DNA of 64,000 nucleotides from Dokdonella fugitiva (GTDB taxonomy: Bacteria; Pseudomonadota; Gammaproteobacteria; Xanthomonadales; Rhodanobacteraceae): positions 186,001 to 250,000 of the forward strand of contig NZ_JACGXL010000006.1 of assembly GCF_014138265.1 (NCBI RefSeq), in the 5' to 3' direction. Shown here one piece after another: positions 1-64,000 of this stretch (the first letter of the stretch is position 1; each line of letters opens with the position of its first letter). The notes under the pieces were generated by a model. It did no database searches. It was not told where the DNA came from and saw nothing but the letters and a program-made list of their open reading frames with translations. The position numbers and the translations under genes were made by a program.

Positions 1-1906
1 CGCCGAACGTCGCGTACAGATGCAGGGTGTCGAAGGCCGCGGCCTCGATGAGCATCGACGTCGTCGCGATGTTGTCCCGCCCGCCGCCGTTCGCGATCGT
101 CAGCGTCCGCGTCGCGACGATCTCGCCGCCGAGCAGCGCCTCGACGTGCAGCACGATGCCGCCCCATGGCCCGTTCTCGTAGTACGCCATGTCGAAGCGT
201 GCCGCGGACATGCGCGTCGGCAGGTCCAGTATCGCGCGGCTCAGCGCGCCGATCGAGAAGTTGTCGCCGTTGATGTACCCGCCGCCGAACGTCAGCATGT
301 TCGGCGAGCTGCCGATGCCCGGGAAGTCCGGGTAGAACAGTGTGGCGTTCTCGATGATGTACTGGTCGCCGACGAGTTCCGCGGTCGATGTCGAACCGTC
401 GGGGAAGGTGACGTCGAGTCCGTTGCAGTCATGGAAGTGGATGCCGGCGTAGTCGAATGCGTTGCCCTCGAAGCCTTCGGTGAGGTCGTCGAAGTCGACG
501 ATCAGCGGGTGCACGACGTCGAAGTCGTCGGTGAAGATCGTGTCGTCCAGCACATCGACGAGGCGCACCGCGCCGAGGTCGACGAGCAGCGAGGACGGGT
601 CGCGCTTGACCGGGCCGGCGACGACCGGTACGTCGCCCTGCAGCACGAGCGCGGTCGCGTTGCTGTAGGTGCCGGTCGGCGCGAGGTCGATCGACGCGAT
701 GCCGGCGCTGCCGAACTGCGGGTCGAGCACGCCGTGCGCATCGGTGCGGAACGCGACGAAGTCGGAGCGGCCGGGCACCGCCTCGGTCGCGCTCGCGACG
801 AGCGCGCCCCCGGACTGGCGCACGAGGCCAGTCACGTAGCGCGCGGCCGCGTCGGGCGCGAAATCGATCGGCGCGAAGCCGCTGCCGGCGTTGCCGAACG
901 TCGTGTCGGTGCTGCCGTCCACGGCGACGGCGCCGAGCACGACCTGCACCGAGCCCTGCGCGTCCTGGCGGTGGCCGCCGAACACGATCGCGCCGCCGCC
1001 GTCGACCAGCAGGCGGTCGATGCCGTTGAACGTCGACGCGTCGCCGTCGGCGTGGAAGACGCGCCAGCCGCTGCCGGCGAACGTGGTGTCGAGCTGGCCG
1101 TCGGCGGTGAAGCGCGCGAGCGAGAAGTCCGCGCCCATGCCCGCGCCGAACGCCTCGTACGAGCCGCCGACGACGAGCACGCCGCGCGGTCCGATCGCGA
1201 GGGTGCCGAGGTAGCCGGACTCGTCCTCGACGACCGCGGGCAGCGAGGCGATGCCGCCGTTGCCGAACGCGGCGTCGGGTGTGCCGTCGGCGTCGAAGCG
1301 CGCGAGGAAGCCCTCGTTCGGGGTGGTGCCGTGGATGCGTTCTCCGGCGACGACGATGCCGCCATCGGCATCGACGACCAGCGCATGGCAGTGCGCGCGG
1401 GGGATCGTCGCGAGGCCGGCGCCGTCCGCGAACGTCGCGTCGCGGTTGCCGCCTGCGTCGAGCCGGATCACGAAGCAGGTGAGCGGCCCGAACGCCGTCG
1501 CCGTGCCGGTCGCGAGGATCGTGCCGTCGGCGAGGCGCGCGATCGCCTCGATCTGCTGCGAGGCCGTCCCGGGCACGAGGTCGTCCATGACGCGGATGCC
1601 CGGCAGCGCCGGATCGGTGTTGAAGGTCTCGTCGGGCGAACCGTCCGCGTGCATGCGCGCGAGCATCGCGCGCACGTGCGGATCGGGGTTGCCGGCGACG
1701 CGCAGGTTGCGCGAACCACCGTACAGCAGCGAGCCGTCCGGAAGCGCGAGCGCGGCGCCGGCACGCAGTTCGTGGCCCTCGACGCCATCGAGCGACAGGA
1801 ACGCGAAACCGTGGTCGCCGAAGCCCGGGTCGGGCACGCCACCCGGGGTGGCGCAGGCGATGCCGCTCGCGGCGGCGAGGAGGAGGGAGAGGGTGCGAAG
1901 GATCAT
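1..1906 (-). CDS. Secreted delta-60 repeat protein with extra C-terminal domain (3' end outside window)
   Basis: Partial gene; the coding sequence runs off the left edge after 635 codons. The start is the ATG at 1904-1906, with GGAAG a few bases upstream, followed by a signal peptide ending near residue 20 (IACATPG). About seven repeats follow, each closing with a D-x-x-F-x-x-x-G turn (PDAAFGNGG, LDTTFAGSG, TDTTFGNAG, LDPQFGSAG). This is the delta-60 repeat pattern, a propeller-like family of unknown role. Residues 457-463 read IFTDDFD, the motif that ends several other exported proteins here, but at least 170 more residues follow, rich in Gly, Asp and aromatics. The first 450 residues are clearly paralogous to the protein at 42117-43550 (shared ALALPDG, GTATAFGPL-type stretches). 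The export and repeat assignments are firm; the function is unknown. Confidence 0.85.
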   Translation of the reverse strand, partial: MILRTLSLLLAAASGIACATPGGVPDPGFGDHGFAFLSLDGVEGHELRAGAALALPDGSLLYGGSRNLRVAGNPDPHVRAMLARMHADGSPDETFNTDPALPGIRVMDDLVPGTASQQIEAIARLADGTILATGTATAFGPLTCFVIRLDAGGNRDATFADGAGLATIPRAHCHALVVDADGGIVVAGERIHGTTPNEGFLARFDADGTPDAAFGNGGIASLPAVVEDESGYLGTLAIGPRGVLVVGGSYEAFGAGMGADFSLARFTADGQLDTTFAGSGWRVFHADGDASTFNGIDRLLVDGGGAIVFGGHRQDAQGSVQVVLGAVAVDGSTDTTFGNAGSGFAPIDFAPDAAARYVTGLVRQSGGALVASATEAVPGRSDFVAFRTDAHGVLDPQFGSAGIASIDLAPTGTYSNATALVLQGDVPVVAGPVKRDPSSLLVDLGAVRLVDVLDDTIFTDDFDVVHPLIVDFDDLTEGFEGNAFDYAGIHFHDCNGLDVTFPDGSTSTAELVGDQYIIENATLFYPDFPGIGSSPNMLTFGGGYINGDNFSIGALSRAILDLPTRMSAARFDMAYYENGPWGGIVLHVEALLGGEIVATRTLTIANGGGRDNIATTSMLIEAAAFDTLHLYATFG

Positions 1907-2287
1907 GCGCGCGGGCTTCCGATAACGGCCGCCAATCCGGCCGTTGATCAGAACGAACTTCGTCGGCCAACCTTGTCACGCGCGCACGCATGCCGCGTGC
2001 GGGGAGTGCCCACGAGGACGGCGGCGGCCCCCTGGAACGCACCCTGGCGCGGCGATGACGCGATCGCGTGTCGAGTACCGTTCTTCGGGATATGTCCCCT
2101 GCCGGCGCCGCCCCGATGAACGACGATCCCGTGATGGATGCGATCATGCATGCATGGAGCCGCCGGCTGCGGCGGTTCCTCGAAGACCCGGCCCCGGTCG
2201 GCAACGACGACGGTGCACCCGCGCCGGATGCGTTCGACGACTGCCGCGACGGCACATCGCGGTCCTCGTCACCCGGGGCATGAGGGT
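1907..2287. other. Gap upstream of the VOC gene
   Basis: This 381-base stretch separates the minus-strand delta-60 gene from the plus-strand VOC gene. Apart from the doubtful short frame at 2092-2283, I see no gene, hairpin with a T-run or clear promoter pair in it. Divergent promoters must lie here if the two flanking genes have their own. Confidence 0.4.
2092..2283 (+). CDS. Possible small ORF before the VOC gene
   Basis: A frame of 63 codons runs from the ATG at 2092 (another Met is at 2116) to a TGA that ends five bases before the VOC start. The predicted product is hydrophilic, with a Met-rich, basic first half (DAIMHAWSRRLRRFLEDP) and an acidic, Ser-rich tail. There is no clear Shine-Dalgarno sequence and I recognise no family. 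The close spacing to the next gene would suit a leader or coupled gene, but open frames of this size are common by chance at this base composition. It could be noise. Confidence 0.28.
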   Translation: MSPAGAAPMNDDPVMDAIMHAWSRRLRRFLEDPAPVGNDDGAPAPDAFDDCRDGTSRSSSPGA

Positions 2288-2683
2288 GTGATCCATCACC
2301 TCGACCTGACCGTGAGCGACCTCGAGCGTTCGCTCGCGTTCTACGACGCGATGCTCGACGTGCTCGGCTACCGCCGCACGCACGACTACGCCGGCAGCGT
2401 GCCGGTGTGGGTGAGCGTCGATGCCGTCGCGAAGACCAGCATCGGCCTGCATCGCGCGAGCGTCGACGCCGCGCACGACCGCCGCGCGCCCGGCCTGCAC
2501 CACGTCGCGTTCCAGGTGGCTTCGCGCGACGACGTCCATGCCGCGCATCGTCGCGCACTGTCGATCGGCGCCATCGTGCTCGATGAACCCGCCGAGTACG
2601 ACTACGCGCCGGGCTACTACGCGGTGTTCTTCGCCGACCCGGACGGGATCAAGATCGAGGTCGTGTTCGAACCGGCTGCTTGA
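2288..2683 (+). CDS. VOC family (glyoxalase/bleomycin-resistance fold) protein
   Basis: A 131-residue protein of the vicinal-oxygen-chelate superfamily. The GTG at 2288 is chosen because it puts the first beta strand (VIHHLDLTVSDLERS) at the N-terminus and gives the usual single-unit length; the frame extends further upstream but with low-complexity sequence. Metal-ligand candidates are the His in IHHLDL, the His in LHHVAF and the Glu in IKIEVVFEP at the C-terminus, in the usual order. The motif FFADPDGIKIEVV is typical of glyoxalase-like and dioxygenase-like members. Such proteins bind a divalent metal and act on small substrates in the cytoplasm, often as dimers. The substrate cannot be told, and the neighbours give no clue. 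Confidence 0.85.
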   Translation: MIHHLDLTVSDLERSLAFYDAMLDVLGYRRTHDYAGSVPVWVSVDAVAKTSIGLHRASVDAAHDRRAPGLHHVAFQVASRDDVHAAHRRALSIGAIVLDEPAEYDYAPGYYAVFFADPDGIKIEVVFEPAA

Positions 2684-2755
2684 GGCGGTGTCCCGGTTGT
2701 CGGTCGCGACGTGGAAGCCGCGATACCGTCGCGCTCGGAGGTGCCAATGTCTTCG

Positions 2756-2782
2756 GTAGGGGCGCCTTCAATCGCGATGCCG
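2756..2782. repeat. Degenerate REP copy
   Basis: The sequence GTAGGGGCGCCTTCAATCGC and the bases after it resemble the REP core of the 3622-3695 element (GGGAGCG-CC...-GCGATG). It is a single degenerate copy between two genes. Confidence 0.45.
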
Positions 2783-2896
2783 GTTGGCGTGCGACGCGAC
2801 CGCGCCGAGGCCGTGTCATGCCCACGAAACGGCGAACTGCGTCGCTTCCTGCGGCGGCGCCGGAGACGTGTTGCTCTTCGTCGATGAAGGTGAACG

Positions 2897-2932
2897 GCAT
2901 CGCGGCTTCCGCCGCTCCTACACGCTGAACGC
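2897..2932. repeat. REP copy, reverse orientation
   Basis: GCATCGCGGCTTCCGCCGC followed by TCCTACA matches the right-hand half of the REPIN at 3622-3695 with few changes. It lies just downstream of the stop codon of the NTF2-like gene, where REP elements commonly sit. Confidence 0.6.
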
Positions 2933-2941
2933 ACAGGCGCG

Positions 2942-3406
2942 TCAGGGCGTCGACGCGATCGACGCATGCTGCGAATACACCGCATGCCAATGGCCGTCGC
3001 GGTAGACGAAGATGTCGGATGAATCGATGCGCGATGCCGCCGCGGGTTCGTCCGACACCCAGGTGAGGATCGCGGTGTCGCCGACGATCCGCACGTCCGC
3101 GTGGCTCGGGTGCTTGTCCTTCCATTCCTTGAACATCTTCGCGGTCGCCGGCGAATCGCCGCGCTTGCGCGCGCCCTCGACGAGCTGCGCCTTCGTCGTC
3201 GCCTTGCCGGCGGCGCTCACGGACGCATAGCCGTCCGCGAGCAACCAGGCGAGGTGCGCGTGGTCGCCATGGATCTCCGCCTGCGCCCAGGCCTCGTCGG
3301 CGGCTTTCACGGCATCGGCGGTCAGGGCTTCGATCGGCGGTTCGGCGTGGGCATTCGCGGCCGCGACGAGGAAAGCGGCGGCGACGAGAGGGATGGGTCG
3401 GTTCAT
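2942..3406 (-). CDS. Secreted NTF2-like (SnoaL/DUF4440-type) protein
   Basis: A 154-residue protein. The ATG at 3404-3406 has a good AGGAG about nine bases upstream, which decides the start over longer in-frame options. A signal peptide is clear (MNRPIPLVAAAFLVAAANAHA). The mature part has the layout of a small NTF2-like cone: an N-terminal helix region (ADEAWAQAEIHGDHAHLAWL), then strands ending with VGDTAILTWV and DIFVYRDGHWHAVYSQ, which is characteristic of nuclear transport factor 2 family proteins of the DUF4440 kind. Members bind small ligands or act as isomerases; no substrate can be assigned. It is probably periplasmic. A REP palindrome follows its 3' end and REPINs lie upstream. It looks monocistronic. 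Confidence 0.85.
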   Translation of the reverse strand: MNRPIPLVAAAFLVAAANAHAEPPIEALTADAVKAADEAWAQAEIHGDHAHLAWLLADGYASVSAAGKATTKAQLVEGARKRGDSPATAKMFKEWKDKHPSHADVRIVGDTAILTWVSDEPAAASRIDSSDIFVYRDGHWHAVYSQHASIASTP

Positions 3407-3621
3407 GCGTGCTCCTGCAGCGAAGGTCGAAGGAGGAAGGTCGTATCGAGGTCGGACCGCAGCCGGTCGAAACGGCCGATGCCGATGCGGCGATCGAACC
3501 AGTGTGCAGGAAGCGCGTGCAGGCGATGGGCGTTCCGGCGCGCGCAAGACTCGGGTTGCCGCATGCGCGGCGCGTGTCGGCAGCGGCTCGATGGCGCCGA
3601 CGCCGGAAGACGCGATGCTCC

Positions 3622-3695
3622 TGTGGGAGCGCCGGAAGGCGCGATGCTCTCCGCCGATCCGAAGCAGGAGCATCGCGGCTGCCGCCGCTCCCACA
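3622..3695. repeat. REPIN: two inverted REP halves
   Basis: TGTGGGAGCGCCGGAAGGC plus GCGATGCTC forms the left half, and GAGCATCGCGGC plus TGCCGCCGCTCCCACA forms the right half, separated by about 18 bases. The two halves are near-perfect reverse complements, as in REP doublets mobilised by RAYT transposases. A further partial left half (CGCCGGAAGACGCGATGCTC) lies directly before it at 3601-3620. Confidence 0.85.
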
Positions 3696-3745
3696 AATAA
3701 GACGGCCCTTCGTGGCGATTTGCGCCACGATCCACGCGATGCTCG

Positions 3746-3820
3746 TGTGGGAGCGCCGGAAGGCGCGATGCTCTTCGTCGACGGGAACGAGGAGCATCGC
3801 GGCTTGCGCCACGCCCACAC
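3746..3820. repeat. REPIN: second copy
   Basis: The same left half as at 3622 (TGTGGGAGCGCCGGAAGGC, GCGATGCTC) is followed by a diverged right half (GAGCATCGCGGCTTGCGCC, ACGCCCACA). It lies 50 bases from the first REPIN, so the two form a cluster. Confidence 0.8.
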
Positions 3821-3944
3821 TCGCGCCCATCCACTCGCGCTTGATCAAACTATCGGCACGCCCGACCGCCGTTCACCCGCCGTCGATGCCCAGGTGCCGG
3901 CGCGCGGCCGCCGAAGATGCGATGGCGACTACATCGCGGTCGCG

Positions 3945-4285
3945 CGCGGCGACATTCCGGTCACGGTCGATATCGGCACTGCCCGCCGTCGATCGAAATC
4001 GATCCGATGCCGACCACGCAAGCCATCAGTGTCGATGGAAATGCAGTCGACATCGACGGCACGGACGGTCGATGTCGATGGAATTGCAGTCGGCGTCGAC
4101 CGTGCAGGCAACCGGCGTCGGCCGGAATCCGGTCGTCGTCGATATCAGGAATACCCGCGCGTGACCGATATCCGATCGACGCCGGGCAGGCGTGTCGTCG
4201 GCATCGGTTGCAATCCGGTCAGGCTCGACCGATGGATGCGTCGACGCCGGCCGGAATCCGGTCGCGATCGGGTGCCGGCGCCATC
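3945..4285. repeat. Degenerate tandem array of about 43-bp units
   Basis: Units beginning GTCGATCGAAAT (3988), GTCGATGGAAATGCAGTCGA (4031), GTCGATGGAATTGCAGTCGG (4074) and GTCGGCCGGAATCCGGTCG (4117) are spaced exactly 43 bases apart. Weaker units precede (about 3945) and follow (about 4161, 4197 and 4240, the last two carrying ATCCGGTC). The block lies in the 973-base gap 3407-4379, which holds no gene I can support. The remainder of that gap is the two REPINs and featureless sequence. Confidence 0.6.
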
Positions 4286-4379
4286 GCGACCGACCGCCGG
4301 CGGGTCATGCCCGCATTCCGGCGAACGAGGCCCCAACGCGATCGGGCCACGCTTGCACCGATGCCCGCCGCGAGCGCCC

Positions 4380-5246
4380 TCAAGGCACCTGGCAGTCGAA
4401 CCCGTCCTCGAACAGGCAGCCGCTCGCGGGTCGCGGCTCGCCGTAGATGAAGTCGTCGAGCGCGACCACGTCCACGCCGGACACGCCGTCGTTGTTGGAT
4501 GCACTGAGCGCATGCGTGCCCGAGCGGATCACCACGTGGTCGATCATCTCGCCGGCATTGAACGACACGCCGACGAAGGAGAGGCCGCCGTTCAACACGG
4601 GGGCGCTCGCCGCGACCAGCTGGCTGCCGTCGGTGGCGTAGTAGCTGATGACGCTCGCATTGGCGGAGTCGACGTCGGCGAACACCGCGCCGAAGCCTTT
4701 CACGACGGCCGGCGTGGTCGTGCCGGGCTGGTAGAACTTCACGAGCATCGCGTGACCCGCTCGCGGCGTGAACAGGCGCTCCGCGGAAAACGTGATGAAC
4801 GTCGACGCGTACGCGGGATTGATGTTGCCGAAGCGCACCGGAACGCCCGATGCCGTCGATGCACTCACCGTGAAATCGTTGAACGCGCTGCCGCCGTCCT
4901 CGAGCAGCGTGTGGAACACCACCCCGCGCGGCGAGGTGGTGTTGAAGAAATCCGGCGTGAGGAAGTTGGGCGTGGCGGACGCATTGGGCACGCCGTCCCA
5001 GTTGATTTCGCGACGCCCGTCGGCAAACGAACCGCCGACGCCGTTGTTGTTGCCGCCGAGGTCCGCGCGGAACGTGTCGACCAGCGCCTGCAACGCCGCA
5101 GGGCTCGCGCCCGAGCCTTGCCGGACCACCGGCGCCGCGTGCGCGTCGACGACGGCGATGCCGATCGCGAGCGCGCCGAGCGCGCGCAGGCCGATCGCGT
5201 GGACCGCACTCCGAAGCGACGAAGCAACCCCCAGGTCTGCTTGCAT
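4380..5246 (-). CDS. Secreted protein of unknown function with FEDGFD tail
   Basis: A 288-residue exported protein. The ATG at 5244-5246 has GGGGAG about nine bases upstream. The signal peptide is long, ending near HAAPVV. The mature chain is rich in beta-forming, Asn and Gly residues, with PRGVVFHTLLEDGGSAFNDF, a ring of aromatic/Gly motifs and a C-terminal jelly-roll-like stretch (VGVSFNAGEMIDHVVIRSG, then VVALDDFIYGEP) that recalls secreted concanavalin-like or PEP-CTERM-associated domains. No catalytic motif is visible. The last residues are GCLFEDGFDCQVP, a Cys-flanked version of the FxxGFD tail found on other exported proteins in this window. It has no operon partner. The function is not assigned. 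Confidence 0.75.
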   Translation of the reverse strand: MQADLGVASSLRSAVHAIGLRALGALAIGIAVVDAHAAPVVRQGSGASPAALQALVDTFRADLGGNNNGVGGSFADGRREINWDGVPNASATPNFLTPDFFNTTSPRGVVFHTLLEDGGSAFNDFTVSASTASGVPVRFGNINPAYASTFITFSAERLFTPRAGHAMLVKFYQPGTTTPAVVKGFGAVFADVDSANASVISYYATDGSQLVAASAPVLNGGLSFVGVSFNAGEMIDHVVIRSGTHALSASNNDGVSGVDVVALDDFIYGEPRPASGCLFEDGFDCQVP

Positions 5247-5340
5247 GATGGACTCCCCAGCCCGAGCGCACGAGGCGTGCGCGACGCCGATCATCGCAGC
5301 TGCGTATTCCACTGGCGAGCCCGCCGCGCGACGCCGACGC

Positions 5341-5368
5341 TGTGGGAGCGGCGGACGCCGCGATGCTC
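5341..5368. repeat. Single REP copy
   Basis: TGTGGGAGCGGCGGACGCCG followed by CGATGCTC is a full left REP half of the same family as the REPIN at 3622. It lies upstream of the secreted protein gene at 4380-5246, and no inverted mate is evident. Confidence 0.7.
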
Positions 5369-5456
5369 TTCCGTCGCTGCAGCCATAAGCGACGCCGGAC
5401 ACGCGATGCGCTACCGTCCCGCCGTACGGAGGGGGCGCATGTCATCCGCGCCGATC

Positions 5457-5474
5457 TGTAAGAAATTTCCTACA
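5457..5474. promoter_or_regulatory. Operator-like 18-bp palindrome
   Basis: TGTAAGAAATTTCCTACA is a 9+9 palindrome with one mismatched pair, AT-rich in an otherwise G+C-rich gap. It lies about 127 bases before the GH46-like gene at 5601. The rest of the gap 5247-5600 shows only the REP copy at 5341. It could be a repressor site for the hydrolase gene; the regulator is unknown. Confidence 0.45.
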
Positions 5475-5600
5475 CCGCGATGTGCATTTCTTCCATCGCT
5501 GCGGCGTCGAGGCAGCGCGATAGTCGCGCGACAGGGTGGGCCGGTCGTCACGGGTCCTGTCGTTGGTCCAAGGCTGCAGAGCAGGGGGCTGCATATCGCC

Positions 5601-6536
5601 ATGCCGACCGCGAGCCAGAAGCAGACCGCGCAAGCCATCATCAACATCTTCGAGACGGGCTCGGTGCGCGGCGACTACGGCAACGTCACCGTGGTGCCGG
5701 AAGACCCGGGCCACCTCACGTTCGGGCGCTCGCAGACCACGCTCGCGAGCGGCAACCTGTCCGATCTCATACAGGCCTACTGCGACAACCCTGGCGCGCG
5801 CATCGGCGCACGGATGGCGCCGCTGCTGCCGCGCCTGCTCGCGCGGGACCTCACGCTCGACGAGGACTTCAAGTTCCACAACGTGCTGCGCGCGAGCGCG
5901 GACGATCCGGTCATGCGCGACACGCAGGATGCCTTCTTCGACCGCGTCTACTGGGATGCCGCGATACGCCAGGCCAACGCGATCGACATCAGCGGGCCGC
6001 TCTGCGTGACGGTGGTCTACGACAGCGTCGTGCACGGTTCATGGCGACTGATCCGCGACCGAGTGAATCAGAATACCGGGCCGGTGTCGGCCGTCGGCGA
6101 AGAGACATGGTGCACGGCCTATGTCGACGCGCGTCGCGCGTGGCTTGCTTCGCAACCGAACAAGTTGCTGAGGAAGACGGTGTATCGCATGGATGCGCTG
6201 CGTCGCCTCATCGACCAGGGCCAGTGGGGCTTGCCGCTGCCGCTGGTCGTGCGCGAGCAGGAGATTTCCACCGCGACGCTCGCCGCGTTGCCACCGAACA
6301 GCTACGACGGGCCGCAACCGGGTACGCGGCTGCTCGCGGCGCAGGCGCCGCTGCCCCGCGGGTTGGACGTGCGGCTGATCCAGCTCGCGCTGTCCGACGA
6401 CGACCGGGACATCAAGTGCGACGCCGTGTTCGGCAGCGCGAGCGCGAAGTGCGTGCGCGAATACCAGGCCGCCAACGGCCTGCCGGTCACGGGCGTGGTC
6501 GATGTGGCACTCGTGCATCGCCTGCTCGGCACCTGA
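5601..6536 (+). CDS. GH46-like (chitosanase-type) hydrolase with peptidoglycan-binding domain
   Basis: A 311-residue protein in two parts. Residues about 8-235 resemble glycoside hydrolase family 46 chitosanases: the catalytic-acid segment IFETGS (Glu18), the second acidic segment VVPEDPGHLTFGRSQTT (Asp35 as base candidate), then FFDRVYWDAAIRQANA, VVYDSVVHGSW and YVDARRAWLASQPNK, all in family order. Residues about 245-311 are a PG_binding_1-type domain ending REYQAANGLPVTGVVDVALV. There is no signal peptide, which is odd for a wall-degrading enzyme. Release could be by lysis or by another secretion route, as with phage endolysins or type VI effectors. The ATG at 5601 fits the domain start; an AGGGGG lies rather far upstream. 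The substrate could be chitosan or peptidoglycan. No immunity-like gene is obvious beside it. Confidence 0.78.
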   Translation: MPTASQKQTAQAIINIFETGSVRGDYGNVTVVPEDPGHLTFGRSQTTLASGNLSDLIQAYCDNPGARIGARMAPLLPRLLARDLTLDEDFKFHNVLRASADDPVMRDTQDAFFDRVYWDAAIRQANAIDISGPLCVTVVYDSVVHGSWRLIRDRVNQNTGPVSAVGEETWCTAYVDARRAWLASQPNKLLRKTVYRMDALRRLIDQGQWGLPLPLVVREQEISTATLAALPPNSYDGPQPGTRLLAAQAPLPRGLDVRLIQLALSDDDRDIKCDAVFGSASAKCVREYQAANGLPVTGVVDVALVHRLLGT

Positions 6537-6554
6537 TGCGCGAATGCAGGCACG

Positions 6555-6576
6555 AAAAAAGCCGCATCGCTGCGGC
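6555..6576 (-). terminator. Rho-independent terminator for the 6614-7081 gene
   Basis: Read on the minus strand, GCCGCA-GCGA-TGCGGC is followed by TTTTTT, a classic intrinsic terminator. It lies 38 bases beyond the stop codon of the minus-strand gene and between two convergent genes. Confidence 0.85.
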
Positions 6577-6613
6577 CTCGGCTTCGTGGAACGGGAAGGA
6601 TGGAGTGGACGGA

Positions 6614-7081
6614 TCAGGCGGCCTTCGGTGGGGCCATCTTCGGACCGCGTTCGAACCGCGTGCCGAGATCCCTGCGCATCGCCTCCAGGCCTTCGCCCGC
6701 TCCCGTGAGCTTGAGCAGCCCATACACCTGCAGTGCGGTCGTCATCACGTCGCTGCCGAGCGCGATGTCCGTATCCGACGCCCGCTCGCTCAGGCGCGAG
6801 AGGCGCGTCATGCGCGGACGCAGCTTGTCGATCGCGGCGAGGTCGCCGATCGCATCGGCCGCCAGCACGTTCGGCGGAACCAGCTGCGGATTCTGCTCCA
6901 GCACGCGCAGCGCCTGCCGGCAGAACGCCTCCGACTTCTCGCCCATCTTGCGCAAGCCGCGCTTCTGCGTAGCCGGCAGCGCGATGAGCCCCGCCAGCTG
7001 CGTCTCCAGCTCCGTGAGCGCCGCATCCACGGCCGCGAGCTGGGCATCGGTGAGGTTCAGCGTAGCGATGTTCTGAGTCAT
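6614..7081 (-). CDS. Conserved-looking hypothetical protein, helical
   Basis: A 155-residue cytoplasmic protein that I do not recognise. The ATG at 7079-7081 is chosen over a Met seven codons upstream because AGGAGAG lies eight bases before it. There is no signal peptide or membrane segment. The sequence looks all-helical: LTDAQLAAVDAALTELETQL, a short basic stretch KRGLRKMGEKSEAFCRQALR, then IDKLRPRMTRLSRLSERASD and a C-terminal amphipathic region ending PKMAPPKAA. The mixed composition and a proper terminator at 6555-6576 support a real gene. It is monocistronic and convergent with the GH46-like gene. Whether the two are functionally linked cannot be told. Confidence 0.7.
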   Translation of the reverse strand: MTQNIATLNLTDAQLAAVDAALTELETQLAGLIALPATQKRGLRKMGEKSEAFCRQALRVLEQNPQLVPPNVLAADAIGDLAAIDKLRPRMTRLSRLSERASDTDIALGSDVMTTALQVYGLLKLTGAGEGLEAMRRDLGTRFERGPKMAPPKAA

Positions 7082-7232
7082 GCACGTCTCTCCTGTCGTC
7101 ATCTTCGGACCGACCGCCGGGCCCCTGTGGCGCGGCGGGCGTGTGCCGGGTGGCACGGGAGGATGGGAACAGGATGAGGTCTCAGGACTTAAGACTAGTG
7201 CAAAAATGACTGCAGACCTATAGGGGTAGAGC

Positions 7233-8417
7233 ATGATCAGCAAGGAGGACCTAGACCCGTACAAGGAGCGGGAGCACGCGAAGGCAAAGCACTCTCTCCT
7301 CAAAGAATATGTCGAGCGCTACGCCATGATCCTTGGCCAGCGTGCGAAGAGGCTGTCTTTTGTGGACGCATTCGCTGGTCCTTGGCTCTCGGCCACCGAC
7401 GAGTTAACGGACACGTCCTTTGGCCTTTCGGTCAGCACTTTGAGAGGCTGCGCAGAGACTTTGGGTGCGAGATTCCAACGTCGGCCTGAGATCCACGCTC
7501 TATGGATTGAGCAGGACCCCGCCGCGTATGAGCGGCTGAGAGCCTTCGCTGAGACGAAGAGCGACTCTCGCGTCAAGATCCAAACGCTGAACGCGTCGTT
7601 TCAAAGCTCCATTGACTACATAGTCGACTTCCTCGGAACGGAAGCCCATGGATTCGTTTTCATTGACCCCAAAGGGTATGCGGGGCTTATCGAGCCCGCT
7701 GTGCTGGCGCCGCTGCTTTCGATGCCTCGCGTAGAAGTCCTGATCAATCACATGTGGTCCCACATTAAATGGGCATTTGGATCCGGGAAGGCTGGGGATG
7801 TCGCAAACCTCCGAAAGCTCTATGGCTCGCGGACGGATCAGCTTCTCAGTCATTGGAGTGGGAAGCGACTCGAGGTCGAGGCGACTCGCGCCTATGAAGC
7901 TGCACTTCGAGAAGCCTGCGCAGAGACGGGAGATCGCCGCCTTCGCGTGATGAGCTATCCGATCTGTGATACGCGAGGGCAGCGTCTACCGAAGTACTTT
8001 CTAGTGCATGGCACTCATGATGCGCGTGGCCTGAATACATTTGCCGAGGCATGCGACAAGGCCAACGCAGCGCAGGATCAGATATTCATCATGGCTGAAG
8101 TGATGCGGCAGGAGGATCGGATTGGCGTGGATGATCTGTTTTCCAGCGGTACTATTTTGCCCTCGCTAACGCCGGACGCCCCTAATACGGAGGCATGGCT
8201 TACAAAGCTTCCAACGGTCGGCGACGAAGCGGTTATCGATGCTGAGGCTTGGGCGACAATGCTTGAGGCCAACGGCTGCTTGCCGAATTCGCTGCAGCTC
8301 GGATTGAAGCGACTGATTGACGATGGTGTTCTACAATGCGAGGCGGCAAAGCGACGTCGCAAGCGATTCGTGCACTATGACGAAGGCAAAGGCGAAGTCG
8401 TCCGGAGAATTGCATGA
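7233..8417 (+). CDS. tcmP: Three-Cys-motif partner protein TcmP
   Basis: A 394-residue protein of the three-Cys-motif partner (TcmP) family. An N-terminal helical region (KEREHAKAKHSLLKEYVERY) precedes a Rossmann-like core with FVDAFAGP (residues about 43-50), where an SAM-binding motif I would sit, and HGFVFIDPKGYAGL (residues about 138-151), a methyltransferase-like DPxG motif. The C-terminal third looks like a winged-helix module ending KRRRKRFVHYDEGKGE. Its stop overlaps the start of the downstream Gp37/Gp68 gene by the four bases ATGA, so the two are translationally coupled; families of these two kinds are recurrent partners. G+C content is clearly lower than in neighbours, with ATA, CTA and TTA codons, a sign of transfer. 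It may modify a substrate together with its partner. The function is not established to my knowledge. Confidence 0.88.
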   Translation: MISKEDLDPYKEREHAKAKHSLLKEYVERYAMILGQRAKRLSFVDAFAGPWLSATDELTDTSFGLSVSTLRGCAETLGARFQRRPEIHALWIEQDPAAYERLRAFAETKSDSRVKIQTLNASFQSSIDYIVDFLGTEAHGFVFIDPKGYAGLIEPAVLAPLLSMPRVEVLINHMWSHIKWAFGSGKAGDVANLRKLYGSRTDQLLSHWSGKRLEVEATRAYEAALREACAETGDRRLRVMSYPICDTRGQRLPKYFLVHGTHDARGLNTFAEACDKANAAQDQIFIMAEVMRQEDRIGVDDLFSSGTILPSLTPDAPNTEAWLTKLPTVGDEAVIDAEAWATMLEANGCLPNSLQLGLKRLIDDGVLQCEAAKRRRKRFVHYDEGKGEVVRRIA

Positions 8418-9160
8418 GCACTCAATCGAAGATTGAATGGACCGAGCAGACGTGGAATCCTGTCGTCGGATGCACGAAGGTGTCCGCTGGGTGTAAGCAC
8501 TGCTACGCGGAAGTCATGGCCCGGCGGCTGCAAGCGATGCGCACGCCGGGCTATGAGCAGGGGTTCAAGAAGATCCGGCTGCGGCCAGAGAAGATCGATG
8601 AGCCATTGCGGCGGACGAAGCCAACCGTGTACTTCGTCAATTCGATGAGCGATCTGTTCCACCCTGACGTGCCGGATCAGTTCATCGATCAAATTTTTTC
8701 GACGATGGCCGCGGCCACAATGCATACGTTTCAGGTGCTCACCAAGCGACCGGAGCGCATGGCGTGCTATCTCGATAGCAAACGTGTGGCGAACAACATC
8801 TGGCTCGGTACCTCCGTTGAGAACAAGCGACACGGCGTGCCTCGAATTGCCGAACTACGCAAGGTGCAGGCACAGACACGCTTCCTGTCAATCGAGCCGC
8901 TGCTGGAAGACATAGGCATAGTCGATCTGCGCGGTATTGCTTGGGTCATCGTCGGAGGAGAGTCCGGGCCCAAGGCCAGGCCGATGAAGGCGGAATGGGC
9001 CCGCAAAGTGCAAGCGCAATGTCTCGCTGCCGGCGTACGGTTTTTCTTCAAGCAATGGGGCGCTCACGGTGAAGACGGCGTGCGTCGCACGAAGAAAAGT
9101 AATGGCCGCCTGCTCGACGGCCAGCAATGGGATGAGATGCCCGTTGTCGCCCTTGCGTGA
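8414..9160 (+). CDS. Phage Gp37/Gp68 family (DUF5131) three-cysteine protein
   Basis: A 248-residue protein of the phage Gp37/Gp68 family (DUF5131). The N-terminus IEWTEQTWNPVVGC is followed by TKVSAGCKHCYAE, giving a C-x6-C-x2-C-Y arrangement. This resembles a non-canonical radical-SAM iron-sulfur ligand set, in place of the standard CX3CX2C. Later family landmarks are YFVNSMSDLFHPDV, FQVLTKRPERM, NIWLGTSVEN, RFLSIEPLLE, WVIVGGESGPKARP and FFFKQWG, as expected for a TIM-barrel-like SAM enzyme. It starts inside the tcmP stop codon (ATGA). G+C content is low like that of tcmP, so both arrived together. No phage structural gene is near, so this is a solitary accessory pair and not a prophage. 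The reaction and substrate are unknown. Confidence 0.88.
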   Translation: MSTQSKIEWTEQTWNPVVGCTKVSAGCKHCYAEVMARRLQAMRTPGYEQGFKKIRLRPEKIDEPLRRTKPTVYFVNSMSDLFHPDVPDQFIDQIFSTMAAATMHTFQVLTKRPERMACYLDSKRVANNIWLGTSVENKRHGVPRIAELRKVQAQTRFLSIEPLLEDIGIVDLRGIAWVIVGGESGPKARPMKAEWARKVQAQCLAAGVRFFFKQWGAHGEDGVRRTKKSNGRLLDGQQWDEMPVVALA

Positions 9161-9286
9161 TGTCATTGGCGACCAATTGTGTACTAGCCCACGGGTGGTT
9201 CGGCCAAGCGCGACGATCCGCTTGATACTAGGCGAAGTCACTTGACTGCGTCGCGGTCCAGAAGGCTTGTGCCATGCATTCATTTA

Positions 9287-9309
9287 CATATGTTAAAGTA
9301 TAACATGTG
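9287..9309. promoter_or_regulatory. Zur-box-like palindrome upstream of the glutaredoxin gene
   Basis: CATATGTTA-AAGTA-TAACATGTG is an inverted repeat with one mismatch. Its core TGTTAAAGTATAACA is one base from the TGTTATANTATAACA form typical of gammaproteobacterial Zur (zinc uptake regulator) sites. It lies about 80 bases before the start of the gene at 9390 and is the most AT-rich spot nearby, so it may overlap a promoter. The rest of the gap 9161-9389 shows nothing else. Confidence 0.5.
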
Positions 9310-9389
9310 ACGTAGTTTCCACTTCGCAATCCCCGCGAGCGTATAACGGCACTCCCAACCAGCCAGCGCAGCTCGCGCGCGAGGTTGCG

Positions 9390-9794
9390 ATGCGATTGCC
9401 CAAAGCCACGCTCCCGGCGGCCATCCTCATGGCCTGTTTCATCGGCGGCCTGTTCGGCGCGCCGCTCGCGCGGGTCACCTACGCGCGCCTCTTTCCTCCA
9501 CCGGAGTTCGTCGCGGGGGACTATTCGCGGCTCTACGCGGAGGCGGGCACGCCCGTCGTGCTGTTCAGCACGTCGACGTGTCCCTACTGCAAGAAGACGC
9601 GTGCGCTGTTCGATGCGGCGGGCGTGCAGTACGCCGACTACGTGATCGATGAGTCGGAATCCGCGGAGCAGAAGTTCAAGAGCATCGGCGGCTCCGCCGT
9701 GCCGCTGGTCTTCATCGGCGATCGCGAGATTCGCGGGTTCCGCGAGGCCACGATCAGGCATTCGCTCGCGCTCGTGCGCAAACCGACCGGCTGA
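9390..9794 (+). CDS. Membrane-anchored glutaredoxin-family protein
   Basis: A 134-residue thioredoxin-fold protein. Residues about 8-30 form a hydrophobic anchor or uncleaved signal (ATLPAAILMACFIGGLFGAP). The globular part then reads VVLFSTSTCPYCKKTRALFD, with the redox pair Cys64-Pro-Tyr-Cys67 of classical glutaredoxins. The cis-Pro region GGSAVPLVFIGDREIRGF is also typical. The domain probably faces the periplasm and reduces or isomerises disulfides, or binds metal. A Zur-like palindrome lies upstream, which would make the gene zinc-responsive; this is inference. The next gene encodes a cysteine-rich exported mini-protein, a possible substrate 88 bases downstream. Confidence 0.88.
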   Translation: MRLPKATLPAAILMACFIGGLFGAPLARVTYARLFPPPEFVAGDYSRLYAEAGTPVVLFSTSTCPYCKKTRALFDAAGVQYADYVIDESESAEQKFKSIGGSAVPLVFIGDREIRGFREATIRHSLALVRKPTG

Positions 9795-9881
9795 ACGGCG
9801 CGATGCCTCGGCATCGCAGGTGGGCGCGTCTCCGGCCGCGTGCGCACTCCGATGGTCCCGGCCGGTGCGAAGGAGAACCTC

Positions 9882-10097
9882 ATGAAACTCGACAACCTGA
9901 CGTTCTGGTGTGCTGCCGTATTCGCGTTCGGGCTCGGCATCGGCATCGCCACGCCGGCGCTGGCCTCGTGCCTCGACGATTGCCGGCAGGATCGCATCGA
10001 ATGCCGCCACGACTGCGGCTACAACCCGCCGGAGTACCAGGCGTACTGCTTCGCGCAATGCGATGCGAACTACGCGAGTTGCGCTTCCGGGTGCTGA
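9882..10097 (+). CDS. Secreted mini-protein with two CX3C-X6-CX3C blocks
   Basis: A 71-residue protein. The ATG at 9882 has AAGGAG seven bases upstream, which decides it over an upstream Met. A signal peptide (MKLDNLTFWCAAVFAFGLG... ending TPALA) leaves a mature peptide of about 43 residues with eight cysteines. They are arranged CLDDC-x6-CRHDC and then CFAQC-x6-CASGC, that is, the same CX3C-X6-CX3C block twice, joined by a short YNPPEYQAY linker. This would suit a disulfide-locked helical hairpin. The product is acidic and probably periplasmic. It follows a membrane glutaredoxin, which could handle its disulfides. I know no named family for it. The gene is followed by a long repeat element. 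Confidence 0.75.
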   Translation: MKLDNLTFWCAAVFAFGLGIGIATPALASCLDDCRQDRIECRHDCGYNPPEYQAYCFAQCDANYASCASGC

Positions 10098-10148
10098 TCG
10101 GCGCGCCGGGCTTGGTCGCCTGGTCGAGTCCGGCCATGCGAGCGGGGC

Positions 10149-10308
10149 GTGCGCTCCGTTTTCCCTCACCCGCCGCGCTGCGCGCGTCGGCCTCTCCCGC
10201 GAGCGGGAGAGGCGACACGCTCTCCTCTCTCGGTGCGCGGGTGAGGCCATCGTTGTCCCCTCTCCCGCTTGCGGGAGAGGGGTTGGGGTGAGGGGACTCG
10301 GAGCGAAG
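10149..10308. repeat. Long intergenic repeat, copy 1
   Basis: Contains CTCACCCGCCGCGCTGCGCG, a hairpin CCTCTCCCGCGAGCGGGAGAGG, a variable middle, and a second hairpin CCCCTCTCCCGC-TTGC-GGGAGAGGGG ahead of TTGGGGTGAGGG and GGAGCGAA. The same ordered blocks occur at 13139-13300. It occupies nearly the whole gap between two genes. Confidence 0.85.
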
Positions 10309-10336
10309 GGTTGAATTGCGGTTCCGAGGTGGCCTT

Positions 10337-11473
10337 CTAGGCGACCGCGGGTGCCACGTCATCGCGACGACGCGGGCGCACGTGATCGCGCCAGCGCAGG
10401 AACGGCCGCTCGACCGCGTAGTGCAACGCCGCGCCGGTGAGCAGGATCGCAACGACATAGGCGGCGAAGACGACCGCGCTCGGCAGCGAAGGCACGCCTG
10501 CGAGCCATCCCTGCACCGCATGCATCGCAAGCTTGTGGCTGAGATACAGGCTGTAGGACACCGCGGCGATCCAGCCGGCCGCGGGGACGCGCGCGCGGCC
10601 GATCACGCTGTGCCGGTCTGCGCCCGCGAACACGAGCAGGGCGAAGCCGAGCGACAGCACGGGCCAGCCGATCGCGTTCCCCACGAGCCCGGTGCGGTCG
10701 CGGAACAGCCAGAGGGCGAACGCGACGACGGCGATGCCGGCGAGCAGGGCCGTGTTCGCGTGGCGTTGCGCGCGATCCCACAGCAGCGGCCGGTACACGC
10801 GCAACGTCGCGAGCACGACGCCGGCGAGCAGTCCGTCGAGGCGCATCCAGGTCGGGTAGTAGATGTCTTCGATGAACCAGTTGCGTGCGGGCGCGAGCTG
10901 CGCGTCGTGCAGCCACACCGCGGTGCGCAGCGCGATGCCGGCGACGACCACGGCGGCGCAGGTGCCGACGAACCACGCGCCCGAGCGCTTGCGCGCGAGC
11001 CACGCCGCGAGCAGCGGGAACACGAGGTAGAAGTGTTCCTCCACGCACAGCGACCACGCGTGCGAGAAGGCCTGGTTGTGCGTGTAGTCGATCGTGAGGT
11101 TCATCGTGAACGTCGCGAATTGCCACCACGGCTGCAGCCCGGGCGCTTCGCGCGCCGCGGGAATGCACGCGTAGACCGCGAGCACGACCGCGAATGCGGG
11201 CAGGATGCGCCACGCGCGCCGCGCGTAGAACGCGCCGAGGCGCAGGGGTTCGCCGCGCTGCAACGGTCGCAGCAACTGGCAGCCGATGAGGTAGCCGCTC
11301 AGCACGAAGAAGATGTCGACCCCGACCCAACCGTAGCGCGACAGCCACGCGAAGCCGTCGCCGAGGCCGCCGACGATGAAGGAATGGAACAGCATCACCC
11401 AGGCGATCGCGATCGCGCGCAGCAGGTCGAGGCCGGGGAGATGCGCGGAGGGCAGGGCGGCCGGTCGGGTCAT
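10337..11473 (-). CDS. Acyltransferase family 3 (OatA/WecH-type) membrane protein
   Basis: A 378-residue polytopic protein of the acyltransferase 3 family. Near the start, PGLDLLRAIAIAWVMLFH carries the family Arg and His in the first membrane helix, and YGWVGVDIFFVLSGYLIG is the classic second motif. RRAWRILPAFAVVL follows, and YSLYLSHKLAMH is the conserved late segment. About ten hydrophobic helices can be traced. Such enzymes move acetyl or other acyl groups onto envelope sugars, lipids or peptidoglycan; the acceptor cannot be told. The ATG at 11471-11473 starts just before the first helix. The C-terminus is basic and cytoplasmic (RRRDDVAPAVA). It is monocistronic, with repeats on both sides. 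Confidence 0.88.
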   Translation of the reverse strand: MTRPAALPSAHLPGLDLLRAIAIAWVMLFHSFIVGGLGDGFAWLSRYGWVGVDIFFVLSGYLIGCQLLRPLQRGEPLRLGAFYARRAWRILPAFAVVLAVYACIPAAREAPGLQPWWQFATFTMNLTIDYTHNQAFSHAWSLCVEEHFYLVFPLLAAWLARKRSGAWFVGTCAAVVVAGIALRTAVWLHDAQLAPARNWFIEDIYYPTWMRLDGLLAGVVLATLRVYRPLLWDRAQRHANTALLAGIAVVAFALWLFRDRTGLVGNAIGWPVLSLGFALLVFAGADRHSVIGRARVPAAGWIAAVSYSLYLSHKLAMHAVQGWLAGVPSLPSAVVFAAYVVAILLTGAALHYAVERPFLRWRDHVRPRRRDDVAPAVA

Positions 11474-11594
11474 GGCGTGCTCGCGTGGGGCGGGGTGCGA
11501 GCTTCGGGTGGTGCGATGGCGCGTGGCGGGCACGAATGGGGCGAATCGAGGGCAGCGGCGACGTGCATAAGCGTGGGCTTCGACGATGAGGTCG

Positions 11595-11656
11595 GCGGTG
11601 GGAACTCGCGTCGAAGCGTGTCGCTTCGCAGAAGTCTCGTGCGCTGCATCCCACCC
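11595..11656. repeat. GTGGGACTCGC-type repeat, diverged copy
   Basis: GCGGTGGGAACTCGCGTCGA, then AGCGTGTCGC and GCGCTGCATCCCACCC, matches the elements at 18353-18616 with a few changes. It lies in the gap 11474-11711, which shows no gene. Confidence 0.65.
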
Positions 11657-11711
11657 AAGTGGATACGCTGTGGCGATCGAGGTCTTCGCGACGGTGTCGT
11701 GGGACGGGGCC

Positions 11712-13049
11712 TCAGAATCCGTCGGCGAAGATCAGGTCGCTCTCGAAGCGGGCGATCGCGCCGACGTAATTGCCGTTCCCGTCGGCCGCGCTTCCGGCCG
11801 CCACGATGCGGCCGCTGCTCAGCGCAACGGCGGTAAACGATGACGGCGGGTCGACGATGTGGTCGGCGTCGATCGTTTCCATACCGCTCACGCCGAATGT
11901 CGGGTCGAGTCGACCGGATCCATCGAGGCGGCCCAACAGGCCGAACCTTTCGAGTAGATGCGCGGAGCCCGCGACTACGATCCGGTCGTCTTGCTGGATC
12001 GTGACGGCGGCGCCTACGGTCGACCATTGCCGGGTGCCCTCGGTCCATCGCAGTCGCGTAACGCCGATATCGCCGAAACCAGTGTCGATCGAGCCGTCAT
12101 CGAGGACACGCATCGCCATGGCGATGGTGTCGGAAAAGTCTCTCACGCTGCCGCTGAGCGCGAGCGCGCCGTTCCGCTGCACGGCGATGCTCAAACCCTC
12201 CGAGTCCGGAGGCCCCAGCATCTCCCCGCCGGTTCCGAATGTCGTGTCGAGCCTGCCGTCGGGCTGGAAGCGCACGGCAGCCATGCGGCCATGATTCGCG
12301 CCGGTTATCGTGGACGTGCCGGCGATGACCGCGCGTCCTTCTTGATCAACGGCGATGGCCGTCGCGATATTGCGATCGAAGAAGACCGCAAGGCCGGCGA
12401 TCGCCACGCCGGAGTAGCCAAACGTCGTATCCATCGAGCCATCCGGCAAGAGGCGCATGACCTGGAAATCGGCCGCCAAGGATGTGATGAAGGTTGCGCC
12501 GTACCCGGCGACGAGGATCTTGCCGTCACGCTGCAACGCCAGAGCGTTGGCATATCCGCTGTGCGAAGTATGGATGCCCGTACCTCCAGCGAAGGTCGGA
12601 TCGAATGCGCCATTCGGCGTAAGTCTGGCCACGATGCGCACCGCGCTCCAGCTCGGTGGTGACATCGTCTCCATCGAACGACCCGAGACGATGACGCGTC
12701 CGTCCGGTTGCAATGCAATGCCCGTGCACAGCGCAGGCTCCGACGTTGCGATGATCAATCGCATACCGTCGGCGCCGAACTCGCGGTCGGGCGTGCCGTC
12801 CGCGAGTAGCTGGAACACCACAATCTTCGAGCCCGTCGATTCGCCGTCCCAGGTCCCGCAGGCGACGATTCGACCGTCGGGGCGCGCAGCGACGGCCTGA
12901 AGGGCCGTTCCGGCGAGCCCGACGCGCGCCACGCCGCCGGTGCCGAATGTCGGATCGAGCGCGCCGTCGACGGCGTGCGCGTCACCCGCGGCATAGGCCA
13001 AGGCAACGATGAAAACGAAGCGAAGCTTCGACGGCCGACGCGATGACAT
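11712..13049 (-). CDS. Secreted delta-60 repeat protein ending LIFADGF
   Basis: A 445-residue exported protein. The ATG at 13047-13049 has GGGGGAT upstream and is followed by a signal peptide (KLRFVFIVALAYAAGDAHA). The mature chain is seven delta-60 repeats ending in LDPTFGTGG, PDREFGADG, FDPTFAGGTG, MDTTFGYSG, LDTTFGTGG, IDTGFGDIG and LDPTFGVSG, each preceded by a strand pair such as GRIVACG, GRVIVSG or GKILVAG. The whole probably folds as a beta-propeller. The last nine residues are ESDLIFADGF, with the stop directly after the Phe, so the FxDGF tail is truncated by one residue compared with others. G+C is somewhat lower than in the other two delta-60 genes and similarity to them is limited to the repeats. 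The function is unknown. Confidence 0.88.
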   Translation of the reverse strand: MSSRRPSKLRFVFIVALAYAAGDAHAVDGALDPTFGTGGVARVGLAGTALQAVAARPDGRIVACGTWDGESTGSKIVVFQLLADGTPDREFGADGMRLIIATSEPALCTGIALQPDGRVIVSGRSMETMSPPSWSAVRIVARLTPNGAFDPTFAGGTGIHTSHSGYANALALQRDGKILVAGYGATFITSLAADFQVMRLLPDGSMDTTFGYSGVAIAGLAVFFDRNIATAIAVDQEGRAVIAGTSTITGANHGRMAAVRFQPDGRLDTTFGTGGEMLGPPDSEGLSIAVQRNGALALSGSVRDFSDTIAMAMRVLDDGSIDTGFGDIGVTRLRWTEGTRQWSTVGAAVTIQQDDRIVVAGSAHLLERFGLLGRLDGSGRLDPTFGVSGMETIDADHIVDPPSSFTAVALSSGRIVAAGSAADGNGNYVGAIARFESDLIFADGF

Positions 13050-13138
13050 TCAAATCCCCCGGAGTGCGGGATCGCGCACGCTCAGCGCGATGCAATCCGG
13101 ACGCAGTGTGTCATGCCGTGTGATTACGCGCGATGCGG

Positions 13139-13300
13139 TGCGCTTTGCTTGCCTCACCCGCCGCGTTGCGCGCGTCGGCCTCTCCCACGAGTGGGAGAGG
13201 CGACAAGCACGTGCTGCCTCGCGGCAGCGTGCCGACGCGACGATGCTTGTTCCCCTCTCCCGCTTGCGGGAGAGGGTTGGGGTGAGGGCATCCGGAGCGA
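13139..13300. repeat. Long intergenic repeat, copy 2
   Basis: The same blocks as at 10149-10308, in the same order and orientation: CTCACCCGCCGCG, a hairpin CCTCTCCCACGAGTGGGAGAGG with a compensating C/G pair change, and CCCCTCTCCCGC-TTGC-GGGAGAGG before TTGGGGTGAGGG. It fills the gap between the delta-60 gene and the next secreted protein gene. Confidence 0.85.
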
Positions 13301-13327
13301 AAACGCGACGTCGATCCATCGCGACTC

Positions 13328-14818
13328 TCAGCGCGCGCTGCCCACCACGAGGTTGTCGAACACGCCCCAGACGTAGTTGCCGTCGCCGTCGGCGACCGGG
13401 GCGCTGAACGTGAGGGCGTGGATCGGGCGGGTCGAGACGAAGCCGCGGAAGTCCTGCTGGCTCGTCGCGGTGAACGTTTCGACGGTGCCGTCAGCGAGCT
13501 CGATGCGGATCGCCGTCGGCGGCTGCAGGTTCATCTCGATGCTCGTGAGGTTCTGGAACATCTGCCCCCAGACGTTGCCGCCGATCGCGGTGACCGGTGC
13601 GCCGGTGAAGGTGATCGTGAGGGCCGAGGTGTCGCCGGCGGACACGGTCGACAGTTCGCCGGCGCCGTCGAACAGGTAGAAGTCGCCGATGTCGTAGCTC
13701 GGTGCGGCGGTGACGGCGTAGGGATAGGCGTTGCCGAACGGCAGCGGGCCGTGCACGTAGCCGGTGCGCAGCGCGGTGAACGCGTTCGTCTCGTAGCCGG
13801 GTGCGACCGCGGCGAGGAACGCGTCGCGGTCGTCGAACGTGCGCAGCGCGTTCGCGCACGTGCCGTCCGCATCGTCGTCGAAGCCGTTCGCGAAGATGTT
13901 GCTCGGCGACGCACACGACACGGCGGCCACGCTGAACTGCAGCGGGATCGCGCGCATCGGCTCGGCCGGATCGTTGCTCGCGATGCAGAGCGCGGCCGTG
14001 TGCGTGCCCGCGGTGACGATGCTCGCGTCGAACGTCAGCGCGACGTCGGCGTGCGCGCCGGCGGCGACGGCGCCGCTCGCGGGAGCGAACGTGAGCCACG
14101 GTTCGATGACCGGCGTGCCGCAGTCGGGCGGCGTGACGCCGTCGTTGAGCGTGGTCGTGATCGTGTAGTCCAGCGTGCCTGCGCCGGTGTTGCCGATCGC
14201 GAGCGTCTGCACGCTCTGCATGTCGCCCTGCGTCGCCAGTGCGAGCTTCGAGGCGACCGCGAGGATCGGCTGCGTCGGCGCGCCTTCGTCGCCGAGCGTG
14301 AGCACGAGGTCGGCTTCGCTCGGCGGATCGCCGTTACCGTCGCCGAGCGCGTGCACGGTCAGCGGCAGGTCACCGGTGTAGCCGGCCGGCACGTCGATGT
14401 CGACGATGACGATCTGTTCCTCGCCGGGGTCGGGCGATCCGGCGAAGCTGCCGCAGCCGTCGAGCGCGGGCCAGCCGAGCTGGTACCAGCCGCCGTCACT
14501 CGTGCCCATGCCGTTGACGAGCGGATGGATGTCCGAGCAGAACGTGAAGGTGTTGCGCTTGCGCACGGCCGAGAGCGTGACGCCTGCGGGCAGCTGGAAG
14601 GTGAGTGCGTCGGCGCCGCCGAACGCGTTCGACACGACGTGCAGGTCGAGCAGGAAGGCGTTGATGCGGCCGCGCGCGTAGGTCGTCGGCGTGCTCGTGC
14701 CGGTGACGGCGATGTCGGCGTGGGCGAGCGGCGCGAAGGCCGTGCCGAAGCACGCGGCGGCGAGGGCGGCGGCGCGCAGCGTACGCGCATGGAAACGCGG
14801 GAAGGACGAGGCGATCAC
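13328..14818 (-). CDS. Secreted protein with internal IFANGFD motif and C-terminal beta domain
   Basis: A 496-residue exported protein. The start is the GTG at 14816-14818, which overlaps the stop of the upstream gene (GTGA); no Met lies in a suitable place. A signal peptide ends near PLAHADIAV. Residues about 25-300 hold two beta-rich regions, including QTLAIGNTGAGTLDYTI and FDASIVTAGTHTAALCIASN, an ASH/HYDIN- or choice-of-anchor-like Ig stretch. Residues 308-314 are IFANGFD inside SNIFANGFDDDADGTC. The C-terminal third begins DRDAFLAAVAPGYETNAF and ends DFRGFVSTRPIHALTF, then VWGVFDNLVVGSAR, and is paralogous to the whole mature part of the upstream gene. The coupling suggests the two act together outside the cytoplasm. 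The function is unknown. Confidence 0.82.
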   Translation of the reverse strand: MIASSFPRFHARTLRAAALAAACFGTAFAPLAHADIAVTGTSTPTTYARGRINAFLLDLHVVSNAFGGADALTFQLPAGVTLSAVRKRNTFTFCSDIHPLVNGMGTSDGGWYQLGWPALDGCGSFAGSPDPGEEQIVIVDIDVPAGYTGDLPLTVHALGDGNGDPPSEADLVLTLGDEGAPTQPILAVASKLALATQGDMQSVQTLAIGNTGAGTLDYTITTTLNDGVTPPDCGTPVIEPWLTFAPASGAVAAGAHADVALTFDASIVTAGTHTAALCIASNDPAEPMRAIPLQFSVAAVSCASPSNIFANGFDDDADGTCANALRTFDDRDAFLAAVAPGYETNAFTALRTGYVHGPLPFGNAYPYAVTAAPSYDIGDFYLFDGAGELSTVSAGDTSALTITFTGAPVTAIGGNVWGQMFQNLTSIEMNLQPPTAIRIELADGTVETFTATSQQDFRGFVSTRPIHALTFSAPVADGDGNYVWGVFDNLVVGSAR

Positions 14819-15510
14819 GGCGTGGCGCTCCCGATCACGAGGTTGTCGAGCGTGGCCCAGCGGTCCTGCGATTGGCCGGGCACGGGCGGGTCGATCTCGG
14901 GGGCGTCGACGAACAGGCCGGCGATCGGCGCGGTCGCGACGAAGCCGCGGAAGTCGTCGGATCCGCTCGTGTCGACAGTTTCGGTCGCGCCGATCGTGCC
15001 GTCCTGCATGAGCACGGTGAGCACGACCTGGCCCGAGGTCGGTTGCAGCGAGAAGTCCGACGGCCACACGTTCGCGCCGATCGCGGTGAACGGCGGGTCG
15101 AAGATCGAGGTCGCGACGGAGATCGGGTCGTCGACGCGGTCGGTCGAGATATAACCATCACCGTTGTAGAGCGGATGGGTCGCGAACACGCCCGTGAAGA
15201 TCACGTAGTGCCAGCTGTCGCTGCCGTCGGTGTACTGGATCGGCTGGGTCGTGCCCGGCGCGATCTCGCTGAAGTCGTGCTCGGCATAGCCGGGCGCGAC
15301 CGCGGCGAGGAACGCCGCGCGATCGGTGTAGACGGTGACCGGGCTGCCGCCGCGGACGCTGTCGCTGCCGCTCGCGAAGACGCGGTCGAGCACGCCGGCG
15401 GGGAGGCTCGCGGCCGGCGCGATCGCGCCGGAGCGCGAGGTCGTCGATGCGCTCGCCGAAGTCGCCGCGAGGGCGAGCAGGGCGAGGGTGGATACCCGGG
15501 TTGCTGTCAT
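14815..15510 (-). CDS. Secreted protein, paralogue of the C-terminal domain of its downstream neighbour
   Basis: A 231-residue exported protein. The ATG at 15508-15510 has AGGAA at good distance and is followed by a signal peptide (RVSTLALLALAATSASAST). After a low-complexity linker come DRVFASGSD, a weak version of the IFANGFD motif, and then the domain DRAAFLAAVAPGYAEHDF ... TAIGANVWPSDF ... DDFRGFVATAPIAGLFV ... RWATLDNLVIGSATP. The same landmarks in the same order form the last third of the downstream protein, so the genes arose by tandem duplication. The stop overlaps the next start (GTGA), so translation is coupled. No catalytic residues stand out; a binding or adhesion role is possible but is inference only. 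Confidence 0.82.
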   Translation of the reverse strand: MTATRVSTLALLALAATSASASTTSRSGAIAPAASLPAGVLDRVFASGSDSVRGGSPVTVYTDRAAFLAAVAPGYAEHDFSEIAPGTTQPIQYTDGSDSWHYVIFTGVFATHPLYNGDGYISTDRVDDPISVATSIFDPPFTAIGANVWPSDFSLQPTSGQVVLTVLMQDGTIGATETVDTSGSDDFRGFVATAPIAGLFVDAPEIDPPVPGQSQDRWATLDNLVIGSATP

Positions 15511-15677
15511 GGATCGGTTCCTGAGCTGGGGAGCGAACGCCCGCGCGGGGCTGCGGCTGCGGCCGCGGGGAATCGCCACGCACTTCACGTCGGATCGCCG
15601 GTGGCGTCCATTCGGCTCGCCTTACGATCGCCTTCCGTCGGGCTTCCGCAAGCACGTCGTTGGGGGAAAAGGGGAGG

Positions 15678-15763
15678 GGAAAAGGGGACGGAGGTAATTA
15701 ACGGCGCGGGAGCGAGGGGCCCCGCCAGGCTACGCCCCGTTAATTACCTCCGTCCCCTTTTCC
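15678..15763. repeat. 27-bp perfect inverted repeat, MITE/REPIN-like
   Basis: GGAAAAGGGGACGGAGGTAA and the seven bases after it (15678-15704) are repeated exactly in reverse complement at 15737-15763, around a 32-base G+C-rich loop. The GGGGACGGAGGTAATTAA core is of the type I associate with REP elements and RAYT transposases. The right arm enters the 3' end of the gene at 15740-18256 and supplies its stop codon. The remainder of the gap 15511-15739 shows nothing. Confidence 0.8.
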
Positions 15764-18256
15764 TTCCCGCGGCGCCGGGGCGAGCGTGAGCTCGGCCGGG
15801 ATCGCACGCTCGCCGGCGAGTTCGCGCGCCGCCGCGAGTGCACTGCGCCAGGCGGTAGGCTCGCCGAGCGCGTGGGCGAGGCGGAGCTGGAGCAGGGCGC
15901 AGTCGAAGTCGTCGGCGGCCCAGGCGCCGACCCGGCCGACCAGCGCGGCCGCGTCGCCGAGCCGGTCGCGGGCGATGAGCGCGCCCGCCCAGGATTCGAT
16001 CACCATCGCCATCGTGCGCGGCGTGCCGTCGGCATCGGCGAGGTCGAGTGCCTGGCGCCAGGCGCGGTCGGCGTCGTCGGGCCGGCCGAGCGCGAGCGCA
16101 CGTTCGGCTTCGGCGAGACGGCGGTAGGGTGCGCCCGCGCGCGAACCGGCATCGGTGCGCGTCGACGGCGCGATCGCCACGCCGGGTTCGGCTGCGGTCG
16201 GCGGCAGCACGCGCTGGCGCCAGAGGTTCGCCTTCGCCTGCAGCGTGTCGTCGGCGCCTTCGGCCATCAGCGCCGCGGGCAGCGGGGCGGCTTCGCGCGC
16301 GGCGTCGTCGTGGCGGCCTTCGGCGAGCGCGAGTTCGACGCGCAGCACGCGGATGCGCAGGTCGTCGCGCGACAACTGCAGGTAGCCCTGGTCGCCGCGT
16401 TCGATCTGCGCGAGCGCGTCGTGCACCGCGCGCAACTGGCCGCAGGCGAGCTGGATGCGCGCGCGCATGAGGGTGAGCACGCGCAGCAGCAGCGGGTCGC
16501 CGCCGCCGGCGGCGAGCGTCCACGTGCGATCGCTGGTCGCGAGCGCGGCGTGGTTCTGCAACTGGTCGAGCTGCACGTCCTGCAGGCCGATCAGCGCGCT
16601 CTTGAGCGGGCGCATCGCGGCGAACGCCTCGAACTGGCGCGCGGCCGCCTCGTAGCGCGGCATCGCCTGCGTGGCGGCGCCGCGCGCGGAATCGAGCAGT
16701 GCCCATTCGAGGTCGGCGCGCGCAACCGCGAGGCGGTCGCCGCTCTGCGCGAGCACGACGCGCGCGCGGCCGAGGTCGTCGGCGGCGGCCGCGTAGTCGT
16801 TGGCGATCGTGCTCGATGCGCCGCGACCGAGATACGCCTCGCCGAGCGCATGTTCGTAGTTGCCGGCGCCCTGCGCGGCGAGCGCGCCGTCGAAGTCCGC
16901 GCGTGCTTCCTGCGCGCGGCCGAGGCGGATGCGCCCGCTGCCGCGCGTGATGAACACGCGCATGCGCAGGTAGGCGTCGTCGCTCGTCGGCTTGCGCTCG
17001 AGCAACTGCGTGAGTTCCTGCTCGGCCGCTTCGTAGTGGCCGAGGCGTTGTTCGACCTGCGCGTGCAGCAGGCGCGCCTCGCCGTCGTCGCGTTGCGCGT
17101 CGGGGATCGATTCGAGCGTCGCCTTCGCGCTCGCCGGATCGTCGGCGAGCAGCGCGGCGCGCACCCGCTGCAGGCGTTCGGCCGAAGCCGCGTCGGCGGG
17201 CTCGACCGGCACGTCGCGACCGAGCGCGACGATGAGCTGGTCGCTCGCGCGGCGCAGCGCGCCGACGAGATCGTTGTCGGTCGCGCTCGCCTGCACGTCG
17301 CGCGTGCCGTCGAGCGCGCCGTGCAGCGCGACGTTCCACGCGGCGTGGTCGCGCGCGACGCGGCCGTCGACGATGAGGCCGATGCCCGCGTCGCGGCGCA
17401 GCCGCGCCGTCGCGCCGTCGGGGTCGGCCTTGCCTGCGGTGAGCACGCCGAGTGTCGCTTCGCTCGGCAGCACCGCGAGCTGCGCGCGGCGCAGGCGGTC
17501 GGCGACGAGGTCCATGCCGCCGAGGCGCACCCAGGCGACGTCGGCGCCGCTGCCGACCTCGAGCGGCCGCACGGCGACGTGCAGCGTCGCGTCGGTGCCT
17601 GCGGGAACTGGCGCGGTTTCGGCGCGGTGGCGCAGGAACAGCGCCGCTGCGATCGAAACGAGCGCGAGCACCATGAGCACGCCGGCGAGCGCGCTGCGCG
17701 ATGCGCGGCGCGTGCGCGGCGCCGCGCGTCGCGCGTCGCGCGGATCACCGGATGATGCCGGGAGCGGTGATGCCGGCGAGACGTTTGCGAGCGCTGCGTT
17801 CGTCGCGTCGGCCCGGGCGTCGGCTGCGTGCGAACCCGGCATCGGCGACGATGCGGTCATCGCCGGCGCTGCGACGGCGCGCGTCGGATCGCGTTCCTGC
17901 AACGACGCCGGCATCGCCGCGCCCGCGTCGCCGATCGCCTCGACGGTCGTCGCGACGACCCAGCGATAACCGAAGCCGGCGATCGTGCGGATCGCTTCCT
18001 GGCGGTCGGCGCTGTCGCCGACGAGCCGGCGCGCGCGCAGGATGAGCTGGAACAGTTGCGTGTCGGAGACGTTGTCGCGCCGCCACACCGCGGCGATGAG
18101 TTCCGACTGCGGCACCGCGCGCTCGCGATGCTCGATGAGATGGGCGAGGCACGCGAACACGCGCGCGGGCATGTCGATCGGCTCGTCGCCGCGCCGCAGC
18201 TCCCGCTTTACCGTGTCGAGCCTGAATTCGCCGAAGCGGAAGACCGCGTTGACCAT
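15740..18256 (-). CDS. CadC-like membrane regulator: winged helix, one TM segment, TPR region
   Basis: An 838-residue protein. Residues 1-105 form an OmpR/CadC-type winged-helix DNA-binding domain (FRFGEFRLDTVKRELRRG, then IAAVWRRDNVSDTQLFQLIL and IRTIAGFGYRWV). A Pro/Ala-rich linker leads to a single membrane segment at about 189-208. The extracytoplasmic part (about 215-838) has an alpha/beta region with VAVRPLEVGSGADVAWVRLG, then many helical TPR-like pairs. The ATG at 18254-18256 is chosen by analogy with the paralogue at 43789-46200; no strong ribosome site is visible. Such proteins sense periplasmic conditions and act directly on DNA. The last seven residues (GKGDGGN) and the stop are encoded by the arm of the inverted repeat at 15678-15763. 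The target genes are unknown; the secreted-protein genes downstream are candidates. Confidence 0.88.
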   Translation of the reverse strand: MVNAVFRFGEFRLDTVKRELRRGDEPIDMPARVFACLAHLIEHRERAVPQSELIAAVWRRDNVSDTQLFQLILRARRLVGDSADRQEAIRTIAGFGYRWVVATTVEAIGDAGAAMPASLQERDPTRAVAAPAMTASSPMPGSHAADARADATNAALANVSPASPLPASSGDPRDARRAAPRTRRASRSALAGVLMVLALVSIAAALFLRHRAETAPVPAGTDATLHVAVRPLEVGSGADVAWVRLGGMDLVADRLRRAQLAVLPSEATLGVLTAGKADPDGATARLRRDAGIGLIVDGRVARDHAAWNVALHGALDGTRDVQASATDNDLVGALRRASDQLIVALGRDVPVEPADAASAERLQRVRAALLADDPASAKATLESIPDAQRDDGEARLLHAQVEQRLGHYEAAEQELTQLLERKPTSDDAYLRMRVFITRGSGRIRLGRAQEARADFDGALAAQGAGNYEHALGEAYLGRGASSTIANDYAAAADDLGRARVVLAQSGDRLAVARADLEWALLDSARGAATQAMPRYEAAARQFEAFAAMRPLKSALIGLQDVQLDQLQNHAALATSDRTWTLAAGGGDPLLLRVLTLMRARIQLACGQLRAVHDALAQIERGDQGYLQLSRDDLRIRVLRVELALAEGRHDDAAREAAPLPAALMAEGADDTLQAKANLWRQRVLPPTAAEPGVAIAPSTRTDAGSRAGAPYRRLAEAERALALGRPDDADRAWRQALDLADADGTPRTMAMVIESWAGALIARDRLGDAAALVGRVGAWAADDFDCALLQLRLAHALGEPTAWRSALAAARELAGERAIPAELTLAPAPREGKGDGGN

Positions 18257-18352
18257 CGTCGCTTGCGTTTGCCGGTGCCCCGCGGGCATTGCCGGGGGCG
18301 CCCGCGCCGCGAGGGCGAGCGGTGATTATAGCGGTGCGACTCGTGTGCGGAG

Positions 18353-18416
18353 CGGTGGGACTCGCGTCGAAGCGAATCGCACGCTCGATCGCCTCGCGCG
18401 CTGCGTCCCACCCTAC
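18353..18416. repeat. GTGGGACTCGC-type repeat, copy 2
   Basis: GCGGTGGGACTCGCGTCGAA is followed by GCGAATCGC and ends GCGCTGCGTCCCACCCTAC. It lies in the 389-base gap 18257-18645, which contains three copies of this element and no gene. Confidence 0.8.
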
Positions 18417-18484
18417 AGGGCCGCGCTCATGATCCATGCCCATCGGTACGCGCAACGCGCGTGCCGCCGCCCCAACACGTGATC

Positions 18485-18523
18485 GTAGGGTGGGACGCAG
18501 CCGCGCAGCGGCGAGTCCCACCG
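18485..18523. repeat. GTGGGACTCGC-type repeat, copy 3 (inverted, short)
   Basis: GTAGGGTGGGACGCAGC, then GCAGCGGCGAGTCCCAC, is the reverse orientation of the copy at 18353-18416 with most of the middle missing. Confidence 0.75.
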
Positions 18524-18548
18524 ATGGCCTGCGGCGATGCGTGGCATG

Positions 18549-18616
18549 CGGTGGGACTCGCGGTGCCTGGCCTCGCATCCACATGCGTTCTCGTGCCGCT
18601 GCGTCCCACCCTACGC
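18549..18616. repeat. GTGGGACTCGC-type repeat, copy 4
   Basis: GCGGTGGGACTCGCGGTGCC starts and CCGCTGCGTCCCACCCTAC ends a third copy in the same gap, in the same orientation as the copy at 18353. Confidence 0.8.
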
Positions 18617-18645
18617 GTGTGGCTGGCTCCGCGGGGAGCGGGCGC

Positions 18646-19635
18646 TCACATCAGGCGCATCACCTTCGCCACGACGCGGTAGCTGCCGTCGGCCTGCTTG
18701 TCGTCGGCCTTGAGGCTCAGGCGCCATCGCCCACCGCGCTCGGACGTGTATTCCCACGCGAGTTGTTTGGCGTCGCGCAGGTCGAGGATGCGCAGCGCCT
18801 TGTCGTCGACCGCGAGCGTGCGGACGTGGGCGATGAACGCGACCGGATCCATCGGCGATTCGATGCGATAGGCGGTTTCCCAGTACTTCGTGTCGCCGAG
18901 CGAGCTGAGCTGGGTGACCTTGGTGCCGTCGTCGAACGCGAGCGGTTTCTCCGGCATGCGCATGAACTGGTCGGCCATGAGGCCGCGGATGAAGCCGCCG
19001 TCGGGCGACCATGCGTATTCGAGATGCATCGCGACCGAGCGCGCGGCCTCGGTGCCGCGAACGTTCGCGACGACGTGCAGCGCGGTGTCGATGCCCGAGG
19101 CGAGGCCGGCCGAGGTGACGAGCTTGCCCGCCTGCACCCAGCGCTGGTCGCGCACCACGGTCACCTTCGGATAGTTCTTCGCCATGTGGTCGAAGTGGTT
19201 GTGGAACGTCGTCGCCTTCTGGCCGTCGAGCAGGCCGGTGTTGGCGAGGATGTCCGAGCCGGTGCACACGCTCATGACCTGCGTGGCGGACGCGGCGTTC
19301 TTCAGCAGCCACGCGCGCGTCGCCTCGTCCTTCGCCGCGGCCTCGACGTCGCCACCGGGCACGAGGATGATGTCGGCCGCGGGCGCGTCGGCGAACGAAT
19401 GGTCGACGTTGACGCGGAGGTTCATCGCGGTCTTCACCGCCTTGCCGTCGCGCGAAACGGTGTGCACGTCGAAACCGGCTTGCCCGAACACCTCGTACGG
19501 GCCGGCGAAGTCGATGATCTCGACGCCGTCGAACATGAGGATCGCGACGCGCGTCTTCGCCGGCGGCGCAGGTTCGGCATGGTTCGGAACGAGCGGGAGC
19601 AGCAGGATCGCGAGCAGCCAGCGCAGCGGTTTCAT
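18646..19635 (-). CDS. Secreted DJ-1/PfpI (class I amidotransferase-like) protein
   Basis: A 329-residue exported protein. The ATG at 19633-19635 has GGAG upstream and is followed by a signal peptide (MKPLRWLLAILLLPLVPNHA). Residues about 33-215 are a DJ-1/PfpI domain with VAILMFDGVEIIDFAGPYEV, the nucleophile elbow VMSVCTGSDILANTGLL and the following THNHFDHM-like stretch (actual FHNHFDHMAKNYP). The C-terminal 110 residues (HVRTLAVDDKALRILDLRD onward) form an additional beta-rich module. The N-terminal domain is the same fold as in the adjacent GlxA-type regulator at 19741-20697, which may control it. Export of a DJ-1 domain is less usual than cytoplasmic location. The catalytic activity is unknown. 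Confidence 0.85.
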   Translation of the reverse strand: MKPLRWLLAILLLPLVPNHAEPAPPAKTRVAILMFDGVEIIDFAGPYEVFGQAGFDVHTVSRDGKAVKTAMNLRVNVDHSFADAPAADIILVPGGDVEAAAKDEATRAWLLKNAASATQVMSVCTGSDILANTGLLDGQKATTFHNHFDHMAKNYPKVTVVRDQRWVQAGKLVTSAGLASGIDTALHVVANVRGTEAARSVAMHLEYAWSPDGGFIRGLMADQFMRMPEKPLAFDDGTKVTQLSSLGDTKYWETAYRIESPMDPVAFIAHVRTLAVDDKALRILDLRDAKQLAWEYTSERGGRWRLSLKADDKQADGSYRVVAKVMRLM

Positions 19636-19740
19636 GGCGCATCTCCGTGTCAGGGTGATGCGCAGTGTCGGGCGTGCACGCACGGCGATGGGGACGAACA
19701 GCCGACGAATCCGGCCATCGCACGGTCGCCCGATCCGCGG

Positions 19741-20697
19741 TCAGCGGCCGAAGCGCTCGCGGTATTCGTTCGGCGACGCGCCGTAGCGCACGCGGAATGC
19801 GCGCCGGAACGCGTCGGCGCTGGCGAAGCCGACCGTCGCGGCGACGCGGTCGATCGCGAGCGTGCCCGAGGTGAGCAGCACGCACGCGCGTTCGAGGCGC
19901 AGGCGTTCGACGTAGCGCGCGGGCGTCGCGTCGAACGTGTCGGCGAACAGGCGGCTGAAATGGCGCGGGCTCATCGCCATGCGGTCGGCGAGACGCTCGA
20001 CGCCGAGGTCCTCGTCGAGATGGTCGAGCAGCCAGTCGACGAGCGCGCGCAGGCGCCCGCTGCCGCGCGTCTGCGCATCGAGCGGCGCGGAGAACTGCGC
20101 CTGGTTGCCGGGGCGCTTCATGTACATCACGAGTTCGCGTGCGACCGCGAGCGCGACCGCGGCGCCGTGGTCTTCCTCGACCAGCGAGAGCGCGAGATCG
20201 AGTCCCGCGGTGAGCCCGCCCGAGGTGTGGAAGCGGCCGTCGCGCAGGAACAGGTGGTCCGCTTCGATGCGCACGCCCGGATAGCGCGCCTGCGCATCCG
20301 CCGCGTGCGCCCAGTGCGTGGTGACGCGGCGGCCGTCGACGAGGCCGGTCGCGGCGAGGATGTAGAGCCCGGTGCAGACGGAGACGACGCGGCGTGCGCT
20401 CGCCGCGCGTTCGCGGATCCAGTCGAGCAGCACGGGATCGGCGTTGACGACGCGGCTGCCCGCACCGCCCGGGATCACGAGCGTGTCGAGTTCGGGCGCG
20501 TGCGCGAGCGTCGTGTCGGGCACGATCGTGACGCGGCCTTCGGTGCGCACCGGCGTCGCGTCGCGACCGATCGTGCACAGCGCGTACACGGGCGCGCGGC
20601 CGCTCGCGCGCGCGTTCGCGGCCGCGAACACGTCCATCGGTCCGGTGACGTCGAGCGACTGCACGTCGTCGTAGACGAGCACACCGACGGTCGCCAT
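19741..20697 (-). CDS. GlxA-family AraC-type transcriptional regulator
   Basis: A 318-residue regulator with an N-terminal DJ-1/PfpI-like domain (residues 1-185, starting ATVGVLVYDDVQSLDVTGPM, with elbow VVSVCTGLYILAATGL) and a C-terminal AraC DNA-binding domain (residues about 215-318: LGVERLADRMAMSPRHFSRL, then IDRVAATVGFASADAFRRAF). This matches GlxA/FtrA-type regulators, where the amidotransferase-like domain is a presumed sensor. The gene starts three bases after the stop of the serine hydrolase gene (20701), so it lies at the downstream end of the transporter-hydrolase group and may be transcribed with it. The DJ-1 protein gene follows 105 bases later. The ligand is unknown. Confidence 0.9.
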   Translation of the reverse strand: MATVGVLVYDDVQSLDVTGPMDVFAAANARASGRAPVYALCTIGRDATPVRTEGRVTIVPDTTLAHAPELDTLVIPGGAGSRVVNADPVLLDWIRERAASARRVVSVCTGLYILAATGLVDGRRVTTHWAHAADAQARYPGVRIEADHLFLRDGRFHTSGGLTAGLDLALSLVEEDHGAAVALAVARELVMYMKRPGNQAQFSAPLDAQTRGSGRLRALVDWLLDHLDEDLGVERLADRMAMSPRHFSRLFADTFDATPARYVERLRLERACVLLTSGTLAIDRVAATVGFASADAFRRAFRVRYGASPNEYRERFGR

Positions 20698-20700
20698 GCG

Positions 20701-22122
20701 TCAGCCGTACGAGAGCGAGGCGATCCGGCCGGCGTCGTCGAGCCCGATCGAGAACGCGAGCCGGCTGCCTGGACCGAACGCGAGCACGTAGTCGTACCAC
20801 TCGAGGCCACGCTCGGTGCGCGTGCCCTTGTAGAGGGTGCGCGTCGGTGCACCGTAGGGCGCGAACAGCGCCGCGAGCCGGTGCGCTAGACCGGCCTGCA
20901 TCTTCGCCGCGAGCTTCGGCGCGAGCGTGGTCGCGTCGACGCGATCGTGCTGCACGTCGTCGAACAGCGCCTTGATGCGCGCCGTCACCGGCGCGGGTTC
21001 GTCCGCCACAGGCGTGTCCGCGGCCGCGGCGATCGCCGGGAAGAGATCATCGAAGATCGCGTTGGTGATCGTCTCGCCGGGTTCCGGGCTGGTCGTGTTG
21101 TTGGTGAGCGCGACGAGGCGCACGTGCTGGGCCGGGAAGAACTCGTTCGCCGAGGTGAAGCCGAACGAGCCGCCGGTGTGACCGATGCGCGGCTGGTCGC
21201 GCACGCGGTCGACGAACAGGCCGAGGCCGTAGTCGGCGCTGCCTTCGGCGAGCGGTGTCGCGGTCGTCATCAGGCGAACGCTCGCGCCGCCGACGATCTC
21301 GCCGCGGGCGAGCGCGCGGCTCCAGCGGATCATGTCGTCGACGGTCGAGACGAGATGGCCGGCGGCGCCGCCGACGCTGTCCTCGATCACGGGTGCGCGT
21401 TCGGACCGGCCGTGGTCGACGCGGTAGCCGACCGCCATGCCCGCGAGATGCGGTTCGTCCGCGACCGTCGCCGTGTGCGTCATGCCCGCGCGGCGCAGCA
21501 GGTGTTTGCGCACGTAGTCGCGATAGCGTTCGTGCGAGACGACTTCGATCACGCGCCCGAGCAGGACGTAGCCGGTGTTGCAGTAGGCCATGCGGCTGCC
21601 CGGCGCGAACACGAGCGGCTTGCCGGCGACGCGCGCGATGATCTCGTCGAACGTGTGCGGCTTCGACGCCCAGGCCTCGACATCGTCGCCTTCGAGGTAT
21701 TCCGGCAGGCCGCTCGTGTGCGAGAGCAGCTGGCGGAAGGTGACTTCGCCCGCGTGCGGCGCATCGGGCAGGATTGTCGCGAGGCGCGCGTCGATGTCGA
21801 GCTTGTGCGCTTCCTGCAGCTGCAGGATCGCCGCGGCGGTGAACTGCTTGGTGATCGAGCCGATCTCGAACGGCGTGCCGGTGTCGACGGCGAGGCCGCG
21901 CTCGCGATCACGCAGGCCGTAGGCCTTGCGGTAGACGACGCGGTCGTCCTGCACGACGGCGACGACCGCGCCCGGCGTGTGCGTGCGCGCGAGGATCGCC
22001 TGCACGTCGGCGTCGATGCGCGCGGCGCGCGCGGGGTCGAGCGACGCCGCGTGCGCGGACGCCAGCGCGAGCGACGCGACGAGGGCGGACGCGCGGCGCA
22101 TGGCGGCGGCGCTCGGGCTCAT
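20701..22122 (-). CDS. Exported serine hydrolase, beta-lactamase/PBP4-like fold
   Basis: A 473-residue protein of the class C beta-lactamase superfamily. The active-site motifs are all present: Ser89-Ile-Thr-Lys92 (EIGSITKQF), Tyr180-Cys-Asn182 (MAYCNTGY) and a C-terminal IGHTGGSFGF. A signal peptide (MRRASALVASLALASAHA) begins seven residues after the chosen start. The ATG at 22120-22122 overlaps the stop of the POT transporter gene (ATGA), so the two are coupled. A C-terminal lipocalin-like module of about 100 residues follows the catalytic domain. Members include D-aminopeptidases, esterases and peptidoglycan peptidases. With a peptide transporter next to it, peptide processing in the periplasm is likely but not shown. 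Confidence 0.9.
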   Translation of the reverse strand: MSPSAAAMRRASALVASLALASAHAASLDPARAARIDADVQAILARTHTPGAVVAVVQDDRVVYRKAYGLRDRERGLAVDTGTPFEIGSITKQFTAAAILQLQEAHKLDIDARLATILPDAPHAGEVTFRQLLSHTSGLPEYLEGDDVEAWASKPHTFDEIIARVAGKPLVFAPGSRMAYCNTGYVLLGRVIEVVSHERYRDYVRKHLLRRAGMTHTATVADEPHLAGMAVGYRVDHGRSERAPVIEDSVGGAAGHLVSTVDDMIRWSRALARGEIVGGASVRLMTTATPLAEGSADYGLGLFVDRVRDQPRIGHTGGSFGFTSANEFFPAQHVRLVALTNNTTSPEPGETITNAIFDDLFPAIAAAADTPVADEPAPVTARIKALFDDVQHDRVDATTLAPKLAAKMQAGLAHRLAALFAPYGAPTRTLYKGTRTERGLEWYDYVLAFGPGSRLAFSIGLDDAGRIASLSYG

Positions 22123-23705
22123 CGCACGCCGTGCATCCAGCGCTTGATCAGCGGTGTCAGCAGCAACACGAGCAGGCCGGCGCCGATGCCGATCTTCGCG
22201 GAGAACACGAACAGCGAGTCGTACTTCGCGAGTGCGTCGGCGACGTTGAGCGTCTCGCCCTCGGGGATCTCGATCGAGGACAGCTTGCCGAGCGCGGCGG
22301 CGAGCACTTCCGAATACGAGGTGCCGAGGAACCAGCCGCCCATCATGAGGCTGGTGACGCGCGGCACGCTGAGTTCGGTGACCGCGGACAGCCCGATCGG
22401 CGACAGCAGCATCTCGCCGATTTCCAGCACGAAGTAGGCGAACACGAACCACCAGATGTTCGTCAGTCCGTTCGCCTCCGGGTGGCGCGCGCTCCACACG
22501 AGCACGAGGAATGCGACGCCGCCGAGGATGAGGCCGTAGCCGGACTTCGCCGGCTTGCTCGGGTTCCAGCCGGCGCGCTCGAGGCGCGGCCACAGCCAGG
22601 CGAAGATCGGCGCGAGCACGAGGATGAAGAACGAGCCGAGCGAGGTGAGTTCGCTCGCGCTCCATTCCGCGCCGAGCGCGCGATGGTTCATCACGCGGTC
22701 GGAGAACAGCACCCACGAGCCGTAGGTCTGCTCGTAGATCGTGAAGAACACGAGGCAGAACGCGATGAACGCGAGCACGACGAACATCTGCTCGCGCTCG
22801 ACCTTCGTGCAGCGCGTGAACATGAACCAGAGGATGCCGCCGAGCAGGCACAGGCCGATGAGGTGCATGCCGAGCAGCACCGGGCTCGGTTCGAACCAGC
22901 CCGGGATGATCGCGAGGAACAGCGAGTGCGCCTGGATCAGCCCCCAGATGACGACGAGGCCGGCGATCGAGGCGAGATAGATGAGGTGTTCGCGCGTGAG
23001 CGGGCCGAGCACGCGCGCGCGCAGGCGTTCGGGATCGGGCGGCTCGGCGTGGCCGAGCAGGTATTTCTGGCCGTAGAGGAAGTTCGCGAGTCCTGCGAGC
23101 ATGCCGACGCCCGCAGCACCGAAACCCCAGCCCCAGCCGTAGGTCTCGCCGAGCCAGCCACAGAGGATGCCGGAGAACGTGCCGCCGAGGTTGATGCCCG
23201 CGTAGAACAGCGTGAAGCCCGATTCGCGGCGCGGGTCGTTGTCGCCGTAGAGCTTGCCGACGATCGTCGAGATGTTCGGCTTGAGGAAGCCGACGCCGAG
23301 GATGATCAGCGCGAGCGAGAAGTAGAACACCTGCAGCGCGTGCGCGTCGCGCACGACGACGCCGTTCACGCTCGACGCGGGATGGCCTTCGATCGCCATG
23401 CCGAGATGGCCGAGCACGAGCAGGATGCCGCCGAATACCACTGCCTTGCGCATGCCGAGCCAGCGGTCGGCGAGCAGGCCGCCGATCACCGGCGTCGCGT
23501 AGACGAGGCCGCCGTAGGCGCCGACGAGGTTGTAGCCGTTGTCGTCGGTGAACAGGTGGTACTTCACCAGGTAGAGCAGCAGCAGCGCCTTCATGCCGTA
23601 GAACGAAAAGCGCTCCCACATCTCGGTGAGGAAACAGATGTAGAGGCCTTTCGGATGGCCGAGGAACTCGGCCGGGCGTTCGTGCGGCAGGGCGACGGCG
23701 GACAT
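22119..23705 (-). CDS. POT/PTR family proton-dependent oligopeptide transporter
   Basis: A 528-residue membrane protein with about 12-14 helices. The POT signature ExxERFxFYG is at residues 28-37 (TEMWERFSFYGMKALL). GGLLADRWLGMRKAV and FYAGINLGGTFSGIL are the other two family motifs, and the late motif region reads FEPSPVL and EIGEMLLSPIGLSAVTELS. It imports di- and tripeptides with protons across the inner membrane. The ATG at 23703-23705 has GGGAA upstream. The gene heads a group with the serine hydrolase (ATGA overlap) and the GlxA regulator. Together these suggest uptake of peptides released by exported peptidases, several of which lie in this window. Confidence 0.95.
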   Translation of the reverse strand: MSAVALPHERPAEFLGHPKGLYICFLTEMWERFSFYGMKALLLLYLVKYHLFTDDNGYNLVGAYGGLVYATPVIGGLLADRWLGMRKAVVFGGILLVLGHLGMAIEGHPASSVNGVVVRDAHALQVFYFSLALIILGVGFLKPNISTIVGKLYGDNDPRRESGFTLFYAGINLGGTFSGILCGWLGETYGWGWGFGAAGVGMLAGLANFLYGQKYLLGHAEPPDPERLRARVLGPLTREHLIYLASIAGLVVIWGLIQAHSLFLAIIPGWFEPSPVLLGMHLIGLCLLGGILWFMFTRCTKVEREQMFVVLAFIAFCLVFFTIYEQTYGSWVLFSDRVMNHRALGAEWSASELTSLGSFFILVLAPIFAWLWPRLERAGWNPSKPAKSGYGLILGGVAFLVLVWSARHPEANGLTNIWWFVFAYFVLEIGEMLLSPIGLSAVTELSVPRVTSLMMGGWFLGTSYSEVLAAALGKLSSIEIPEGETLNVADALAKYDSLFVFSAKIGIGAGLLVLLLTPLIKRWMHGVR

Positions 23706-23873
23706 GCGGATTCCCACGGAAGCGTCGCGCGAGTATAGCCAGCCGTTCCTGTCGCCAGGCTCGCATTGTTGCGCGGCGAGCCGGCCGCCACGCGACCGCG
23801 AGGCATTGCGGCAACGAGCTTGGGGGACTACGGTGGCCCCGCCGCCACCCGGCGGCTCGCCGCAGGAGGCTGC

Positions 23874-24185
23874 ATGATCCGCTTCGGGACGTTCATGCTC
23901 GCGTGCGCCCTGTTGCCTGCCGCCGCACGCGGCGAGGCGCCGATTCCACAGGCTTACGGCACCTTGCAGGGACTGTTCAAGTCGATGCAAGGCCATCGCG
24001 TGCAGGTCACGGGTGGGCGCGACGCACTGGAGATGACGGTCGACACGGTCGGCGCGGACCTCTTCTGCGGGCGATCGACGCGCGGCAGTTTCTGCCTGCC
24101 CTACGCGTCGGTGCTGTTCGTCGAGCTGGTCAAGCCCGATTTCGATCGGGTGCACGTGCGCGCGGACGCATCGCCTGCGCGTTGA
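23874..24185 (+). CDS. Small secreted hypothetical protein
   Basis: A 103-residue exported protein that I do not recognise. The ATG at 23874 follows AGGAGG by four to five bases. The signal peptide is MIRFGTFMLACALLPAAARG. The mature part (about 83 residues) has a helix (YGTLQGLFKSMQGHRVQV) and a beta hairpin, and two cysteines in DLFCGRSTRGSFCLPYASV that could form a disulfide. It ends with VKPDFDRVHVRADASPAR. It is divergent from the POT transporter gene and convergent with the sulfatase gene. The strong ribosome site and signal peptide support a real gene. Confidence 0.75.
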   Translation: MIRFGTFMLACALLPAAARGEAPIPQAYGTLQGLFKSMQGHRVQVTGGRDALEMTVDTVGADLFCGRSTRGSFCLPYASVLFVELVKPDFDRVHVRADASPAR

Positions 24186-24258
24186 TCATGGTGGGATCGA
24201 GCCGCCGGTGCGGCGGCGTGCGTGACGACGACCGCGCATGCGTCGTCGCCGTGAGCCG

Positions 24259-25902
24259 TCACGGTCCGTCGAAGCCCGCGAAGAACAGGTGCTCGCGCAT
24301 GCGCTCGGCGTCGATGCAGGCGACGTGGCCGGGCTTGCCGCAGTCGCGCAACAGGGCGAGGTCCGCCTGCAGCACCGCGCGTTGCGCTTCGTGCGCGCCG
24401 TCGCGCGGGTCGAACGATTGCAGCTGCAGCGGATCGGCGACGAGGTCGTAGTGTTCGCTGCCGGCAGCGGTCGGATCGGTGAGCCAGTCGTCGCGCCAGT
24501 CGACGAACAGCTGCATGCCGGTGTCCTCGTCGTCGCCGCTCGCGGTGCGCACGCCGAGGAAGTCGAGCCAGCTCACCGGCGATGGCGCGGCGTCGCGGAA
24601 GTGCTCGACGAGGAAGCGGCGTCGCCATGCCGGCGGCTGGTCCTGCGCGAACAGGGGCGCGAGATCGCGGCCGTCGGGCACGGTCGGCAGCGCGGCGCGC
24701 GCGAGCGCGGCGATCGTCGGTGCGAGGTCGTTGTTGAGCACGAGCGCGGCGCGGTGCGCGCCCGTGGCCACGCCCGGGCCACGCAGCAGCAGCGGCACGC
24801 GGATCGATTCCTCGTAGGCGAGCACCTTGCCGACGACGCGGTGCTCGCCGTAGAGCCAGCCGTTGTCGGAGGTGAAGATGACGTAGGCGTCGTCCCAGCG
24901 AGCGGCCGCGACGAGGCGCGCGCGGATCGTCGCGAACAGGTCGTCGACCGCGCGCAACGCCTCGAGGCGGTGGCGGTACTGGCGGTTCAACGTCGACACC
25001 TGGGTCGTGTCGAGGTTCGCGTACTCCTGCGCGAACCACGCGGGCTTGTCGCCGACGTCGGCCTCGTCGAACGACGCCTTGCTCACGTCGAGGTTGACGT
25101 AGGGCGGCAGCGAACCCGCATGGCGTGGTGCGGGACGCACGTCCCAGGCGGTCGGGTCCGGTGACGGCAGGCACAGTTCGTAGTGTGGCGCGAGCGGGCT
25201 CGCGACGAGGAACAGCGGCGCCGGCGTCGCGGCGACCGCGTCGATGAACGCGCCGGCGCGCTGCGCGATGACGTCGGTCTGGTAATCGGCGTCGGCGTTG
25301 CCGTAGGTGACGAGCGTGCCGCGGTCGTTCACCGTGTAGTTGTACATGCAGTACGCACCGGCATAGCCGGGCGATCCGTTGAGCTCGCCGTAGTCGGGCA
25401 GGCCCTGCCAGTCGGTCCAGCCCGCCGGCACGTAGCGCATGCGGCAGTCGGCGCTCGTGCAATCGGGATGGTTGCGCGGCGTCGTGTAGCCGTAGCCGTT
25501 GAGGAACTTGCCGACGAGGCCGGTGCGGTAGCCGATCCCGCCCAGCGCGGTCGCGATCGAGCGATCGTCGTCGAACGCGCCGAACGAACCGTCGGCGCCG
25601 AACTGGCCGCGCCGCACGCCGTGGTTGTGCGGGTACTGCCCGGTCATGAACGTCGCGCGCGACGGGCAGCAGAGCGAATCGGTCACGAACGATTCGTCGA
25701 AGCGCAAGCCGCCGTCGACCATCGCGGCCTCGATCGACGGCAGCAGGCCGAGCGCGAGCGCAGTGTCGAAGGTCGGCTCGTCGAGGTCGTCGGCCATCAG
25801 CACGACGATGTCGGGTGGCGAGCCGGCGTCGCCTGCGTGCGCAGGCCGTGGAACCGCCGCGGCGAATGCTAGCGCGCAGGCGCGCAGGGCGTGGGTAGGC
25901 AT
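24259..25902 (-). CDS. Exported type I sulfatase ending FFAGFDGP
   Basis: A 547-residue sulfatase. The ATG at 25900-25902 opens a signal peptide (MPTHALRACALAFAAAVPRPAHA). The metal-binding pair is in VVLMADDL (residues 34-40), and the formylglycine motif C-x-P-S-R is Cys78-Cys-Pro-Ser-Arg82 in LCCPSRATFMTGQYPHNHGV. This needs conversion of Cys78 by a formylglycine-generating enzyme. Later FTSDNGWLYGEHRVVGK holds the other metal ligands and active-site His/Lys. The enzyme removes sulfate esters from glycans or other molecules in the periplasm or outside. The final residues LFFAGFDGP match the FxxGFD tail of other exported proteins here. The NirV protein at 61903 has the FGE-like fold, but I do not propose it as the activator. 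Confidence 0.92.
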   Translation of the reverse strand: MPTHALRACALAFAAAVPRPAHAGDAGSPPDIVVLMADDLDEPTFDTALALGLLPSIEAAMVDGGLRFDESFVTDSLCCPSRATFMTGQYPHNHGVRRGQFGADGSFGAFDDDRSIATALGGIGYRTGLVGKFLNGYGYTTPRNHPDCTSADCRMRYVPAGWTDWQGLPDYGELNGSPGYAGAYCMYNYTVNDRGTLVTYGNADADYQTDVIAQRAGAFIDAVAATPAPLFLVASPLAPHYELCLPSPDPTAWDVRPAPRHAGSLPPYVNLDVSKASFDEADVGDKPAWFAQEYANLDTTQVSTLNRQYRHRLEALRAVDDLFATIRARLVAAARWDDAYVIFTSDNGWLYGEHRVVGKVLAYEESIRVPLLLRGPGVATGAHRAALVLNNDLAPTIAALARAALPTVPDGRDLAPLFAQDQPPAWRRRFLVEHFRDAAPSPVSWLDFLGVRTASGDDEDTGMQLFVDWRDDWLTDPTAAGSEHYDLVADPLQLQSFDPRDGAHEAQRAVLQADLALLRDCGKPGHVACIDAERMREHLFFAGFDGP

Positions 25903-25947
25903 GTGTTCGGGCGTCGCGGCGGCCGGCAGGGCGTGGCAACGAAAGGA

Positions 25948-26012
25948 GGAGCCCACCCTGTGGGCGACCGCGGCGATGGGTCGAGGATGCGGTCGCGCAC
26001 AGGGTGCGCTCC
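25948..26012. repeat. 24-bp inverted repeat between sulfatase and DUF885 genes
   Basis: GGAGCCCACCCTGTGGGCGA and CCGC (25948-25971) pair with GCGGTCGCGCACAGGGTGCG and CTCC (25989-26012), with two mismatches, around a 17-base loop. There is no T-run. It may form a strong hairpin in RNA or be a REP-type element. Confidence 0.65.
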
Positions 26013-26032
26013 TACAGTGCGGGCCTGACGTC

Positions 26033-27859
26033 CTACTTCTTGTCGCGCTGCGCCGGCACGAACACCTCGCGCACCGCCTTGGCGAGCTGGTCGGGCGGCA
26101 GCAGGCCCTGGTCGAGCAGGAAGTTGTTGTAAGCCATGCGGTCGAACTTCGCGCCGAGCGTGAGTTCGGTTTCCATGCGCAGCTGCATGATGCGGCTGTA
26201 GCCGTAGAAGTACGCGCCGGCCTGGCCCGGCATGTTGAACGTGTAGCGGTCCAGTTCCTGGCGCGCCATCGGTTCGGACAGCGAGACGTCCTGCATGAGC
26301 ACCTGGTTCGCGCGCTCCCGGTCGATCAGGCCGAGGTTGAGCATCGGGTCGAGCATCGCGCGCGCGGCGCGCAGCAGGCGCAGCTGCAGGGCGATGAGCT
26401 GGCCTTCGAGCGGCTCGTACGGAACCATTTCCGCTTCGGCGTACAGCGCCCAGCCTTCGACGTTGACGCTGTTGAACGCGAACAGCGAACGCGCGAGCGA
26501 GACGCCGCGTTCGACCATCGCGGTGAACTGCAGCTCGTGGCCGGGGCGGCCTTCGTGCGCGGTGAGCGTCCAGCCGCCGGCTTCGTAGGTGAAGTCGTCG
26601 TACGCGGCGCCCTTGCCGTCCTTGCCCTCGGAAGCGGGGTTGCCGAGCGGCAGCACGAATTGGCCCTGCTGCCCGGTGTTGTCGATGAGCGGCGCGGGCA
26701 GGAAATGCGGTGCCGGCTGCGCGGCGGATTCCGCCGGCGAGGCGAGGCGCATGATCATCGGCCGGTTCGGCAGGTCGACGACGCGGTGCGCGGCGATCTG
26801 CTTCTCGAGCTCGGGCATCACGGTCTTGCGGTAGTAGCCCTCGATCGACGACTTGTCGAGCTGCTTCTTCTTGAGTTCGCGGATCACCTCGCGGTAGTCC
26901 TCCGCGTGCAGGCCCTTCGCCTTGGCGACGAGCGGCGCGAGCTGCTGCATCGCCGCGCGCGTTTCCATGAACTCGAGCTGCGCGCGCTGGATGAGTTCCT
27001 GCGGCGTGATGTCGATGCCGACCTGCTTGAGCTGGAACGCGTAGAGCTCCGGCGGCAGGCGCGTGTCGCTGCGCGCGGACGGCAGCACCGTGCCGCGCAT
27101 CCAGTCGGCGTAGTCCTTCATCTGCTGGTCGAGCGCGGCGAGCGCGGCGTCGCCGCCTTCGATCTTGTACTTGCCGAACAGGTCGTGGATGCCCTTGGCG
27201 TAGGTCTCGGCGTTGCGCAGCGCCTGCTCGACCTCGAGCCTGGTCGGCTTGACCAGCGTCGCGTTCGATACCTGCTCCTCGTAGCGCTGCCGCGCGAGCG
27301 TGGTGATCGGCGTGGTGTTCGGCGCGAGGCCGACGTACGCCTTGAGGCGCGCGAGCGCATGCGCGCGGCGCTCCGGCGCGACCTGGTCCTGCAGCAGCGC
27401 CTGTTCGCCCTGGAACACGAGCTGGCCGACGTCGGCGAACGGCACCATGAGCTTCTCGTTGAGCTCGCTGCCTTCGATCTGCCGGTCGGCCGCTCCGATC
27501 AGGATGCCGATGTCCTGGCGGACGTTCGGGTTCTCCTCGGTCTTGAGCTCCTTCTCGAGCGTGCCCTTCGCGCCGCGCATCGCCGCGCGCAGGCGCTCGC
27601 CCTGCTTCGGGCCGAAGTCGGCGACGCGGTCGTCGTAGCCGGGCAGGCCGAAGAACGAGGCGAACTCGGGCGCGAACTCCGCCTGCACCTTGAGCAGCGG
27701 CTGCGCGACCTCGTTGCTGCGCTGCACCCAGGCCGGCGTCGAGCGCACGGGCGAGGTGGTCGCGCCGGCGGGCTTTTTCGTGTCGGCGGCGACGAGGTCG
27801 GGAACGGCGAGGGCGAGGCAGGCGAGCGCGCAGGCGCTGGAGAGGAGCAGGCGACGCAT
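26033..27859 (-). CDS. Exported DUF885 family protein (putative metallopeptidase)
   Basis: A 608-residue exported protein. The ATG at 27857-27859 has AAGGAG eight bases upstream and a signal peptide (LLLSSACALACLALAVPDLVAA). The family signature is THEGRPGHELQFTAM, an HExxxxH-like segment (LTAHEGRPGHE), followed by VEGWALYAEAEMV, in which a Glu may be the third metal ligand. The rest is helical, ending YGYSRIMQLRMETELTLG and NNFLLDQGLLPPDQL. Close relatives are often annotated as X-Pro dipeptidyl-peptidase-like or gingipain-like metallopeptidases, but the activity of DUF885 is not well defined. It is divergent from the S9 peptidase at 28064, with about 200 bases between for divergent promoters. 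Confidence 0.9.
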   Translation of the reverse strand: MRRLLLSSACALACLALAVPDLVAADTKKPAGATTSPVRSTPAWVQRSNEVAQPLLKVQAEFAPEFASFFGLPGYDDRVADFGPKQGERLRAAMRGAKGTLEKELKTEENPNVRQDIGILIGAADRQIEGSELNEKLMVPFADVGQLVFQGEQALLQDQVAPERRAHALARLKAYVGLAPNTTPITTLARQRYEEQVSNATLVKPTRLEVEQALRNAETYAKGIHDLFGKYKIEGGDAALAALDQQMKDYADWMRGTVLPSARSDTRLPPELYAFQLKQVGIDITPQELIQRAQLEFMETRAAMQQLAPLVAKAKGLHAEDYREVIRELKKKQLDKSSIEGYYRKTVMPELEKQIAAHRVVDLPNRPMIMRLASPAESAAQPAPHFLPAPLIDNTGQQGQFVLPLGNPASEGKDGKGAAYDDFTYEAGGWTLTAHEGRPGHELQFTAMVERGVSLARSLFAFNSVNVEGWALYAEAEMVPYEPLEGQLIALQLRLLRAARAMLDPMLNLGLIDRERANQVLMQDVSLSEPMARQELDRYTFNMPGQAGAYFYGYSRIMQLRMETELTLGAKFDRMAYNNFLLDQGLLPPDQLAKAVREVFVPAQRDKK

Positions 27860-28063
27860 CGGGATTCTCCTTGGGGCGGTCGGGCGGCGCCGATTCGGTC
27901 GCCGTACGGGGCAGGGCTTCGCGCACGCAGGCGCGCATCCGGCTGACGCTAGCGCGGTCGGCCGCGCGCGGCAATGTGCACTTCGTCATTGCCGCAGTGC
28001 AGGTGGCCGGGGCGCGGCGCAAGCCGTACCATCGGCGGTCCGTTCGCCATGCCGGAGAAACCG

Positions 28064-30142
28064 ATGAAGTCCGTCCTTGCCGCGGCGATCGCCTCGGCCG
28101 TCGCCCTGCCCGCCGTCGCGTCGGCCACGTCGCATCCGTTCGACGTGCACGACCTCGTGATGCTGGACCGCGTGAGCGATCCGGCGCTGTCGCCGGACGG
28201 CACGAGCATCGCGTTCGGCGTGCGCGAAACCGACTACGAGGCGAACAAGGGCAAGAACGGCATCTTCACCGTGCCGTACGCCGGCGGCACGCCGCAGCGC
28301 CTCACCGACAAGGCGCTCAACGCGACCAGCCCGCGCTGGTCGAGCGACGGCAAGGCGCTCTACTTCCTCGCACCGAAGGACGGCACGAGCCAGCTCTGGC
28401 GCATCGACGCGAAGGGCGGCACGCCGGCGCAGGCGACGTCGCTGTCGCTCGACGTGAACAACTTCCGTTTGTCGCCGGACGGCAAGCGTGTGCTGCTCTC
28501 GCTCGACGTCTTCAACGAGTGCGCGAACGACGCCGACGCCGTCGCCTGCACGCAGAAGAAACTCGACGCGCGCAAGGCCGACAAGGCGAGCGGCACCGTG
28601 TACGACTCGATCTTCGTGCGCCACTGGGACAGCTGGTCCGACGGTCGCCGCTCGCAGCTGTTCGTCGCCGACCTCGGCGCGGACGGCAAGCCCGGCACGC
28701 TCGAACTGCTGACCAAGGGCATCGACGGCGACGTGCCGTCCAAGCCGTTCGGCGACGACACCGAGTACATGTTCTCGCCCGATGGCAAGACCGTGTACTT
28801 CAACGCGCGCATCGCCGGCAAGGGCGAGCCGTGGTCGACCAATTTCGACATTTTCTCGGTGGCCGTCGAAGGTGCGCACGCGCCGAAGAACCTCACCGCC
28901 GACAACCCGGCGTGGGACGGCTACCCGCTGCCGTCGGCGGACGGCAAGACGCTGTACTGGCTCGCGATGAAGCGCGCCGGCTTCGAGGCCGACCGCTTCG
29001 GCATCTGGGCGCTCGACCTCGCGAGCGGCGCCAAGCGCGAGATCGATCCGCAGTGGGACCGATCGGCTTCGGGCCTCAAGGAATCGGCCGACGGCAAGAC
29101 GCTCTACACCGCGACCGACGACTGGGGCGATCACGCGCTGTTCGCGGTCGACGTCGCGAGCGGCAAGGCGAGCAAGCTCGTCGCCGACGGCAGCATCGCC
29201 GGCTTCGACCTCGGCGCGAAGGGCTTCGTGCTCGCGCGCAACGACTTCAAGCGCCCGAACGATCTGTACACCGCCGGCACCAACGGCAAAGGCCTGCGCC
29301 AGATCACGCATTTCAACGCCGAACGCCTCAAGGACATCCGCTTCGGCGACACCGAGTTCTTCACGTTCAAGGGCTACGGCGGCGACACCGTGCAGGGCTA
29401 CGTGACCAAGCCGGTGGACTACAGGAAGGGCGCGAAGTACCCGGTCGCGTTCATCGTGCACGGCGGTCCGCAGGGCGCGATGACGAACGACTTCCACTAC
29501 CGCTGGAACCCGCAGACGTACGCGGGCCAGGGCTTCGCGGTGGTCACGATCAATTTCCACGGCTCGACCGGCTACGGCCAAGCGTTCACCGACAAGATCT
29601 CGGGCGACTGGGGCGGCGCGCCGCTCGATGACCTCAAGGCCGGCTGGGCCGCGGCGCAGCAGAAATACGCGTTCCTCGATGGCGGTCGCGCCTGCGCGCT
29701 CGGCGCTTCGTACGGCGGCTACATGATGTACTGGATGGCCGGCGTGTGGAACGAGCCGTGGAAGTGCATCATCGCGCACGACGGCGTGTTCGACAGCCGC
29801 ATGATGAGCTACTCCACCGAGGAACTCTGGTTCGACGAGTGGGAACACGCGGGCAAGACGCAGTACGAGGATCCGGCCGGCTACGAGAAGTACAACCCGG
29901 TCAACCACGTCAAGGACTGGCGCGTGCCGATGCTCGTCGTGCACAGCGACCAGGATTTCCGCATCCCGCTCGAACAGGGCCTCGCCGCGTTCACCGCGCT
30001 GCAGCGGCGCGGCATCCCGAGCGAGTTCCTGCGTTTCCCGGACGAGAACCACTGGGTGCTCAAGCCGCACAACAGCGTGCTCTGGCACGATACCGTGAAC
30101 GCGTGGCTCAAGCGCTGGACCACGGACACCGCGACGAAGTGA
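28064..30142 (+). CDS. Exported S9 family prolyl-oligopeptidase/acylaminoacyl-peptidase
   Basis: A 692-residue S9 peptidase. The ATG at 28064 is preferred to one at 28049 because GGAGA lies seven bases before it and it opens the signal peptide MKSVLAAAIASAVALPAVASA. The N-terminal two-thirds is a beta-propeller with repeated SPDGK-type turns (LSPDGKRVLLSLD, FSPDGKTVYFNA, SADGKTLYWLA). The C-terminal alpha/beta-hydrolase has VAFIVHGGPQG as oxyanion region, nucleophile GASYGG (Ser549), HSDQDFRIP (Asp) and DENHWVLKPHN (His). It likely trims short peptides in the periplasm and so supplies the POT transporter; this link is inference. It is divergent from the DUF885 gene. Confidence 0.93.
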   Translation: MKSVLAAAIASAVALPAVASATSHPFDVHDLVMLDRVSDPALSPDGTSIAFGVRETDYEANKGKNGIFTVPYAGGTPQRLTDKALNATSPRWSSDGKALYFLAPKDGTSQLWRIDAKGGTPAQATSLSLDVNNFRLSPDGKRVLLSLDVFNECANDADAVACTQKKLDARKADKASGTVYDSIFVRHWDSWSDGRRSQLFVADLGADGKPGTLELLTKGIDGDVPSKPFGDDTEYMFSPDGKTVYFNARIAGKGEPWSTNFDIFSVAVEGAHAPKNLTADNPAWDGYPLPSADGKTLYWLAMKRAGFEADRFGIWALDLASGAKREIDPQWDRSASGLKESADGKTLYTATDDWGDHALFAVDVASGKASKLVADGSIAGFDLGAKGFVLARNDFKRPNDLYTAGTNGKGLRQITHFNAERLKDIRFGDTEFFTFKGYGGDTVQGYVTKPVDYRKGAKYPVAFIVHGGPQGAMTNDFHYRWNPQTYAGQGFAVVTINFHGSTGYGQAFTDKISGDWGGAPLDDLKAGWAAAQQKYAFLDGGRACALGASYGGYMMYWMAGVWNEPWKCIIAHDGVFDSRMMSYSTEELWFDEWEHAGKTQYEDPAGYEKYNPVNHVKDWRVPMLVVHSDQDFRIPLEQGLAAFTALQRRGIPSEFLRFPDENHWVLKPHNSVLWHDTVNAWLKRWTTDTATK

Positions 30143-30197
30143 TCGCAGCGGCGCGCCGTCGCCGGATCAGGCGCGCCGCGTACGCGGAGTGACGTCG

Positions 30198-30215
30198 TGC
30201 CCGCGCAAGCGGGCA
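30198..30215. repeat. Short hairpin of the CCCGCGCAAGCGGG type
   Basis: TGCCCGC-GCAA-GCGGGCA has a 7-bp stem and a GNRA tetraloop, followed by TCCATC. This resembles the widely dispersed bacterial repeat with a CCCGCGNAAGCGGG core. It lies 56 bases past the S9 peptidase stop and may protect the 3' end of the transcript. Confidence 0.6.
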
Positions 30216-30345
30216 TCCATCGTGCCGGTGCATCGGATGGATCGCGCGGGATGACGTCGAACGAGGGACGCGGCCAGCACGGCGTGAGAAGATCCGCAGC
30301 CAGCGACGCTCGCCGCGTCCTCGCGCGGCCACAGGGGAATCCAGC

Positions 30346-30969
30346 ATGACCACATCCAGCTCCGCCCGGGTCGCGCTCGCGCTCGCCATGGCGTGCGCTG
30401 CGCCGTTCGCGCACGCGACCAACTTCGCCGTCAGCGGCACGATCACCGTGAACGGCAACCCGGGCGCGCTGCCGGACGGCGGCACGTTCGGCAATTCCAC
30501 CTACAACGCGACCACCGGCGCGCTGTCGTCGGGCAAGTTCACGTTCCCGCAGGCGACGACGTCGTTCCCGTCGCAGATCGGCACGGTCACGGTCACCTAC
30601 CAGCTCAGCCAGACCAATACCACGACCGGCCAGGTCGCGAGCGACGGCGTCGCCGCGCTCACCCAGGCGCGCCTCAAGCTGCAGGTCGTCTCGGCCGCGA
30701 TCGGCGTGATCCCGATCGGCATCGGCACCTGCGTGTTCCAGCCGATCAACGTCGACCTCGCGGGTACCGGTGCCGCCTCGGGCCTCGACCTTTCCGACGA
30801 AGGCTTCACGATCCCGCAGGTCGCGTCGACCGACTGCGGCGGTTACGGCGACCAGATCAACGCGGGCGTCGCCGGCAGCAACAACAGTCTCGCGATGCAC
30901 GTCGCCGGCAACTTCACGCCGCCGCCGGAATCGGACATCATCTTCGCGAACGGCTTCGACGGCGGGTAA
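30346..30969 (+). CDS. Secreted protein ending IIFANGFDGG
   Basis: A 207-residue exported protein. The signal peptide is ARVALALAMACAAPFAHA. The mature chain is Thr/Ser/Gly-rich and beta-prone: FAVSGTITVNGNPGALPDGG, GKFTFPQATTSFPSQIGTV and VTYQLSQTNTTTGQV. There are two cysteines (GTCVFQP and STDCGGYGD). It ends PPPESDIIFANGFDGG, a full example of the tail motif, preceded by a Pro-rich spacer as in a separable signal. It resembles pilus- or surface-associated beta-sandwich proteins, but I recognise no family. The M23 peptidase gene follows on the same strand after 78 bases and carries the same kind of tail. Confidence 0.8.
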   Translation: MTTSSSARVALALAMACAAPFAHATNFAVSGTITVNGNPGALPDGGTFGNSTYNATTGALSSGKFTFPQATTSFPSQIGTVTVTYQLSQTNTTTGQVASDGVAALTQARLKLQVVSAAIGVIPIGIGTCVFQPINVDLAGTGAASGLDLSDEGFTIPQVASTDCGGYGDQINAGVAGSNNSLAMHVAGNFTPPPESDIIFANGFDGG

Positions 30970-31047
30970 GCACACGCGCCGCGGATCGCGATGGCGCGAC
31001 CGCCCGCGCGAAGCCGTAATGCTCCTTGTCCGGATAAGGAGACGATC

Positions 31048-32229
31048 ATGCGCAGCCGCTTTCCACGGTGGGCCCTTGCGGCCCTTGTTTCCCTCGCGTC
31101 CGTCGCTTCCGCCGCGCCACCCGCCGGCGGCGGCCGCTTCACGCCGCCGCACGACGAACTCACGCCCGGGCAGCGCGCGCGCATCGATGCCGAACTCGCG
31201 CGCAACGTCGCCGCGCTCGAACGCGACGGCGTGCTCGCGCCGTCGTCGCCGCTGCCGCTGCAGGCGGGCCTGCAGTGGCCCTTGAAGATCACCGCGGGAC
31301 ACGCCGATCCCGCGTACCACGGCATCTCCAACTTCGTCGACCTCGACGGCACGTATCCGAACCATATCCTCGACTGGAACTGTGGCACGCGCACGTACGA
31401 CCTCGACACCGGCTACAACCATGCCGGCATCGACATCTTCCTGTGGCCGTTCTCGTGGCTGCTGATGGACCAGCAGGCGATCGACATCGTCGCCGCCGCG
31501 CCGGGCACGATCATCGGCAAGGTCGACGGCAACGACGACCGCAGTTGCTTCGACCACTATTCCGCCGACTGGAACGCGGTCTACGTGCAACACGGAGACG
31601 GCACGGTCGCGTGGTACGGCCATATGAAGAAGTCGTCGCAGACGAGCAAGCCGATCGGCGCGACCGTCGCGGCCGGCGAATTCCTCGGCAAGGTCGGCAG
31701 CGCGGGCTTTTCGACCGGTCCGCACCTGCATTTCGAGAACCATTCGGGCGTGTCGAACTACACGATCCTCGAGCCGTTCCACGGCGCCTGCAACGCGCCC
31801 GCATCGCTGTGGGCGCAGCAGCGGCCGTACTACGATTCGGCGATCAACAAGCTCGCCACGCACACGGCGCCGCCCGATTTCCACGACCCCAATTGCCCGA
31901 ACCCGATCGACGAGACGCCGAACCTGTCGGACCGCTTCCTCGCCGGTGCGACCGTCTATTTCGCCGCGTACTACCGCGACCAGCTCGGCCCGCAGGCGAC
32001 CACGTTCACGATCGCGCGTCCGAACGGCACGGCCTTCGCGACCTGGACGTTCCGCATGTCCGACGCGACCGCCGATCCGTACTACTCCGCGTCCTACTGG
32101 TACTGGTGGTACACCTTGCCCGCGAACGCGCCGCCCGGCTTGTGGCAGTTCCGCGCGAGCTACCAGGGCGTCGCCTACGAGCACGCGTTCTTCGTCGGCG
32201 ACGTGATCTTCGCCGACGGCTACGACTGA
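31048..32229 (+). CDS. Secreted M23 (LytM-type) metallopeptidase ending VIFADGYD
   Basis: A 393-residue exported protein. The ATG at 31048 has AAGGAG eight bases upstream, deciding it over an upstream Met. A signal peptide (RWALAALVSLASVASA) is followed by a pro-region, then the M23 core: YNHAGIDIF gives His125 and Asp129, and GPHLHFEN gives His226-Leu-His228, the usual Zn ligands and catalytic His. GTVAWYGHMKKSSQ and GEFLGKVGSAGFSTG fit the fold. A C-terminal beta domain (about 290-393) follows. It likely cuts peptidoglycan cross-links or elastin-like proteins outside the cell. The end GDVIFADGYD is a Tyr variant of the FxDGFD tail. Confidence 0.92.
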   Translation: MRSRFPRWALAALVSLASVASAAPPAGGGRFTPPHDELTPGQRARIDAELARNVAALERDGVLAPSSPLPLQAGLQWPLKITAGHADPAYHGISNFVDLDGTYPNHILDWNCGTRTYDLDTGYNHAGIDIFLWPFSWLLMDQQAIDIVAAAPGTIIGKVDGNDDRSCFDHYSADWNAVYVQHGDGTVAWYGHMKKSSQTSKPIGATVAAGEFLGKVGSAGFSTGPHLHFENHSGVSNYTILEPFHGACNAPASLWAQQRPYYDSAINKLATHTAPPDFHDPNCPNPIDETPNLSDRFLAGATVYFAAYYRDQLGPQATTFTIARPNGTAFATWTFRMSDATADPYYSASYWYWWYTLPANAPPGLWQFRASYQGVAYEHAFFVGDVIFADGYD

Positions 32230-32578
32230 GCGGAACGCGAACCGCGTCACGGGACGCCCGTGACCGGCATCGCGAAACCGACGATCGTCGACGCGCGAAG
32301 ACACTTTCGGCCCCGGATTTACGTTGAAATCTTCAGGGCCGATCGCTTCCGCGCGATCGGGCCCTGGCGCGAACGTCGGCGCGGCCCGGGAGGGGCCGGC
32401 GGCGCACGCGACGATCACGGCATCCGGTGCGCGCGGCGGCAGAGAGTCTCCCTACCGCAACTGGCGGCGCGCGCGCCGGCTCTGCTGCGGACGCCTGCAC
32501 GCGATTGCGCACGCAGCGCAACATCCGCGCGCCGCGGCGCGGTACGCTCGTCGCACCGTCCGCGCCGGAGCTGCATCG
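32230..32578. other. Gap before the CocE-type hydrolase gene
   Basis: A 349-base stretch without a gene I can support. It holds one AT-richer patch (about 32300-32335, GGATTTACGTTGAAATC) that could carry a promoter, flanked by GGCCC/GGGCC arms, and otherwise very G+C-rich sequence without a clear hairpin or repeat. Confidence 0.4.
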
Positions 32579-34357
32579 ATGCGATTCGCCGTGCTGCTGA
32601 TCCTGTTCGCCTCCCTCGCCGCGCCGGTGCATGCCGAAGACGCAGCGACGCCGCCGTCGATCGACATCCAGCTACGCCTGCGCATCCCGATGCGCGACGG
32701 CGTGCGCCTGAACGCGAACCTGTACCGGCCGCACGCGCAGGAAGCGCCGCTGCCGGTGATCTTCTGCCTCAACCCCTACATCGCCGACCTGGTGCAGCCG
32801 ATCGGCAGCTACTTCGCGCAGCACGGCTATGTGTTCGTCGCGGTCGATTCGCGCGGGCGCAACGGCTCGGAAGGCGAATTCCGCTCGTGGACGCACGAGG
32901 GCCGCGACGGCTACGACGTGGTCGAATGGCTCGCGAAGCAACCCTGGTCGAACGGCAAGGTCGGGGCGTGGGGCGGCTCCTACCTCGGCTTCACGCAGTG
33001 GTCGACCGTGAAGGAGCGGCCGCCGCACCTGCTCACGATCGTGCCGACCGCGTCGGTGCGACCCGGCCTCGACTTCCCGTCCGCCGGCGGCATCCACTAC
33101 AGCTACGACACGCAGTGGATCACCTTCGTCAGTGGCGTCGCGCTCAACGAGAAGCTGTTCGGCGACGGCGCCTACTGGCGCGACAAGTTCGGCGAACGCT
33201 ACCTCGACAACGCGCCGTTCCGTTCGCTCGATCGCATCGTCGGCAACCCCTCGCCGATCTTCCAGGAATACCTGCGCCACCCGTCGTTCGACGACTACTG
33301 GCGCGCGCTCGCGCCGAGCGCCGAACAGTACGCGAAGCTCGACCTGCCGATCCTCACGATCACCGGCCACTGGGACGACGACCAGATCGGCGCGATGAGC
33401 TACTACGGCGAGCACATGAAGTACGGCAGCGAGGCTGCGCGCGCCAAGCACTACCTCGTGATCGGCCCGTGGGACCACGTCGGCACGCGACGCCCGCAGA
33501 AGGAACTCGCCGGCCTCAAGTTCGCCGACGCGAGCGTGATCGACATCAAGCAGCTGCACGTCGACTGGTACGACTGGGTGCTCAAGGGAGGCGCGCGGCC
33601 GAAGTTTCTCGAACAGCGCGTCGCGTACTACGTGACCGGCGAGGAGAAATGGAAGTACGCCGCACGCCTCGAGGACGTGGCGAACGAACGACGCAGCTAC
33701 TTCCTCGGTTCGGACGGCCATGCCGGAGACGTGTTCCATTCCGGCACGCTCGCAGCGAGCGCGCCGGCCGAGGCGGCGCCGGACGGCTACGTGTACGACC
33801 CGCTCGACCTGCGCCCGGGCAAGGTCGAACTCGCGCGCGGCGACGTCGACAACGGCCTCGTCGACCAGACCGACGCCTTCGATCTCTACGGCGCCGGCGT
33901 CGTCTACCACAGCGAGCCATTCGCCGACGCGGTCGAGCTCAGCGGCGCGCCGAAGGCGTCGCTGTGGCTCGCGCTCGATGCGCCGGATACCGACTTCCAG
34001 GTGTTCCTGCAGGAAGTGCGCGCCGACGGCACGGCGGTATTCCTGTCCGGCTCGATGCTGCGCGCGCGCTATCGCGAATCGCTGTCGCATCCGCGACCCG
34101 TCGTGCCGGGCGCGGTGCAGCGCTACGACTTCGACCGGATGACGTTCGTCTCGCGCCGGCTCGCCAAGGGCAGCCGCCTGCGCTTCGTGCTGCGCGCGGT
34201 CAACAGCATCCAGTTCGAGAAGAACTACAACAGCGGCGGCGACGTCGCCGACGAGACCGCCGCGAACGCGCGCACGGTGCACGTGCGCGTCTACCACGAC
34301 GCGGCGCACCCGAGCGCGCTCGAAGTGCCGCTCGTGATCGCGCCCGCGCGCGGCTGA
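32579..34357 (+). CDS. Exported CocE/NonD family hydrolase
   Basis: A 592-residue protein with a signal peptide (MRFAVLLILFASLAAPVHA). The alpha/beta-hydrolase part shows IPMRDGVRLNANLYRP at the start, VAVDSRGRNGSEGEF and the nucleophile GAWGGSYLGF (Ser134). The Asp is in TGHWDDDQIGAM and the His in IGPWDHVGTRRP. The C-terminal jelly-roll (about 390-592) is the X-Pro dipeptidyl-peptidase C-terminal domain typical of this family. Known relatives are cocaine esterase, glutaryl-7-ACA acylase and X-Pro dipeptidyl peptidases. The enzyme probably hydrolyses acyl esters or amides in the periplasm, with unknown substrate. It converges on the his operon with only 13 bases between stop codons. Confidence 0.92.
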   Translation: MRFAVLLILFASLAAPVHAEDAATPPSIDIQLRLRIPMRDGVRLNANLYRPHAQEAPLPVIFCLNPYIADLVQPIGSYFAQHGYVFVAVDSRGRNGSEGEFRSWTHEGRDGYDVVEWLAKQPWSNGKVGAWGGSYLGFTQWSTVKERPPHLLTIVPTASVRPGLDFPSAGGIHYSYDTQWITFVSGVALNEKLFGDGAYWRDKFGERYLDNAPFRSLDRIVGNPSPIFQEYLRHPSFDDYWRALAPSAEQYAKLDLPILTITGHWDDDQIGAMSYYGEHMKYGSEAARAKHYLVIGPWDHVGTRRPQKELAGLKFADASVIDIKQLHVDWYDWVLKGGARPKFLEQRVAYYVTGEEKWKYAARLEDVANERRSYFLGSDGHAGDVFHSGTLAASAPAEAAPDGYVYDPLDLRPGKVELARGDVDNGLVDQTDAFDLYGAGVVYHSEPFADAVELSGAPKASLWLALDAPDTDFQVFLQEVRADGTAVFLSGSMLRARYRESLSHPRPVVPGAVQRYDFDRMTFVSRRLAKGSRLRFVLRAVNSIQFEKNYNSGGDVADETAANARTVHVRVYHDAAHPSALEVPLVIAPARG

Positions 34358-34370
34358 ACTTGGCGCGCGC

Positions 34371-34991
34371 TCAGCGCGCCGCGTGCCGCCGTGCGAGTTC
34401 GGCGACGACGTCGGCGAACGCGAGGCCGGCGCCGCGCAGCAGCACGAGCAGGTGGAAGACGAGGTCGGCGGCCTCGCCGCGCAGGCCGTCGAGGTCGCCG
34501 GTCGCCGCGGCGAGCGCGACTTCGACGCCTTCCTCGCCGACCTTCTGCGCGCGTCGCGCAGGTGCGGCGGCGAGCAGTTTGGCGACGTAGCTCGAGCCCG
34601 GGTCCGCGCTCGCGCGCGCGGCGATCAGCGCTTCGAGCTCGTTCAGCCACGGGTGGGCGCGCGCGGCGCCGTCGAAGCAGCTCGGCGTGCCGCGGTGGCA
34701 GGTTGGCCCTGCCGGCACGGCCTGCGCGAGCAGCGCGTCGCCGTCGCAGTCGGCGGCGAGCGAGACGAGCGCGAGCACGTGTCCGGAGCGCTCGCCCTTG
34801 CGCCACAGGCGCTGCTTCGAACGCGACCAGAAGTGCACCTCGCCGGTCGCGAGCGTGCGCTCGAGGGCGTCGCGGTCGGTGTAGCCGAGCATGAGCACGC
34901 GGCCGTCGTGCGCGTGCTGCACGACGACCGGAAGCAGGCCGTCGCCCTTGCTCCAGTCGAGCGCATTTGCGTCGAACGCGACGGTCGTCAT
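34371..34991 (-). CDS. hisIE: Bifunctional phosphoribosyl-AMP cyclohydrolase / phosphoribosyl-ATP pyrophosphatase
   Basis: A 206-residue fused enzyme for steps 2 and 3 of histidine synthesis. The N-terminal HisI part (residues 1-110) has VLMLGYTDRDALERTL, VHFWSRSKQRLWRKGERSGH and the metal-binding ADCDGDALL and GPTCHRGTPSCF. The C-terminal HisE part (about 115-206) has QKVGEEGVEVALAA and EAADLVFHLLVLL. The ATG at 34989-34991 overlaps the hisF stop (ATGA). It is the last gene of the operon, and no terminator with a T-run is seen after it; a G+C-rich hairpin (34362-34380) straddles its stop codon. Confidence 0.97.
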   Translation of the reverse strand: MTTVAFDANALDWSKGDGLLPVVVQHAHDGRVLMLGYTDRDALERTLATGEVHFWSRSKQRLWRKGERSGHVLALVSLAADCDGDALLAQAVPAGPTCHRGTPSCFDGAARAHPWLNELEALIAARASADPGSSYVAKLLAAAPARRAQKVGEEGVEVALAAATGDLDGLRGEAADLVFHLLVLLRGAGLAFADVVAELARRHAAR

Positions 34992-35764
34992 GGCCGCACC
35001 ACGATGCCGCGCGCGGCGAGGTAGCGCTTGAGTTCGCCGATGCGGATCTCGCCGGCGTGGAACACGCTCGCGGCGAGCGCGGCGTCGACGGCGCAGTGTT
35101 CGAACACGTTGGCGAAGTGCTCGACCGCGCCGGCGCCGCCGGAGGCGACGAGCGGCAGGTCCGTCGCCGCGCGCGTCGCGTCGAGCAGCGCGTGCGCGTA
35201 GCCCGCGCGCACGCCGTCGTTGCGGATCGCGTTGAGCACGATCTCGCCCGCGCCGCGGTGGTCGACTTCGCGCACCCAGGCGAGCAGGTCGCGGCCGCTG
35301 TCGCTCGCCTGTTCGGGCTTGCCGCTGTCGGCGACGACGCGCCAGGCGCCATGGTCGTCGGCCTGCGCGTCGACGTCGATGCCGACGACGACGCACTGGC
35401 TGCCGAAACGCGCCGCGAGGTCGTCGACGAGCGCGGGCCGCGCGAGCGCGGGACTGTTGACCGATACCTTGTCCGCGCCGGCGGCGAGCACCGCTTCGGC
35501 GTCGGCGACCGAGCGGATGCCGCCGGCGACGCAGAACGGGATGTCGAGTTCGCGCGCGACGCGTTCGACCCAGGCGACGTCGACGCGGCGTCGTTCCGGG
35601 CTCGCGGTGATGTCGTAGAACACGAGCTCGTCCGCGCCGTCGGCGGCGTAGCGGCGCGCGAGCTCGACGATGTCGCCGACGACGCGATGGTCGCGGAAGC
35701 GCACGCCCTTGACGACTACGCCGTCGGCGACGTCGAGGCAGGGAATCAGGCGGCGCGCGAGCAC
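34988..35764 (-). CDS. hisF: Imidazole glycerol phosphate synthase cyclase subunit
   Basis: A 258-residue TIM-barrel enzyme that, with HisH, makes imidazole-glycerol phosphate and AICAR. The start is the GTG at 35762-35764, giving VLARRLIPCLDVADGVVVKG, which aligns with the family start MLAKRIIPCLDV. It overlaps the end of hisA by 19 bases. The catalytic Asp are in PCLDVADG and VVGIDVDAQ/NAIRNDGVRAGYA. Phosphate loops are FCVAGGIRS and PLVASGGAGA. A start further upstream would only add sequence overlapping hisA. Confidence 0.97.
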   Translation of the reverse strand: MLARRLIPCLDVADGVVVKGVRFRDHRVVGDIVELARRYAADGADELVFYDITASPERRRVDVAWVERVARELDIPFCVAGGIRSVADAEAVLAAGADKVSVNSPALARPALVDDLAARFGSQCVVVGIDVDAQADDHGAWRVVADSGKPEQASDSGRDLLAWVREVDHRGAGEIVLNAIRNDGVRAGYAHALLDATRAATDLPLVASGGAGAVEHFANVFEHCAVDAALAASVFHAGEIRIGELKRYLAARGIVVRP

Positions 35765-36477
35765 AGGGCCTCCAGCGGCAGGCTGCCTTCGAGCAGCGCG
35801 GTGCCGGCGACGCACGCGGCGACGCCGGTACCGCGCAGCGCGGCGACATCGGCGAGGTCGCGCACGCCGCCGGAGGCGATCCACGCGAACGACGGCCAGC
35901 GCGCGGCGAGCAGGCGATACAGGGCGAGGTTCGGCCCCGCTGCCATGCCGTCGTGCGCGACGTCGGTGCTCAGCACGTGGCGCAGGCCGGCATCGGCGAA
36001 GCGTTGCAGCAACGCGGCGTAGTCACCGTCGTCGGTCGACTGCCACGCGTCGACCGCCGGGCGCCAGCGGCCGTCCTCGCCGAGGCGCAGGTCCATCGCG
36101 AGGCAGAGGCGCTCGGCGCCGAACCCGCGCAGCCAGTCGGCGAATGCATCGGGCGCGCGCACGGCGACGCTGCCGACGACGACGCGCTCGACACCGGCGT
36201 CGAGCAGGCGTTGCACGTCGTCGCGCGTACGCACGCCGCCACCGGCCTGCACGCGCAGCGCGCTGCCGGCGACGCGCGCGATCGACGCGAGCTGCAACGG
36301 CTGCGCCGCGCGTGCACCGTCGAGGTCGACGAGGTGCAGCCAATCGGCACCCGCGCGTGCGTAGCGCGTGGCGAGCTCGAGCGGATCGTGCGCGAACGTG
36401 CGCGCCTGCGCGAAGTCGCCCTGGCGCAGGCGCACGACGCGGCCGTCACGCAGGTCGATCGCGGGAATGATCTTCAT
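35746..36477 (-). CDS. hisA: Phosphoribosylformimino-5-aminoimidazole carboxamide ribotide isomerase
   Basis: A 243-residue (beta-alpha)8 isomerase for the fourth step of the pathway. The N-terminus MKIIPAIDLRDGRVVRLRQGD holds the first catalytic Asp (Asp8), and LSTDVAHDGMAAGPNL holds the second region. VQAGGGVRTRDDVQ and WIASGGVRDLADVAAL are the two phosphate-binding loops. The ATG at 36475-36477 overlaps the hisH stop (ATGA), and the 3' end overlaps hisF by 19 bases. The length is normal for the family. Confidence 0.97.
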   Translation of the reverse strand: MKIIPAIDLRDGRVVRLRQGDFAQARTFAHDPLELATRYARAGADWLHLVDLDGARAAQPLQLASIARVAGSALRVQAGGGVRTRDDVQRLLDAGVERVVVGSVAVRAPDAFADWLRGFGAERLCLAMDLRLGEDGRWRPAVDAWQSTDDGDYAALLQRFADAGLRHVLSTDVAHDGMAAGPNLALYRLLAARWPSFAWIASGGVRDLADVAALRGTGVAACVAGTALLEGSLPLEALCSRAA

Positions 36478-37067
36478 AGCGCGAAGAAGTTGGCGAGCAG
36501 GCGGCGACCGGCCGCGGCGGATTTCTCGGGGTGGAACTGCGTGCCGTGGACGTGGCCGCGCGCGACCACCGCGGCGAACGGCGCGCCGTGCTCGGCGGCG
36601 GCGAGCGTCGCGCCGTCGTCGTCCGCGGCGTAGCCGTGCACGAAGTAGAACCAGTCGTCGCGACCGATGTCGCGCAGCAGCGGATGGTCGGCCATGCGTG
36701 GCGCGAGCGTGTTCCAGCCCATGTGCGGCCAGCGCGGCGCAGCGGGCAGGCGCCGCACGCGCCCGCGCAGCAGCCCGAGGCCGTCGACGTCGCCTTCGGC
36801 GGAGTGCTCGTAGAGCAGCTGCATGCCGAGGCAGACGCCGAGCAGGGGCCGGCGCAGTTCGCGCAACGCACGGTCGAGCCCGCGCGCGCGCAGGGCGCCC
36901 ATCGCCTGCGCCGCGGCGCCGACACCGGGCAGGATCACGTGCGTCGCGTCGGCGATGCGCGCGGGGTCGTCCGACAGGTGTGCGTCGACGCCGATACGCC
37001 GGCACGCTTCACACAAGGAGCCGTAGTTGGCGCCGCCCGCGGCGACGATGAGCGCGCGCACGTTCAT
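36474..37067 (-). CDS. hisH: Imidazole glycerol phosphate synthase glutaminase subunit
   Basis: A 197-residue class I glutamine amidotransferase that supplies ammonia to HisF. GVCLGMQLLYEHSAEGDVDG has the nucleophile Cys, and HVHGTQFHPEKSAAAG has the His and Glu of the triad. The early segment ANYGSLCEACRRIG and VILPGVGAAAQAM are family-typical. The ATG at 37065-37067 overlaps the hisB stop (ATGA). The spacing in the operon supports one-to-one production with HisF. Confidence 0.97.
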   Translation of the reverse strand: MNVRALIVAAGGANYGSLCEACRRIGVDAHLSDDPARIADATHVILPGVGAAAQAMGALRARGLDRALRELRRPLLGVCLGMQLLYEHSAEGDVDGLGLLRGRVRRLPAAPRWPHMGWNTLAPRMADHPLLRDIGRDDWFYFVHGYAADDDGATLAAAEHGAPFAAVVARGHVHGTQFHPEKSAAAGRRLLANFFAL

Positions 37068-38188
37068 GCGGCCGCGCCCGCGAGCACGCCCTTGCTGCTC
37101 GGCACGGCGACGCCGCCGTCGCGCCGGACCGCCTGCCGCAGCGCGCGGCCGACCACCTTGAAGCACGCCTCGACCATGTGGTGCGCATCGTCGCCGCGCA
37201 CGGCCAGGTGCAGGTTCGCGCCGAGCGCGTCGGCGAGGCTGCGGAAGAAATGCGGCACGAGCGCACACGGCAGAGTGCCGATGCGCTCGGCCGGGAACGC
37301 GCCTTCGAACGCGAAGTACGGGCGGCCGGACAGGTCGAGCGCGGCGTGCGCGAGCGCATCGTCCATCGGCACGACGAAGCCGAGCGCGCGCTGCAGCGGC
37401 AAGTCCTCCGGCGCGTGGCCGTAGCGGCCGATGCCGCGGCGCTCGCCGAGCGCTTCGCGCAGCGCCTGGCCGAGCGCGAGCGCGCAGTCCTCGACCGTGT
37501 GGTGCTCGTCGACGCCGAGGTCGCCGTCGCAGTGCAGGCGCAGCGCGAAACCGCCGTGCACGCCGAGCTGTTCGATCATGTGGTCGAGGAAGCCGATGCC
37601 GCTGTGCACGGCGGGCCGCGCGGTGTCGTCGAGGTCGACCTCGACCGCGATGCGCGTCTCGCGCGTCGCGCGCTCGATGCGCGCGACGCGCGGCGCGTCG
37701 AGCAGAGTCGCGGCGATCGCGGCCCAGCCGGCGTCGCCGCCGATGCGCAGCCCGCGCACGCCGATGTTGCGCGCGAACTCGAGGTCGCTGTCGCGGTCGC
37801 CGATCACCGCGCTGCGCGCGCGGTCGAGCACGCCGTGGCCGAGGTAGTGGCGCACGAGCCCGAGGCCGGGCTTGCGCGTCGGCGCGTGCTCGTGCGCGAA
37901 GCTGCGGTCGACCAGCACTTCACGGAACACGACGCCTTCGCCCGCGAGGATCTCCAGCAGCAGGCGCTGCGGCCCGAGGAACGTTTCCTCGGGGAAGCTC
38001 GCGGTGCCGAGGCCGTCCTGGTTGGTGACCATGACGAGCTCGTAGCCGGCGTCGACGAGCTGGCGCAGCGCGCCGATCGCACCCGGCAGCAGGCGGAACT
38101 TCTCGTAGCGGTCGATCTGCTCGTCCGCCGGCTCCTCGATGAGCGTGCCGTCGCGATCGACGAACAGGATCTTCGCGGGCGCGCTCAT
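37064..38188 (-). CDS. hisB: Bifunctional histidinol-phosphatase / imidazoleglycerol-phosphate dehydratase
   Basis: A 374-residue fused enzyme, as in enterobacteria and xanthomonads. Residues 1-165 are a HAD phosphatase with FVDRDGTLIEEP (nucleophile Asp and acid Asp), VMVTNQDGLGT and SAVIGDRDSDLEFARN. Residues about 175-374 are the dehydratase with VHSGIGFLDHMIEQL, VDEHHTVEDCALALG and AHHMVEACFKVVGRAL, the two His-rich Mn-binding motifs. The ATG at 38186-38188 overlaps the hisC stop (ATGA). Confidence 0.97.
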   Translation of the reverse strand: MSAPAKILFVDRDGTLIEEPADEQIDRYEKFRLLPGAIGALRQLVDAGYELVMVTNQDGLGTASFPEETFLGPQRLLLEILAGEGVVFREVLVDRSFAHEHAPTRKPGLGLVRHYLGHGVLDRARSAVIGDRDSDLEFARNIGVRGLRIGGDAGWAAIAATLLDAPRVARIERATRETRIAVEVDLDDTARPAVHSGIGFLDHMIEQLGVHGGFALRLHCDGDLGVDEHHTVEDCALALGQALREALGERRGIGRYGHAPEDLPLQRALGFVVPMDDALAHAALDLSGRPYFAFEGAFPAERIGTLPCALVPHFFRSLADALGANLHLAVRGDDAHHMVEACFKVVGRALRQAVRRDGGVAVPSSKGVLAGAAA

Positions 38189-39258
38189 CGGCGTGCTCCG
38201 CCGAGCGCGGCGAGCAGCGCGTCGTTCTCGTCCGGGCGCCCGATCGTGATGCGCAGGCAGTTCGCGAGCCCGGGCTGCGTCGAGAAGTCGCGCACGAGGA
38301 TGCCCGCGCCGAGCAGGCGCGCGAATGCGGCGCGCGCATCGGTGAAGCGCGCGAGCACGAAGTTGCCGGCCGACGGCCACACCGTGCGCACGCCGTCGAT
38401 GCCCGCGAGTGCGGCGGCGACGCGTTCGCGCTCGGCGACGAGCGTGGCGATGCGTGCGTGCGTGCGCGCGAGCGCGGCGGGTTCGAGCGCGGCCGACGCG
38501 GCGTGCACGCTGCCGATCGGCAGCGGATACGGCGCGGCGATGCGCCCGACCAGATCGATGATCTCCGGCTGCGCGAGCAACGCGCCGACGCGTGCGCCGG
38601 CGAGTGCATGCGCCTTCGACAGCGTGCGCAGCACGGCGACGTTCGGCTGCCGCGCGAGCAGCGCGCTCGCGCTGGCGACGCCGGCGAACTCGACGTAGGC
38701 CTCGTCGACGAGCAGCAGCGCGCGGCCGTCGAGCGCGCGCGCGAGCCGTTCGAGCGCGTCGCCGTGGTAGAGCGTTCCGCTCGGGTTGTTCGGCGAGCAG
38801 ACGATCACGAGCTTGGTGTCGTCGTCGGCGAGCGCGAGCAGGCGGTCCGCGTCGAGCGCGAAGCCGTCGTCGGCGGACAGGGCGAGCGTGCGGAACGCCG
38901 CGCCCTGCAACGCGGCGCCGACGCGGTACATGCCGAAGGTCGGTGCGAACGCGACGACGTTGTCGCGCCCGGCGCGGCAGAACGCGCGCAGCAGCAGGTC
39001 GATCGCCTCGTCGCTGCCGCGGCCGAGCCAGAGCGCGGCGGGATCGACGCCGTACAGCGCCGCGAGCCGCGCGCGCAACGCATCCGGTTGTGGTTGCGGG
39101 TAGCGGTTGAGGCCGGCATCGGCGAAGCCGTCGTCGGCGATGTCCCACGGCGACTCGTTCGCGTCGAGCCGCACGCGCGCGTCGAAGCCGGCGCGCCGCG
39201 CCGACGCGTACGGTGCGAACGCGACGAGTTCGGGTCGAGCCCGTTCGAGCATGCTCAT
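38185..39258 (-). CDS. hisC: Histidinol-phosphate aminotransferase
   Basis: A 357-residue fold-type I PLP aminotransferase. [10 protein letters not shown] at the start, [27 protein letters not shown] and the PLP-lysine segment [19 protein letters not shown] are all in order, followed by the Arg-containing [13 protein letters not shown] and [13 protein letters not shown] at the C-terminus. The ATG at 39256-39258 overlaps the hisD stop (ATGA) and is preferred to the next Met two codons in. The protein converts imidazole-acetol phosphate to histidinol phosphate. Confidence 0.97.
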
Positions 39259-40601
39259 GCATCGCCTCCCGCGGCGAGCGCGACGCTGCCGCGGTCGAGC
39301 GCGGCGAGGCGCAGGTCGACCGCGCGCGCGTGCGCCTCGAGCGCTTCGGCGCGCGCGAGCCGCGCGGCGTCGGGGCCGATCGCGCGCAGGCCTGCGCTCG
39401 ACGCCTCCTGCACGTAGACGCGGCGCAGGAAGCTCTCGACGCCGACGCCGCTGAACGCACGCGCGAAACCGAGCGTCGGCAGCACGTGGTTCGGTCCCGC
39501 GCAGTAGTCGCCGAGCGTTTCCGGCGACCAGCCGCCGAGGAAGATGCTGCCGGCATTGGCGATCATCGGCAGCAGCGCGCGCGCGTCGCGCGTGTTCACG
39601 ATGAGGTGTTCGGGCGCGTAGCGCTCCGCGATCTCGATCGCGCAGTCGAGGTCGGGCACGCGGATCAGGCGCGCGTGCGCGAGCGCGGCACGCGCGATCG
39701 ACGCGCGCGGCAGGGTCGCGAGCTGCGTTTCGAGTGCGCGCACGACCGCATCGAGCAGGTGCTGGCTCGGACTCGCGAGCAGCACCTGCGAATCGGCGCC
39801 GTGTTCGGCCTGGGCGAGCAGGTCGGCGGCGACGAACGTGGGATCGGCCGAGTCGTCGGCGATCACGAGCACCTCGGACGGACCGGCCGGCATGTCGATC
39901 GCCGCGCCGTCCGGATCGGCCGCGACTTCGAGCTTGGCGGTCGTGACCCAGCCGTTGCCGGGACCGAACAGCTTCGCGCAGCGCGGTACCGATTCGGTGC
40001 CGTAGGCGAGCGCGGCGATCGCCTGTGCGCCGCCGAGCTTGAACACGCGCCCGATGCCGCACAGGCGCGCAGCGACGAGGATCGCCGGATCGGCGGTTCC
40101 GTCCGCCCGCGGCGGCGTCGCGAGCAGGATCTCGCCGCAGCCGGCGACGCGCGCGGGCACGCCGAGCATCCACACCGTCGACGGCAGCGGCGCGCTGCCG
40201 GCCGGCGCGTACAGGCCGACGCGGCCGATCGGTCGCAGCAGCTGTTCGCAGCGCACGCCGGGTGCGGTGTCGAGCGCGAACGGCTGCGGTTTCTGCGGCG
40301 CGTGGAATGCCTCGACGCGCGCGATCGCGCGCCGCATCGCCGCGCGCACGCCGGTATCGACCGCGCGTTCGGCCGCGGCGAACTCGTCGGCGCCGACTTC
40401 GAACGTCGCCAGTTCGCAGCGGTCCAGGCGCATGCCGATCTCGCGCAGCGCCGCATCGCCGCGCGCGCGCACGGCGGCGATGATCGCGCGCACGTCGGCG
40501 AGCTGGCCGGCGTCGTGCAGGCGCGGCGGTCGTGCCAGGATATTAATGCGTTGGTATGTGTCGAGCGCCGACCAGTCGACGCATCGCGGCAGCGGGTTCA
40601 T
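39255..40601 (-). CDS. hisD: Histidinol dehydrogenase
   Basis: A 448-residue zinc enzyme for the last two steps of the pathway. Landmarks are [64 protein letters not shown] (Zn-ligand region), [12 protein letters not shown] and [13 protein letters not shown]-like (actual [24 protein letters not shown], broken here). The ATG at 40599-40601 overlaps the hisG stop (ATGA). Codons 15-20, encoding YQRINI, are unusually AT-rich and coincide with an operator-like site (40541-40557). Confidence 0.97.
40541..40557. promoter_or_regulatory. TrpR-type operator-like site inside hisD
   Basis: TATTAATGCGTTGGTAT matches the leader palindrome at 41831-41847 (TATTAGCGCGTTAGTAT) at 14 of 17 positions, in the same orientation. 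It lies in codons 15-20 of hisD and forces ATT and AAT codons in a gene that otherwise prefers G/C-ending codons. It may be a second site for the TrpR-like regulator, for example for looping or a roadblock. Confidence 0.5.
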
Positions 40602-41491
40602 GCGAGCATCCGTTCCACGTTGAGCACCATCACGCCGCGTGCACCGAGGCGCTTGAGTTCCTCGAGGTGCTGCCAGTCGAGGCTCGCGCTGCACAGCGCC
40701 TGCATCGCGACGTCGTCGGGGCGACCGTCGAGGCCGAGCACGCTCGGCGCTTCGCGCGAGGGCAGCAGGCGTGTGATCGCCGGCAGCGCGGCACGCGGAG
40801 CCTGCAGCATGAGCAGGCGCGCGCCCGCGCCGGACAGCGCGCCGGCGATGCGCGCGCCGAGTCGCTCCACGAGTTGCGTCGCCGCCGCGCCGCGTGGGCG
40901 CGGGCTCGCGGCGAGCACGGCCTCGCTGCGCAGCACGGTGGTCAGTTCACGCAACTGGTTTGCGGCGAGCGTGGCGCCGCTCGAGACGAGGTCGCAGATC
41001 GCGTGCGCCTTGCCGAGGCGCGGTGCGATCTCGACCGAGCCTGCGAGCAGCACGACTTCGGCCTCGATGCGCTGCGCGCGCAGCCAGTCGGCGAGCAGGG
41101 CCGGATAGGACGTGGCGATGCGCAGGCCGGCGAGGTCGCCGATCGACTCGATCGTGCCACCGTCCGGTACCGCGATCGCCAGCCGGCAGCCGCCGAAGCC
41201 GAGGTCGAGCAGCGCGACCGGTGCGGCGGCTTCGCCGCCGGCGAGGCGCTGCTCGTCGAGCACGTTGCGGCCGACGATGCCGAGTTCGCAGCTGCCTTCG
41301 ACGAGCAGGCCGGGGATGTCGTCGTCGCGCACGAGCAGCACGTCGACGGGCAGGTTCTCGCCGTACAGGAACAGCTTGTCGCGGCTCGCGCGGAACGCGA
41401 GCCCGGCACGGCGCAGCAGGTCGAGCGACGCCTCCGACAGGCGCCCGGATTTCTGCACGGCGATGCGCAGGCGGTCGCGACCGTCGTTCAT
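40598..41491 (-). CDS. hisG: ATP phosphoribosyltransferase (long form)
   Basis: A 297-residue first enzyme of histidine synthesis. [20 protein letters not shown] at the N-terminus, [32 protein letters not shown] and the phosphate loop [17 protein letters not shown] are all typical. The length matches the long form with a C-terminal ACT-like regulatory domain, which gives feedback inhibition by histidine, and so no HisZ is needed. The ATG at 41489-41491 overlaps the stop of the TrpR-like gene (ATGA), so the regulator and the first enzyme are coupled. Confidence 0.97.
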
Positions 41492-41820
41492 CGCGCGCTC
41501 CTCGCCGTGCGGCGGGGCTTCGCCGCGCGCGCGGCCGCGATCGCGTAGCCGCCCGCGCCCTGGTCGAGGCAGCGCGCGACGCGGCCGATCGTGGTGATGC
41601 TGACCGCGGTCGCGTCGTGGATCTGCCAGTACGGCTCGCCCGCGAGCAGGTGCGGCACGACGCTCCAGCGGTCGCGCATCGCTTCGCGTTCGGCCGGCGT
41701 GCAGAGGTCGTCGAGGAACGCGCGCATCTCCTCGACGCTGCGCAGCGACAGCAGTGCCTCGCACAGCGAGCGCTCGGCGCGTTCCGAGTCGAGTTCGGGT
41801 TCGATCTGGCGTCGTTTCAT
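41488..41820 (-). CDS. TrpR-related (YerC/YecD-type) regulator heading the his operon
   Basis: A 110-residue protein of the TrpR-like YerC/YecD family. The core runs SLCEALLSLRSVEEMRAFLD, DLCTPAEREAMRDRWSVV and PHLLAGEPYWQIHDATAVSI, then TTIGRVARCLDQGAGGYAI, where the last two helices form the TrpR-type helix-turn-helix. The basic tail ([10 protein letters not shown]) is extra. It is the first gene of the histidine operon, its stop overlaps hisG, and a palindrome lies 11 bases before its start. The likely role is a histidine-responsive repressor of the operon that also controls itself. The family and position are visible; the ligand and mode are inferred. Confidence 0.88.
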   Translation of the reverse strand: MKRRQIEPELDSERAERSLCEALLSLRSVEEMRAFLDDLCTPAEREAMRDRWSVVPHLLAGEPYWQIHDATAVSITTIGRVARCLDQGAGGYAIAAARAAKPRRTARSAR

Positions 41821-41830
41821 CGCGTAAATG

Positions 41831-41847
41831 TATTAGCGCGTTAGTAT
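41831..41847. promoter_or_regulatory. Leader palindrome, candidate operator of the his operon
   Basis: TATTAGCGCGTTAGTA approximates the perfect palindrome TACTAACGCGTTAGTA (6 of 8 matches per half) and resembles Trp-box-like sites bound by TrpR-fold proteins. On the minus strand it overlaps TATACT, a good -10 element, 11-27 bases before the first gene of the operon, so a bound repressor would block transcription. Confidence 0.65.
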
Positions 41848-41923
41848 ATCGATCCGCATGCTAGCGGATGTGGTGCTGCGGCGCAACCGGCGCGGAGCGC
41901 AGCGGCACGGATGCGGGGACCTC

Positions 41924-41996
41924 GTGGTAGCGGCGACAGCCGCGATGCTCTCGGCTGGCTGGACGGAAAGCATCGCGCCTTCCGGCGCTCCACGAC
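41924..41996. repeat. REPIN, diverged copy
   Basis: GTGGTAGCGGCGACAGCCGC plus GATGCTC is followed after about 20 bases by GCATCGCGCCTTCCGGCGC plus TCCACGAC. It is the same inverted doublet as at 3622-3695. It lies in the 296-base gap between the his operon leader and a delta-60 gene, which otherwise holds only the operator. Confidence 0.75.
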
Positions 41997-42116
41997 GAGC
42001 GACTCGCGGCATGCAGGGGGATTGCTGGAACCTCATCGGAGCACCGATGAAGGCGGACCGGCCGCGCCTTGGGGGAGAGAGGGGGCGCGGCCGGTCCTGT
42101 CGACGGAGCTGGGGAA

Positions 42117-43550
42117 TCAGCGCGTTCCGTCGAAACCGTTGGCGAAGATGCGATCGGCGCCGTCGCTGGTCAGGCGCAGCAGTGCGAGTTCGTACAGCGG
42201 CGAGGTGCGTTCGGCCATGCCGGCGACGACCACGCGACCGAGCGCGTCGAGCGTGAGTGCGGACGGGTCGCTGAACACGCCGCCCGGCGCCATGTCGACG
42301 CTGGCGATGCCGGCGTCGCCGAAGCTCGCGTCGAGCAGGCCGTCGGGGGTGAAGCGGAACGCGAGGAAGCTCGACTCGGGGCCGACGTAGCTGATCGACG
42401 CGACGAGCTTGCCGTCGGACTGGCGCACGAAGCCGGTCGCGTAGCGCGTGAATGCGCCGGGTGCGATCGCTACCGGCTGGAAGCCGTCGCCGCCGGTGCC
42501 GAACGCGGTGTCCATCGCGCCGTCGACGCCGATGCCGCCGAGCACGGTTTCGATGCTCGTGTTGCCTTGGCCGTCGTCGACTTGATAGTGGCCGACGAAC
42601 ACGGCGCCGCCACCGGCGGTCGGCAGCAGGCGATCGATGCTGTCGATGATCTGGCCGCTGTCGTCGGGACGATGGAACACGCGCCAGCCGGTGCCCGCGA
42701 ACGCGGTGTCGAACGCGCCGGTCGCGTCGAGGCGCGCGATCGCGAAATCCGAACCCATGCCCGCGCCGTAGACTTCGTAGCCGCCGCCGACGAGGATGCC
42801 GTCGCCTTCGGTGAGGCCGAGCGTGCTGAGGTAGCCGCCGCGGCTCTCGCCCGCGGCATCCCAGTCGATGACGACGCCGCCGTCGGTGCCGAACGTCAGG
42901 TCGGGCGCGCCGGTCGCGTCGAAGCGGGCGACGTAGCTGTGCGCGACTGCGCTGATCGCCTTCTCGCCGGCGATCACGAGGCGGCCCTGGCTGTCGACCG
43001 CGAGCGTGTGCACGTAGACGTCGGGGATGAGCTGGATGCCGTCGGTGCCGAACGTCGTGTCCATCGTGCCTTCCGCGTCGAGCTTGACGAGGAAGCCGCG
43101 CAGCGGACCGAACGCGGACGCGGTGCCGGCGACGATGATCGAGCCGTCGCCGAGGCGGACCATCGCTTCGATGATCTGCATGCCCGCGCCGGTCAGCGGC
43201 ACGAGATCGGGCAGCACGAGCACGCCGGGGATGCCCGGGATGTTGCCGAAGCCGGCGTCGGGCGTGCCGTCCGCGTCGAAGCGCGCGAGCATCGCGCGCA
43301 TGTGCGGATCGAACGGGCTCGACGGGATGAACTTGTTGCGCTCGCCGGCGACGAGGATCTTGCCGTCGGGCAAGGCCAGCGCCGCGTACGGGCGCAGCTC
43401 GCGCGCCTCGACGTCGTCGGGCGTGATGTAGGCGGCGCCGCCGAGGCCGAAGGTCGGGTCGGGCAGGCCGTCCGCGGCGCGCGCGGGGATCGTGAAGAGC
43501 GAGGCGAACAGCAGCAGGGCGCCCGTGTGGCTCAGGCGGGAAAACGACAT
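42117..43550 (-). CDS. Secreted delta-60 repeat protein ending RIFANGFDGTR
   Basis: A 477-residue exported protein. The ATG at 43548-43550 has GGAGA seven bases upstream and a signal peptide (SHTGALLLFASLFTIPARA). Seven delta-60 repeats end in PDPTFGLGG, PDAGFGNIPG, MDTTFGTDG, PDLTFGTDG, FDTAFAGTG, MDTAFGTGG and LDASFGDAG, with strands such as GKILVAGERN, GSIIVAGTAS and GRLVIAGEK between. It ends GADRIFANGFDGTR, the clearest tail motif in the window. It is closely related along its whole length to the protein at 1-1906, which has an added domain after its motif. It is probably a propeller on the cell surface or in the medium. The function is unknown. Confidence 0.88.
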   Translation of the reverse strand: MSFSRLSHTGALLLFASLFTIPARAADGLPDPTFGLGGAAYITPDDVEARELRPYAALALPDGKILVAGERNKFIPSSPFDPHMRAMLARFDADGTPDAGFGNIPGIPGVLVLPDLVPLTGAGMQIIEAMVRLGDGSIIVAGTASAFGPLRGFLVKLDAEGTMDTTFGTDGIQLIPDVYVHTLAVDSQGRLVIAGEKAISAVAHSYVARFDATGAPDLTFGTDGGVVIDWDAAGESRGGYLSTLGLTEGDGILVGGGYEVYGAGMGSDFAIARLDATGAFDTAFAGTGWRVFHRPDDSGQIIDSIDRLLPTAGGGAVFVGHYQVDDGQGNTSIETVLGGIGVDGAMDTAFGTGGDGFQPVAIAPGAFTRYATGFVRQSDGKLVASISYVGPESSFLAFRFTPDGLLDASFGDAGIASVDMAPGGVFSDPSALTLDALGRVVVAGMAERTSPLYELALLRLTSDGADRIFANGFDGTR

Positions 43551-43788
43551 CGGGATCTCCATCGTGGGGAAAGCGACGGGACGAGCATGCAAAGACGTGG
43601 CGCCGTGCGCATGCGCGGAACGTCATGCGTGCATTAGGCGCGCATCAACGGCTGCGCCAAGCGCTTGATTCAGCGCGGATTGGCGTTTGTTGGCTGGGGT
43701 CGCGGCGGTCGTTCACGTGCGGCGACGCAAGCGGACTTCGACGGCATGGCGGCGGCCGGCACGGGCGCGCTGGGCACCCGCCGGCGGG

Positions 43789-46200
43789 TCAATGCGAGCT
43801 GGCGACGGCCGGCGGTGTCGCCAGCGCGAGCGGGATGCGCCGGTCGCCGGCGAGCGCCTGCGCGCGTGCGAGTGCATTGCGCCAGAGCGCCTCGTCGCCC
43901 TTCGACTGCTGGATACGTACCTGCAGCAGCGCGCTGCCGAAGTCGTGCGCGGCGAAGCCGGCGACGCGTTCGGCCAGCGCCGCCGCGCGCGTGGGCTCGC
44001 CGCGCTCGATCAGCCAGCCTGCGTAGGCGGTCGCGACCTCGCGCAGGTCGAGCGGGATGCGCAGCGCGTCCGCCTCGCCGAGCGAACGCGCGTACCAGGT
44101 GCCCGCCGCCTCGCTGTCCGTGGTCGTGCGCGCCTGCGCGAAGTCGGCGTACAGGCGCGCGGCGGGGCTGCCCGCGCGCGTCGCGAACGCGCCGAGGTCG
44201 GTCGCGACCGCGGCCGCGGCACCGTCCTGGCCGTTGCCGAGCAGGGCCTCGATGCGCAGCATGTAGACGCGCGCGTGCTCGCGCTGGTCGTCGACCGCGG
44301 CGAACAGCGCGAGCGCCTGCGCTGCCTCGTCCGCCGCGCGCGCGGCGTCGCCGCGTTCGAGCGCGAGGCGACCCGCGAGCGCGTGCGCACGCGCCTGCGC
44401 GCCGCGATTCTCTTCGTGCACCGCGGCGGCGAGCACCGTGGCGAGGCGCGCATCGATGTCCTGCTCGTGGCCGTTGGCGAACAGCACGAACAGCGTCGTC
44501 AGTTCGGCGTCGCGCTGGCGCGCCGGATCGGACACCTGCGCGGCGACGTCGCGCACGCGCGGCTCGAGCGCGAGCGCGGCGTCGGGTTGCAGCAGGGCGA
44601 TGCGCAGCTCGGCGACCGCGGTCAGCGCATTGAGTTCGGCCGCGTGCACGCCGAACGTCGCGAAGCGGTCGGCGGCGCGCTGGAACACCGGTTCGGCCTC
44701 GGCGTAGCGTTCGCGCCGCATGTCGAGCGCGGCGAGGTTGGAGTCGACCAGCGCGAGCGCGAGCAGGTTGCCGCTGCTCTCGAACGCGGTGCGCGCCTCG
44801 GCGAACGCCTGCAGCGCGAACTCGGTCTGGTCCATCGCGCCGGCGATGTTGGCGCGGCCGTTGAGCGCCTTGCCGAGTGCGTCCGGCGCGCCCTGGCCGC
44901 GCAGCAGGGCGATCGCCTCGTCGAAGCGGCTCGCCGCGAGCACGTTGTTGCCGCGCATCGCCGCGATCACGCCGAGGTTGCTCAGCGCGCGCGCGTGCAG
45001 CACGCGATCCTGCTCGGCCGAGACGTCGCGGGTGATCGCGTCGAACGCGGCCTCGGCGGCGTCGAAGTCGCCGGCCTGGTAGTCGATCTGCGCGAGGCGC
45101 AGGCGCAGCTCCGGCTGCGCGCGCTGGTCGGCCCGCGCACGCGCGAGCAGCGCGCGCGCGTCCTCGAGGCGGTCGCTGAGCGTGGCCGCCTCGGCCTGCT
45201 GCAGCAGCGCATCGAGCGCGGAGCGGTCGCCCGACGGCGTCGTGGCGGCGAGCGGCGCATAGCCGAGGCGGCGCGCGAGGTCGTCGGCGGCGATGCGCGC
45301 GGCGACGAGCGCGTCGTCCGATTCGCCGCTGCCGTCGGCGGCGGGCGCGCGCCCGAGCACCGTGCGCAGGCGCACGCGCCAGTATTTCTCGACGCGTTCG
45401 GCGCGCGCTTCGACGACGAGGCTCGCGCCGGCCGCGCGGGCGAGTTCCGCCGCGCTGCCGCCGCCGGCCCGGCGCGCCGCGCCGGTCAGCACCACGACGT
45501 TGTCGCTCGGGACGACCGGCAGGCCGGCGCCGCGCAGGCGCGCCGCGATGTGGTCCATCAAGCCGAGGCGGATCCAGTCGGAACCTTCCGCGGCCGCGAC
45601 CTCGACCGGCAGCACGAGCGCGATCGCCGTCGCGGCGGCCGGGCCCGCGGTGCGCGGTGCGGGAGCATGCGTCGAGCGCCAGCCCCACCAGACCGCGCCG
45701 GCGAGGAGCGCGACCAGCAGTACGCCGGCCGCGATCCTGAGCAGGTTGCGGCTGCGCAGCGTGGGCGAGGGCGCAGGCGCCGCCGGATCGGCGGGAGGCA
45801 CCACCGGTGCCACGGCGGCGACGGCGTCGACCGGCTCGGCATCGGGCGCCGCCGCCGCCGCGGCGACGGACGCCGGCTCCTCGTCGGCGGCGACCGTCGG
45901 CGCGACCCAGTGATAGCCGAAGCGCACGACCGTGCGCACATAGTGCTGTTCCTTGCCGGTGTCGTCGAACGTGCGGCGCATCGCGAGGATCGTCTGCGCG
46001 AGCAGGCCGTCGCTGATCTCCGCCTTGCCCCAGACGGCGGCGATCAGCTCGTCGCGGCCGACCGCGCGGTCGCGCTGCTCGACCAGGTAGACGATGCAGT
46101 CGAACGCGCGCGGCGGCACCGACAGCTGGGTATCGCCGCGCCACAGTTCGCGGCGCGCGGGAAGCAGGCGGAACTCGCCGAATCGATAGGTGCGGCTCAT
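43789..46200 (-). CDS. CadC-like membrane regulator: winged helix, one TM segment, TPR region
   Basis: An 803-residue protein with the same layout as the one at 15740-18256. A winged-helix domain (residues 1-101: YRFGEFRLLPARRELWRG, ELIAAVWGKAEISDGLLAQT, VRTVVRFGYHWVAP) is followed by an Ala/Pro-rich linker and a membrane segment at about 154-174. A periplasmic region follows with VLPVEVAAAEGSDWIRLGLM and a long array of TPR-like helix pairs (YEAQ-type repeats such as RLAQIDYQAGDFDAAEAAFD). The ATG at 46198-46200 is immediately before the domain. Two such large regulators in one window suggest an expanded family. The targets are unknown; a secreted delta-60 gene lies directly downstream, as secreted-protein genes do for the other. 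Confidence 0.88.
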   Translation of the reverse strand: MSRTYRFGEFRLLPARRELWRGDTQLSVPPRAFDCIVYLVEQRDRAVGRDELIAAVWGKAEISDGLLAQTILAMRRTFDDTGKEQHYVRTVVRFGYHWVAPTVAADEEPASVAAAAAAPDAEPVDAVAAVAPVVPPADPAAPAPSPTLRSRNLLRIAAGVLLVALLAGAVWWGWRSTHAPAPRTAGPAAATAIALVLPVEVAAAEGSDWIRLGLMDHIAARLRGAGLPVVPSDNVVVLTGAARRAGGGSAAELARAAGASLVVEARAERVEKYWRVRLRTVLGRAPAADGSGESDDALVAARIAADDLARRLGYAPLAATTPSGDRSALDALLQQAEAATLSDRLEDARALLARARADQRAQPELRLRLAQIDYQAGDFDAAEAAFDAITRDVSAEQDRVLHARALSNLGVIAAMRGNNVLAASRFDEAIALLRGQGAPDALGKALNGRANIAGAMDQTEFALQAFAEARTAFESSGNLLALALVDSNLAALDMRRERYAEAEPVFQRAADRFATFGVHAAELNALTAVAELRIALLQPDAALALEPRVRDVAAQVSDPARQRDAELTTLFVLFANGHEQDIDARLATVLAAAVHEENRGAQARAHALAGRLALERGDAARAADEAAQALALFAAVDDQREHARVYMLRIEALLGNGQDGAAAAVATDLGAFATRAGSPAARLYADFAQARTTTDSEAAGTWYARSLGEADALRIPLDLREVATAYAGWLIERGEPTRAAALAERVAGFAAHDFGSALLQVRIQQSKGDEALWRNALARAQALAGDRRIPLALATPPAVASSH

Positions 46201-46309
46201 CCGCGCGATATGCGTGCTGGGGGGGCGGGATGTCAACCATGCCTGACGGCAGGCGCGCACCTGCGCCACTTCCGCGCAGCCACGGCCAAGCCTGCGCGCA
46301 GGCGATCGC

Positions 46310-46891
46310 CTAGGCGAAATCGGCCAGCAAGGCGTCACGCTGGCGTGGGTCGAGGTCGGCGCTCGCGCGGTAGTGCGGGTGGTCGACCGTGAAGCGCACG
46401 CTTGCGCCCGCGCGCCATGCGGCGATCGCCGCCGCGGCGGGTTCGAAGCGCAGGAAGTGGACCGCGGCGGTCTTCGAGTCGTTGCTGCGCTCGAGGTCTT
46501 CGTCGGCGATGGTCGCGGCCGGCGCGAAGCCGTCGACGACGAGGTGGATGTCGTGCTCGACGCCGCGCAAGCGCTCGAGCTCGCGCCGCCGCTGCTCGAC
46601 GTCGTCGTATTCGATGAGCAGGGTCGCCTTGAGGTTGCCACCGTCGGGGATCAGCGGGTTGTACGCGGCGAGCTCGTCGGCGATGCCTTCGGCCTCGAAG
46701 ATGCGCTCGATGCGCAGCATCTCCTGCACCTGGTACTGCACGGTCAGGCGATCCTCGAACACGAGGGTCAGGTGCGCGCCGAGGTGGATCGTGCGCGGCT
46801 TCTTGTGCGCGAGCACGCGCGCGCGGAACGCGGTGCGTTCGCGCGCGTAGTCCTCGAGTTTCCACAGGTCGGCGGGGGCGAGCTTGTTCAT
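46310..46891 (-). CDS. DUF3501 family protein
   Basis: A 193-residue cytoplasmic protein of the DUF3501 family. Typical segments are LEDYARERTAFRARVLAHKK, IHLGAHLTLVFEDRLTVQYQ (beta strands), VQEMLRIERIFEAEGIADEL and PDGGNLKATLLIEYDD. Genes of this family commonly travel with a rubrerythrin and a heterodisulfide-reductase-like Fe-S protein, which is the order here (49104 to 46310 on the minus strand). The gap to the Fe-S gene is 323 bases because of an inserted duplication, where one would expect a tight junction. Its biochemical role is unknown; oxidative stress or metal handling is inferred from context. Confidence 0.9.
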   Translation of the reverse strand: MNKLAPADLWKLEDYARERTAFRARVLAHKKPRTIHLGAHLTLVFEDRLTVQYQVQEMLRIERIFEAEGIADELAAYNPLIPDGGNLKATLLIEYDDVEQRRRELERLRGVEHDIHLVVDGFAPAATIADEDLERSNDSKTAAVHFLRFEPAAAAIAAWRAGASVRFTVDHPHYRASADLDPRQRDALLADFA

Positions 46892-46928
46892 GGTTCAGGC
46901 CACGGGTCGTAGATCACGCGAAAAGATT

Positions 46929-46962
46929 GAAACACGGAGCACACGGAGCACACGGAGAAAGC
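46929..46962. repeat. CACGGAGCA iterations, left arm
   Basis: Three units of a 9-mer (ACACGGAGC) in tandem. They are the reverse complement of the CTCCGTGTG units at 47141-47186, so the two blocks bound the intervening 180 bases as inverted repeats. Confidence 0.7.
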
Positions 46963-46990
46963 AAGAGCATCGACTCGGGAAGAGCATTTC

Positions 46991-47135
46991 CTCCGCGTGC
47001 TCCGCGTTTCAGGCTTTGATGCTCCTTGTCGTCCTTGCAACTCGGATTCCACAGGTGTGGCGAAGCAGACTGTACGGACTTCCGCGCGTGGTGAGTCACC
47101 GAGGCCATGGGCTAGGCGCGCGCCCGCCATTCGGG
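46991..47135 (-). pseudogene. Duplicated, frameshifted 3' end of the Fe-S oxidoreductase gene
   Basis: This 145-base stretch aligns end to end with 47164-47308, which carries the last codons of the Fe-S gene and the bases after it. Translation gives MAGARLAHGLGDSPRAE, matching MAGAHLAHGLGDSPRAE of the intact gene, after which a one-base shift changes the frame. It is an old, non-functional tandem copy lying between the Fe-S gene and the DUF3501 gene. Confidence 0.75.
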
Positions 47136-47140
47136 AAAAG

Positions 47141-47186
47141 CTTTTCTCCGTGTGCTCCGTGTGCTCCGTGTGCTCCGTGTTTCAGG
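47141..47186. repeat. CTCCGTGTG iterations, right arm
   Basis: Four tandem 9-mers (CTCCGTGTG) end in CTCCGTGTTTCAGG. They lie at the junction between the duplicated fragment and the intact 3' end and are inverted relative to the block at 46929-46962. The gap 46892-47214 consists of these arms and the two copies of the duplicated segment. Confidence 0.75.
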
Positions 47187-47214
47187 CTTTGATGCTCTTT
47201 GTCGTCCTTGCAAC

Positions 47215-48573
47215 TCAGATTCCATAGGCGTAGCGAAACAGGCCGAGCGGGCTCTCGGCGCGCGGGGAATCGCCGAGGCCGTGAGCGAGGTGCGCGCCCG
47301 CCATCGGGCAGTCGCTCGCGAAATGGTCGGGAGCGGCCTGCGCGATGCGCGCCTCCACCGGTTTGGCGATCCTGCGCGAGTTCGCGTAGGTCGCGCGCTT
47401 CACGCCGTAGGTGCCGTCGTGGCCGGAGCAGCGTTCGATCACGCTGACTTCGGTGCCCGGTACGAGCGCGAGCACGTCGCGCGTCTTCGGGCCGATGTTC
47501 TGCACGCGCTGGTGGCAGGGCGCGTGCCAGGCGACCTTGCCGAGCGCGTTGCGGAAGTCGGTCTTCAGCAGGCCGGCCTGGTGGCGTTGCCAGAGGTACT
47601 CGAACGGGTCGAACACTTGGCGGCGCAGCAGCTGCACATCCTCGTCGTCGGGGAACATCAGCGGCAATTCCTGCTTGAACATGAGCACGCACGACGGGAT
47701 CGCCGCGCTGACGTCCCAGCCGTCGCGCACCGCGGCCGCGAGCAGCGGCACGTTCCTGCGCATGTACTTCTCGACGCTGTCGAGGTCGCCGAGCTCGAGC
47801 TTGGGCATGCCGCAGCAGACCTCGCGCTCGACCAGCCTGACCGCGATGCCGTTGTGGGCGAGCAGCACGGCGAGATCCTCGACCGCCTGCGGCTGCGACA
47901 CGTCGCAGTAGCAGGTCGCGAACAGCACGACCTTGCCGCGCGTGCGCCCGGCCGGCACCGGCGCCGCCGCCTGGGTGCCGTCGAAATGCTTCAGGCGGCG
48001 CCGCGCGGTGTCGGCATGGAACGTCGGCAGGCGCGCGTCGGGATGCACGCCGAGCGCCTTGTCGAGCAGCGAGCGCGTCGGCGCGGCGCGGTTGGCCGCG
48101 TTGACGACGTCGACGACGAGCGGGATCGAGGCGAGCCGGCCGACCGCGGTCGTGCTCGAGAGCAACTTCGAGCCGAGCGACGTGGCGCCGTCGCGATGGC
48201 GCACCGCTTTCGCGCGCAGCATGAGGTGCGGGAAGTCGACGTTCCAGGGATGCGGCGGAACGTACGGGCACTTGGTCTGGTAGCAGAGGTCGCACAGGTA
48301 GCACTGCTCGACGACCTTCGCGTAGTCGCCCTTGGCGACGCCGTCGACCTCCATCGTCGAGGATTCGTCGACGAGATCGAACAGTGTCGGGAACGCCTGG
48401 CACAGGCTCACGCAGCGGCGGCAGCCATGGCAGATGTCGAACACGCGCTCGAGTTCCGCATCGAGCGCGGCCTGGTCGTAGAACGCGGGATTCTTCCAGT
48501 CGAGCGGGTGGCGCGTCGGTGCGTCGAGGCTGCCCTCGCGCGGTGCGGCGGACGCGTTGCGATCGTCGGCCAT
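47215..48573 (-). CDS. Heterodisulfide-reductase-like (GlpC-type) Fe-S oxidoreductase
   Basis: A 452-residue protein. Two ferredoxin-type cluster sites are near the start: CHGCRRCVSLCQAFP (C-x2-C-x2-C-x3-C) and CYLCDLCYQTKCPYVPP. Two CCG-type domains follow: CYCDVSQP with VCCGMPKLELGD, and APCHQRVQNIGPKT with ERCSGHDGTYGVKR. This is the layout of GlpC and heterodisulfide reductase subunit B-like electron-transfer proteins. The ATG at 48571-48573 has GGAG upstream. Rubrerythrin precedes it by 108 bases on the same strand, so it may carry electrons to or from that peroxidase. The C-terminus (GLFRYAYGI) sits next to a partial duplication of its own 3' end. Confidence 0.92.
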   Translation of the reverse strand: MADDRNASAAPREGSLDAPTRHPLDWKNPAFYDQAALDAELERVFDICHGCRRCVSLCQAFPTLFDLVDESSTMEVDGVAKGDYAKVVEQCYLCDLCYQTKCPYVPPHPWNVDFPHLMLRAKAVRHRDGATSLGSKLLSSTTAVGRLASIPLVVDVVNAANRAAPTRSLLDKALGVHPDARLPTFHADTARRRLKHFDGTQAAAPVPAGRTRGKVVLFATCYCDVSQPQAVEDLAVLLAHNGIAVRLVEREVCCGMPKLELGDLDSVEKYMRRNVPLLAAAVRDGWDVSAAIPSCVLMFKQELPLMFPDDEDVQLLRRQVFDPFEYLWQRHQAGLLKTDFRNALGKVAWHAPCHQRVQNIGPKTRDVLALVPGTEVSVIERCSGHDGTYGVKRATYANSRRIAKPVEARIAQAAPDHFASDCPMAGAHLAHGLGDSPRAESPLGLFRYAYGI

Positions 48574-48601
48574 GCGGGCTCCAGGAACACGCGGCGGTGG
48601 G

Positions 48602-48650
48602 CGGATCAAGGCGCGCAGCGCCGGATCCGCCGCTAGCGCGGCTTGATCCG
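48602..48650. repeat. Inverted repeat between rubrerythrin and Fe-S genes
   Basis: CGGATCAAGGCGCG (48602-48615) pairs with CGCGGCTTGATCCG (48637-48650), with one mismatch. A hairpin here within the transcript could set the relative expression of the two genes. Confidence 0.6.
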
Positions 48651-48681
48651 GCCTCCGCAGCTGTTAGCGGTCCGCTGGACC

Positions 48682-49104
48682 TCAGCCGCCGACTTCGCCG
48701 AGCGCCTTGGTGAAGCGGTTCGCGTGCGAACGCTCGGCCTTGGCCAGCGTCTCGAACCAGTCGGCGATTTCCTCGAAGCCTTCCTCGCGCGCGGCTTTGG
48801 CCATGCCCGGGTACATGTCGGTGTACTCGTGCGTCTCGCCGGCGATCGCGGTCTTGAGGTTGTTCACCGTGCTGCCGAACGGCAGGCCGGTGGCAGGATC
48901 GCCGACCGCCTCGAGGTATTCGAGGTGGCCGTGCGCGTGTCCGGTTTCGCCTTCCGCGGTGGAGCGGAATACCGCGGCGACGTCGTTGTGGCCCTCGACG
49001 TCCGCCTTCTGGGCGAAATAGAGGTAACGGCGATTCGCCTGCGATTCACCGGCGAACGCGGCCTTGAGGTTCTCTTCGGTGCGGCTGCCTTTCAGGTTGC
49101 TCAT
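48682..49104 (-). CDS. Rubrerythrin (diiron domain only)
   Basis: A 140-residue diiron protein. The ligands are visible as Glu in [21 protein letters not shown]-x-x-H in [17 protein letters not shown], Glu in [15 protein letters not shown] and E-x-x-H in [12 protein letters not shown]. The C-terminal rubredoxin domain is missing, as in short rubrerythrins. It reduces hydrogen peroxide, with electrons probably from the Fe-S protein downstream. The ATG at 49102-49104 has GAGGTG upstream; a longer N-terminus is open but lacks family similarity. It is first in the rubrerythrin / Fe-S / DUF3501 group. Confidence 0.95.
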
Positions 49105-49204
49105 GATGCACCTCGTGTTGGACGGACGAAAAAGGCCCTTCCCTGGCGCGCAGGTCGAAGGTAGCACCGTCGTCGCCTGCGGTTAAATCGACGGATGCGA
49201 TGGC

Positions 49205-49242
49205 CACGATAGGCGCCGGCTATCACGATAGGCGCCGGCTAT
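49205..49242. repeat. 19-bp tandem duplication
   Basis: CACGATAGGCGCCGGCTAT occurs twice in direct succession with no mismatch (49205-49223 and 49224-49242). Each unit contains the partly self-complementary ATAGGCGCCGGCTAT. It lies just past the rnk stop codon. Confidence 0.85.
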
Positions 49243-49246
49243 GACG

Positions 49247-49660
49247 TCAGCGATGCAGGTCGCCCGCTGCCTCCGGCTGGTAGTGGATCGCGTCGACGCG
49301 CAGGGTCATGCGGCGCCCGCCCGGCATCGGCCACTGCATCGTCTGGCCGATGCGCAGGCCGAGGATCGCGCTGCCGACCGGCGCGAGCACCGACACGCGA
49401 CCGGCGTCGCCGTCGGCGTCGCGCGGGTAGACGAGCGTGAGGTCGTAGGCGTCGCCGTTGTCGAGGTCGACCGCGCGCACGCGCGAGTTCATCGTGACGA
49501 CGTCGTTCGGCATCTGCGCGGGCGCGAGCACGTCCGCGCGCGCGAGTTCGTCGCGCAGCGCGATCGCGCCCGCCTGGTCGCGGTACGCGGGCGCGTCGAG
49601 CATGGCTTCGATGCGCTCGAGGTCGAGGCTGGAGACGACGATCGGGGGAGAAGCGGACAT
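49247..49660 (-). CDS. rnk: Regulator of nucleoside diphosphate kinase (GreA/GreB C-terminal family)
   Basis: A 137-residue protein. The N-terminal helical part (VVSSLDLERIEAMLD, then ALRDELARADVLAPAQMPND) leads into the GreA/GreB-like beta domain: VTMNSRVRAVDLDNGDAYDL, TLVYPRDADGDAGRVSVLAP, VGSAILGLRIGQTMQWPMPG and RRMTLRVDAIHYQPEAAG. This matches Rnk, which binds RNA polymerase and competes with Gre factors. The ATG at 49658-49660 is preferred to a TTG three codons upstream. It is monocistronic, downstream of oxyR on the same strand. Confidence 0.92.
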   Translation of the reverse strand: MSASPPIVVSSLDLERIEAMLDAPAYRDQAGAIALRDELARADVLAPAQMPNDVVTMNSRVRAVDLDNGDAYDLTLVYPRDADGDAGRVSVLAPVGSAILGLRIGQTMQWPMPGGRRMTLRVDAIHYQPEAAGDLHR

Positions 49661-49758
49661 CGGTTCCAAGGCGAAACTCCATCGTGGATCGGCGCGCGAC
49701 GTGGCGCCTGCATCCGGCCACCGTAGTGCAACGCGCAGGGTTTCTCAAACCCGGCGCG

Positions 49759-50706
49759 TCAGTTGCGCGCGGCCCCGCGCGGCTTGCGCGCCGGTGCGGA
49801 TGCGCGCGCATCGAGCAGTTCGCGCGGCAGCGCGCGCACGACCGTGGCGAGGCGCTTGAGGAACACCGCGAGCGCCGAGCTCTTGCGCCAGACCATCGCG
49901 ATGCGCCGGCTCGGTGGATCGCCGCGGAACGGCACGAGATGGATGTCCGCCGACGGCGCGATCGGCGGCTGCACGGCGAGGTTCGGCAGCAAGGTGATGC
50001 CTACGCCCGCGGCGACCATCTGGCGCAGCGTTTCCAGGCTCGTCGCGCGGAAGCCGCTGCGCTCGCTCGCGCCGGCGAGGTGGCACACCTCGAGCGCCTG
50101 GTCGCGCAGGCAGTGGCCGTCCTCGAGCAGCAGCAGGTTCTGGTCGGCGAGTTCGTCGAGCTTGAGGCTCGCGTGCGTCGCGAGCGGATGCGTCTGCGGC
50201 ACCGCGAGCACGAAGTCCTCCTCGAACAGGAATTCCTGGTGCAGCTGCTCGTCGTGGATCGGTAGCGCGAGGATGCCGGCGTCGAGGCGGCCTTCGCGCA
50301 GCAGGCGCAGCACGACTTCGGTCTTCTCCTCGGTCAGCAGCAGTTCGAGGCGCGGGAAGCGCTCGCGGATGCGCGGCACCACGTGCGGCAGCAGGTAGGG
50401 CCCCAGCGTCGGGAAGATGCCGAGGCGCACCGTGCCCGATTCGGGATCGAGCGTGCGCCGCGCGATCGCGCGGATCTGCTCCACTTCGTTGAGCACCTCG
50501 CGCGCGCGCTGCGCGATCTCGCGGCCGACTTCGGTCAGCAGCACCTTGCGCGGCGTGCGTTCGACCAATGCGACGCCGAGTTCTTCCTCGAGCTTGCGGA
50601 TCTGCGTCGACAGCGTCGGCTGGCTCACGAAGCTCGCTTCGGCGGCGCGGCCGAAGTGGCGGTGTTCGGCGAGGGAGACGAGGTAGCGGAGGTCGCGCAG
50701 GTTCAT
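49759..50706 (-). CDS. oxyR: Hydrogen-peroxide sensor LysR-type regulator
   Basis: A 315-residue LysR-type regulator. The N-terminal winged helix is LRYLVSLAEHRHFGRAAEA ... FVSQPTLSTQIRKLEEELGV. The redox cysteines are Cys199 and Cys208 in DGHCLRDQALEVCHLAG, the same numbers as in E. coli OxyR. TSLETLRQMVAAGVGITLLP is also characteristic. Peroxide forms the Cys199-Cys208 disulfide and switches DNA binding. The gene is divergent from ahpC, with 171 bases between, as in many proteobacteria. The C-terminal tail is basic (APARKPRGAARN). Confidence 0.96.
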   Translation of the reverse strand: MNLRDLRYLVSLAEHRHFGRAAEASFVSQPTLSTQIRKLEEELGVALVERTPRKVLLTEVGREIAQRAREVLNEVEQIRAIARRTLDPESGTVRLGIFPTLGPYLLPHVVPRIRERFPRLELLLTEEKTEVVLRLLREGRLDAGILALPIHDEQLHQEFLFEEDFVLAVPQTHPLATHASLKLDELADQNLLLLEDGHCLRDQALEVCHLAGASERSGFRATSLETLRQMVAAGVGITLLPNLAVQPPIAPSADIHLVPFRGDPPSRRIAMVWRKSSALAVFLKRLATVVRALPRELLDARASAPARKPRGAARN

Positions 50707-50733
50707 GGCGGCGGCTGTGAAGGCGACGCTGGC

Positions 50734-50790
50734 GATTGAACCACTCTATCGATAGCATATCAACAATCGATTTGAATGATCGATCGGCGG
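50734..50790. promoter_or_regulatory. Candidate OxyR-binding region between oxyR and ahpC
   Basis: This AT-rich stretch has three ATCGAT half-palindromes (CTATCGATAG, AATCGATTTG, GATCGATCGG) spaced 15-20 bases apart. It fits the extended, multi-element contact of an OxyR tetramer in the divergent promoter region. Confidence 0.55.
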
Positions 50791-50877
50791 GCCCTATCCT
50801 TGGTTCCCGTCGGCGCTTCCCCGCGCCATCCGCTACCCACCCACCGTTTCGAAACCCGCTCCATGGAGGAGTTCAGC

Positions 50878-51420
50878 ATGTTGACCGTTGGCGACAAGTT
50901 CCCGGAGTTCAACCTCAAGGCGACCGTCTCGATCGAGAGCGTCGAGAAGGCGTTCTTCCCGATCAGCAACACGACCTACAAGGGCAAGTGGCTGCTCGTG
51001 TTCTTCTACCCGAAGGACTTCACGTTCGTCTGCCCGACCGAGATCAAGGGCTTCGGCGACCTCAACGCGCAGTTCGCCGACCGCGACTGCCAAGTGCTCG
51101 CCGCGAGCACCGACAGCGAGTTCGTCCACCTCGCGTGGCGCAAGGACCACAAGGACCTGCGCGACCTGCCGTTCCCGATGCTCGCCGACACCGCCAAGCG
51201 CCTGTCGAGCGCGCTCGGCATCCTCGACGAGGAAGAGGGCGTGGCCAAGCGCGCGACGTTCCTGGTCGATCCGGAAGGCGTGATCCGCTTCGCCTACGTG
51301 ACCGACGGCAGCGTCGGCCGCAACCCGCAGGAAGTGCTGCGCGTGCTCGACGCGCTGCAGACCGACGAACTGTGCCCGTGCAACTGGAAGCAGGGCGAAG
51401 AGACGTTGAAGGTCGCCTGA
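50878..51420 (+). CDS. ahpC: Alkyl hydroperoxide reductase AhpC (2-Cys peroxiredoxin)
   Basis: A 180-residue peroxiredoxin. The ATG at 50878 has GGAGGAG eight bases upstream. The peroxidatic Cys52 is in FFYPKDFTFVCPTEIKGF and the resolving cysteine region is DELCPCNWKQGE (Cys166, Cys168). The start MLTVGDKFPEFNLKA and the double-Cys end resemble the actinobacterial AhpC that pairs with AhpD, and the next gene is indeed ahpD. It reduces organic peroxides and hydrogen peroxide in the cytoplasm. It is under a candidate OxyR site. Confidence 0.97.
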   Translation: MLTVGDKFPEFNLKATVSIESVEKAFFPISNTTYKGKWLLVFFYPKDFTFVCPTEIKGFGDLNAQFADRDCQVLAASTDSEFVHLAWRKDHKDLRDLPFPMLADTAKRLSSALGILDEEEGVAKRATFLVDPEGVIRFAYVTDGSVGRNPQEVLRVLDALQTDELCPCNWKQGEETLKVA

Positions 51421-51460
51421 CACCGCGCTTGTGCGATGCCCTCGGGCATCGCACGCGGTG
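51421..51460 (+). terminator. Long hairpin directly after ahpC
   Basis: CACCGCG-CTTG-TGCGATGCC pairs with GGCATCGCACGCGGTG, giving 16 base pairs with a 4-base bulge. It starts at the base after the ahpC stop codon. There is no T-run, so it may stabilise ahpC mRNA or attenuate read-through into ahpD. Confidence 0.6.
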
Positions 51461-51524
51461 GCCGGCGGGTGAGGCAGGAGCCGAACGGCTGCGCACCAAG
51501 GACGGTTGCTTGCCGCCACTGCGT

Positions 51525-51547
51525 GGGCGATGCCTCCGGCGTCGCCC
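51525..51547. repeat. Second hairpin in the ahpC-ahpD gap
   Basis: GGGCGATGCC-TCC-GGCGTCGCCC forms a 10-bp stem with one G-T pair. It is close in sequence to the hairpin at 51421-51460 and may be a related REP-type unit. Confidence 0.5.
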
Positions 51548-51626
51548 ATGCTTCGGGCGATGAGCTTGCCTCACGACGTTTCACCCGGCTTCGCGCTCTC
51601 CCTCCCTCTCCGCGCGAGGCCGGCTC

Positions 51627-51660
51627 CCGGGCGGCGGTGCTCCCGCCGCCCGGCCTCTTT
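51627..51660 (+). terminator. Strong hairpin with short T-run before ahpD
   Basis: CCGGGCGGCGG-TGCTC-CCGCCGCCCGG is a perfect 11-bp stem followed by CCTCTTT, the best intrinsic-terminator candidate of the 336-base gap 51421-51756. If it works as a terminator, ahpD needs its own promoter between 51660 and 51757. No gene is seen in this gap. Confidence 0.6.
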
Positions 51661-51756
51661 CCCGGCGCTCCGTCGCCGCGACGGCGCGATGCACGCATCG
51701 CCCGTTGACCCCATGAATGCGCGGCACGCTCGCGCGAACGAAGAACAGGAGCCACC

Positions 51757-52317
51757 ATGAGCCTCGAAGCGATCCGCGACCAGTTGCCCGACTACGCGAA
51801 GGACCTGCGCCTCAACCTCGACGCCGTGCTCGGCGAGTCCGGCTCGCCCGGCCTTTCCGCCAAGCAGATCGCGATCGTCGCGATCGCCAGCGCGATCTCC
51901 GCGCGCCATGAGCCGCTCACCCGGGCGGTGGTCGCGAAGTTCGCCGGCACGCTCAGCGACGCCGAAGCGAACGGCGCGCGCGCGGCCGCCGCGATCATGG
52001 CGATGAACAACATCTACTACCGCTTCACCCACCTCGTCGGCAACGAGGAGTACGCGACGATGCGCGCGGGCCTGCGCATGAACGTCATGGCGAACCCGGG
52101 TTGCGACAAGATCGATTTCGAGCTCGCCTCGCTCGCGGTGTCGGCCGTCAACGGCTGCGGCATGTGCATGGAATCGCACGAGAAGACCCTGCAGAAGCAC
52201 GGCGTTGCCGCGCAGGCGATCCAGAGCGCGGTGCGCATCGCCGCCGTGCTGCACGCGGTCGGCGTGACCGCCGAGCAGTCGGGAGCGGCCGCGCCGGCGC
52301 TCGCCGCGGCGGCCTGA
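51757..52317 (+). CDS. ahpD: Alkyl hydroperoxide reductase partner AhpD
   Basis: A 186-residue AhpD. The active-site Cys134-Gly-Met-Cys137 and His141 lie in AVNGCGMCMESHEKTLQKHG, as in the carboxymuconolactone-decarboxylase superfamily. The N-terminus SLEAIRDQLPDYAKDLRLNL is also typical. The ATG at 51757 has AGGAG eight bases upstream. AhpD reduces AhpC, with electrons from a lipoamide relay in actinobacteria. The match with the C-terminal C-P-C form of AhpC suggests the same pairing here. The C-terminal Ala-rich tail is not conserved. Confidence 0.96.
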   Translation: MSLEAIRDQLPDYAKDLRLNLDAVLGESGSPGLSAKQIAIVAIASAISARHEPLTRAVVAKFAGTLSDAEANGARAAAAIMAMNNIYYRFTHLVGNEEYATMRAGLRMNVMANPGCDKIDFELASLAVSAVNGCGMCMESHEKTLQKHGVAAQAIQSAVRIAAVLHAVGVTAEQSGAAAPALAAAA

Positions 52318-52341
52318 TCGCCGGTGCGATCGGCTGCCGGT

Positions 52342-53889
52342 TCAGGCGCGCTGGCGCCGGTCGTCCTCGTGCAACGATGCTGCACGCGTGCCCATCGCCG
52401 CACGCGTCGGCGGCGCGCGGCGCAACGGTGCGCAGCGCGCAAGCGCGCGGGCCATCCGCTCGACCGCCTGCTCCAGTTCCGCCTCGTCGTGCCAGCTGAA
52501 GGCGAGGCGCATCGCCTGGAGTTCGCGTCCGCGCAGGTCGTACGGCATCGCCGCGGCGAACTGCACGCCTTCGCGCGCGCCCTCGCGTACCCAAGCGCCG
52601 AGATCGATCGCGGCATCGACGCGCACCCACAGCGCGAGGCCGCCTTCGGCGACGCGGAAGTCGAGCGCGCCACCGAGGCGCCGCCGCAACGCGCCCGCGA
52701 GCACGTCGCGGCGCGCGGCGAACACGCGGCGCAGGCGCCGCACGTGGCGCAACAGCTCACCGTCCTCGAACAGCTCCGCGATCGCGCCTTCGAGCGCGGC
52801 GTCGCAGCGCGGGTCGCTCGCCGCGCGCAACTGGGCGAGGCGCTCGAACACCGGCGCCGGCGCGACGACGAAGCCGGTGCCGATGCCCGGTGCGAGCAGG
52901 TTCGCGAGCGAGCCGACGTAGACGACATTGCCGCCGCCCGCGCCCGCAGCGAGCGGCAGCACCGGCTTGCCGGCGTAGTGGAACTCGTGGTCGTAGTCGT
53001 CCTCGACGATCGCGACGCGATGGCGCAGCGCGAGTTCGGCGAGGCGCGCGCGCCGCGCCGCGGACATCACCGCGGTGGTCGGGAACTGGTGGTGCGGGGT
53101 GAGGAACACCGCGCGCACGCGCGTTCGCTCGAGCAGTGCCGCGAGCGCGTCGACGCGCAGGCCTTCGTCGTCCAGCGGCAGCGGCGCGAGTTCGGCGCCG
53201 GCGAGCCGCAGCGCGTTCCACGCCGGCGGATAGCCGAGCTCCTCGACCGCGACGACGTCGCCGGGTGAAACCAGCGCGCGCGCGACGAGGTCGATGCCTT
53301 GCTCGATGCTGCGCGTGACCATCGTGTTCGCCGGCATCGCCGGCAGGCCGCGCGAACGCGCGAGCATGTCGGCGAGTGCGCCGCGCAGGCGCGCATGACC
53401 GCACGGGCCGCCGGCGCCGAGCGCGCCGCGCCCGCGCGATTCGATCGCGCGGCGGAATGCACGCGCGAGCGCACGCGCGGGAAACAGGCGCGGATCCGGC
53501 GCGCCGCTGCCGAGCTGGAGCGCGCCGGGCGCGGGCACCGCCGGCGCGACGAAGCGCGTCGGCGCGAGCGGCGCGAGCGCGAAGGTCGGCGCCGCCGGCA
53601 ACACGGGCGCGCATGGCCGCACGCGCGCGAGCGGCGTCGCCGCGGTCACGAACGTGCCACCGCCGACGCGCGTGCGCACGCTGCCCTGTGCAGCGAGTTC
53701 GTCGTATGCGGCGACGATCGTGTTGCGGTTCAGGCCGAGCAGGGCGGCGAGTTCGCGCGAGCCGGGCAGGGCGTCGTCGGCGCGCAGGCGACCGCGGCGG
53801 ATGTCGTCGGCGATCGCGTCGGCGAGCTGCAGGAACAGCGGCTGGCTGCTGTGCGGGTCGAGCGAAACGGCGAGTTCCCAGCGTCTCAT
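52342..53889 (-). CDS. MocR/GabR-type regulator lacking the PLP-binding lysine
   Basis: A 515-residue fusion of a GntR winged helix (residues about 10-80: PLFLQLADAIADDIRRGRLR, LPGSRELAALLGLNRNTIVA) and an aminotransferase-like domain (about 125-480). The aminotransferase motifs SGAPDPRLFP, RSIEQGIDLVARAL, LTPHHQFPTTAVM and VEDDYDHEFHY are present. Where active MocR proteins have GSFSK-x-L-x-P-x-x-R-x-G, this one has VGSLANLLAPGIGTG, so the PLP Schiff-base lysine is Asn330 and the Arg is Gly. It may therefore not bind PLP covalently. It is divergent from an amino-acid racemase gene (160 bases between), which is probably its target. The ATG at 53887-53889 begins the domain. Confidence 0.9.
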   Translation of the reverse strand: MRRWELAVSLDPHSSQPLFLQLADAIADDIRRGRLRADDALPGSRELAALLGLNRNTIVAAYDELAAQGSVRTRVGGGTFVTAATPLARVRPCAPVLPAAPTFALAPLAPTRFVAPAVPAPGALQLGSGAPDPRLFPARALARAFRRAIESRGRGALGAGGPCGHARLRGALADMLARSRGLPAMPANTMVTRSIEQGIDLVARALVSPGDVVAVEELGYPPAWNALRLAGAELAPLPLDDEGLRVDALAALLERTRVRAVFLTPHHQFPTTAVMSAARRARLAELALRHRVAIVEDDYDHEFHYAGKPVLPLAAGAGGGNVVYVGSLANLLAPGIGTGFVVAPAPVFERLAQLRAASDPRCDAALEGAIAELFEDGELLRHVRRLRRVFAARRDVLAGALRRRLGGALDFRVAEGGLALWVRVDAAIDLGAWVREGAREGVQFAAAMPYDLRGRELQAMRLAFSWHDEAELEQAVERMARALARCAPLRRAPPTRAAMGTRAASLHEDDRRQRA

Positions 53890-54049
53890 GCCGTTCAGAC
53901 GCGGCCGGACCGGCGATCGTCGCAGATCCGCCGCCGCGGGCGGTCCGGTCGCGGGCGGCGTAGCCTTGTACTCGCGCGCGCGGCTCGCCGATGATCGGGT
54001 GGCGCGACCACGCCGCGTGATCGCATCCGCCCGCTGCCCGGAGACGCCC

Positions 54050-54748
54050 ATGTCGAAGCCGATCGGCATCGTCGCCTGTTCCGCCGAAGGCGCCGCGCTC
54101 TGCTACCGCACGATCTGCATCGAAGGCGCGCAGGGGCTCGGCCAGGCGCATGCGCATCCCGAGGTGTCGCTGCACACGCACTCGCTCGCCGACTACGTCG
54201 CCCGCATCGAGCGCGACGACTGGCCCGCGGTCGCCGACCTCATGCTGTCCTCGGCGCACCGGCTCGCGCGCGCAGGCGCCGCGTTCCTCGTCTGTCCCGA
54301 CAACACGACCCACCAGGCGATGCCGTGGGTCGAGCCGGCGTCGCCGCTGCCGTGGCTGCACATCGCCGACGTCGTCGCCGCCGAGGCGCAGCGGCGCGGC
54401 TTGCGCCGGCTCGGCCTGACCGGCACGCGCTGGCTCGTCGACAGCGAGGTGTACCCGCGGTCGCTTGCCGCGCACGACCTCGACTGGCGCCGGCCACCGG
54501 TCGAGCAGCGCGTGGAAGTCGGCCGGATCATCATGGACGAACTCGTCGCGGGCGTGCGCGAACCCGCGTCGGTCGCCTACCTGCTGCGCGTGATCGAAGG
54601 CCTGCGCGACGCCGGCTGCGACGCGGTCGTGCTCGGGTGCACCGAACTCCCGCTCGTCGTCGACGATGGCAACGCCTGCCTGCCGACGCTCGACTCGACC
54701 CGCCTGCTCGCGCGCGCCGCGCTGCGCCGTTCGATCGCCGGGGCATGA
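54050..54748 (+). CDS. Aspartate/glutamate racemase family protein
   Basis: A 232-residue two-domain racemase. The N-terminus reads KPIGIVACSAEGAALCYRTI. The first catalytic cysteine is in FLVCPDNTTHQAM and the second in VVLGCTELPLVVDD, the two-cysteine arrangement of PLP-independent amino-acid racemases (YgeA/RacX type). The ATG at 54050 has GGAGA eight bases upstream. It may make D-amino acids for the envelope or for catabolism. It faces a MocR-type regulator gene, as racemase and aminotransferase genes often do. The substrate is not determined. Confidence 0.9.
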   Translation: MSKPIGIVACSAEGAALCYRTICIEGAQGLGQAHAHPEVSLHTHSLADYVARIERDDWPAVADLMLSSAHRLARAGAAFLVCPDNTTHQAMPWVEPASPLPWLHIADVVAAEAQRRGLRRLGLTGTRWLVDSEVYPRSLAAHDLDWRRPPVEQRVEVGRIIMDELVAGVREPASVAYLLRVIEGLRDAGCDAVVLGCTELPLVVDDGNACLPTLDSTRLLARAALRRSIAGA

Positions 54749-54845
54749 CGTTCCGCCCATTGCCGATGGCCGCGCCGGCATGGTCAAGTGGCGGCTTCGT
54801 GCCGGGGGCAGGGGGTCCGCGGCGAACCCTTGCGGAGACGTCCCG

Positions 54846-57533
54846 ATGCGCATGCGCGCCCTGATCCTGTCAAGCCTGCTCGCCAGCGGCGCCGCCGTCG
54901 CGAAGGAGGAGGGCGTGCCGACCGGCAAGCTGCCGGCCGACGTGGCGCCGCTGCACTACGCACTGCACCTCACCGTCGATCCACGCCGCGACCGTTTCGA
55001 CGGCGAGGCGCGCATCCGCGTCAGGCTCGCGAAGGCGAGCGACCACGTCTGGCTGCACGCGCAGCAGATGAACATCCGCGCCGCGCGCGTGACCGACGCC
55101 GCGGGCGCGACCAGCGACGCGCAGGCGGTCGCGCATGCCGACGGCGGCGTGCTCGAAGTGCGCTTCGCGCATCGCCTCGCCGCGCAGGAGGTCGAACTCG
55201 CGTTCGACTACGACGCGCCGTTCAACGGCCAGCTCGAAGGCGTCTACAAGGTCAAGGTCGGCGACGACGCCTACGCGGTCACGCAGATGGAGCCGGTCAG
55301 TGCGCGCCTCGCGTTCCCCGGTTTCGACGAGCCGCGCTTCAAGGTGCCGTTCGACCTCGCGCTGACCGTGCCGGTGCAGGACGTCGCGGTGGCGAACACG
55401 CGTCCGCTGCGCGAGGAGAAGTCCGCCGACGCGAAGTGGAAGACGATCGCCTACGCGACCACGCCGCCGCTGCCGACCTACCTCGTCGCGTTCGCGGTCG
55501 GCCCGTGGGACGTCGCCGAGGCCGCGCCGATTCCGCCGAACGCGGTGCGCAAGAGCGCGCTGCCGCTGCGCGCGATCGGTCCGCGCGGCAGCAAGGACAA
55601 GCTCGCCTGGGCGCTCGAGGTCGCGCCCGCGATCGTCAAGTTCTACGAGGACTACACCGCGCAGCCGTATCCGTTCGACAAGCTCGACCTGCTCGGCGCG
55701 CCCGACTTCTCCGCCGGTGCGATGGAGAACGCGGGACTCATCATCTACCGCGACGCCTACCTGCTCACCGACGCGCACTCGGCCGCCGACCACTACCGCA
55801 GCGTGTTCAACATCGAGGCGCACGAGATCGCGCACCAGTGGTACGGCGACCTCGTGACCGTGCCCTGGTGGGACGACATCTGGCTCAACGAGGCCTACGC
55901 GACCTGGGGCCAGGCGAAGGCGACGTCGGCGTTGCGACCCGAATACCACGCCGACCTCGAATCGCTCGAGGCGCGCCTGTACGCGATGGCGAACGACAGC
56001 CTGCTCAGCACGCGCAAGATCCGCCAGCCGATCCTCGGCCGCGGCGACATCGAGACCGCGTTCGACAGCATCACCTACCAGAAGGGCGCCGCCGTGCTCG
56101 CGATGTTCGAGCGCTGGGTCGGCGAGGACACGTTCCGCAAGGGCATGCGCGAATACCTCGCGAGCCACGCGTTCGGCAGTGGCAGCTCGGACGACCTCAT
56201 CGCGTCGCTGACCCAGGCGAGCGGCAAGGGCGATGCGTTCGCGAAAGGCATGCGCAGCTTCCTCGACCAGCCCGGCGTGCCGCTCGTGCGCAGCGAACTC
56301 GCCTGCAACGCCGGCAAGGCGACGCTGAAGCTCGCGCAGTCGCGCTACCTGCCGTACGGCGTGCTGTCGAAGGACGCGCCGCGCTGGGGCGTGCCGGTGT
56401 GCGCGCGCTTCGGTCGCGGTGGCGGTTCCGACGCGCAGTGCTTCCTGCTCGAACGGCCCGAGCAGCAATTCGACGTCGCCGGCAGCTGCCCTGACTGGTA
56501 CCTGCCGAACGCCGATGCGCGCGGCTACTACCGCTTCGACCTCGCCGCCGACGACCTCGGTCGACTCGGTGCGGCCGCCGCGAAACTCTCCGCGCCCGAA
56601 CAGCTCGTCTATGCCGACGCGGTCGACAGCGGCTTCCGCCGCGGCAGCGTGTCCGCGGGCGCGCTGCTCGACGCGATGCCGCCGCTCGCCGGTGCGGACA
56701 TGCCGCAGGTCGCGACCGCGCTGCTCGGTCGCTACGAATGGATCCGCGAACACCTCGCCGACGCCGCGACGAGGCCCGCGCTCGATGCCTGGGTCACGCG
56801 CCTGTACGCGCCGCGCCTGGTCCGGCTCGGCTGGCGCCGCAAGGACGGCGAGCCCGGCACCGACACCGCGATGCGCACGCGCATCGCCGAGTTCCTCGCG
56901 ATGGTCGTGCGCGATCCGGCGACGCGCGCCGAACTCGCCAAGCAGGGCCGCGCAGCGCTCGCGCTCGACGGCGGTGGCAAACCCGATCTCACGCGTGCCG
57001 ACGCCGACCTGCTCGTGACCGCGCTCAAGGTGACCGTGCAGGACGGCGGCGAACCGGCGTTCGACGCGGCGCAGGGGGCGTTCGAAGCGGACCGCGACAC
57101 GACCGAACGCTACGCGCTGCTCGGCGCGCTCGGCGCGACGCGCGATCCCGCGCTCGGCGCGCGCGCGCGCGACTATGGCCTCTCCGCCGCGGTGCAGATC
57201 GGCGAGATGGGCCGCCTGTACGAGGCGCAGGCGGACGAACCGGAGAATCGCGCGGCGCTGTGGCAGTGGCTCACGCAGCATTTCGCTGCCTACCGCAAGC
57301 GCCTGCCGCCGTTCGCGCAGGCGTGGTTGCCGAAGACGTTCTCGCCGGGACGTTGCAGCGTCGCCGACGCGGACGAGATGTCGGCATTCCTCGCGCCGCG
57401 CGCGAAAGACCTCATCGGCGGCGATCGCGGCCTCGGCCAGGCGCTCGAAGGCATCCGCCAGTGCGGCGCGTTGCGCGAGCACGTCGATCGCAAGGCGCTC
57501 GCCGAATGGGTCGCCGCGCACGCGGTGAAGTAG
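54846..57533 (+). CDS. Exported M1 family aminopeptidase
   Basis: An 895-residue gluzincin. The ATG at 54846 has GGAG eight bases upstream and a signal peptide (RALILSSLLASGAAVA). The exopeptidase motif GAMEN is at 291-295, and the zinc motif HEIAHQWYGDLVT at 326-338, with Glu349 (WLNEAYATW) as third ligand. DEPRFKVPFDLAL and a long ERAP-type C-terminal helical region (about 570-895) complete the family layout. It removes N-terminal residues from peptides in the periplasm and so would act with the S9 peptidase and POT transporter. Four cysteines in the C-terminal half could form disulfides, in keeping with export. Confidence 0.96.
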   Translation: MRMRALILSSLLASGAAVAKEEGVPTGKLPADVAPLHYALHLTVDPRRDRFDGEARIRVRLAKASDHVWLHAQQMNIRAARVTDAAGATSDAQAVAHADGGVLEVRFAHRLAAQEVELAFDYDAPFNGQLEGVYKVKVGDDAYAVTQMEPVSARLAFPGFDEPRFKVPFDLALTVPVQDVAVANTRPLREEKSADAKWKTIAYATTPPLPTYLVAFAVGPWDVAEAAPIPPNAVRKSALPLRAIGPRGSKDKLAWALEVAPAIVKFYEDYTAQPYPFDKLDLLGAPDFSAGAMENAGLIIYRDAYLLTDAHSAADHYRSVFNIEAHEIAHQWYGDLVTVPWWDDIWLNEAYATWGQAKATSALRPEYHADLESLEARLYAMANDSLLSTRKIRQPILGRGDIETAFDSITYQKGAAVLAMFERWVGEDTFRKGMREYLASHAFGSGSSDDLIASLTQASGKGDAFAKGMRSFLDQPGVPLVRSELACNAGKATLKLAQSRYLPYGVLSKDAPRWGVPVCARFGRGGGSDAQCFLLERPEQQFDVAGSCPDWYLPNADARGYYRFDLAADDLGRLGAAAAKLSAPEQLVYADAVDSGFRRGSVSAGALLDAMPPLAGADMPQVATALLGRYEWIREHLADAATRPALDAWVTRLYAPRLVRLGWRRKDGEPGTDTAMRTRIAEFLAMVVRDPATRAELAKQGRAALALDGGGKPDLTRADADLLVTALKVTVQDGGEPAFDAAQGAFEADRDTTERYALLGALGATRDPALGARARDYGLSAAVQIGEMGRLYEAQADEPENRAALWQWLTQHFAAYRKRLPPFAQAWLPKTFSPGRCSVADADEMSAFLAPRAKDLIGGDRGLGQALEGIRQCGALREHVDRKALAEWVAAHAVK

Positions 57534-57637
57534 CCCCGCCGACTGGTTCCATCGAAGCGCGCGCGACTGGCGCGCGCTTCGCGTCCGGCGCGGCGTAGCG
57601 TGACGATGCGGCCCACCCGAGTCGCCGCACTCGCCGA

Positions 57638-58738
57638 ATGCAACCCACGATGGATCCGACGTCTGCTCCCGCGCTGCCGTTCCCGGCCTCCCGTTCGTCC
57701 ACGCGCGAGGCGTGGATCGCCGCCTTGTCGCTCTGCCTCGTCTTTGTCGCGGCGCCCGTGCGCGCAGGCCCCGGCGAGGACTTCGCGCGGGAAGCCGGCG
57801 CCACGCAGGTCGGTCGGCTCGCACCCGCGGCGCGCATGACGACGATCGACGGCACGACGATCGACCTCGCCGCGCTGCGCGGCCACAAGGCCGTCTACCT
57901 CAAGTTCTGGGCGACCTGGTGCTCGCCGTGCCGCGCGCAGATGCCGCACTTCGAACACGCGCAGCAGGGCGCCGGCGATGATCTCGCCGTCGTCGCGATC
58001 AACCTCGGGTTCGACGACACGCCCGAACAGGTGCGCGCGTTCCGCGACGAATTCGGCCTGACCATGCCGGTCGTGCGCGACGAGGACGGCCGCCTCGCCG
58101 GGCTGTTCGGCGTGCGCGTGACGCCGCAGCACGTCGTCATCGATCGCGACGGCGTGATCCGCTACGTCGGCCACCTCGCTGACGCGCGCCTCGACGCGGC
58201 GCTCGCCGACGCACGCCGCGTGCGCGCGGGCGCGTCGCAGGAGGTGAAGGCGGCACCCGCCGCGAGCGCGACCGACGCGATCGTGCTGCGCGTCGGCGAC
58301 CCGGCGCCGTCGCAGCGCGTCCGCTCGCTCGGCGGCGACGAGGTCGCACTCGCCGATCCGCAGCGGAGCCGGCGCAGCGTGGTCGCGTTCTTCTCGCCGT
58401 GGTGCGAAGGCTATTTCGAGAAGACGCGCCCCGGGTCCTCGGCACGCTGCCGCGCGCTGCGCGAGCAACTGCTCGAACTCGGCGGCGACGCGCGACTGCG
58501 CTGGGTCGGCGTGGCCTCCGGGCTGTGGGCGTCCGAACAGGACCTGCGCGAATGGCGCGACCGCGAACACGTCGCGGTGCCGCTCGTGCTCGATCGCGAC
58601 GGCGCGCTGTTCCGCCGCTTCGGCGTGCAGCGCGTGCCGCTCGCCGTCGTGCTCGGCGCGGACGGCCGCGTCGAACGACGCATCGACTTCGAGCATGCCG
58701 ACCTGCACGACGCGTTGCGCGTCGAGGGCGCGCGGTAG
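57638..58738 (+). CDS. Exported protein with two thioredoxin-like domains (TlpA/redoxin type)
   Basis: A 366-residue protein. After a basic N-terminus and signal/anchor (WIAALSLCLVFVAAPVRAG) comes a first thioredoxin-like domain (about 55-200) with KFWATWCSPCRAQMPHF, an intact CSPC pair, and GVRVTPQHVVIDRDGVI holding the cis-Pro. A second domain (about 215-360) has FFSPWCEGYFEKTRP, in which the second Cys of the pair is Tyr, and GVQRVPLAVVLGADGRV. So only the first is a full redox centre. It is likely a periplasmic thiol reductant or a carrier for cytochrome or copper-protein maturation. The start is uncertain: ATG at 57638 or at 57650. Confidence 0.87.
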   Translation: MQPTMDPTSAPALPFPASRSSTREAWIAALSLCLVFVAAPVRAGPGEDFAREAGATQVGRLAPAARMTTIDGTTIDLAALRGHKAVYLKFWATWCSPCRAQMPHFEHAQQGAGDDLAVVAINLGFDDTPEQVRAFRDEFGLTMPVVRDEDGRLAGLFGVRVTPQHVVIDRDGVIRYVGHLADARLDAALADARRVRAGASQEVKAAPAASATDAIVLRVGDPAPSQRVRSLGGDEVALADPQRSRRSVVAFFSPWCEGYFEKTRPGSSARCRALREQLLELGGDARLRWVGVASGLWASEQDLREWRDREHVAVPLVLDRDGALFRRFGVQRVPLAVVLGADGRVERRIDFEHADLHDALRVEGAR

Positions 58739-58905
58739 CCATGGCGGATTTCCCCGCGAAGTCGACGTGGCGCCCGGACGCCGGCGATCCGCGCCATCGC
58801 GTGCGCGTGGGTGCGCACTACAATGCGGACATGTCGATGGCGGGCAGAACGCGCCTGCTGCGACCGATCACCCCGAAGGCCGCCGCTCGCGGCGATGGAG
58901 GTTCC

Positions 58906-59277
58906 ATGTCGAAGATCGTTTCGCCGGCGAGCGTCGCCGCCGGCCTGACCGAGTTCTGGTCGCCGCGCGTCGTCGCTTCGCTCGACGACTCCTACGTCAA
59001 GGTCGCCAAGGTGCACGGCACGTTCGGCTGGCACGCGCACGACGACGAGGACGAGTTGTTCTACATCCTCGGCGGCCACCTGCGCATCGAGATGGCCGAC
59101 GGTGCGGTCGAACTCGACGCGGGCGACGCCTACGTCGTGCCGAAGGGCGTGCGCCACAACCCGGTCGCCGAGAACGAGTGCCTGGTCATGCTGATCGAGC
59201 GCAAGACGACCTTGCATACCGGCTCGGAAGTCACCGAACGCACGCGCAGCCTCGCGGACCAGCTGCGACCGGCCTGA
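58906..59277 (+). CDS. Small cupin-domain protein
   Basis: A 123-residue single-domain cupin. The ATG at 58906 has GGAGG five bases upstream; a longer N-terminus is open but lacks similarity. The metal-binding motif 1 is GTFGWHAHDDEDELFYILGG (His, His, Glu) and motif 2 is GDAYVVPKGVRHNPVAENE (His). Such proteins are small-molecule isomerases, dioxygenases or binding proteins; the substrate is not evident. It is convergent with the FtrA-type regulator gene. Confidence 0.9.
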   Translation: MSKIVSPASVAAGLTEFWSPRVVASLDDSYVKVAKVHGTFGWHAHDDEDELFYILGGHLRIEMADGAVELDAGDAYVVPKGVRHNPVAENECLVMLIERKTTLHTGSEVTERTRSLADQLRPA

Positions 59278-59307
59278 CGACCGGAGCCGCGTGCGGCACA
59301 AACGCGC

Positions 59308-60291
59308 TCAGCGGCGACGTTCACTCGCGAAGCGCTCGCGATACGCGCGCGGGCTGGCACCGACGCGCCGGCGGAAATGGTGGCGCAGCGTGGTCGCGGT
59401 GCCGAAGCCGGTCAGGTCGGCGATGCGCTCGACCGAGTGGCGCGAGTCCTCGAGCAGTTCGCGCGCGCGTTCGACGCGCGTGCGCACGAGCCAGTCGGTC
59501 GGCGTGAGGCCGGTCGCCGCCTTGAAATGGCGCATGAAGCTGCGTTCGCTCATCGACGCCATGCGCGCGAGCCGCGCGATCGACAGCGGTTCGGCGAGGC
59601 GCCGGCGCATCGTATCGAGCAGCGGCGACAGCGCATGCCGATCGACGGCCTCCACCGGGCGTTCGACGTACTGCGCCTGGCCGCCGTCGCGGTGCGGCGG
59701 GATCACGAGCCGGCGCGCGACGTGGTTGGCGACGCGTGCACCCCAGTCGCGCCGCACGAGGTGCAGGCACAGATCGAGCCCGGCGGCGCTGCCGGCCGAC
59801 GTCAGCAGCGCGCCCTCGTCGATGTACAGGACGTCGGGATCGACCTCGATCCGCGGGTAGCGACGGCGCAGCGCGTCGGCATAGCGCCAGTGCGTGGTCG
59901 CGCGGCGGCCGTCGAGCAGCCCGGTCGCGCCGAGCACGAACGCGCCCGAGCAGATTGACAGCAGGCGCGCGCCGCGCGCGTGAGCGTCGCGCAGCGCGTC
60001 GACGATGCGCGCGGGGACCGGTACCTCGACGCCCTTCCAGCCCGGGATCACGATCGTGCCGGCGCGGCGCAGGCGCTCGAGTCCGTGCATCGCCGAGAGG
60101 CGCAGGCCGTACTGGCCGCGCAGCGGTCGGCGCTCGGCCGCGCACGTCTCGAAGCGATACCAGCCTGCGCCGAGCTCGGGGCGGGCGAGGCCGAACACTT
60201 CCGCCGCGCAGGAGAACTCGAACGCGCACAGCCCGTCGTAGGCGAGGGCGACGACGAGCGGATTGGACGGTGCCTTCGATCGCCTTGGCAT
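59308..60291 (-). CDS. FtrA/GlxA-type AraC transcriptional regulator
   Basis: A 327-residue regulator. An N-terminal DJ-1/PfpI-like domain (VVALAYDGLCAFEFSCAAEV, elbow LLSICSGAFVLGATGLLDG) is followed by an AraC DNA-binding domain (LSIARLARMASMSERSFMRH, then SVERIADLTGFGTATTLRHH). LSAMHGLERLRRAGTIVIPG and the rhodanese gene next door fit the FtrA subgroup. The ATG at 60289-60291 starts just before the domain. A TGGCGG-TG-CCGCCA palindrome (60307-60320) lies between it and the divergent rhodanese gene and could be its operator. This is a second regulator of the type found at 19741-20697. Confidence 0.9.
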   Translation of the reverse strand: MPRRSKAPSNPLVVALAYDGLCAFEFSCAAEVFGLARPELGAGWYRFETCAAERRPLRGQYGLRLSAMHGLERLRRAGTIVIPGWKGVEVPVPARIVDALRDAHARGARLLSICSGAFVLGATGLLDGRRATTHWRYADALRRRYPRIEVDPDVLYIDEGALLTSAGSAAGLDLCLHLVRRDWGARVANHVARRLVIPPHRDGGQAQYVERPVEAVDRHALSPLLDTMRRRLAEPLSIARLARMASMSERSFMRHFKAATGLTPTDWLVRTRVERARELLEDSRHSVERIADLTGFGTATTLRHHFRRRVGASPRAYRERFASERRR

Positions 60292-60378
60292 GATTTGATC
60301 GATGAGTGGCGGTGCCGCCAATTGTGCGCGGGCCGCCCGCGCCGAACAATGCCCGCCACGTCCACCGTGGAGATCGCC

Positions 60379-60786
60379 ATGTCCAACGCCGTCACCGAAG
60401 TCGCCGCCGCGCCGGCGGAACTCGCGCTGCGCCACTTCGAGGCGCAATTCGCCTACGAAACCGATTGCTGGGACACGCACGAGGCGTTGCAGTCGCCCGC
60501 GCCCGGTTTCGTGCTCGTCGACGCGCGCAGCCCGGCGATGTACGCGCGCGGCCACGTGCCCGGCGCGATCAGCCTGCCCCACCGCAAGATCATCGCCTCG
60601 CGCATGGCGGCATATCCGCCGTCGACCTTGTTCGTGACCTACTGCGCCGGCCCGCATTGCAATGGCGCGGCACGCGCGGCGGTGCGCCTCGCGCGGCTCG
60701 GTTTCGCGGTGAAGCTCATGGCCGGCGGGATCACCGGCTGGCTCGACGAGGGCTTCGCACTCGAGGCGGACGGCGCGCCGGAATGA
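60379..60786 (+). CDS. Rhodanese-domain protein
   Basis: A 135-residue single rhodanese domain. VLVDARSPAMYARGHVPGAI and LPHRKI are the standard N-terminal motifs, and the active-site loop is FVTYCAGPHCNGAARAAVRL, where the first Cys would carry the persulfide. GFAVKLMAGGITGWLDEGF is the C-terminal motif. The ATG at 60379 has GGAGA six to eight bases upstream. Sulfur transfer or thiol redox is likely. Its stop overlaps the start of the acetyltransferase gene (ATGA), so they form an operon, divergent from the FtrA-type regulator. Confidence 0.93.
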   Translation: MSNAVTEVAAAPAELALRHFEAQFAYETDCWDTHEALQSPAPGFVLVDARSPAMYARGHVPGAISLPHRKIIASRMAAYPPSTLFVTYCAGPHCNGAARAAVRLARLGFAVKLMAGGITGWLDEGFALEADGAPE

Positions 60787-61232
60787 CGCCCGTGCTCGTG
60801 CGCTGCGCGCGCGGTGTCGACGCGGCGGTGCTCGCGGTGCTGTGCGCCGAACATGCCGCCTACGAGCGCGCGGCGTTCGAAGGCACGCGCGAGGCTCTGC
60901 GCGCGGCGCTCGACGCGTCGTCGCCGCGCCTGTTCGCATGGCTCGCCGAGTGCGACGGCGTAGCGGTCGGCTATGCGAGCGCCTCGTTCGAGTACTCGAC
61001 CTGGCAGGCGCGCGAGTTCCTGCACATGGATTGCCTGTACCTGCGCGAGCACGCGCGCGGCGCGGGCGTCGGCAGGGCGTTGTTCGAGGCAACCGTCGCG
61101 CATGCGCGCGCGTTTGGCTGCGCCGAGCTGCAATGGCAGACGCCGGCCTGGAACGATGGTGCCGCGCGCTTCTACCGGCGCATCGGCGCGGCGCCGGCGT
61201 CCAAGCTGCGCTACCGCTTCGCGCTGGCCTGA
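60783..61232 (+). CDS. GNAT family N-acetyltransferase
   Basis: A 149-residue acetyltransferase. The acetyl-CoA loop is in MDCLYLREHARGAGVGRALF (Arg-x-x-G-x-G/A), followed by LQWQTPAWNDGAARFYRRIGA, a layout shared with diamine- or amino-acid-acetylating GNATs. The ATG at 60783 overlaps the rhodanese stop. Its 3' end overlaps the convergent SCO gene by 22 bases, which is unusual and means the two transcripts are antisense at their ends. The acetylated substrate is unknown. Confidence 0.92.
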   Translation: MTPVLVRCARGVDAAVLAVLCAEHAAYERAAFEGTREALRAALDASSPRLFAWLAECDGVAVGYASASFEYSTWQAREFLHMDCLYLREHARGAGVGRALFEATVAHARAFGCAELQWQTPAWNDGAARFYRRIGAAPASKLRYRFALA

Positions 61233-61906
61233 TCGCCCAGCGCGCGGCTCGCGGTGGCGACGAAGTCGGGATCGGCTTCCCCCAGTCGATCGCTGCGCGC
61301 GAGGATGCGTCCGTCCGCGTCGAGCAGCACGAGCGCGCTCGAATGGCTGAACTCGCGGTTCTCGAGCTGCTTGTACTGGATGCCGAGCATCGCCGCGAGG
61401 CGGCGCACGTGCGTCGCGTCGGTGCGCGCGAGGCGCCAGCGCGACGTGTCGAGGTGGCGTTTGTCGGCGATCCGCTTGAGCGCGTCCGGCGTGTCGTTGT
61501 CGGGATCGAGGCTGACCAGCAGTACGTCGAGGCGTTCGCGCCCGGCGGGTGCGAGTTCGCGTTCGGTCTTCAGCAACGTGTCGATGATGAGCGGGCAGAC
61601 GTACTTGCACGAGGTGTAGAACATGCTGACGATGCGCGCGCGACCGCGGCCGTCGGCGAACGCGAACGCGCGACCGTCCTGGTCGACCAGCGGTACCGCG
61701 AGGTGGTAGGTCGAATCGCGCGGCAGTTCTCCGGCGCCGGCACGCGCACATGCGAAACCGAGGCCGAACAGCATGGCGCACAGCGCGACGAATCGCAGGA
61801 TCGAGCGCAGCCGCGGCATCGGCGCGCCTTCACATCGCGCGACGTTGCTGCCGCAGCACAGGCAGGGCAGGGCGTCCCGTTCGGCGTGGTCGTGCATCGG
61901 TTTCAT
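61211..61906 (-). CDS. SCO1/SenC/PrrC-type copper chaperone or thiol-disulfide protein
   Basis: A 231-residue protein. A cytoplasmic N-terminus with cysteines (CLCCGSNVARCEG) precedes an anchor (LRFVALCAMLFGLGFACARA). The SCO domain has FYTSCKYVCPLIIDTLL with the copper-binding Cys-x3-Cys pair and EFSHSSALVLLDADG with the copper His. VSLDPDNDTPDALK is also typical. It probably delivers copper to NirK or oxidase. The ATG at 61904-61906 overlaps the nirV stop (ATGA). The order nirK-nirV-SCO on one strand supports a dedicated copper supply for the nitrite reductase. Confidence 0.93.
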   Translation of the reverse strand: MKPMHDHAERDALPCLCCGSNVARCEGAPMPRLRSILRFVALCAMLFGLGFACARAGAGELPRDSTYHLAVPLVDQDGRAFAFADGRGRARIVSMFYTSCKYVCPLIIDTLLKTERELAPAGRERLDVLLVSLDPDNDTPDALKRIADKRHLDTSRWRLARTDATHVRRLAAMLGIQYKQLENREFSHSSALVLLDADGRILARSDRLGEADPDFVATASRALGDQASAKR

Positions 61907-62721
61907 GGCGTCACCGGGGTGTCGGAAGCGCGCGCGCAGCGGAAGCCGAGGTTCGCGGTCGTGTCGACCGCCTGCAGCGACGACAGCAGCGCGATGCGCA
62001 TGAGCAGGGCGTAATTGTCGCGATCGCGCAGGCTGAGTGCGGCCGAGCCGCAGAACTTCAGCCGGTCGGGATCGCTCTGGTCGCGGCTGTCGGAGGTGAC
62101 CATCATCGAGGCCTGGTCGTCGACCCATTCCCAGACGAGGCCGTGCAGGTCGCGCACGCCGTACAGGTTCGGAGCAGCGCCGATCACCGCGAGCGGCGCG
62201 CTCGACGGCTTCGCGTACCAGTCGAGCAGTTGCCGGCGCCAGGCTGGATCGCCGCGCGCGTCGGCGACGGTGGTGCTCGCGGCGGCGGCGCGTTCCCATT
62301 CGATCCAGCTCGGCAGGCGCGCGTGCTCCGATTCGCAGTAGGCCTGCGCGGCGAACCAGCTCACCTGCGTGACCGGCTGCGCCGGCGACGCCTGTTCGCC
62401 GAGCGCATCCGCGGCCCGCCAATGCGCGAGGTAGCGAGCATCGGCGAACACCGATGGCACGCGGTCGCGCCGCCACTCGGGATGCGCCGCGACGAACGCG
62501 AGGAACTCCGCGTTCGTGACCGGCTCGACGCGCAGCGCGTACGCGGCGACCTGCACCGGCTTCGCGCTCGCCTCGGTTTCGATCACGCTGGTGAAGCCGG
62601 TCGCGGGGATCGTCGCGTAGGCCGGCGCCGCCGCGTGCGCGATGCACGGCAGGGCCGCGCACGCCGCGATCGCGGCGACACGCAGTGCCGGCGTGCATCG
62701 ATGCGGCGTGCGTGCGTCCAT
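61903..62721 (-). CDS. nirV: NirV-like formylglycine-generating-enzyme-fold protein
   Basis: A 272-residue exported protein with a signal peptide (RVAAIAACAALPCIAHAA). The SUMF1/FGE-sulfatase fold is seen in VEPVTNAEFLAFVAAHPEWR, PVTQVSWFAAQAYCESEHAR, LPSWIEWERAAAAS and GLVWEWVDDQASMM, ending in FRCA. This is the NirV arrangement found downstream of nirK in many nitrite reducers. The role of NirV is not settled, perhaps maturation of NirK. Active FGEs need a specific Cys pair; I see no clear equivalent, so it is unlikely to be a sulfatase activator. It starts 14 bases after the nirK stop. Confidence 0.88.
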   Translation of the reverse strand: MDARTPHRCTPALRVAAIAACAALPCIAHAAAPAYATIPATGFTSVIETEASAKPVQVAAYALRVEPVTNAEFLAFVAAHPEWRRDRVPSVFADARYLAHWRAADALGEQASPAQPVTQVSWFAAQAYCESEHARLPSWIEWERAAAASTTVADARGDPAWRRQLLDWYAKPSSAPLAVIGAAPNLYGVRDLHGLVWEWVDDQASMMVTSDSRDQSDPDRLKFCGSAALSLRDRDNYALLMRIALLSSLQAVDTTANLGFRCARASDTPVTP

Positions 62722-62734
62722 CGGCGTGCGTCCG

Positions 62735-64000
62735 TCAGTGCGCCGGCGCCGCGGCGGCGGGCGGAGCCGCGCGCACCTTCGCCGCGTCGTCCTTGTGCAC
62801 CTGGCCACCCGGGTTACCCCAGCTGTTCAGCACGTAGGTCGCGATGTTGGCGACTTCGTCGTCGGTGAGCTGGGTCATCGGCGGCATCACCGAGTTGTAT
62901 TCGGTGCCGTTGACGGTGACCTTGCCGTTGAGGCCGTGCAGCATGATGTCGACGATGCGCGTCGGCTCGGCGGCGAGCAGGCTCGACTTCGCGAGTGGCG
63001 GGAACACGTTCGGCAGCCCCTGGCCGTTGGCCTGGTGGCAGACCGAGCAGGTGCCGGTGAACAGCACCTGGCCCGCCTTGATCTGGTCGTCCTTGGTCAA
63101 CGCGCCGCTCGCCGCCGCTTTCGCCGCGACGGCGACCGGTTTGAGGTTCGGTTCCGAGCGGTCGCCGAGGTAGACCGAGTCGACTTCCTTGCCCGAATAG
63201 ATCGCCTTGTTCTCCGGGCCGTCGACCTTGAGGATCGCGAGCGCGCCCTTGTTGAACGCGCGGAAGATCGAATGGTCGACGAGCACGTAGCTGCCGGGCA
63301 CCTCGGTGTGGAACTCGACGATCGCGGCGCCGCCGGCGGGAATCAGCGTGGTCTGCACGTTCTCCTGCGGATGCGTGCCGCCTTCGGGCTGCACGCGGTC
63401 GAAGATCTCGCCGATCACGTGGAAGCTCGAGACGAGGTTCGGGCCGCCGTTGCCGACGAACAGGCGCACGGTCTCGTTGGTCTTCGCGGCGAGTGCCTTG
63501 TCGCCGGTGAGCGCGCCCTCGTGGCCGTTGAACAGCACGTAGGTCGGCGATTCGTCGATCGCCTTCTCCATGTCGAATGGCTGGTGGCCCTTCTCGCGGT
63601 ACTTGCCGCCCGTGTAGAAGTCGCCCTGCATCACGTAGTACTCGTGGTCGACCTTCGGCAGGCCCTCGGGCGGCTCGACGAGGATGAGGCCGTACATGCC
63701 GTTCGCGACGTGCATGCCGACCGGCGCCGTCGCGCAGTGGTAGACGTAGATGCCCTGGTTGAGCGCCTTGAACGTGAACTGCGATTCGTGCCCGGGCGCG
63801 GTGAAGCTCGACGCGGCACCGCCGCCGGGGCCGGTCACGCCGTGCAGGTCGATGTTGTGCGGCATCTTGCTGTCGGGCGAGTTCTTCAGGTGGAACTCGA
63901 CCGTGTCGCCCTGGCGCACGCGGATGAAACTGCCCGGCACGGTGCCACCGAACGTCCAGAAGGTGTAGGTGACGCCCTCGGAGATGGGCATCTCCTTCTC
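62735..64000 (-). CDS. nirK: Copper nitrite reductase with fused C-terminal cytochrome c domain (5' end outside window)
   Basis: The last 421 residues of a NirK; the 5' end lies beyond the right edge. Two cupredoxin domains carry type-1 copper ligands in [20 protein letters not shown] (Cys, His, Met), with the His of MPHNIDLHG also a ligand region. Catalytic Asp and His are in [10 protein letters not shown] and [11 protein letters not shown], and [19 protein letters not shown] gives the type-2 copper His. From about residue 310 a cytochrome c domain follows, with heme motif CSVCH ([20 protein letters not shown]) and axial Met in [14 protein letters not shown]. NirK-cytochrome c fusions are known in Ralstonia and relatives. 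It reduces nitrite to nitric oxide in the periplasm. Confidence 0.96.

Follow-up and report, generated by a model that had tools for sequence, protein, structure and literature searches.

Why should a sulfatase, a peptidase and several propeller proteins encoded on one stretch of DNA carry the same short motif? The question arose from a first-pass annotation of the window (the whole stretch of 64,000 nucleotides analysed here), which had reported the motif on eight exported proteins, six times at the C-terminus and twice internally. All eight copies were found where it had placed them, five in a strict form, [ILVMF]F-x-[DNGS]-G-[FY]-[DE], and three degenerate. Strict C-terminal copies were LFEDGFD, followed by CQVP (4395..4415, minus strand), in an exported protein (4380..5246, minus strand) without a match in Pfam (E 0.01) or NCBIfam (E 0.1); IFANGFD (30940..30960, plus strand) in another exported protein (30346-30969); IFADGYD, flush with the stop codon (32206..32226, plus strand), in an M23 peptidase (31048-32229); and IFANGFD (42129..42149, minus strand) in a DUF5122/delta-60 propeller protein (42117-43550). 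The fifth strict copy, IFANGFD (13877..13897, minus strand), is internal to the protein 13328-14818, where it is preceded by a weak Ig-like match and followed by another 182 residues. Two degenerate copies are C-terminal: IFADGF, which runs into the stop codon without the final acidic residue (11715..11732, minus strand), in a second DUF5122/delta-60 propeller protein (11712-13049), and LFFAGFD, with Ala at position 4 (24268..24288, minus strand), in the sulfatase (24259-25902). The weakest of the eight, IFTDDFD with Asp for Gly (518..538, minus strand), is internal to a DUF5122/delta-60 protein that runs off the window start (1-1906). Judged by eye, the N-termini of all eight carriers resemble signal peptides, as had been claimed. 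The strict form was absent from the other 49 of the 54 genes that were called here, a set that does not include the gene truncated at the window start.

The tag, which is about nine residues long, proved to be far more widespread than the window and is present on scores of exported proteins in the host and its relatives. The core pattern F-x-[DNSG]-G-[FY]-[DE] gave 181 matches on the DNA of the 4.77-Mb host genome in all frames, compared to a single match for the reversed pattern. Among 735 called proteins (257 kaa, 864 kb; gene calling seeded on codon-position GC) the strict motif occurred 44 times, while 200 shuffles of the same proteins yielded a mean of 0.38 and a maximum of two copies, and the reversed proteins none. 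Thus, the motif is not a product of chance. In a 1.26-Mb sample of the host genome, 63 of 75 tag matches resided within 20 residues of the stop codon; other copies follow signal peptides or are placed between domains. Seventeen of the 63 C-terminal copies were flush with the stop codon and 39 were followed by one to five residues; Asp at position -2, a residue left out of the search pattern, was present in 52.

The expected enrichment in proteins with signal peptides was confirmed by a crude rule, which scored 39 of 44 tagged and 259 of 691 untagged proteins as positive (p 1.2e-11). These counts refer to the stricter version of the rule, a more lenient one having scored 409 of the 735 proteins as positive. 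Of the five tagged proteins failing it, one is a fragment of 77 residues; among the other four, visual inspection suggested a signal peptide in three and none in the fourth. Apart from the tag, the carriers have little in common. Thirty-four of them aligned at a mean column identity of only 10% and matched 46 Pfam families (25 listed), in agreement with the earlier view that common descent of the domains is unlikely. A homologous C-terminal domain might have been suspected from the recurrence of choice-of-anchor Q in six and of delta-60 repeats in four of the 34 carriers (among the matches listed), but the diversity of the carriers together with the shuffle counts refuted chance and shared homology as explanations, whose remaining probability is negligible.

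We also compared the tag with known sorting signals. The first-pass annotation knew of no signal of this form, and our literature searches met no paper describing the motif by title or abstract; a curated sorting-signal model was found neither among the 25 NCBIfam families listed, of 57 matched by the 34 carriers, nor among the further carrier matches listed. A match to NF038111 (rhombosortase-dependent M36) spanned only 125 residues, lay far below the cut-off and was dropped. In PEP-CTERM, GlyGly-CTERM and MYXO-CTERM signals, a signature motif precedes a hydrophobic helix and then a basic cluster at the C-terminus. This tripartite layout was not seen here, as 61 of the 63 C-terminal copies have 13 or fewer residues behind the tag and 17 have none. 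Like GlyGly-CTERM of the rhombosortase system (PMC3237569), the tag is short, C-terminal and shared by many exported proteins that are otherwise unrelated, but it has no transmembrane helix or basic cluster behind it and also occurs in other positions. With PEP-CTERM and exosortase it shares a C-terminal signal that is present or absent by genome and is tied to its machinery by phylogenetic profile (PMC1569441), though PEP motif, helix and Arg cluster are missing and the profile points to a type II secretion system (T2SS), as set out below. MYXO-CTERM and myxosortase (PMC11980579) resemble it in that a single lineage has dozens of carriers in each genome, and one tagged protein matches a MYXO-CTERM-named family; the tag, however, lacks the invariant cysteine and the three-part arrangement. 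Type IX secretion resembles the present case in its portable C-terminal signal, diverse cargo and outer-membrane exporter. Its signals, however, are whole folded C-terminal domains, whereas here no extra domain stands behind the roughly nine residues.

The motif had been taken for a C-terminal address or processing signal. The address is supported, but it is not strictly C-terminal. The position of most copies at the extreme C-terminus would suit a cleavage site for a dedicated processing protease; nevertheless, we regard this as very improbable, because several copies lie right behind signal peptides or between domains, and because there is nothing to cut off from copies flush with the stop codon (17 of 63 in the host sample and most of those in a second sample).

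If the tag is an address, which machine reads it? Its amplification is confined, among the genomes sampled, to the order of the host, as 272 genomes of the class outside the order had at most 13 matches each. We divided 220 genomes of the order into 72 tag-rich (15 or more matches) and 148 tag-poor ones and profiled the T2SS components GspC, GspD and GspK. The candidate partner was a second T2SS, named T2SS-A, with gspC-D-E-F at one locus and gspG-N at another. Its secretin scored 632-1046 bits (three of the 17 genomes being in the model), an intermediate kind 428-449 bits and Xps-like secretins at most 244 bits. GspK gave weak matches in all genomes and was of no use as a marker of T2SS-A, but its loci led to gspG-N. 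Classical GspC, counted at E 1e-12 or better, was present in 68 of the 72 tag-rich and in 31 of the 148 tag-poor genomes, a difference whose Fisher p ignores shared ancestry and which amounts to a handful of independent contrasts; eight tag-poor genomes of family f2 with weaker matches (7.5e-4 to 3.0e-9) were scored negative. Two of the four tag-rich genomes devoid of a GspC match contain other parts of the system, namely a T2SS-A secretin fragment (G406) and a T2SS-A gspG-N locus (G342).

The association recurred within families. In f1, six of seven GspC-positive genomes had 39-175 tags and the 44 negative ones 0-7; in f2, the two genomes with T2SS-A had 69 and 105 tags and the other 50 had 0-3; and in f9, G316 was found without a T2SS secretin and with one tag match. 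Family f8, however, is a real exception. Six of its genomes (G386, G355, G366, G444, G420 and G410; 8-19 matches) bear tags without a T2SS-A secretin, three of them being 88-90% complete, and the loci read from four of the six contained genuine C-terminal tags. In G386 and G355 only an Xps-like T2SS was found. Across f8 the association vanished altogether, with medians of two tags in five GspC-positive and three in 25 GspC-negative genomes. Conversely, G493, G371, G415, G449 and G378 possess T2SS-A and have nearly no tags of the Gly form or of the Arg/Ser form described below. Systems with classical GspC also occur outside the order, e.g., in the E. coli control, and none of the class genomes sampled there had an amplified tag; such a system is thus not sufficient for the tag. 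Hence the proposed search for a machine tracking the motif across genomes succeeded in part: in most families, f8 excepted, the tag comes and goes with T2SS-A, a system with a PDZ-containing GspC, and T2SS-A is its likely partner, with exceptions. These exceptions would fit a scheme in which another envelope machine reads the tag and the match with T2SS-A is indirect, the ancestor of the order having had both and the same large lineages having lost them. The repetition of the co-variation within f1, f2 and f9 speaks against this alternative, which we consider unlikely.

Further evidence against it came from the discordant genomes. Twenty of the 31 GspC-positive, tag-poor genomes belong to two related genera of family f10. 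On the T2SS hypothesis a variant tag was expected in one of them, g19; it was seen in one g19 genome and then searched for. The pattern F-x-[DN]-[R/S]-[FY]-E turned up in 11-81 copies in 17 of the 20 genomes, while eight T2SS-A-negative genomes had 0-2 copies; of other genomes without T2SS-A, G355 had six, and G386 and G507 had none. Column 432 of GspC was acidic in 12 of 12 sequences of the Arg-form genera and in two of 19 others, but the differences may reflect general acidity, as these proteins all stem from a single family, a haloalkaliphile among its members.

The GspC of T2SS-A is of the kind that could serve as a receptor. The protein tested contains T2SSC and PDZ domains (Pfam), whereas its Xps-like counterpart gave no Pfam match, and the GspC-A profile matched the solved PDZ domains of OutC, EpsC and PulC. 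PDZ domains classically bind free C-termini, and here lies a difficulty, as 39 of the 63 C-terminal tags have one to five residues behind them and some tags are internal or N-terminal. In Xanthomonas, the PDZ fold of OutC and EpsC is reported to be replaced by a helix in GspC (PMC11981180). Secretion of VesB, a GlyGly-CTERM protein and T2SS substrate, is reported to need the PDZ domain of EpsC (PMC12369372). Recognition of Pel3 and PelI by OutC and of VesB by EpsC resembles the present case in that folded Sec substrates are recognized through flexible loops, disordered or graftable elements and the GspC PDZ domain (PMC7949064, PMC12369372). In these accounts, however, the T2SS signals are structural and variable, and one describes the system as having no linear universal signal (PMC12369372), in contrast to the one linear motif common to scores of proteins here.

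Taken as a whole, the data give a nearly even chance that the tag is a portable linear signal taking folded exported proteins to T2SS-A, most likely by docking to the GspC PDZ domain. The signal peptide would take carriers across the inner membrane, and folding in the periplasm would leave the tag exposed, usually on a C-terminal tail and more rarely in a linker between domains or at the N-terminus of the mature protein. T2SS-A would then receive them through the tag, and its secretin would release them into the medium or onto the cell surface. The role of T2SS-A as the reader, docking at the PDZ domain and the place where the cargo ends up are inferred. Two properties of T2SS substrates were seen: a signal peptide on 39 of 44 tagged proteins by the crude rule, and a T2SS in the same genome for the 68 tag-rich genomes with classical GspC. 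More tentatively, we suggest that a single transplantable T2SS signal, which the GspC PDZ domain would read and which would be active at either end of a protein, has recruited scores of unrelated folded proteins and changed jointly from Gly to Arg/Ser in the two related genera; a concerted shift across many proteins would imply a single reader with changed specificity.

The tag might instead retain proteins at the surface after export, in which case they would cross T2SS-A by other features and the tag would then bind a receptor or be modified. Anchor-named domains among the carriers (choice-of-anchor Q in six of 34, choice-of-anchor J in one and the MYXO-CTERM-named family in one, among the matches listed) fit this idea, as does the end of the choice-of-anchor Q model two to seven residues before the tag core in four cases read. 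The region just after choice-of-anchor Q holds known anchors in other lineages. Proteinase activity of Wenzhouxiangella AB-CW3 is reported to be bound to the cells, the supernatant showing none (PMC7691419), but it has not been traced to tagged proteins. Moreover, known anchors have a helix and a basic cluster that are missing from the tag, and no receptor or modifying enzyme was met, though without a systematic search. We consider retention rather unlikely. Even as a mere surface anchor, the motif would be an apparently undescribed sorting tag, present in cultured as well as uncultured bacteria on scores of proteins in each genome; should it be a T2SS signal, secretion would become predictable from sequence in the whole order, and cargo could be re-addressed by adding nine residues.

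The AlphaFold structure of a small tagged family had a mean pLDDT of 52 and was set aside. M28 peptidase homologues were found at eight places in seven of 32 genomes. Their tails varied, two having GFE and the others QFE, DLR, GDFE and GLD (six tails from five tag-rich genomes; G350 and the tag-poor G020 were left out, so that the comparison has no bearing on tagless homologues). No sorting enzyme was seen beside tagged genes at the loci covered, 80 of the 90 in the collection (L129-L208; six from unrelated records were dropped before clustering). The commonest untagged neighbour families, named by eye, were a long kinase-like protein (eight genomes) and an ECF-sigma-like protein (six genomes).

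The eight motif positions listed by the first-pass annotation were all recovered in the window, five as strict and three as degenerate copies; the strict motif was present in five of the 54 genes called there, exactly the expected five. At the DNA level, the whole genome of Dokdonella fugitiva gave 181 matches to [FLIMV]F-x-[NSDG]-G-[FY]-[DE] versus a single one with the reversed pattern. A set of 735 called proteins (864 kb: two contiguous 400-kb stretches picked regardless of the motif, plus the window) contained 44 copies, against a mean of 0.38 and a maximum of 2 in 200 composition shuffles. The proteins had been described as exported and unrelated. Indeed, by a crude rule of our own a signal peptide was detected in 39 of the 44 tagged versus 259 of the 691 untagged proteins, and an alignment of 34 carriers yielded a mean column identity of 10%. 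Together these 34 match 46 Pfam families, the 25 listed including subtilase, sulfatase, M23 peptidase, Kelch, FG-GAP and beta-helix proteins. Six of them possess the NCBIfam choice-of-anchor Q domain, which ended 2-7 residues ahead of the tag core in the four cases read. Two large proteins with similar N-termini, regulator-like by eye (15740-18256 and 43789-46200), adjoin or lie near tagged genes of the window.

The notion of a C-terminal tail applies to most copies but not to all. Among 75 open-frame matches in a sample of 1.26 Mb (roughly one third of the sequence was selected around matches), 63 resided within 20 residues of the stop codon (17 flush with it), while 12 were more than 20 amino acids away. 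About half of these 12 directly follow what by eye resembles a signal peptide (L047, L056, L062+, L066, L085 and, less clearly, L042) in larger exported proteins, whose mature N-terminus would then start at or close to the tag; the others lie inside long proteins. Position -2, outside the search pattern, is occupied by Asp in 52 of the 63 C-terminal copies; a collection scan yielded loci with 103 C-terminal copies, of which 84 share this Asp. The consensus is D-x-[ILV]-F-x-[DN]-G-F-[DE]. Three Marinicella loci (L131, L195, L204) end in tandem tags ten residues apart, IFxNGFESD[IV]IFKDGFE-stop. In a small exported family of about 85-100 residues with a GG..GQ..GGFW pattern (L149, L179, L182, L190, L193, L200, L275, L321, L082), whose fold prediction was of low confidence, the tag is the best-conserved part. 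By eye, ECF-sigma-like proteins were seen beside tagged genes in six genomes and long kinase-like ones in eight (e.g., L133, L182).

Like the tag, GlyGly-CTERM, PEP-CTERM and MYXO-CTERM are single signals serving many cargoes, but, as the abstracts suggest, they need parts without a counterpart here. The signals of type II secretion systems (T2SS) described to date are structural, namely flexible loops or graftable domains, according to PMC7949064 and PMC12369372. Our literature search, in which subscription journals were thinly covered, disclosed no published description of the motif.

Of 276 genomes of the class, the 272 from outside the order of the host showed at most 13 matches, a number also reached by the reversed control. 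The order itself was represented by 220 genomes, of which 72 were tag-rich (15 or more matches, up to 175); G001, an 80% complete genome of the same genus as D. fugitiva, had none. The collection scan with I-F-K-[DN]-G-F-E-stop gave 90 stretches, and the 80 with tabulated records were mostly Lysobacterales (Marinicella species, Rhodanobacteraceae, Dokdonella, MAGs, some labelled otherwise); six from unrelated records, with short frames, look like chance.

Two T2SS types could be told apart in the regions around 20 secretin loci. T2SS-A comprises gspC-D-E-F, in many genomes adjoining genes that by eye resemble rho, trx and rhlE, and, in six genomes, a separate gspG-N locus mostly beside bioA-like and cysQ-like genes (by eye from order and sequence). 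In D. fugitiva it is located at about 86.8-94.4 kb of contig C7 and about 69.3-75.1 kb of contig C6, on which the window covers 186-250 kb. The GspC tested contains T2SSC and PDZ domains, and a profile built from ten T2SS-A GspCs matched the solved OutC, EpsC and PulC. T2SS-B has the Xps gene order E-F-G-H-I-J-K-L-M-(N)-D. Its GspC/N-like protein of L239, the one tested, gave no Pfam match, in agreement with PMC11981180, where Xanthomonas GspC is described with a helix in place of the PDZ fold of OutC and EpsC. A conserved exported protein of about 500-580 amino acids (no Pfam match in L239) and a second protein, matching rotamase in L239, adjoin T2SS-B (L228, L231, L234, L236, L239, L245, L368, L369); a relative of the former lies within the T2SS-A locus of D. 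fugitiva (L227:12489-13922). These proteins are possibly dedicated cargo.

Of the T2SS parts GspC, GspD and GspK were profiled, classical GspC being scored present at E 1e-12 or better; eight tag-poor genomes of f2, in which the match was weaker (7.5e-4 to 3.0e-9), thus counted as negative. It was found in 68 of 72 tag-rich versus 31 of 148 tag-poor genomes (Fisher p 2.7e-27, shared ancestry ignored). Among the four tag-rich genomes without a match, G406 has a T2SS-A secretin fragment and G342 a T2SS-A gspG-N locus, while G355 and G386 are true exceptions. Within family f1, seven GspC-positive genomes carried 0-175 tags, with at least 39 in six, and 44 negative ones 0-7; within f2, two T2SS-A genomes had 69 and 105 tags and the other 50 had 0-3, among them G507, with a GspC match of 9e-14, yet an intermediate secretin (449 bits) like that of G353 (446 bits). 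In f9, 28 positive genomes had 9-96 tags and G316, without a T2SS secretin, one. No association was seen in f8 (1, 1, 2, 22 and 34 tags in five positive, 0-19 in 25 negative genomes). In a secretin search of 75 genomes, tag-rich ones usually showed two T2SS secretins above the cut-off, tag-poor f1, f2 and f8 genomes mostly one and genomes of genus g19 two.

All 31 f10 genomes possess GspC, and 20 of them (19 of g19, one of g282) carry just 1-6 Gly-form tags. If T2SS-A reads the tag, these genomes should carry another form, an expectation noted before looking. In a 400-kb sample of G351, exported proteins end in DRLFNDRFEQD and DRMFHDRYEQ. The corresponding pattern F-x-[DN]-[R/S]-[FY]-E, searched in 46 genomes, gave 11-81 matches in 17 of these f10 genomes, including G351, from which the form came, and 1, 6 and 6 in the remaining three, 0-2 in eight T2SS-A-negative genomes, and 6 and 0 in the f8 exceptions G355 and G386. 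Not all matches are tags: at 12 loci read in other g19 genomes, the match was no more than 6 residues from the stop in nine and inside another frame in three. Mostly-Ser forms are common in G027 (36 matches) and G028 (35) as well; thus, position 5 varies by lineage between Gly, Ser and Arg. It is difficult to see how one position could change in concert over so many unrelated proteins unless they share a reader. At PDZ positions where other GspCs mostly lack them, those from Arg-form genera have acidic residues (column 432: 12 of 12 versus 2 of 19 sequences), only a hint because the Arg-form genomes are one family including a haloalkaliphile and the difference may reflect general acidity.

Several observations speak against T2SS-A as the reader. 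Six f8 genomes (G386, G355, G366, G444, G420, G410; three only 88-90% complete) have tags and no T2SS-A secretin, and genuine C-terminal tags were among the loci read from G386, G444, G355 and G420 (one of four in the latter); recent loss, incomplete assembly or another reading system may account for them. Conversely, G493, G371, G415, G449 and G378 possess T2SS-A and are nearly devoid of tags, whether of the Gly or the Arg/Ser form. Genomes beyond the order can have a classical GspC too, e.g., that of E. coli, used as a control, so having the machine is not in itself enough for the tag to be present. In Wenzhouxiangella AB-CW3, taken as G351, proteinase activity remained cell-associated according to PMC7691419, which fits retention at the surface as well as delivery.
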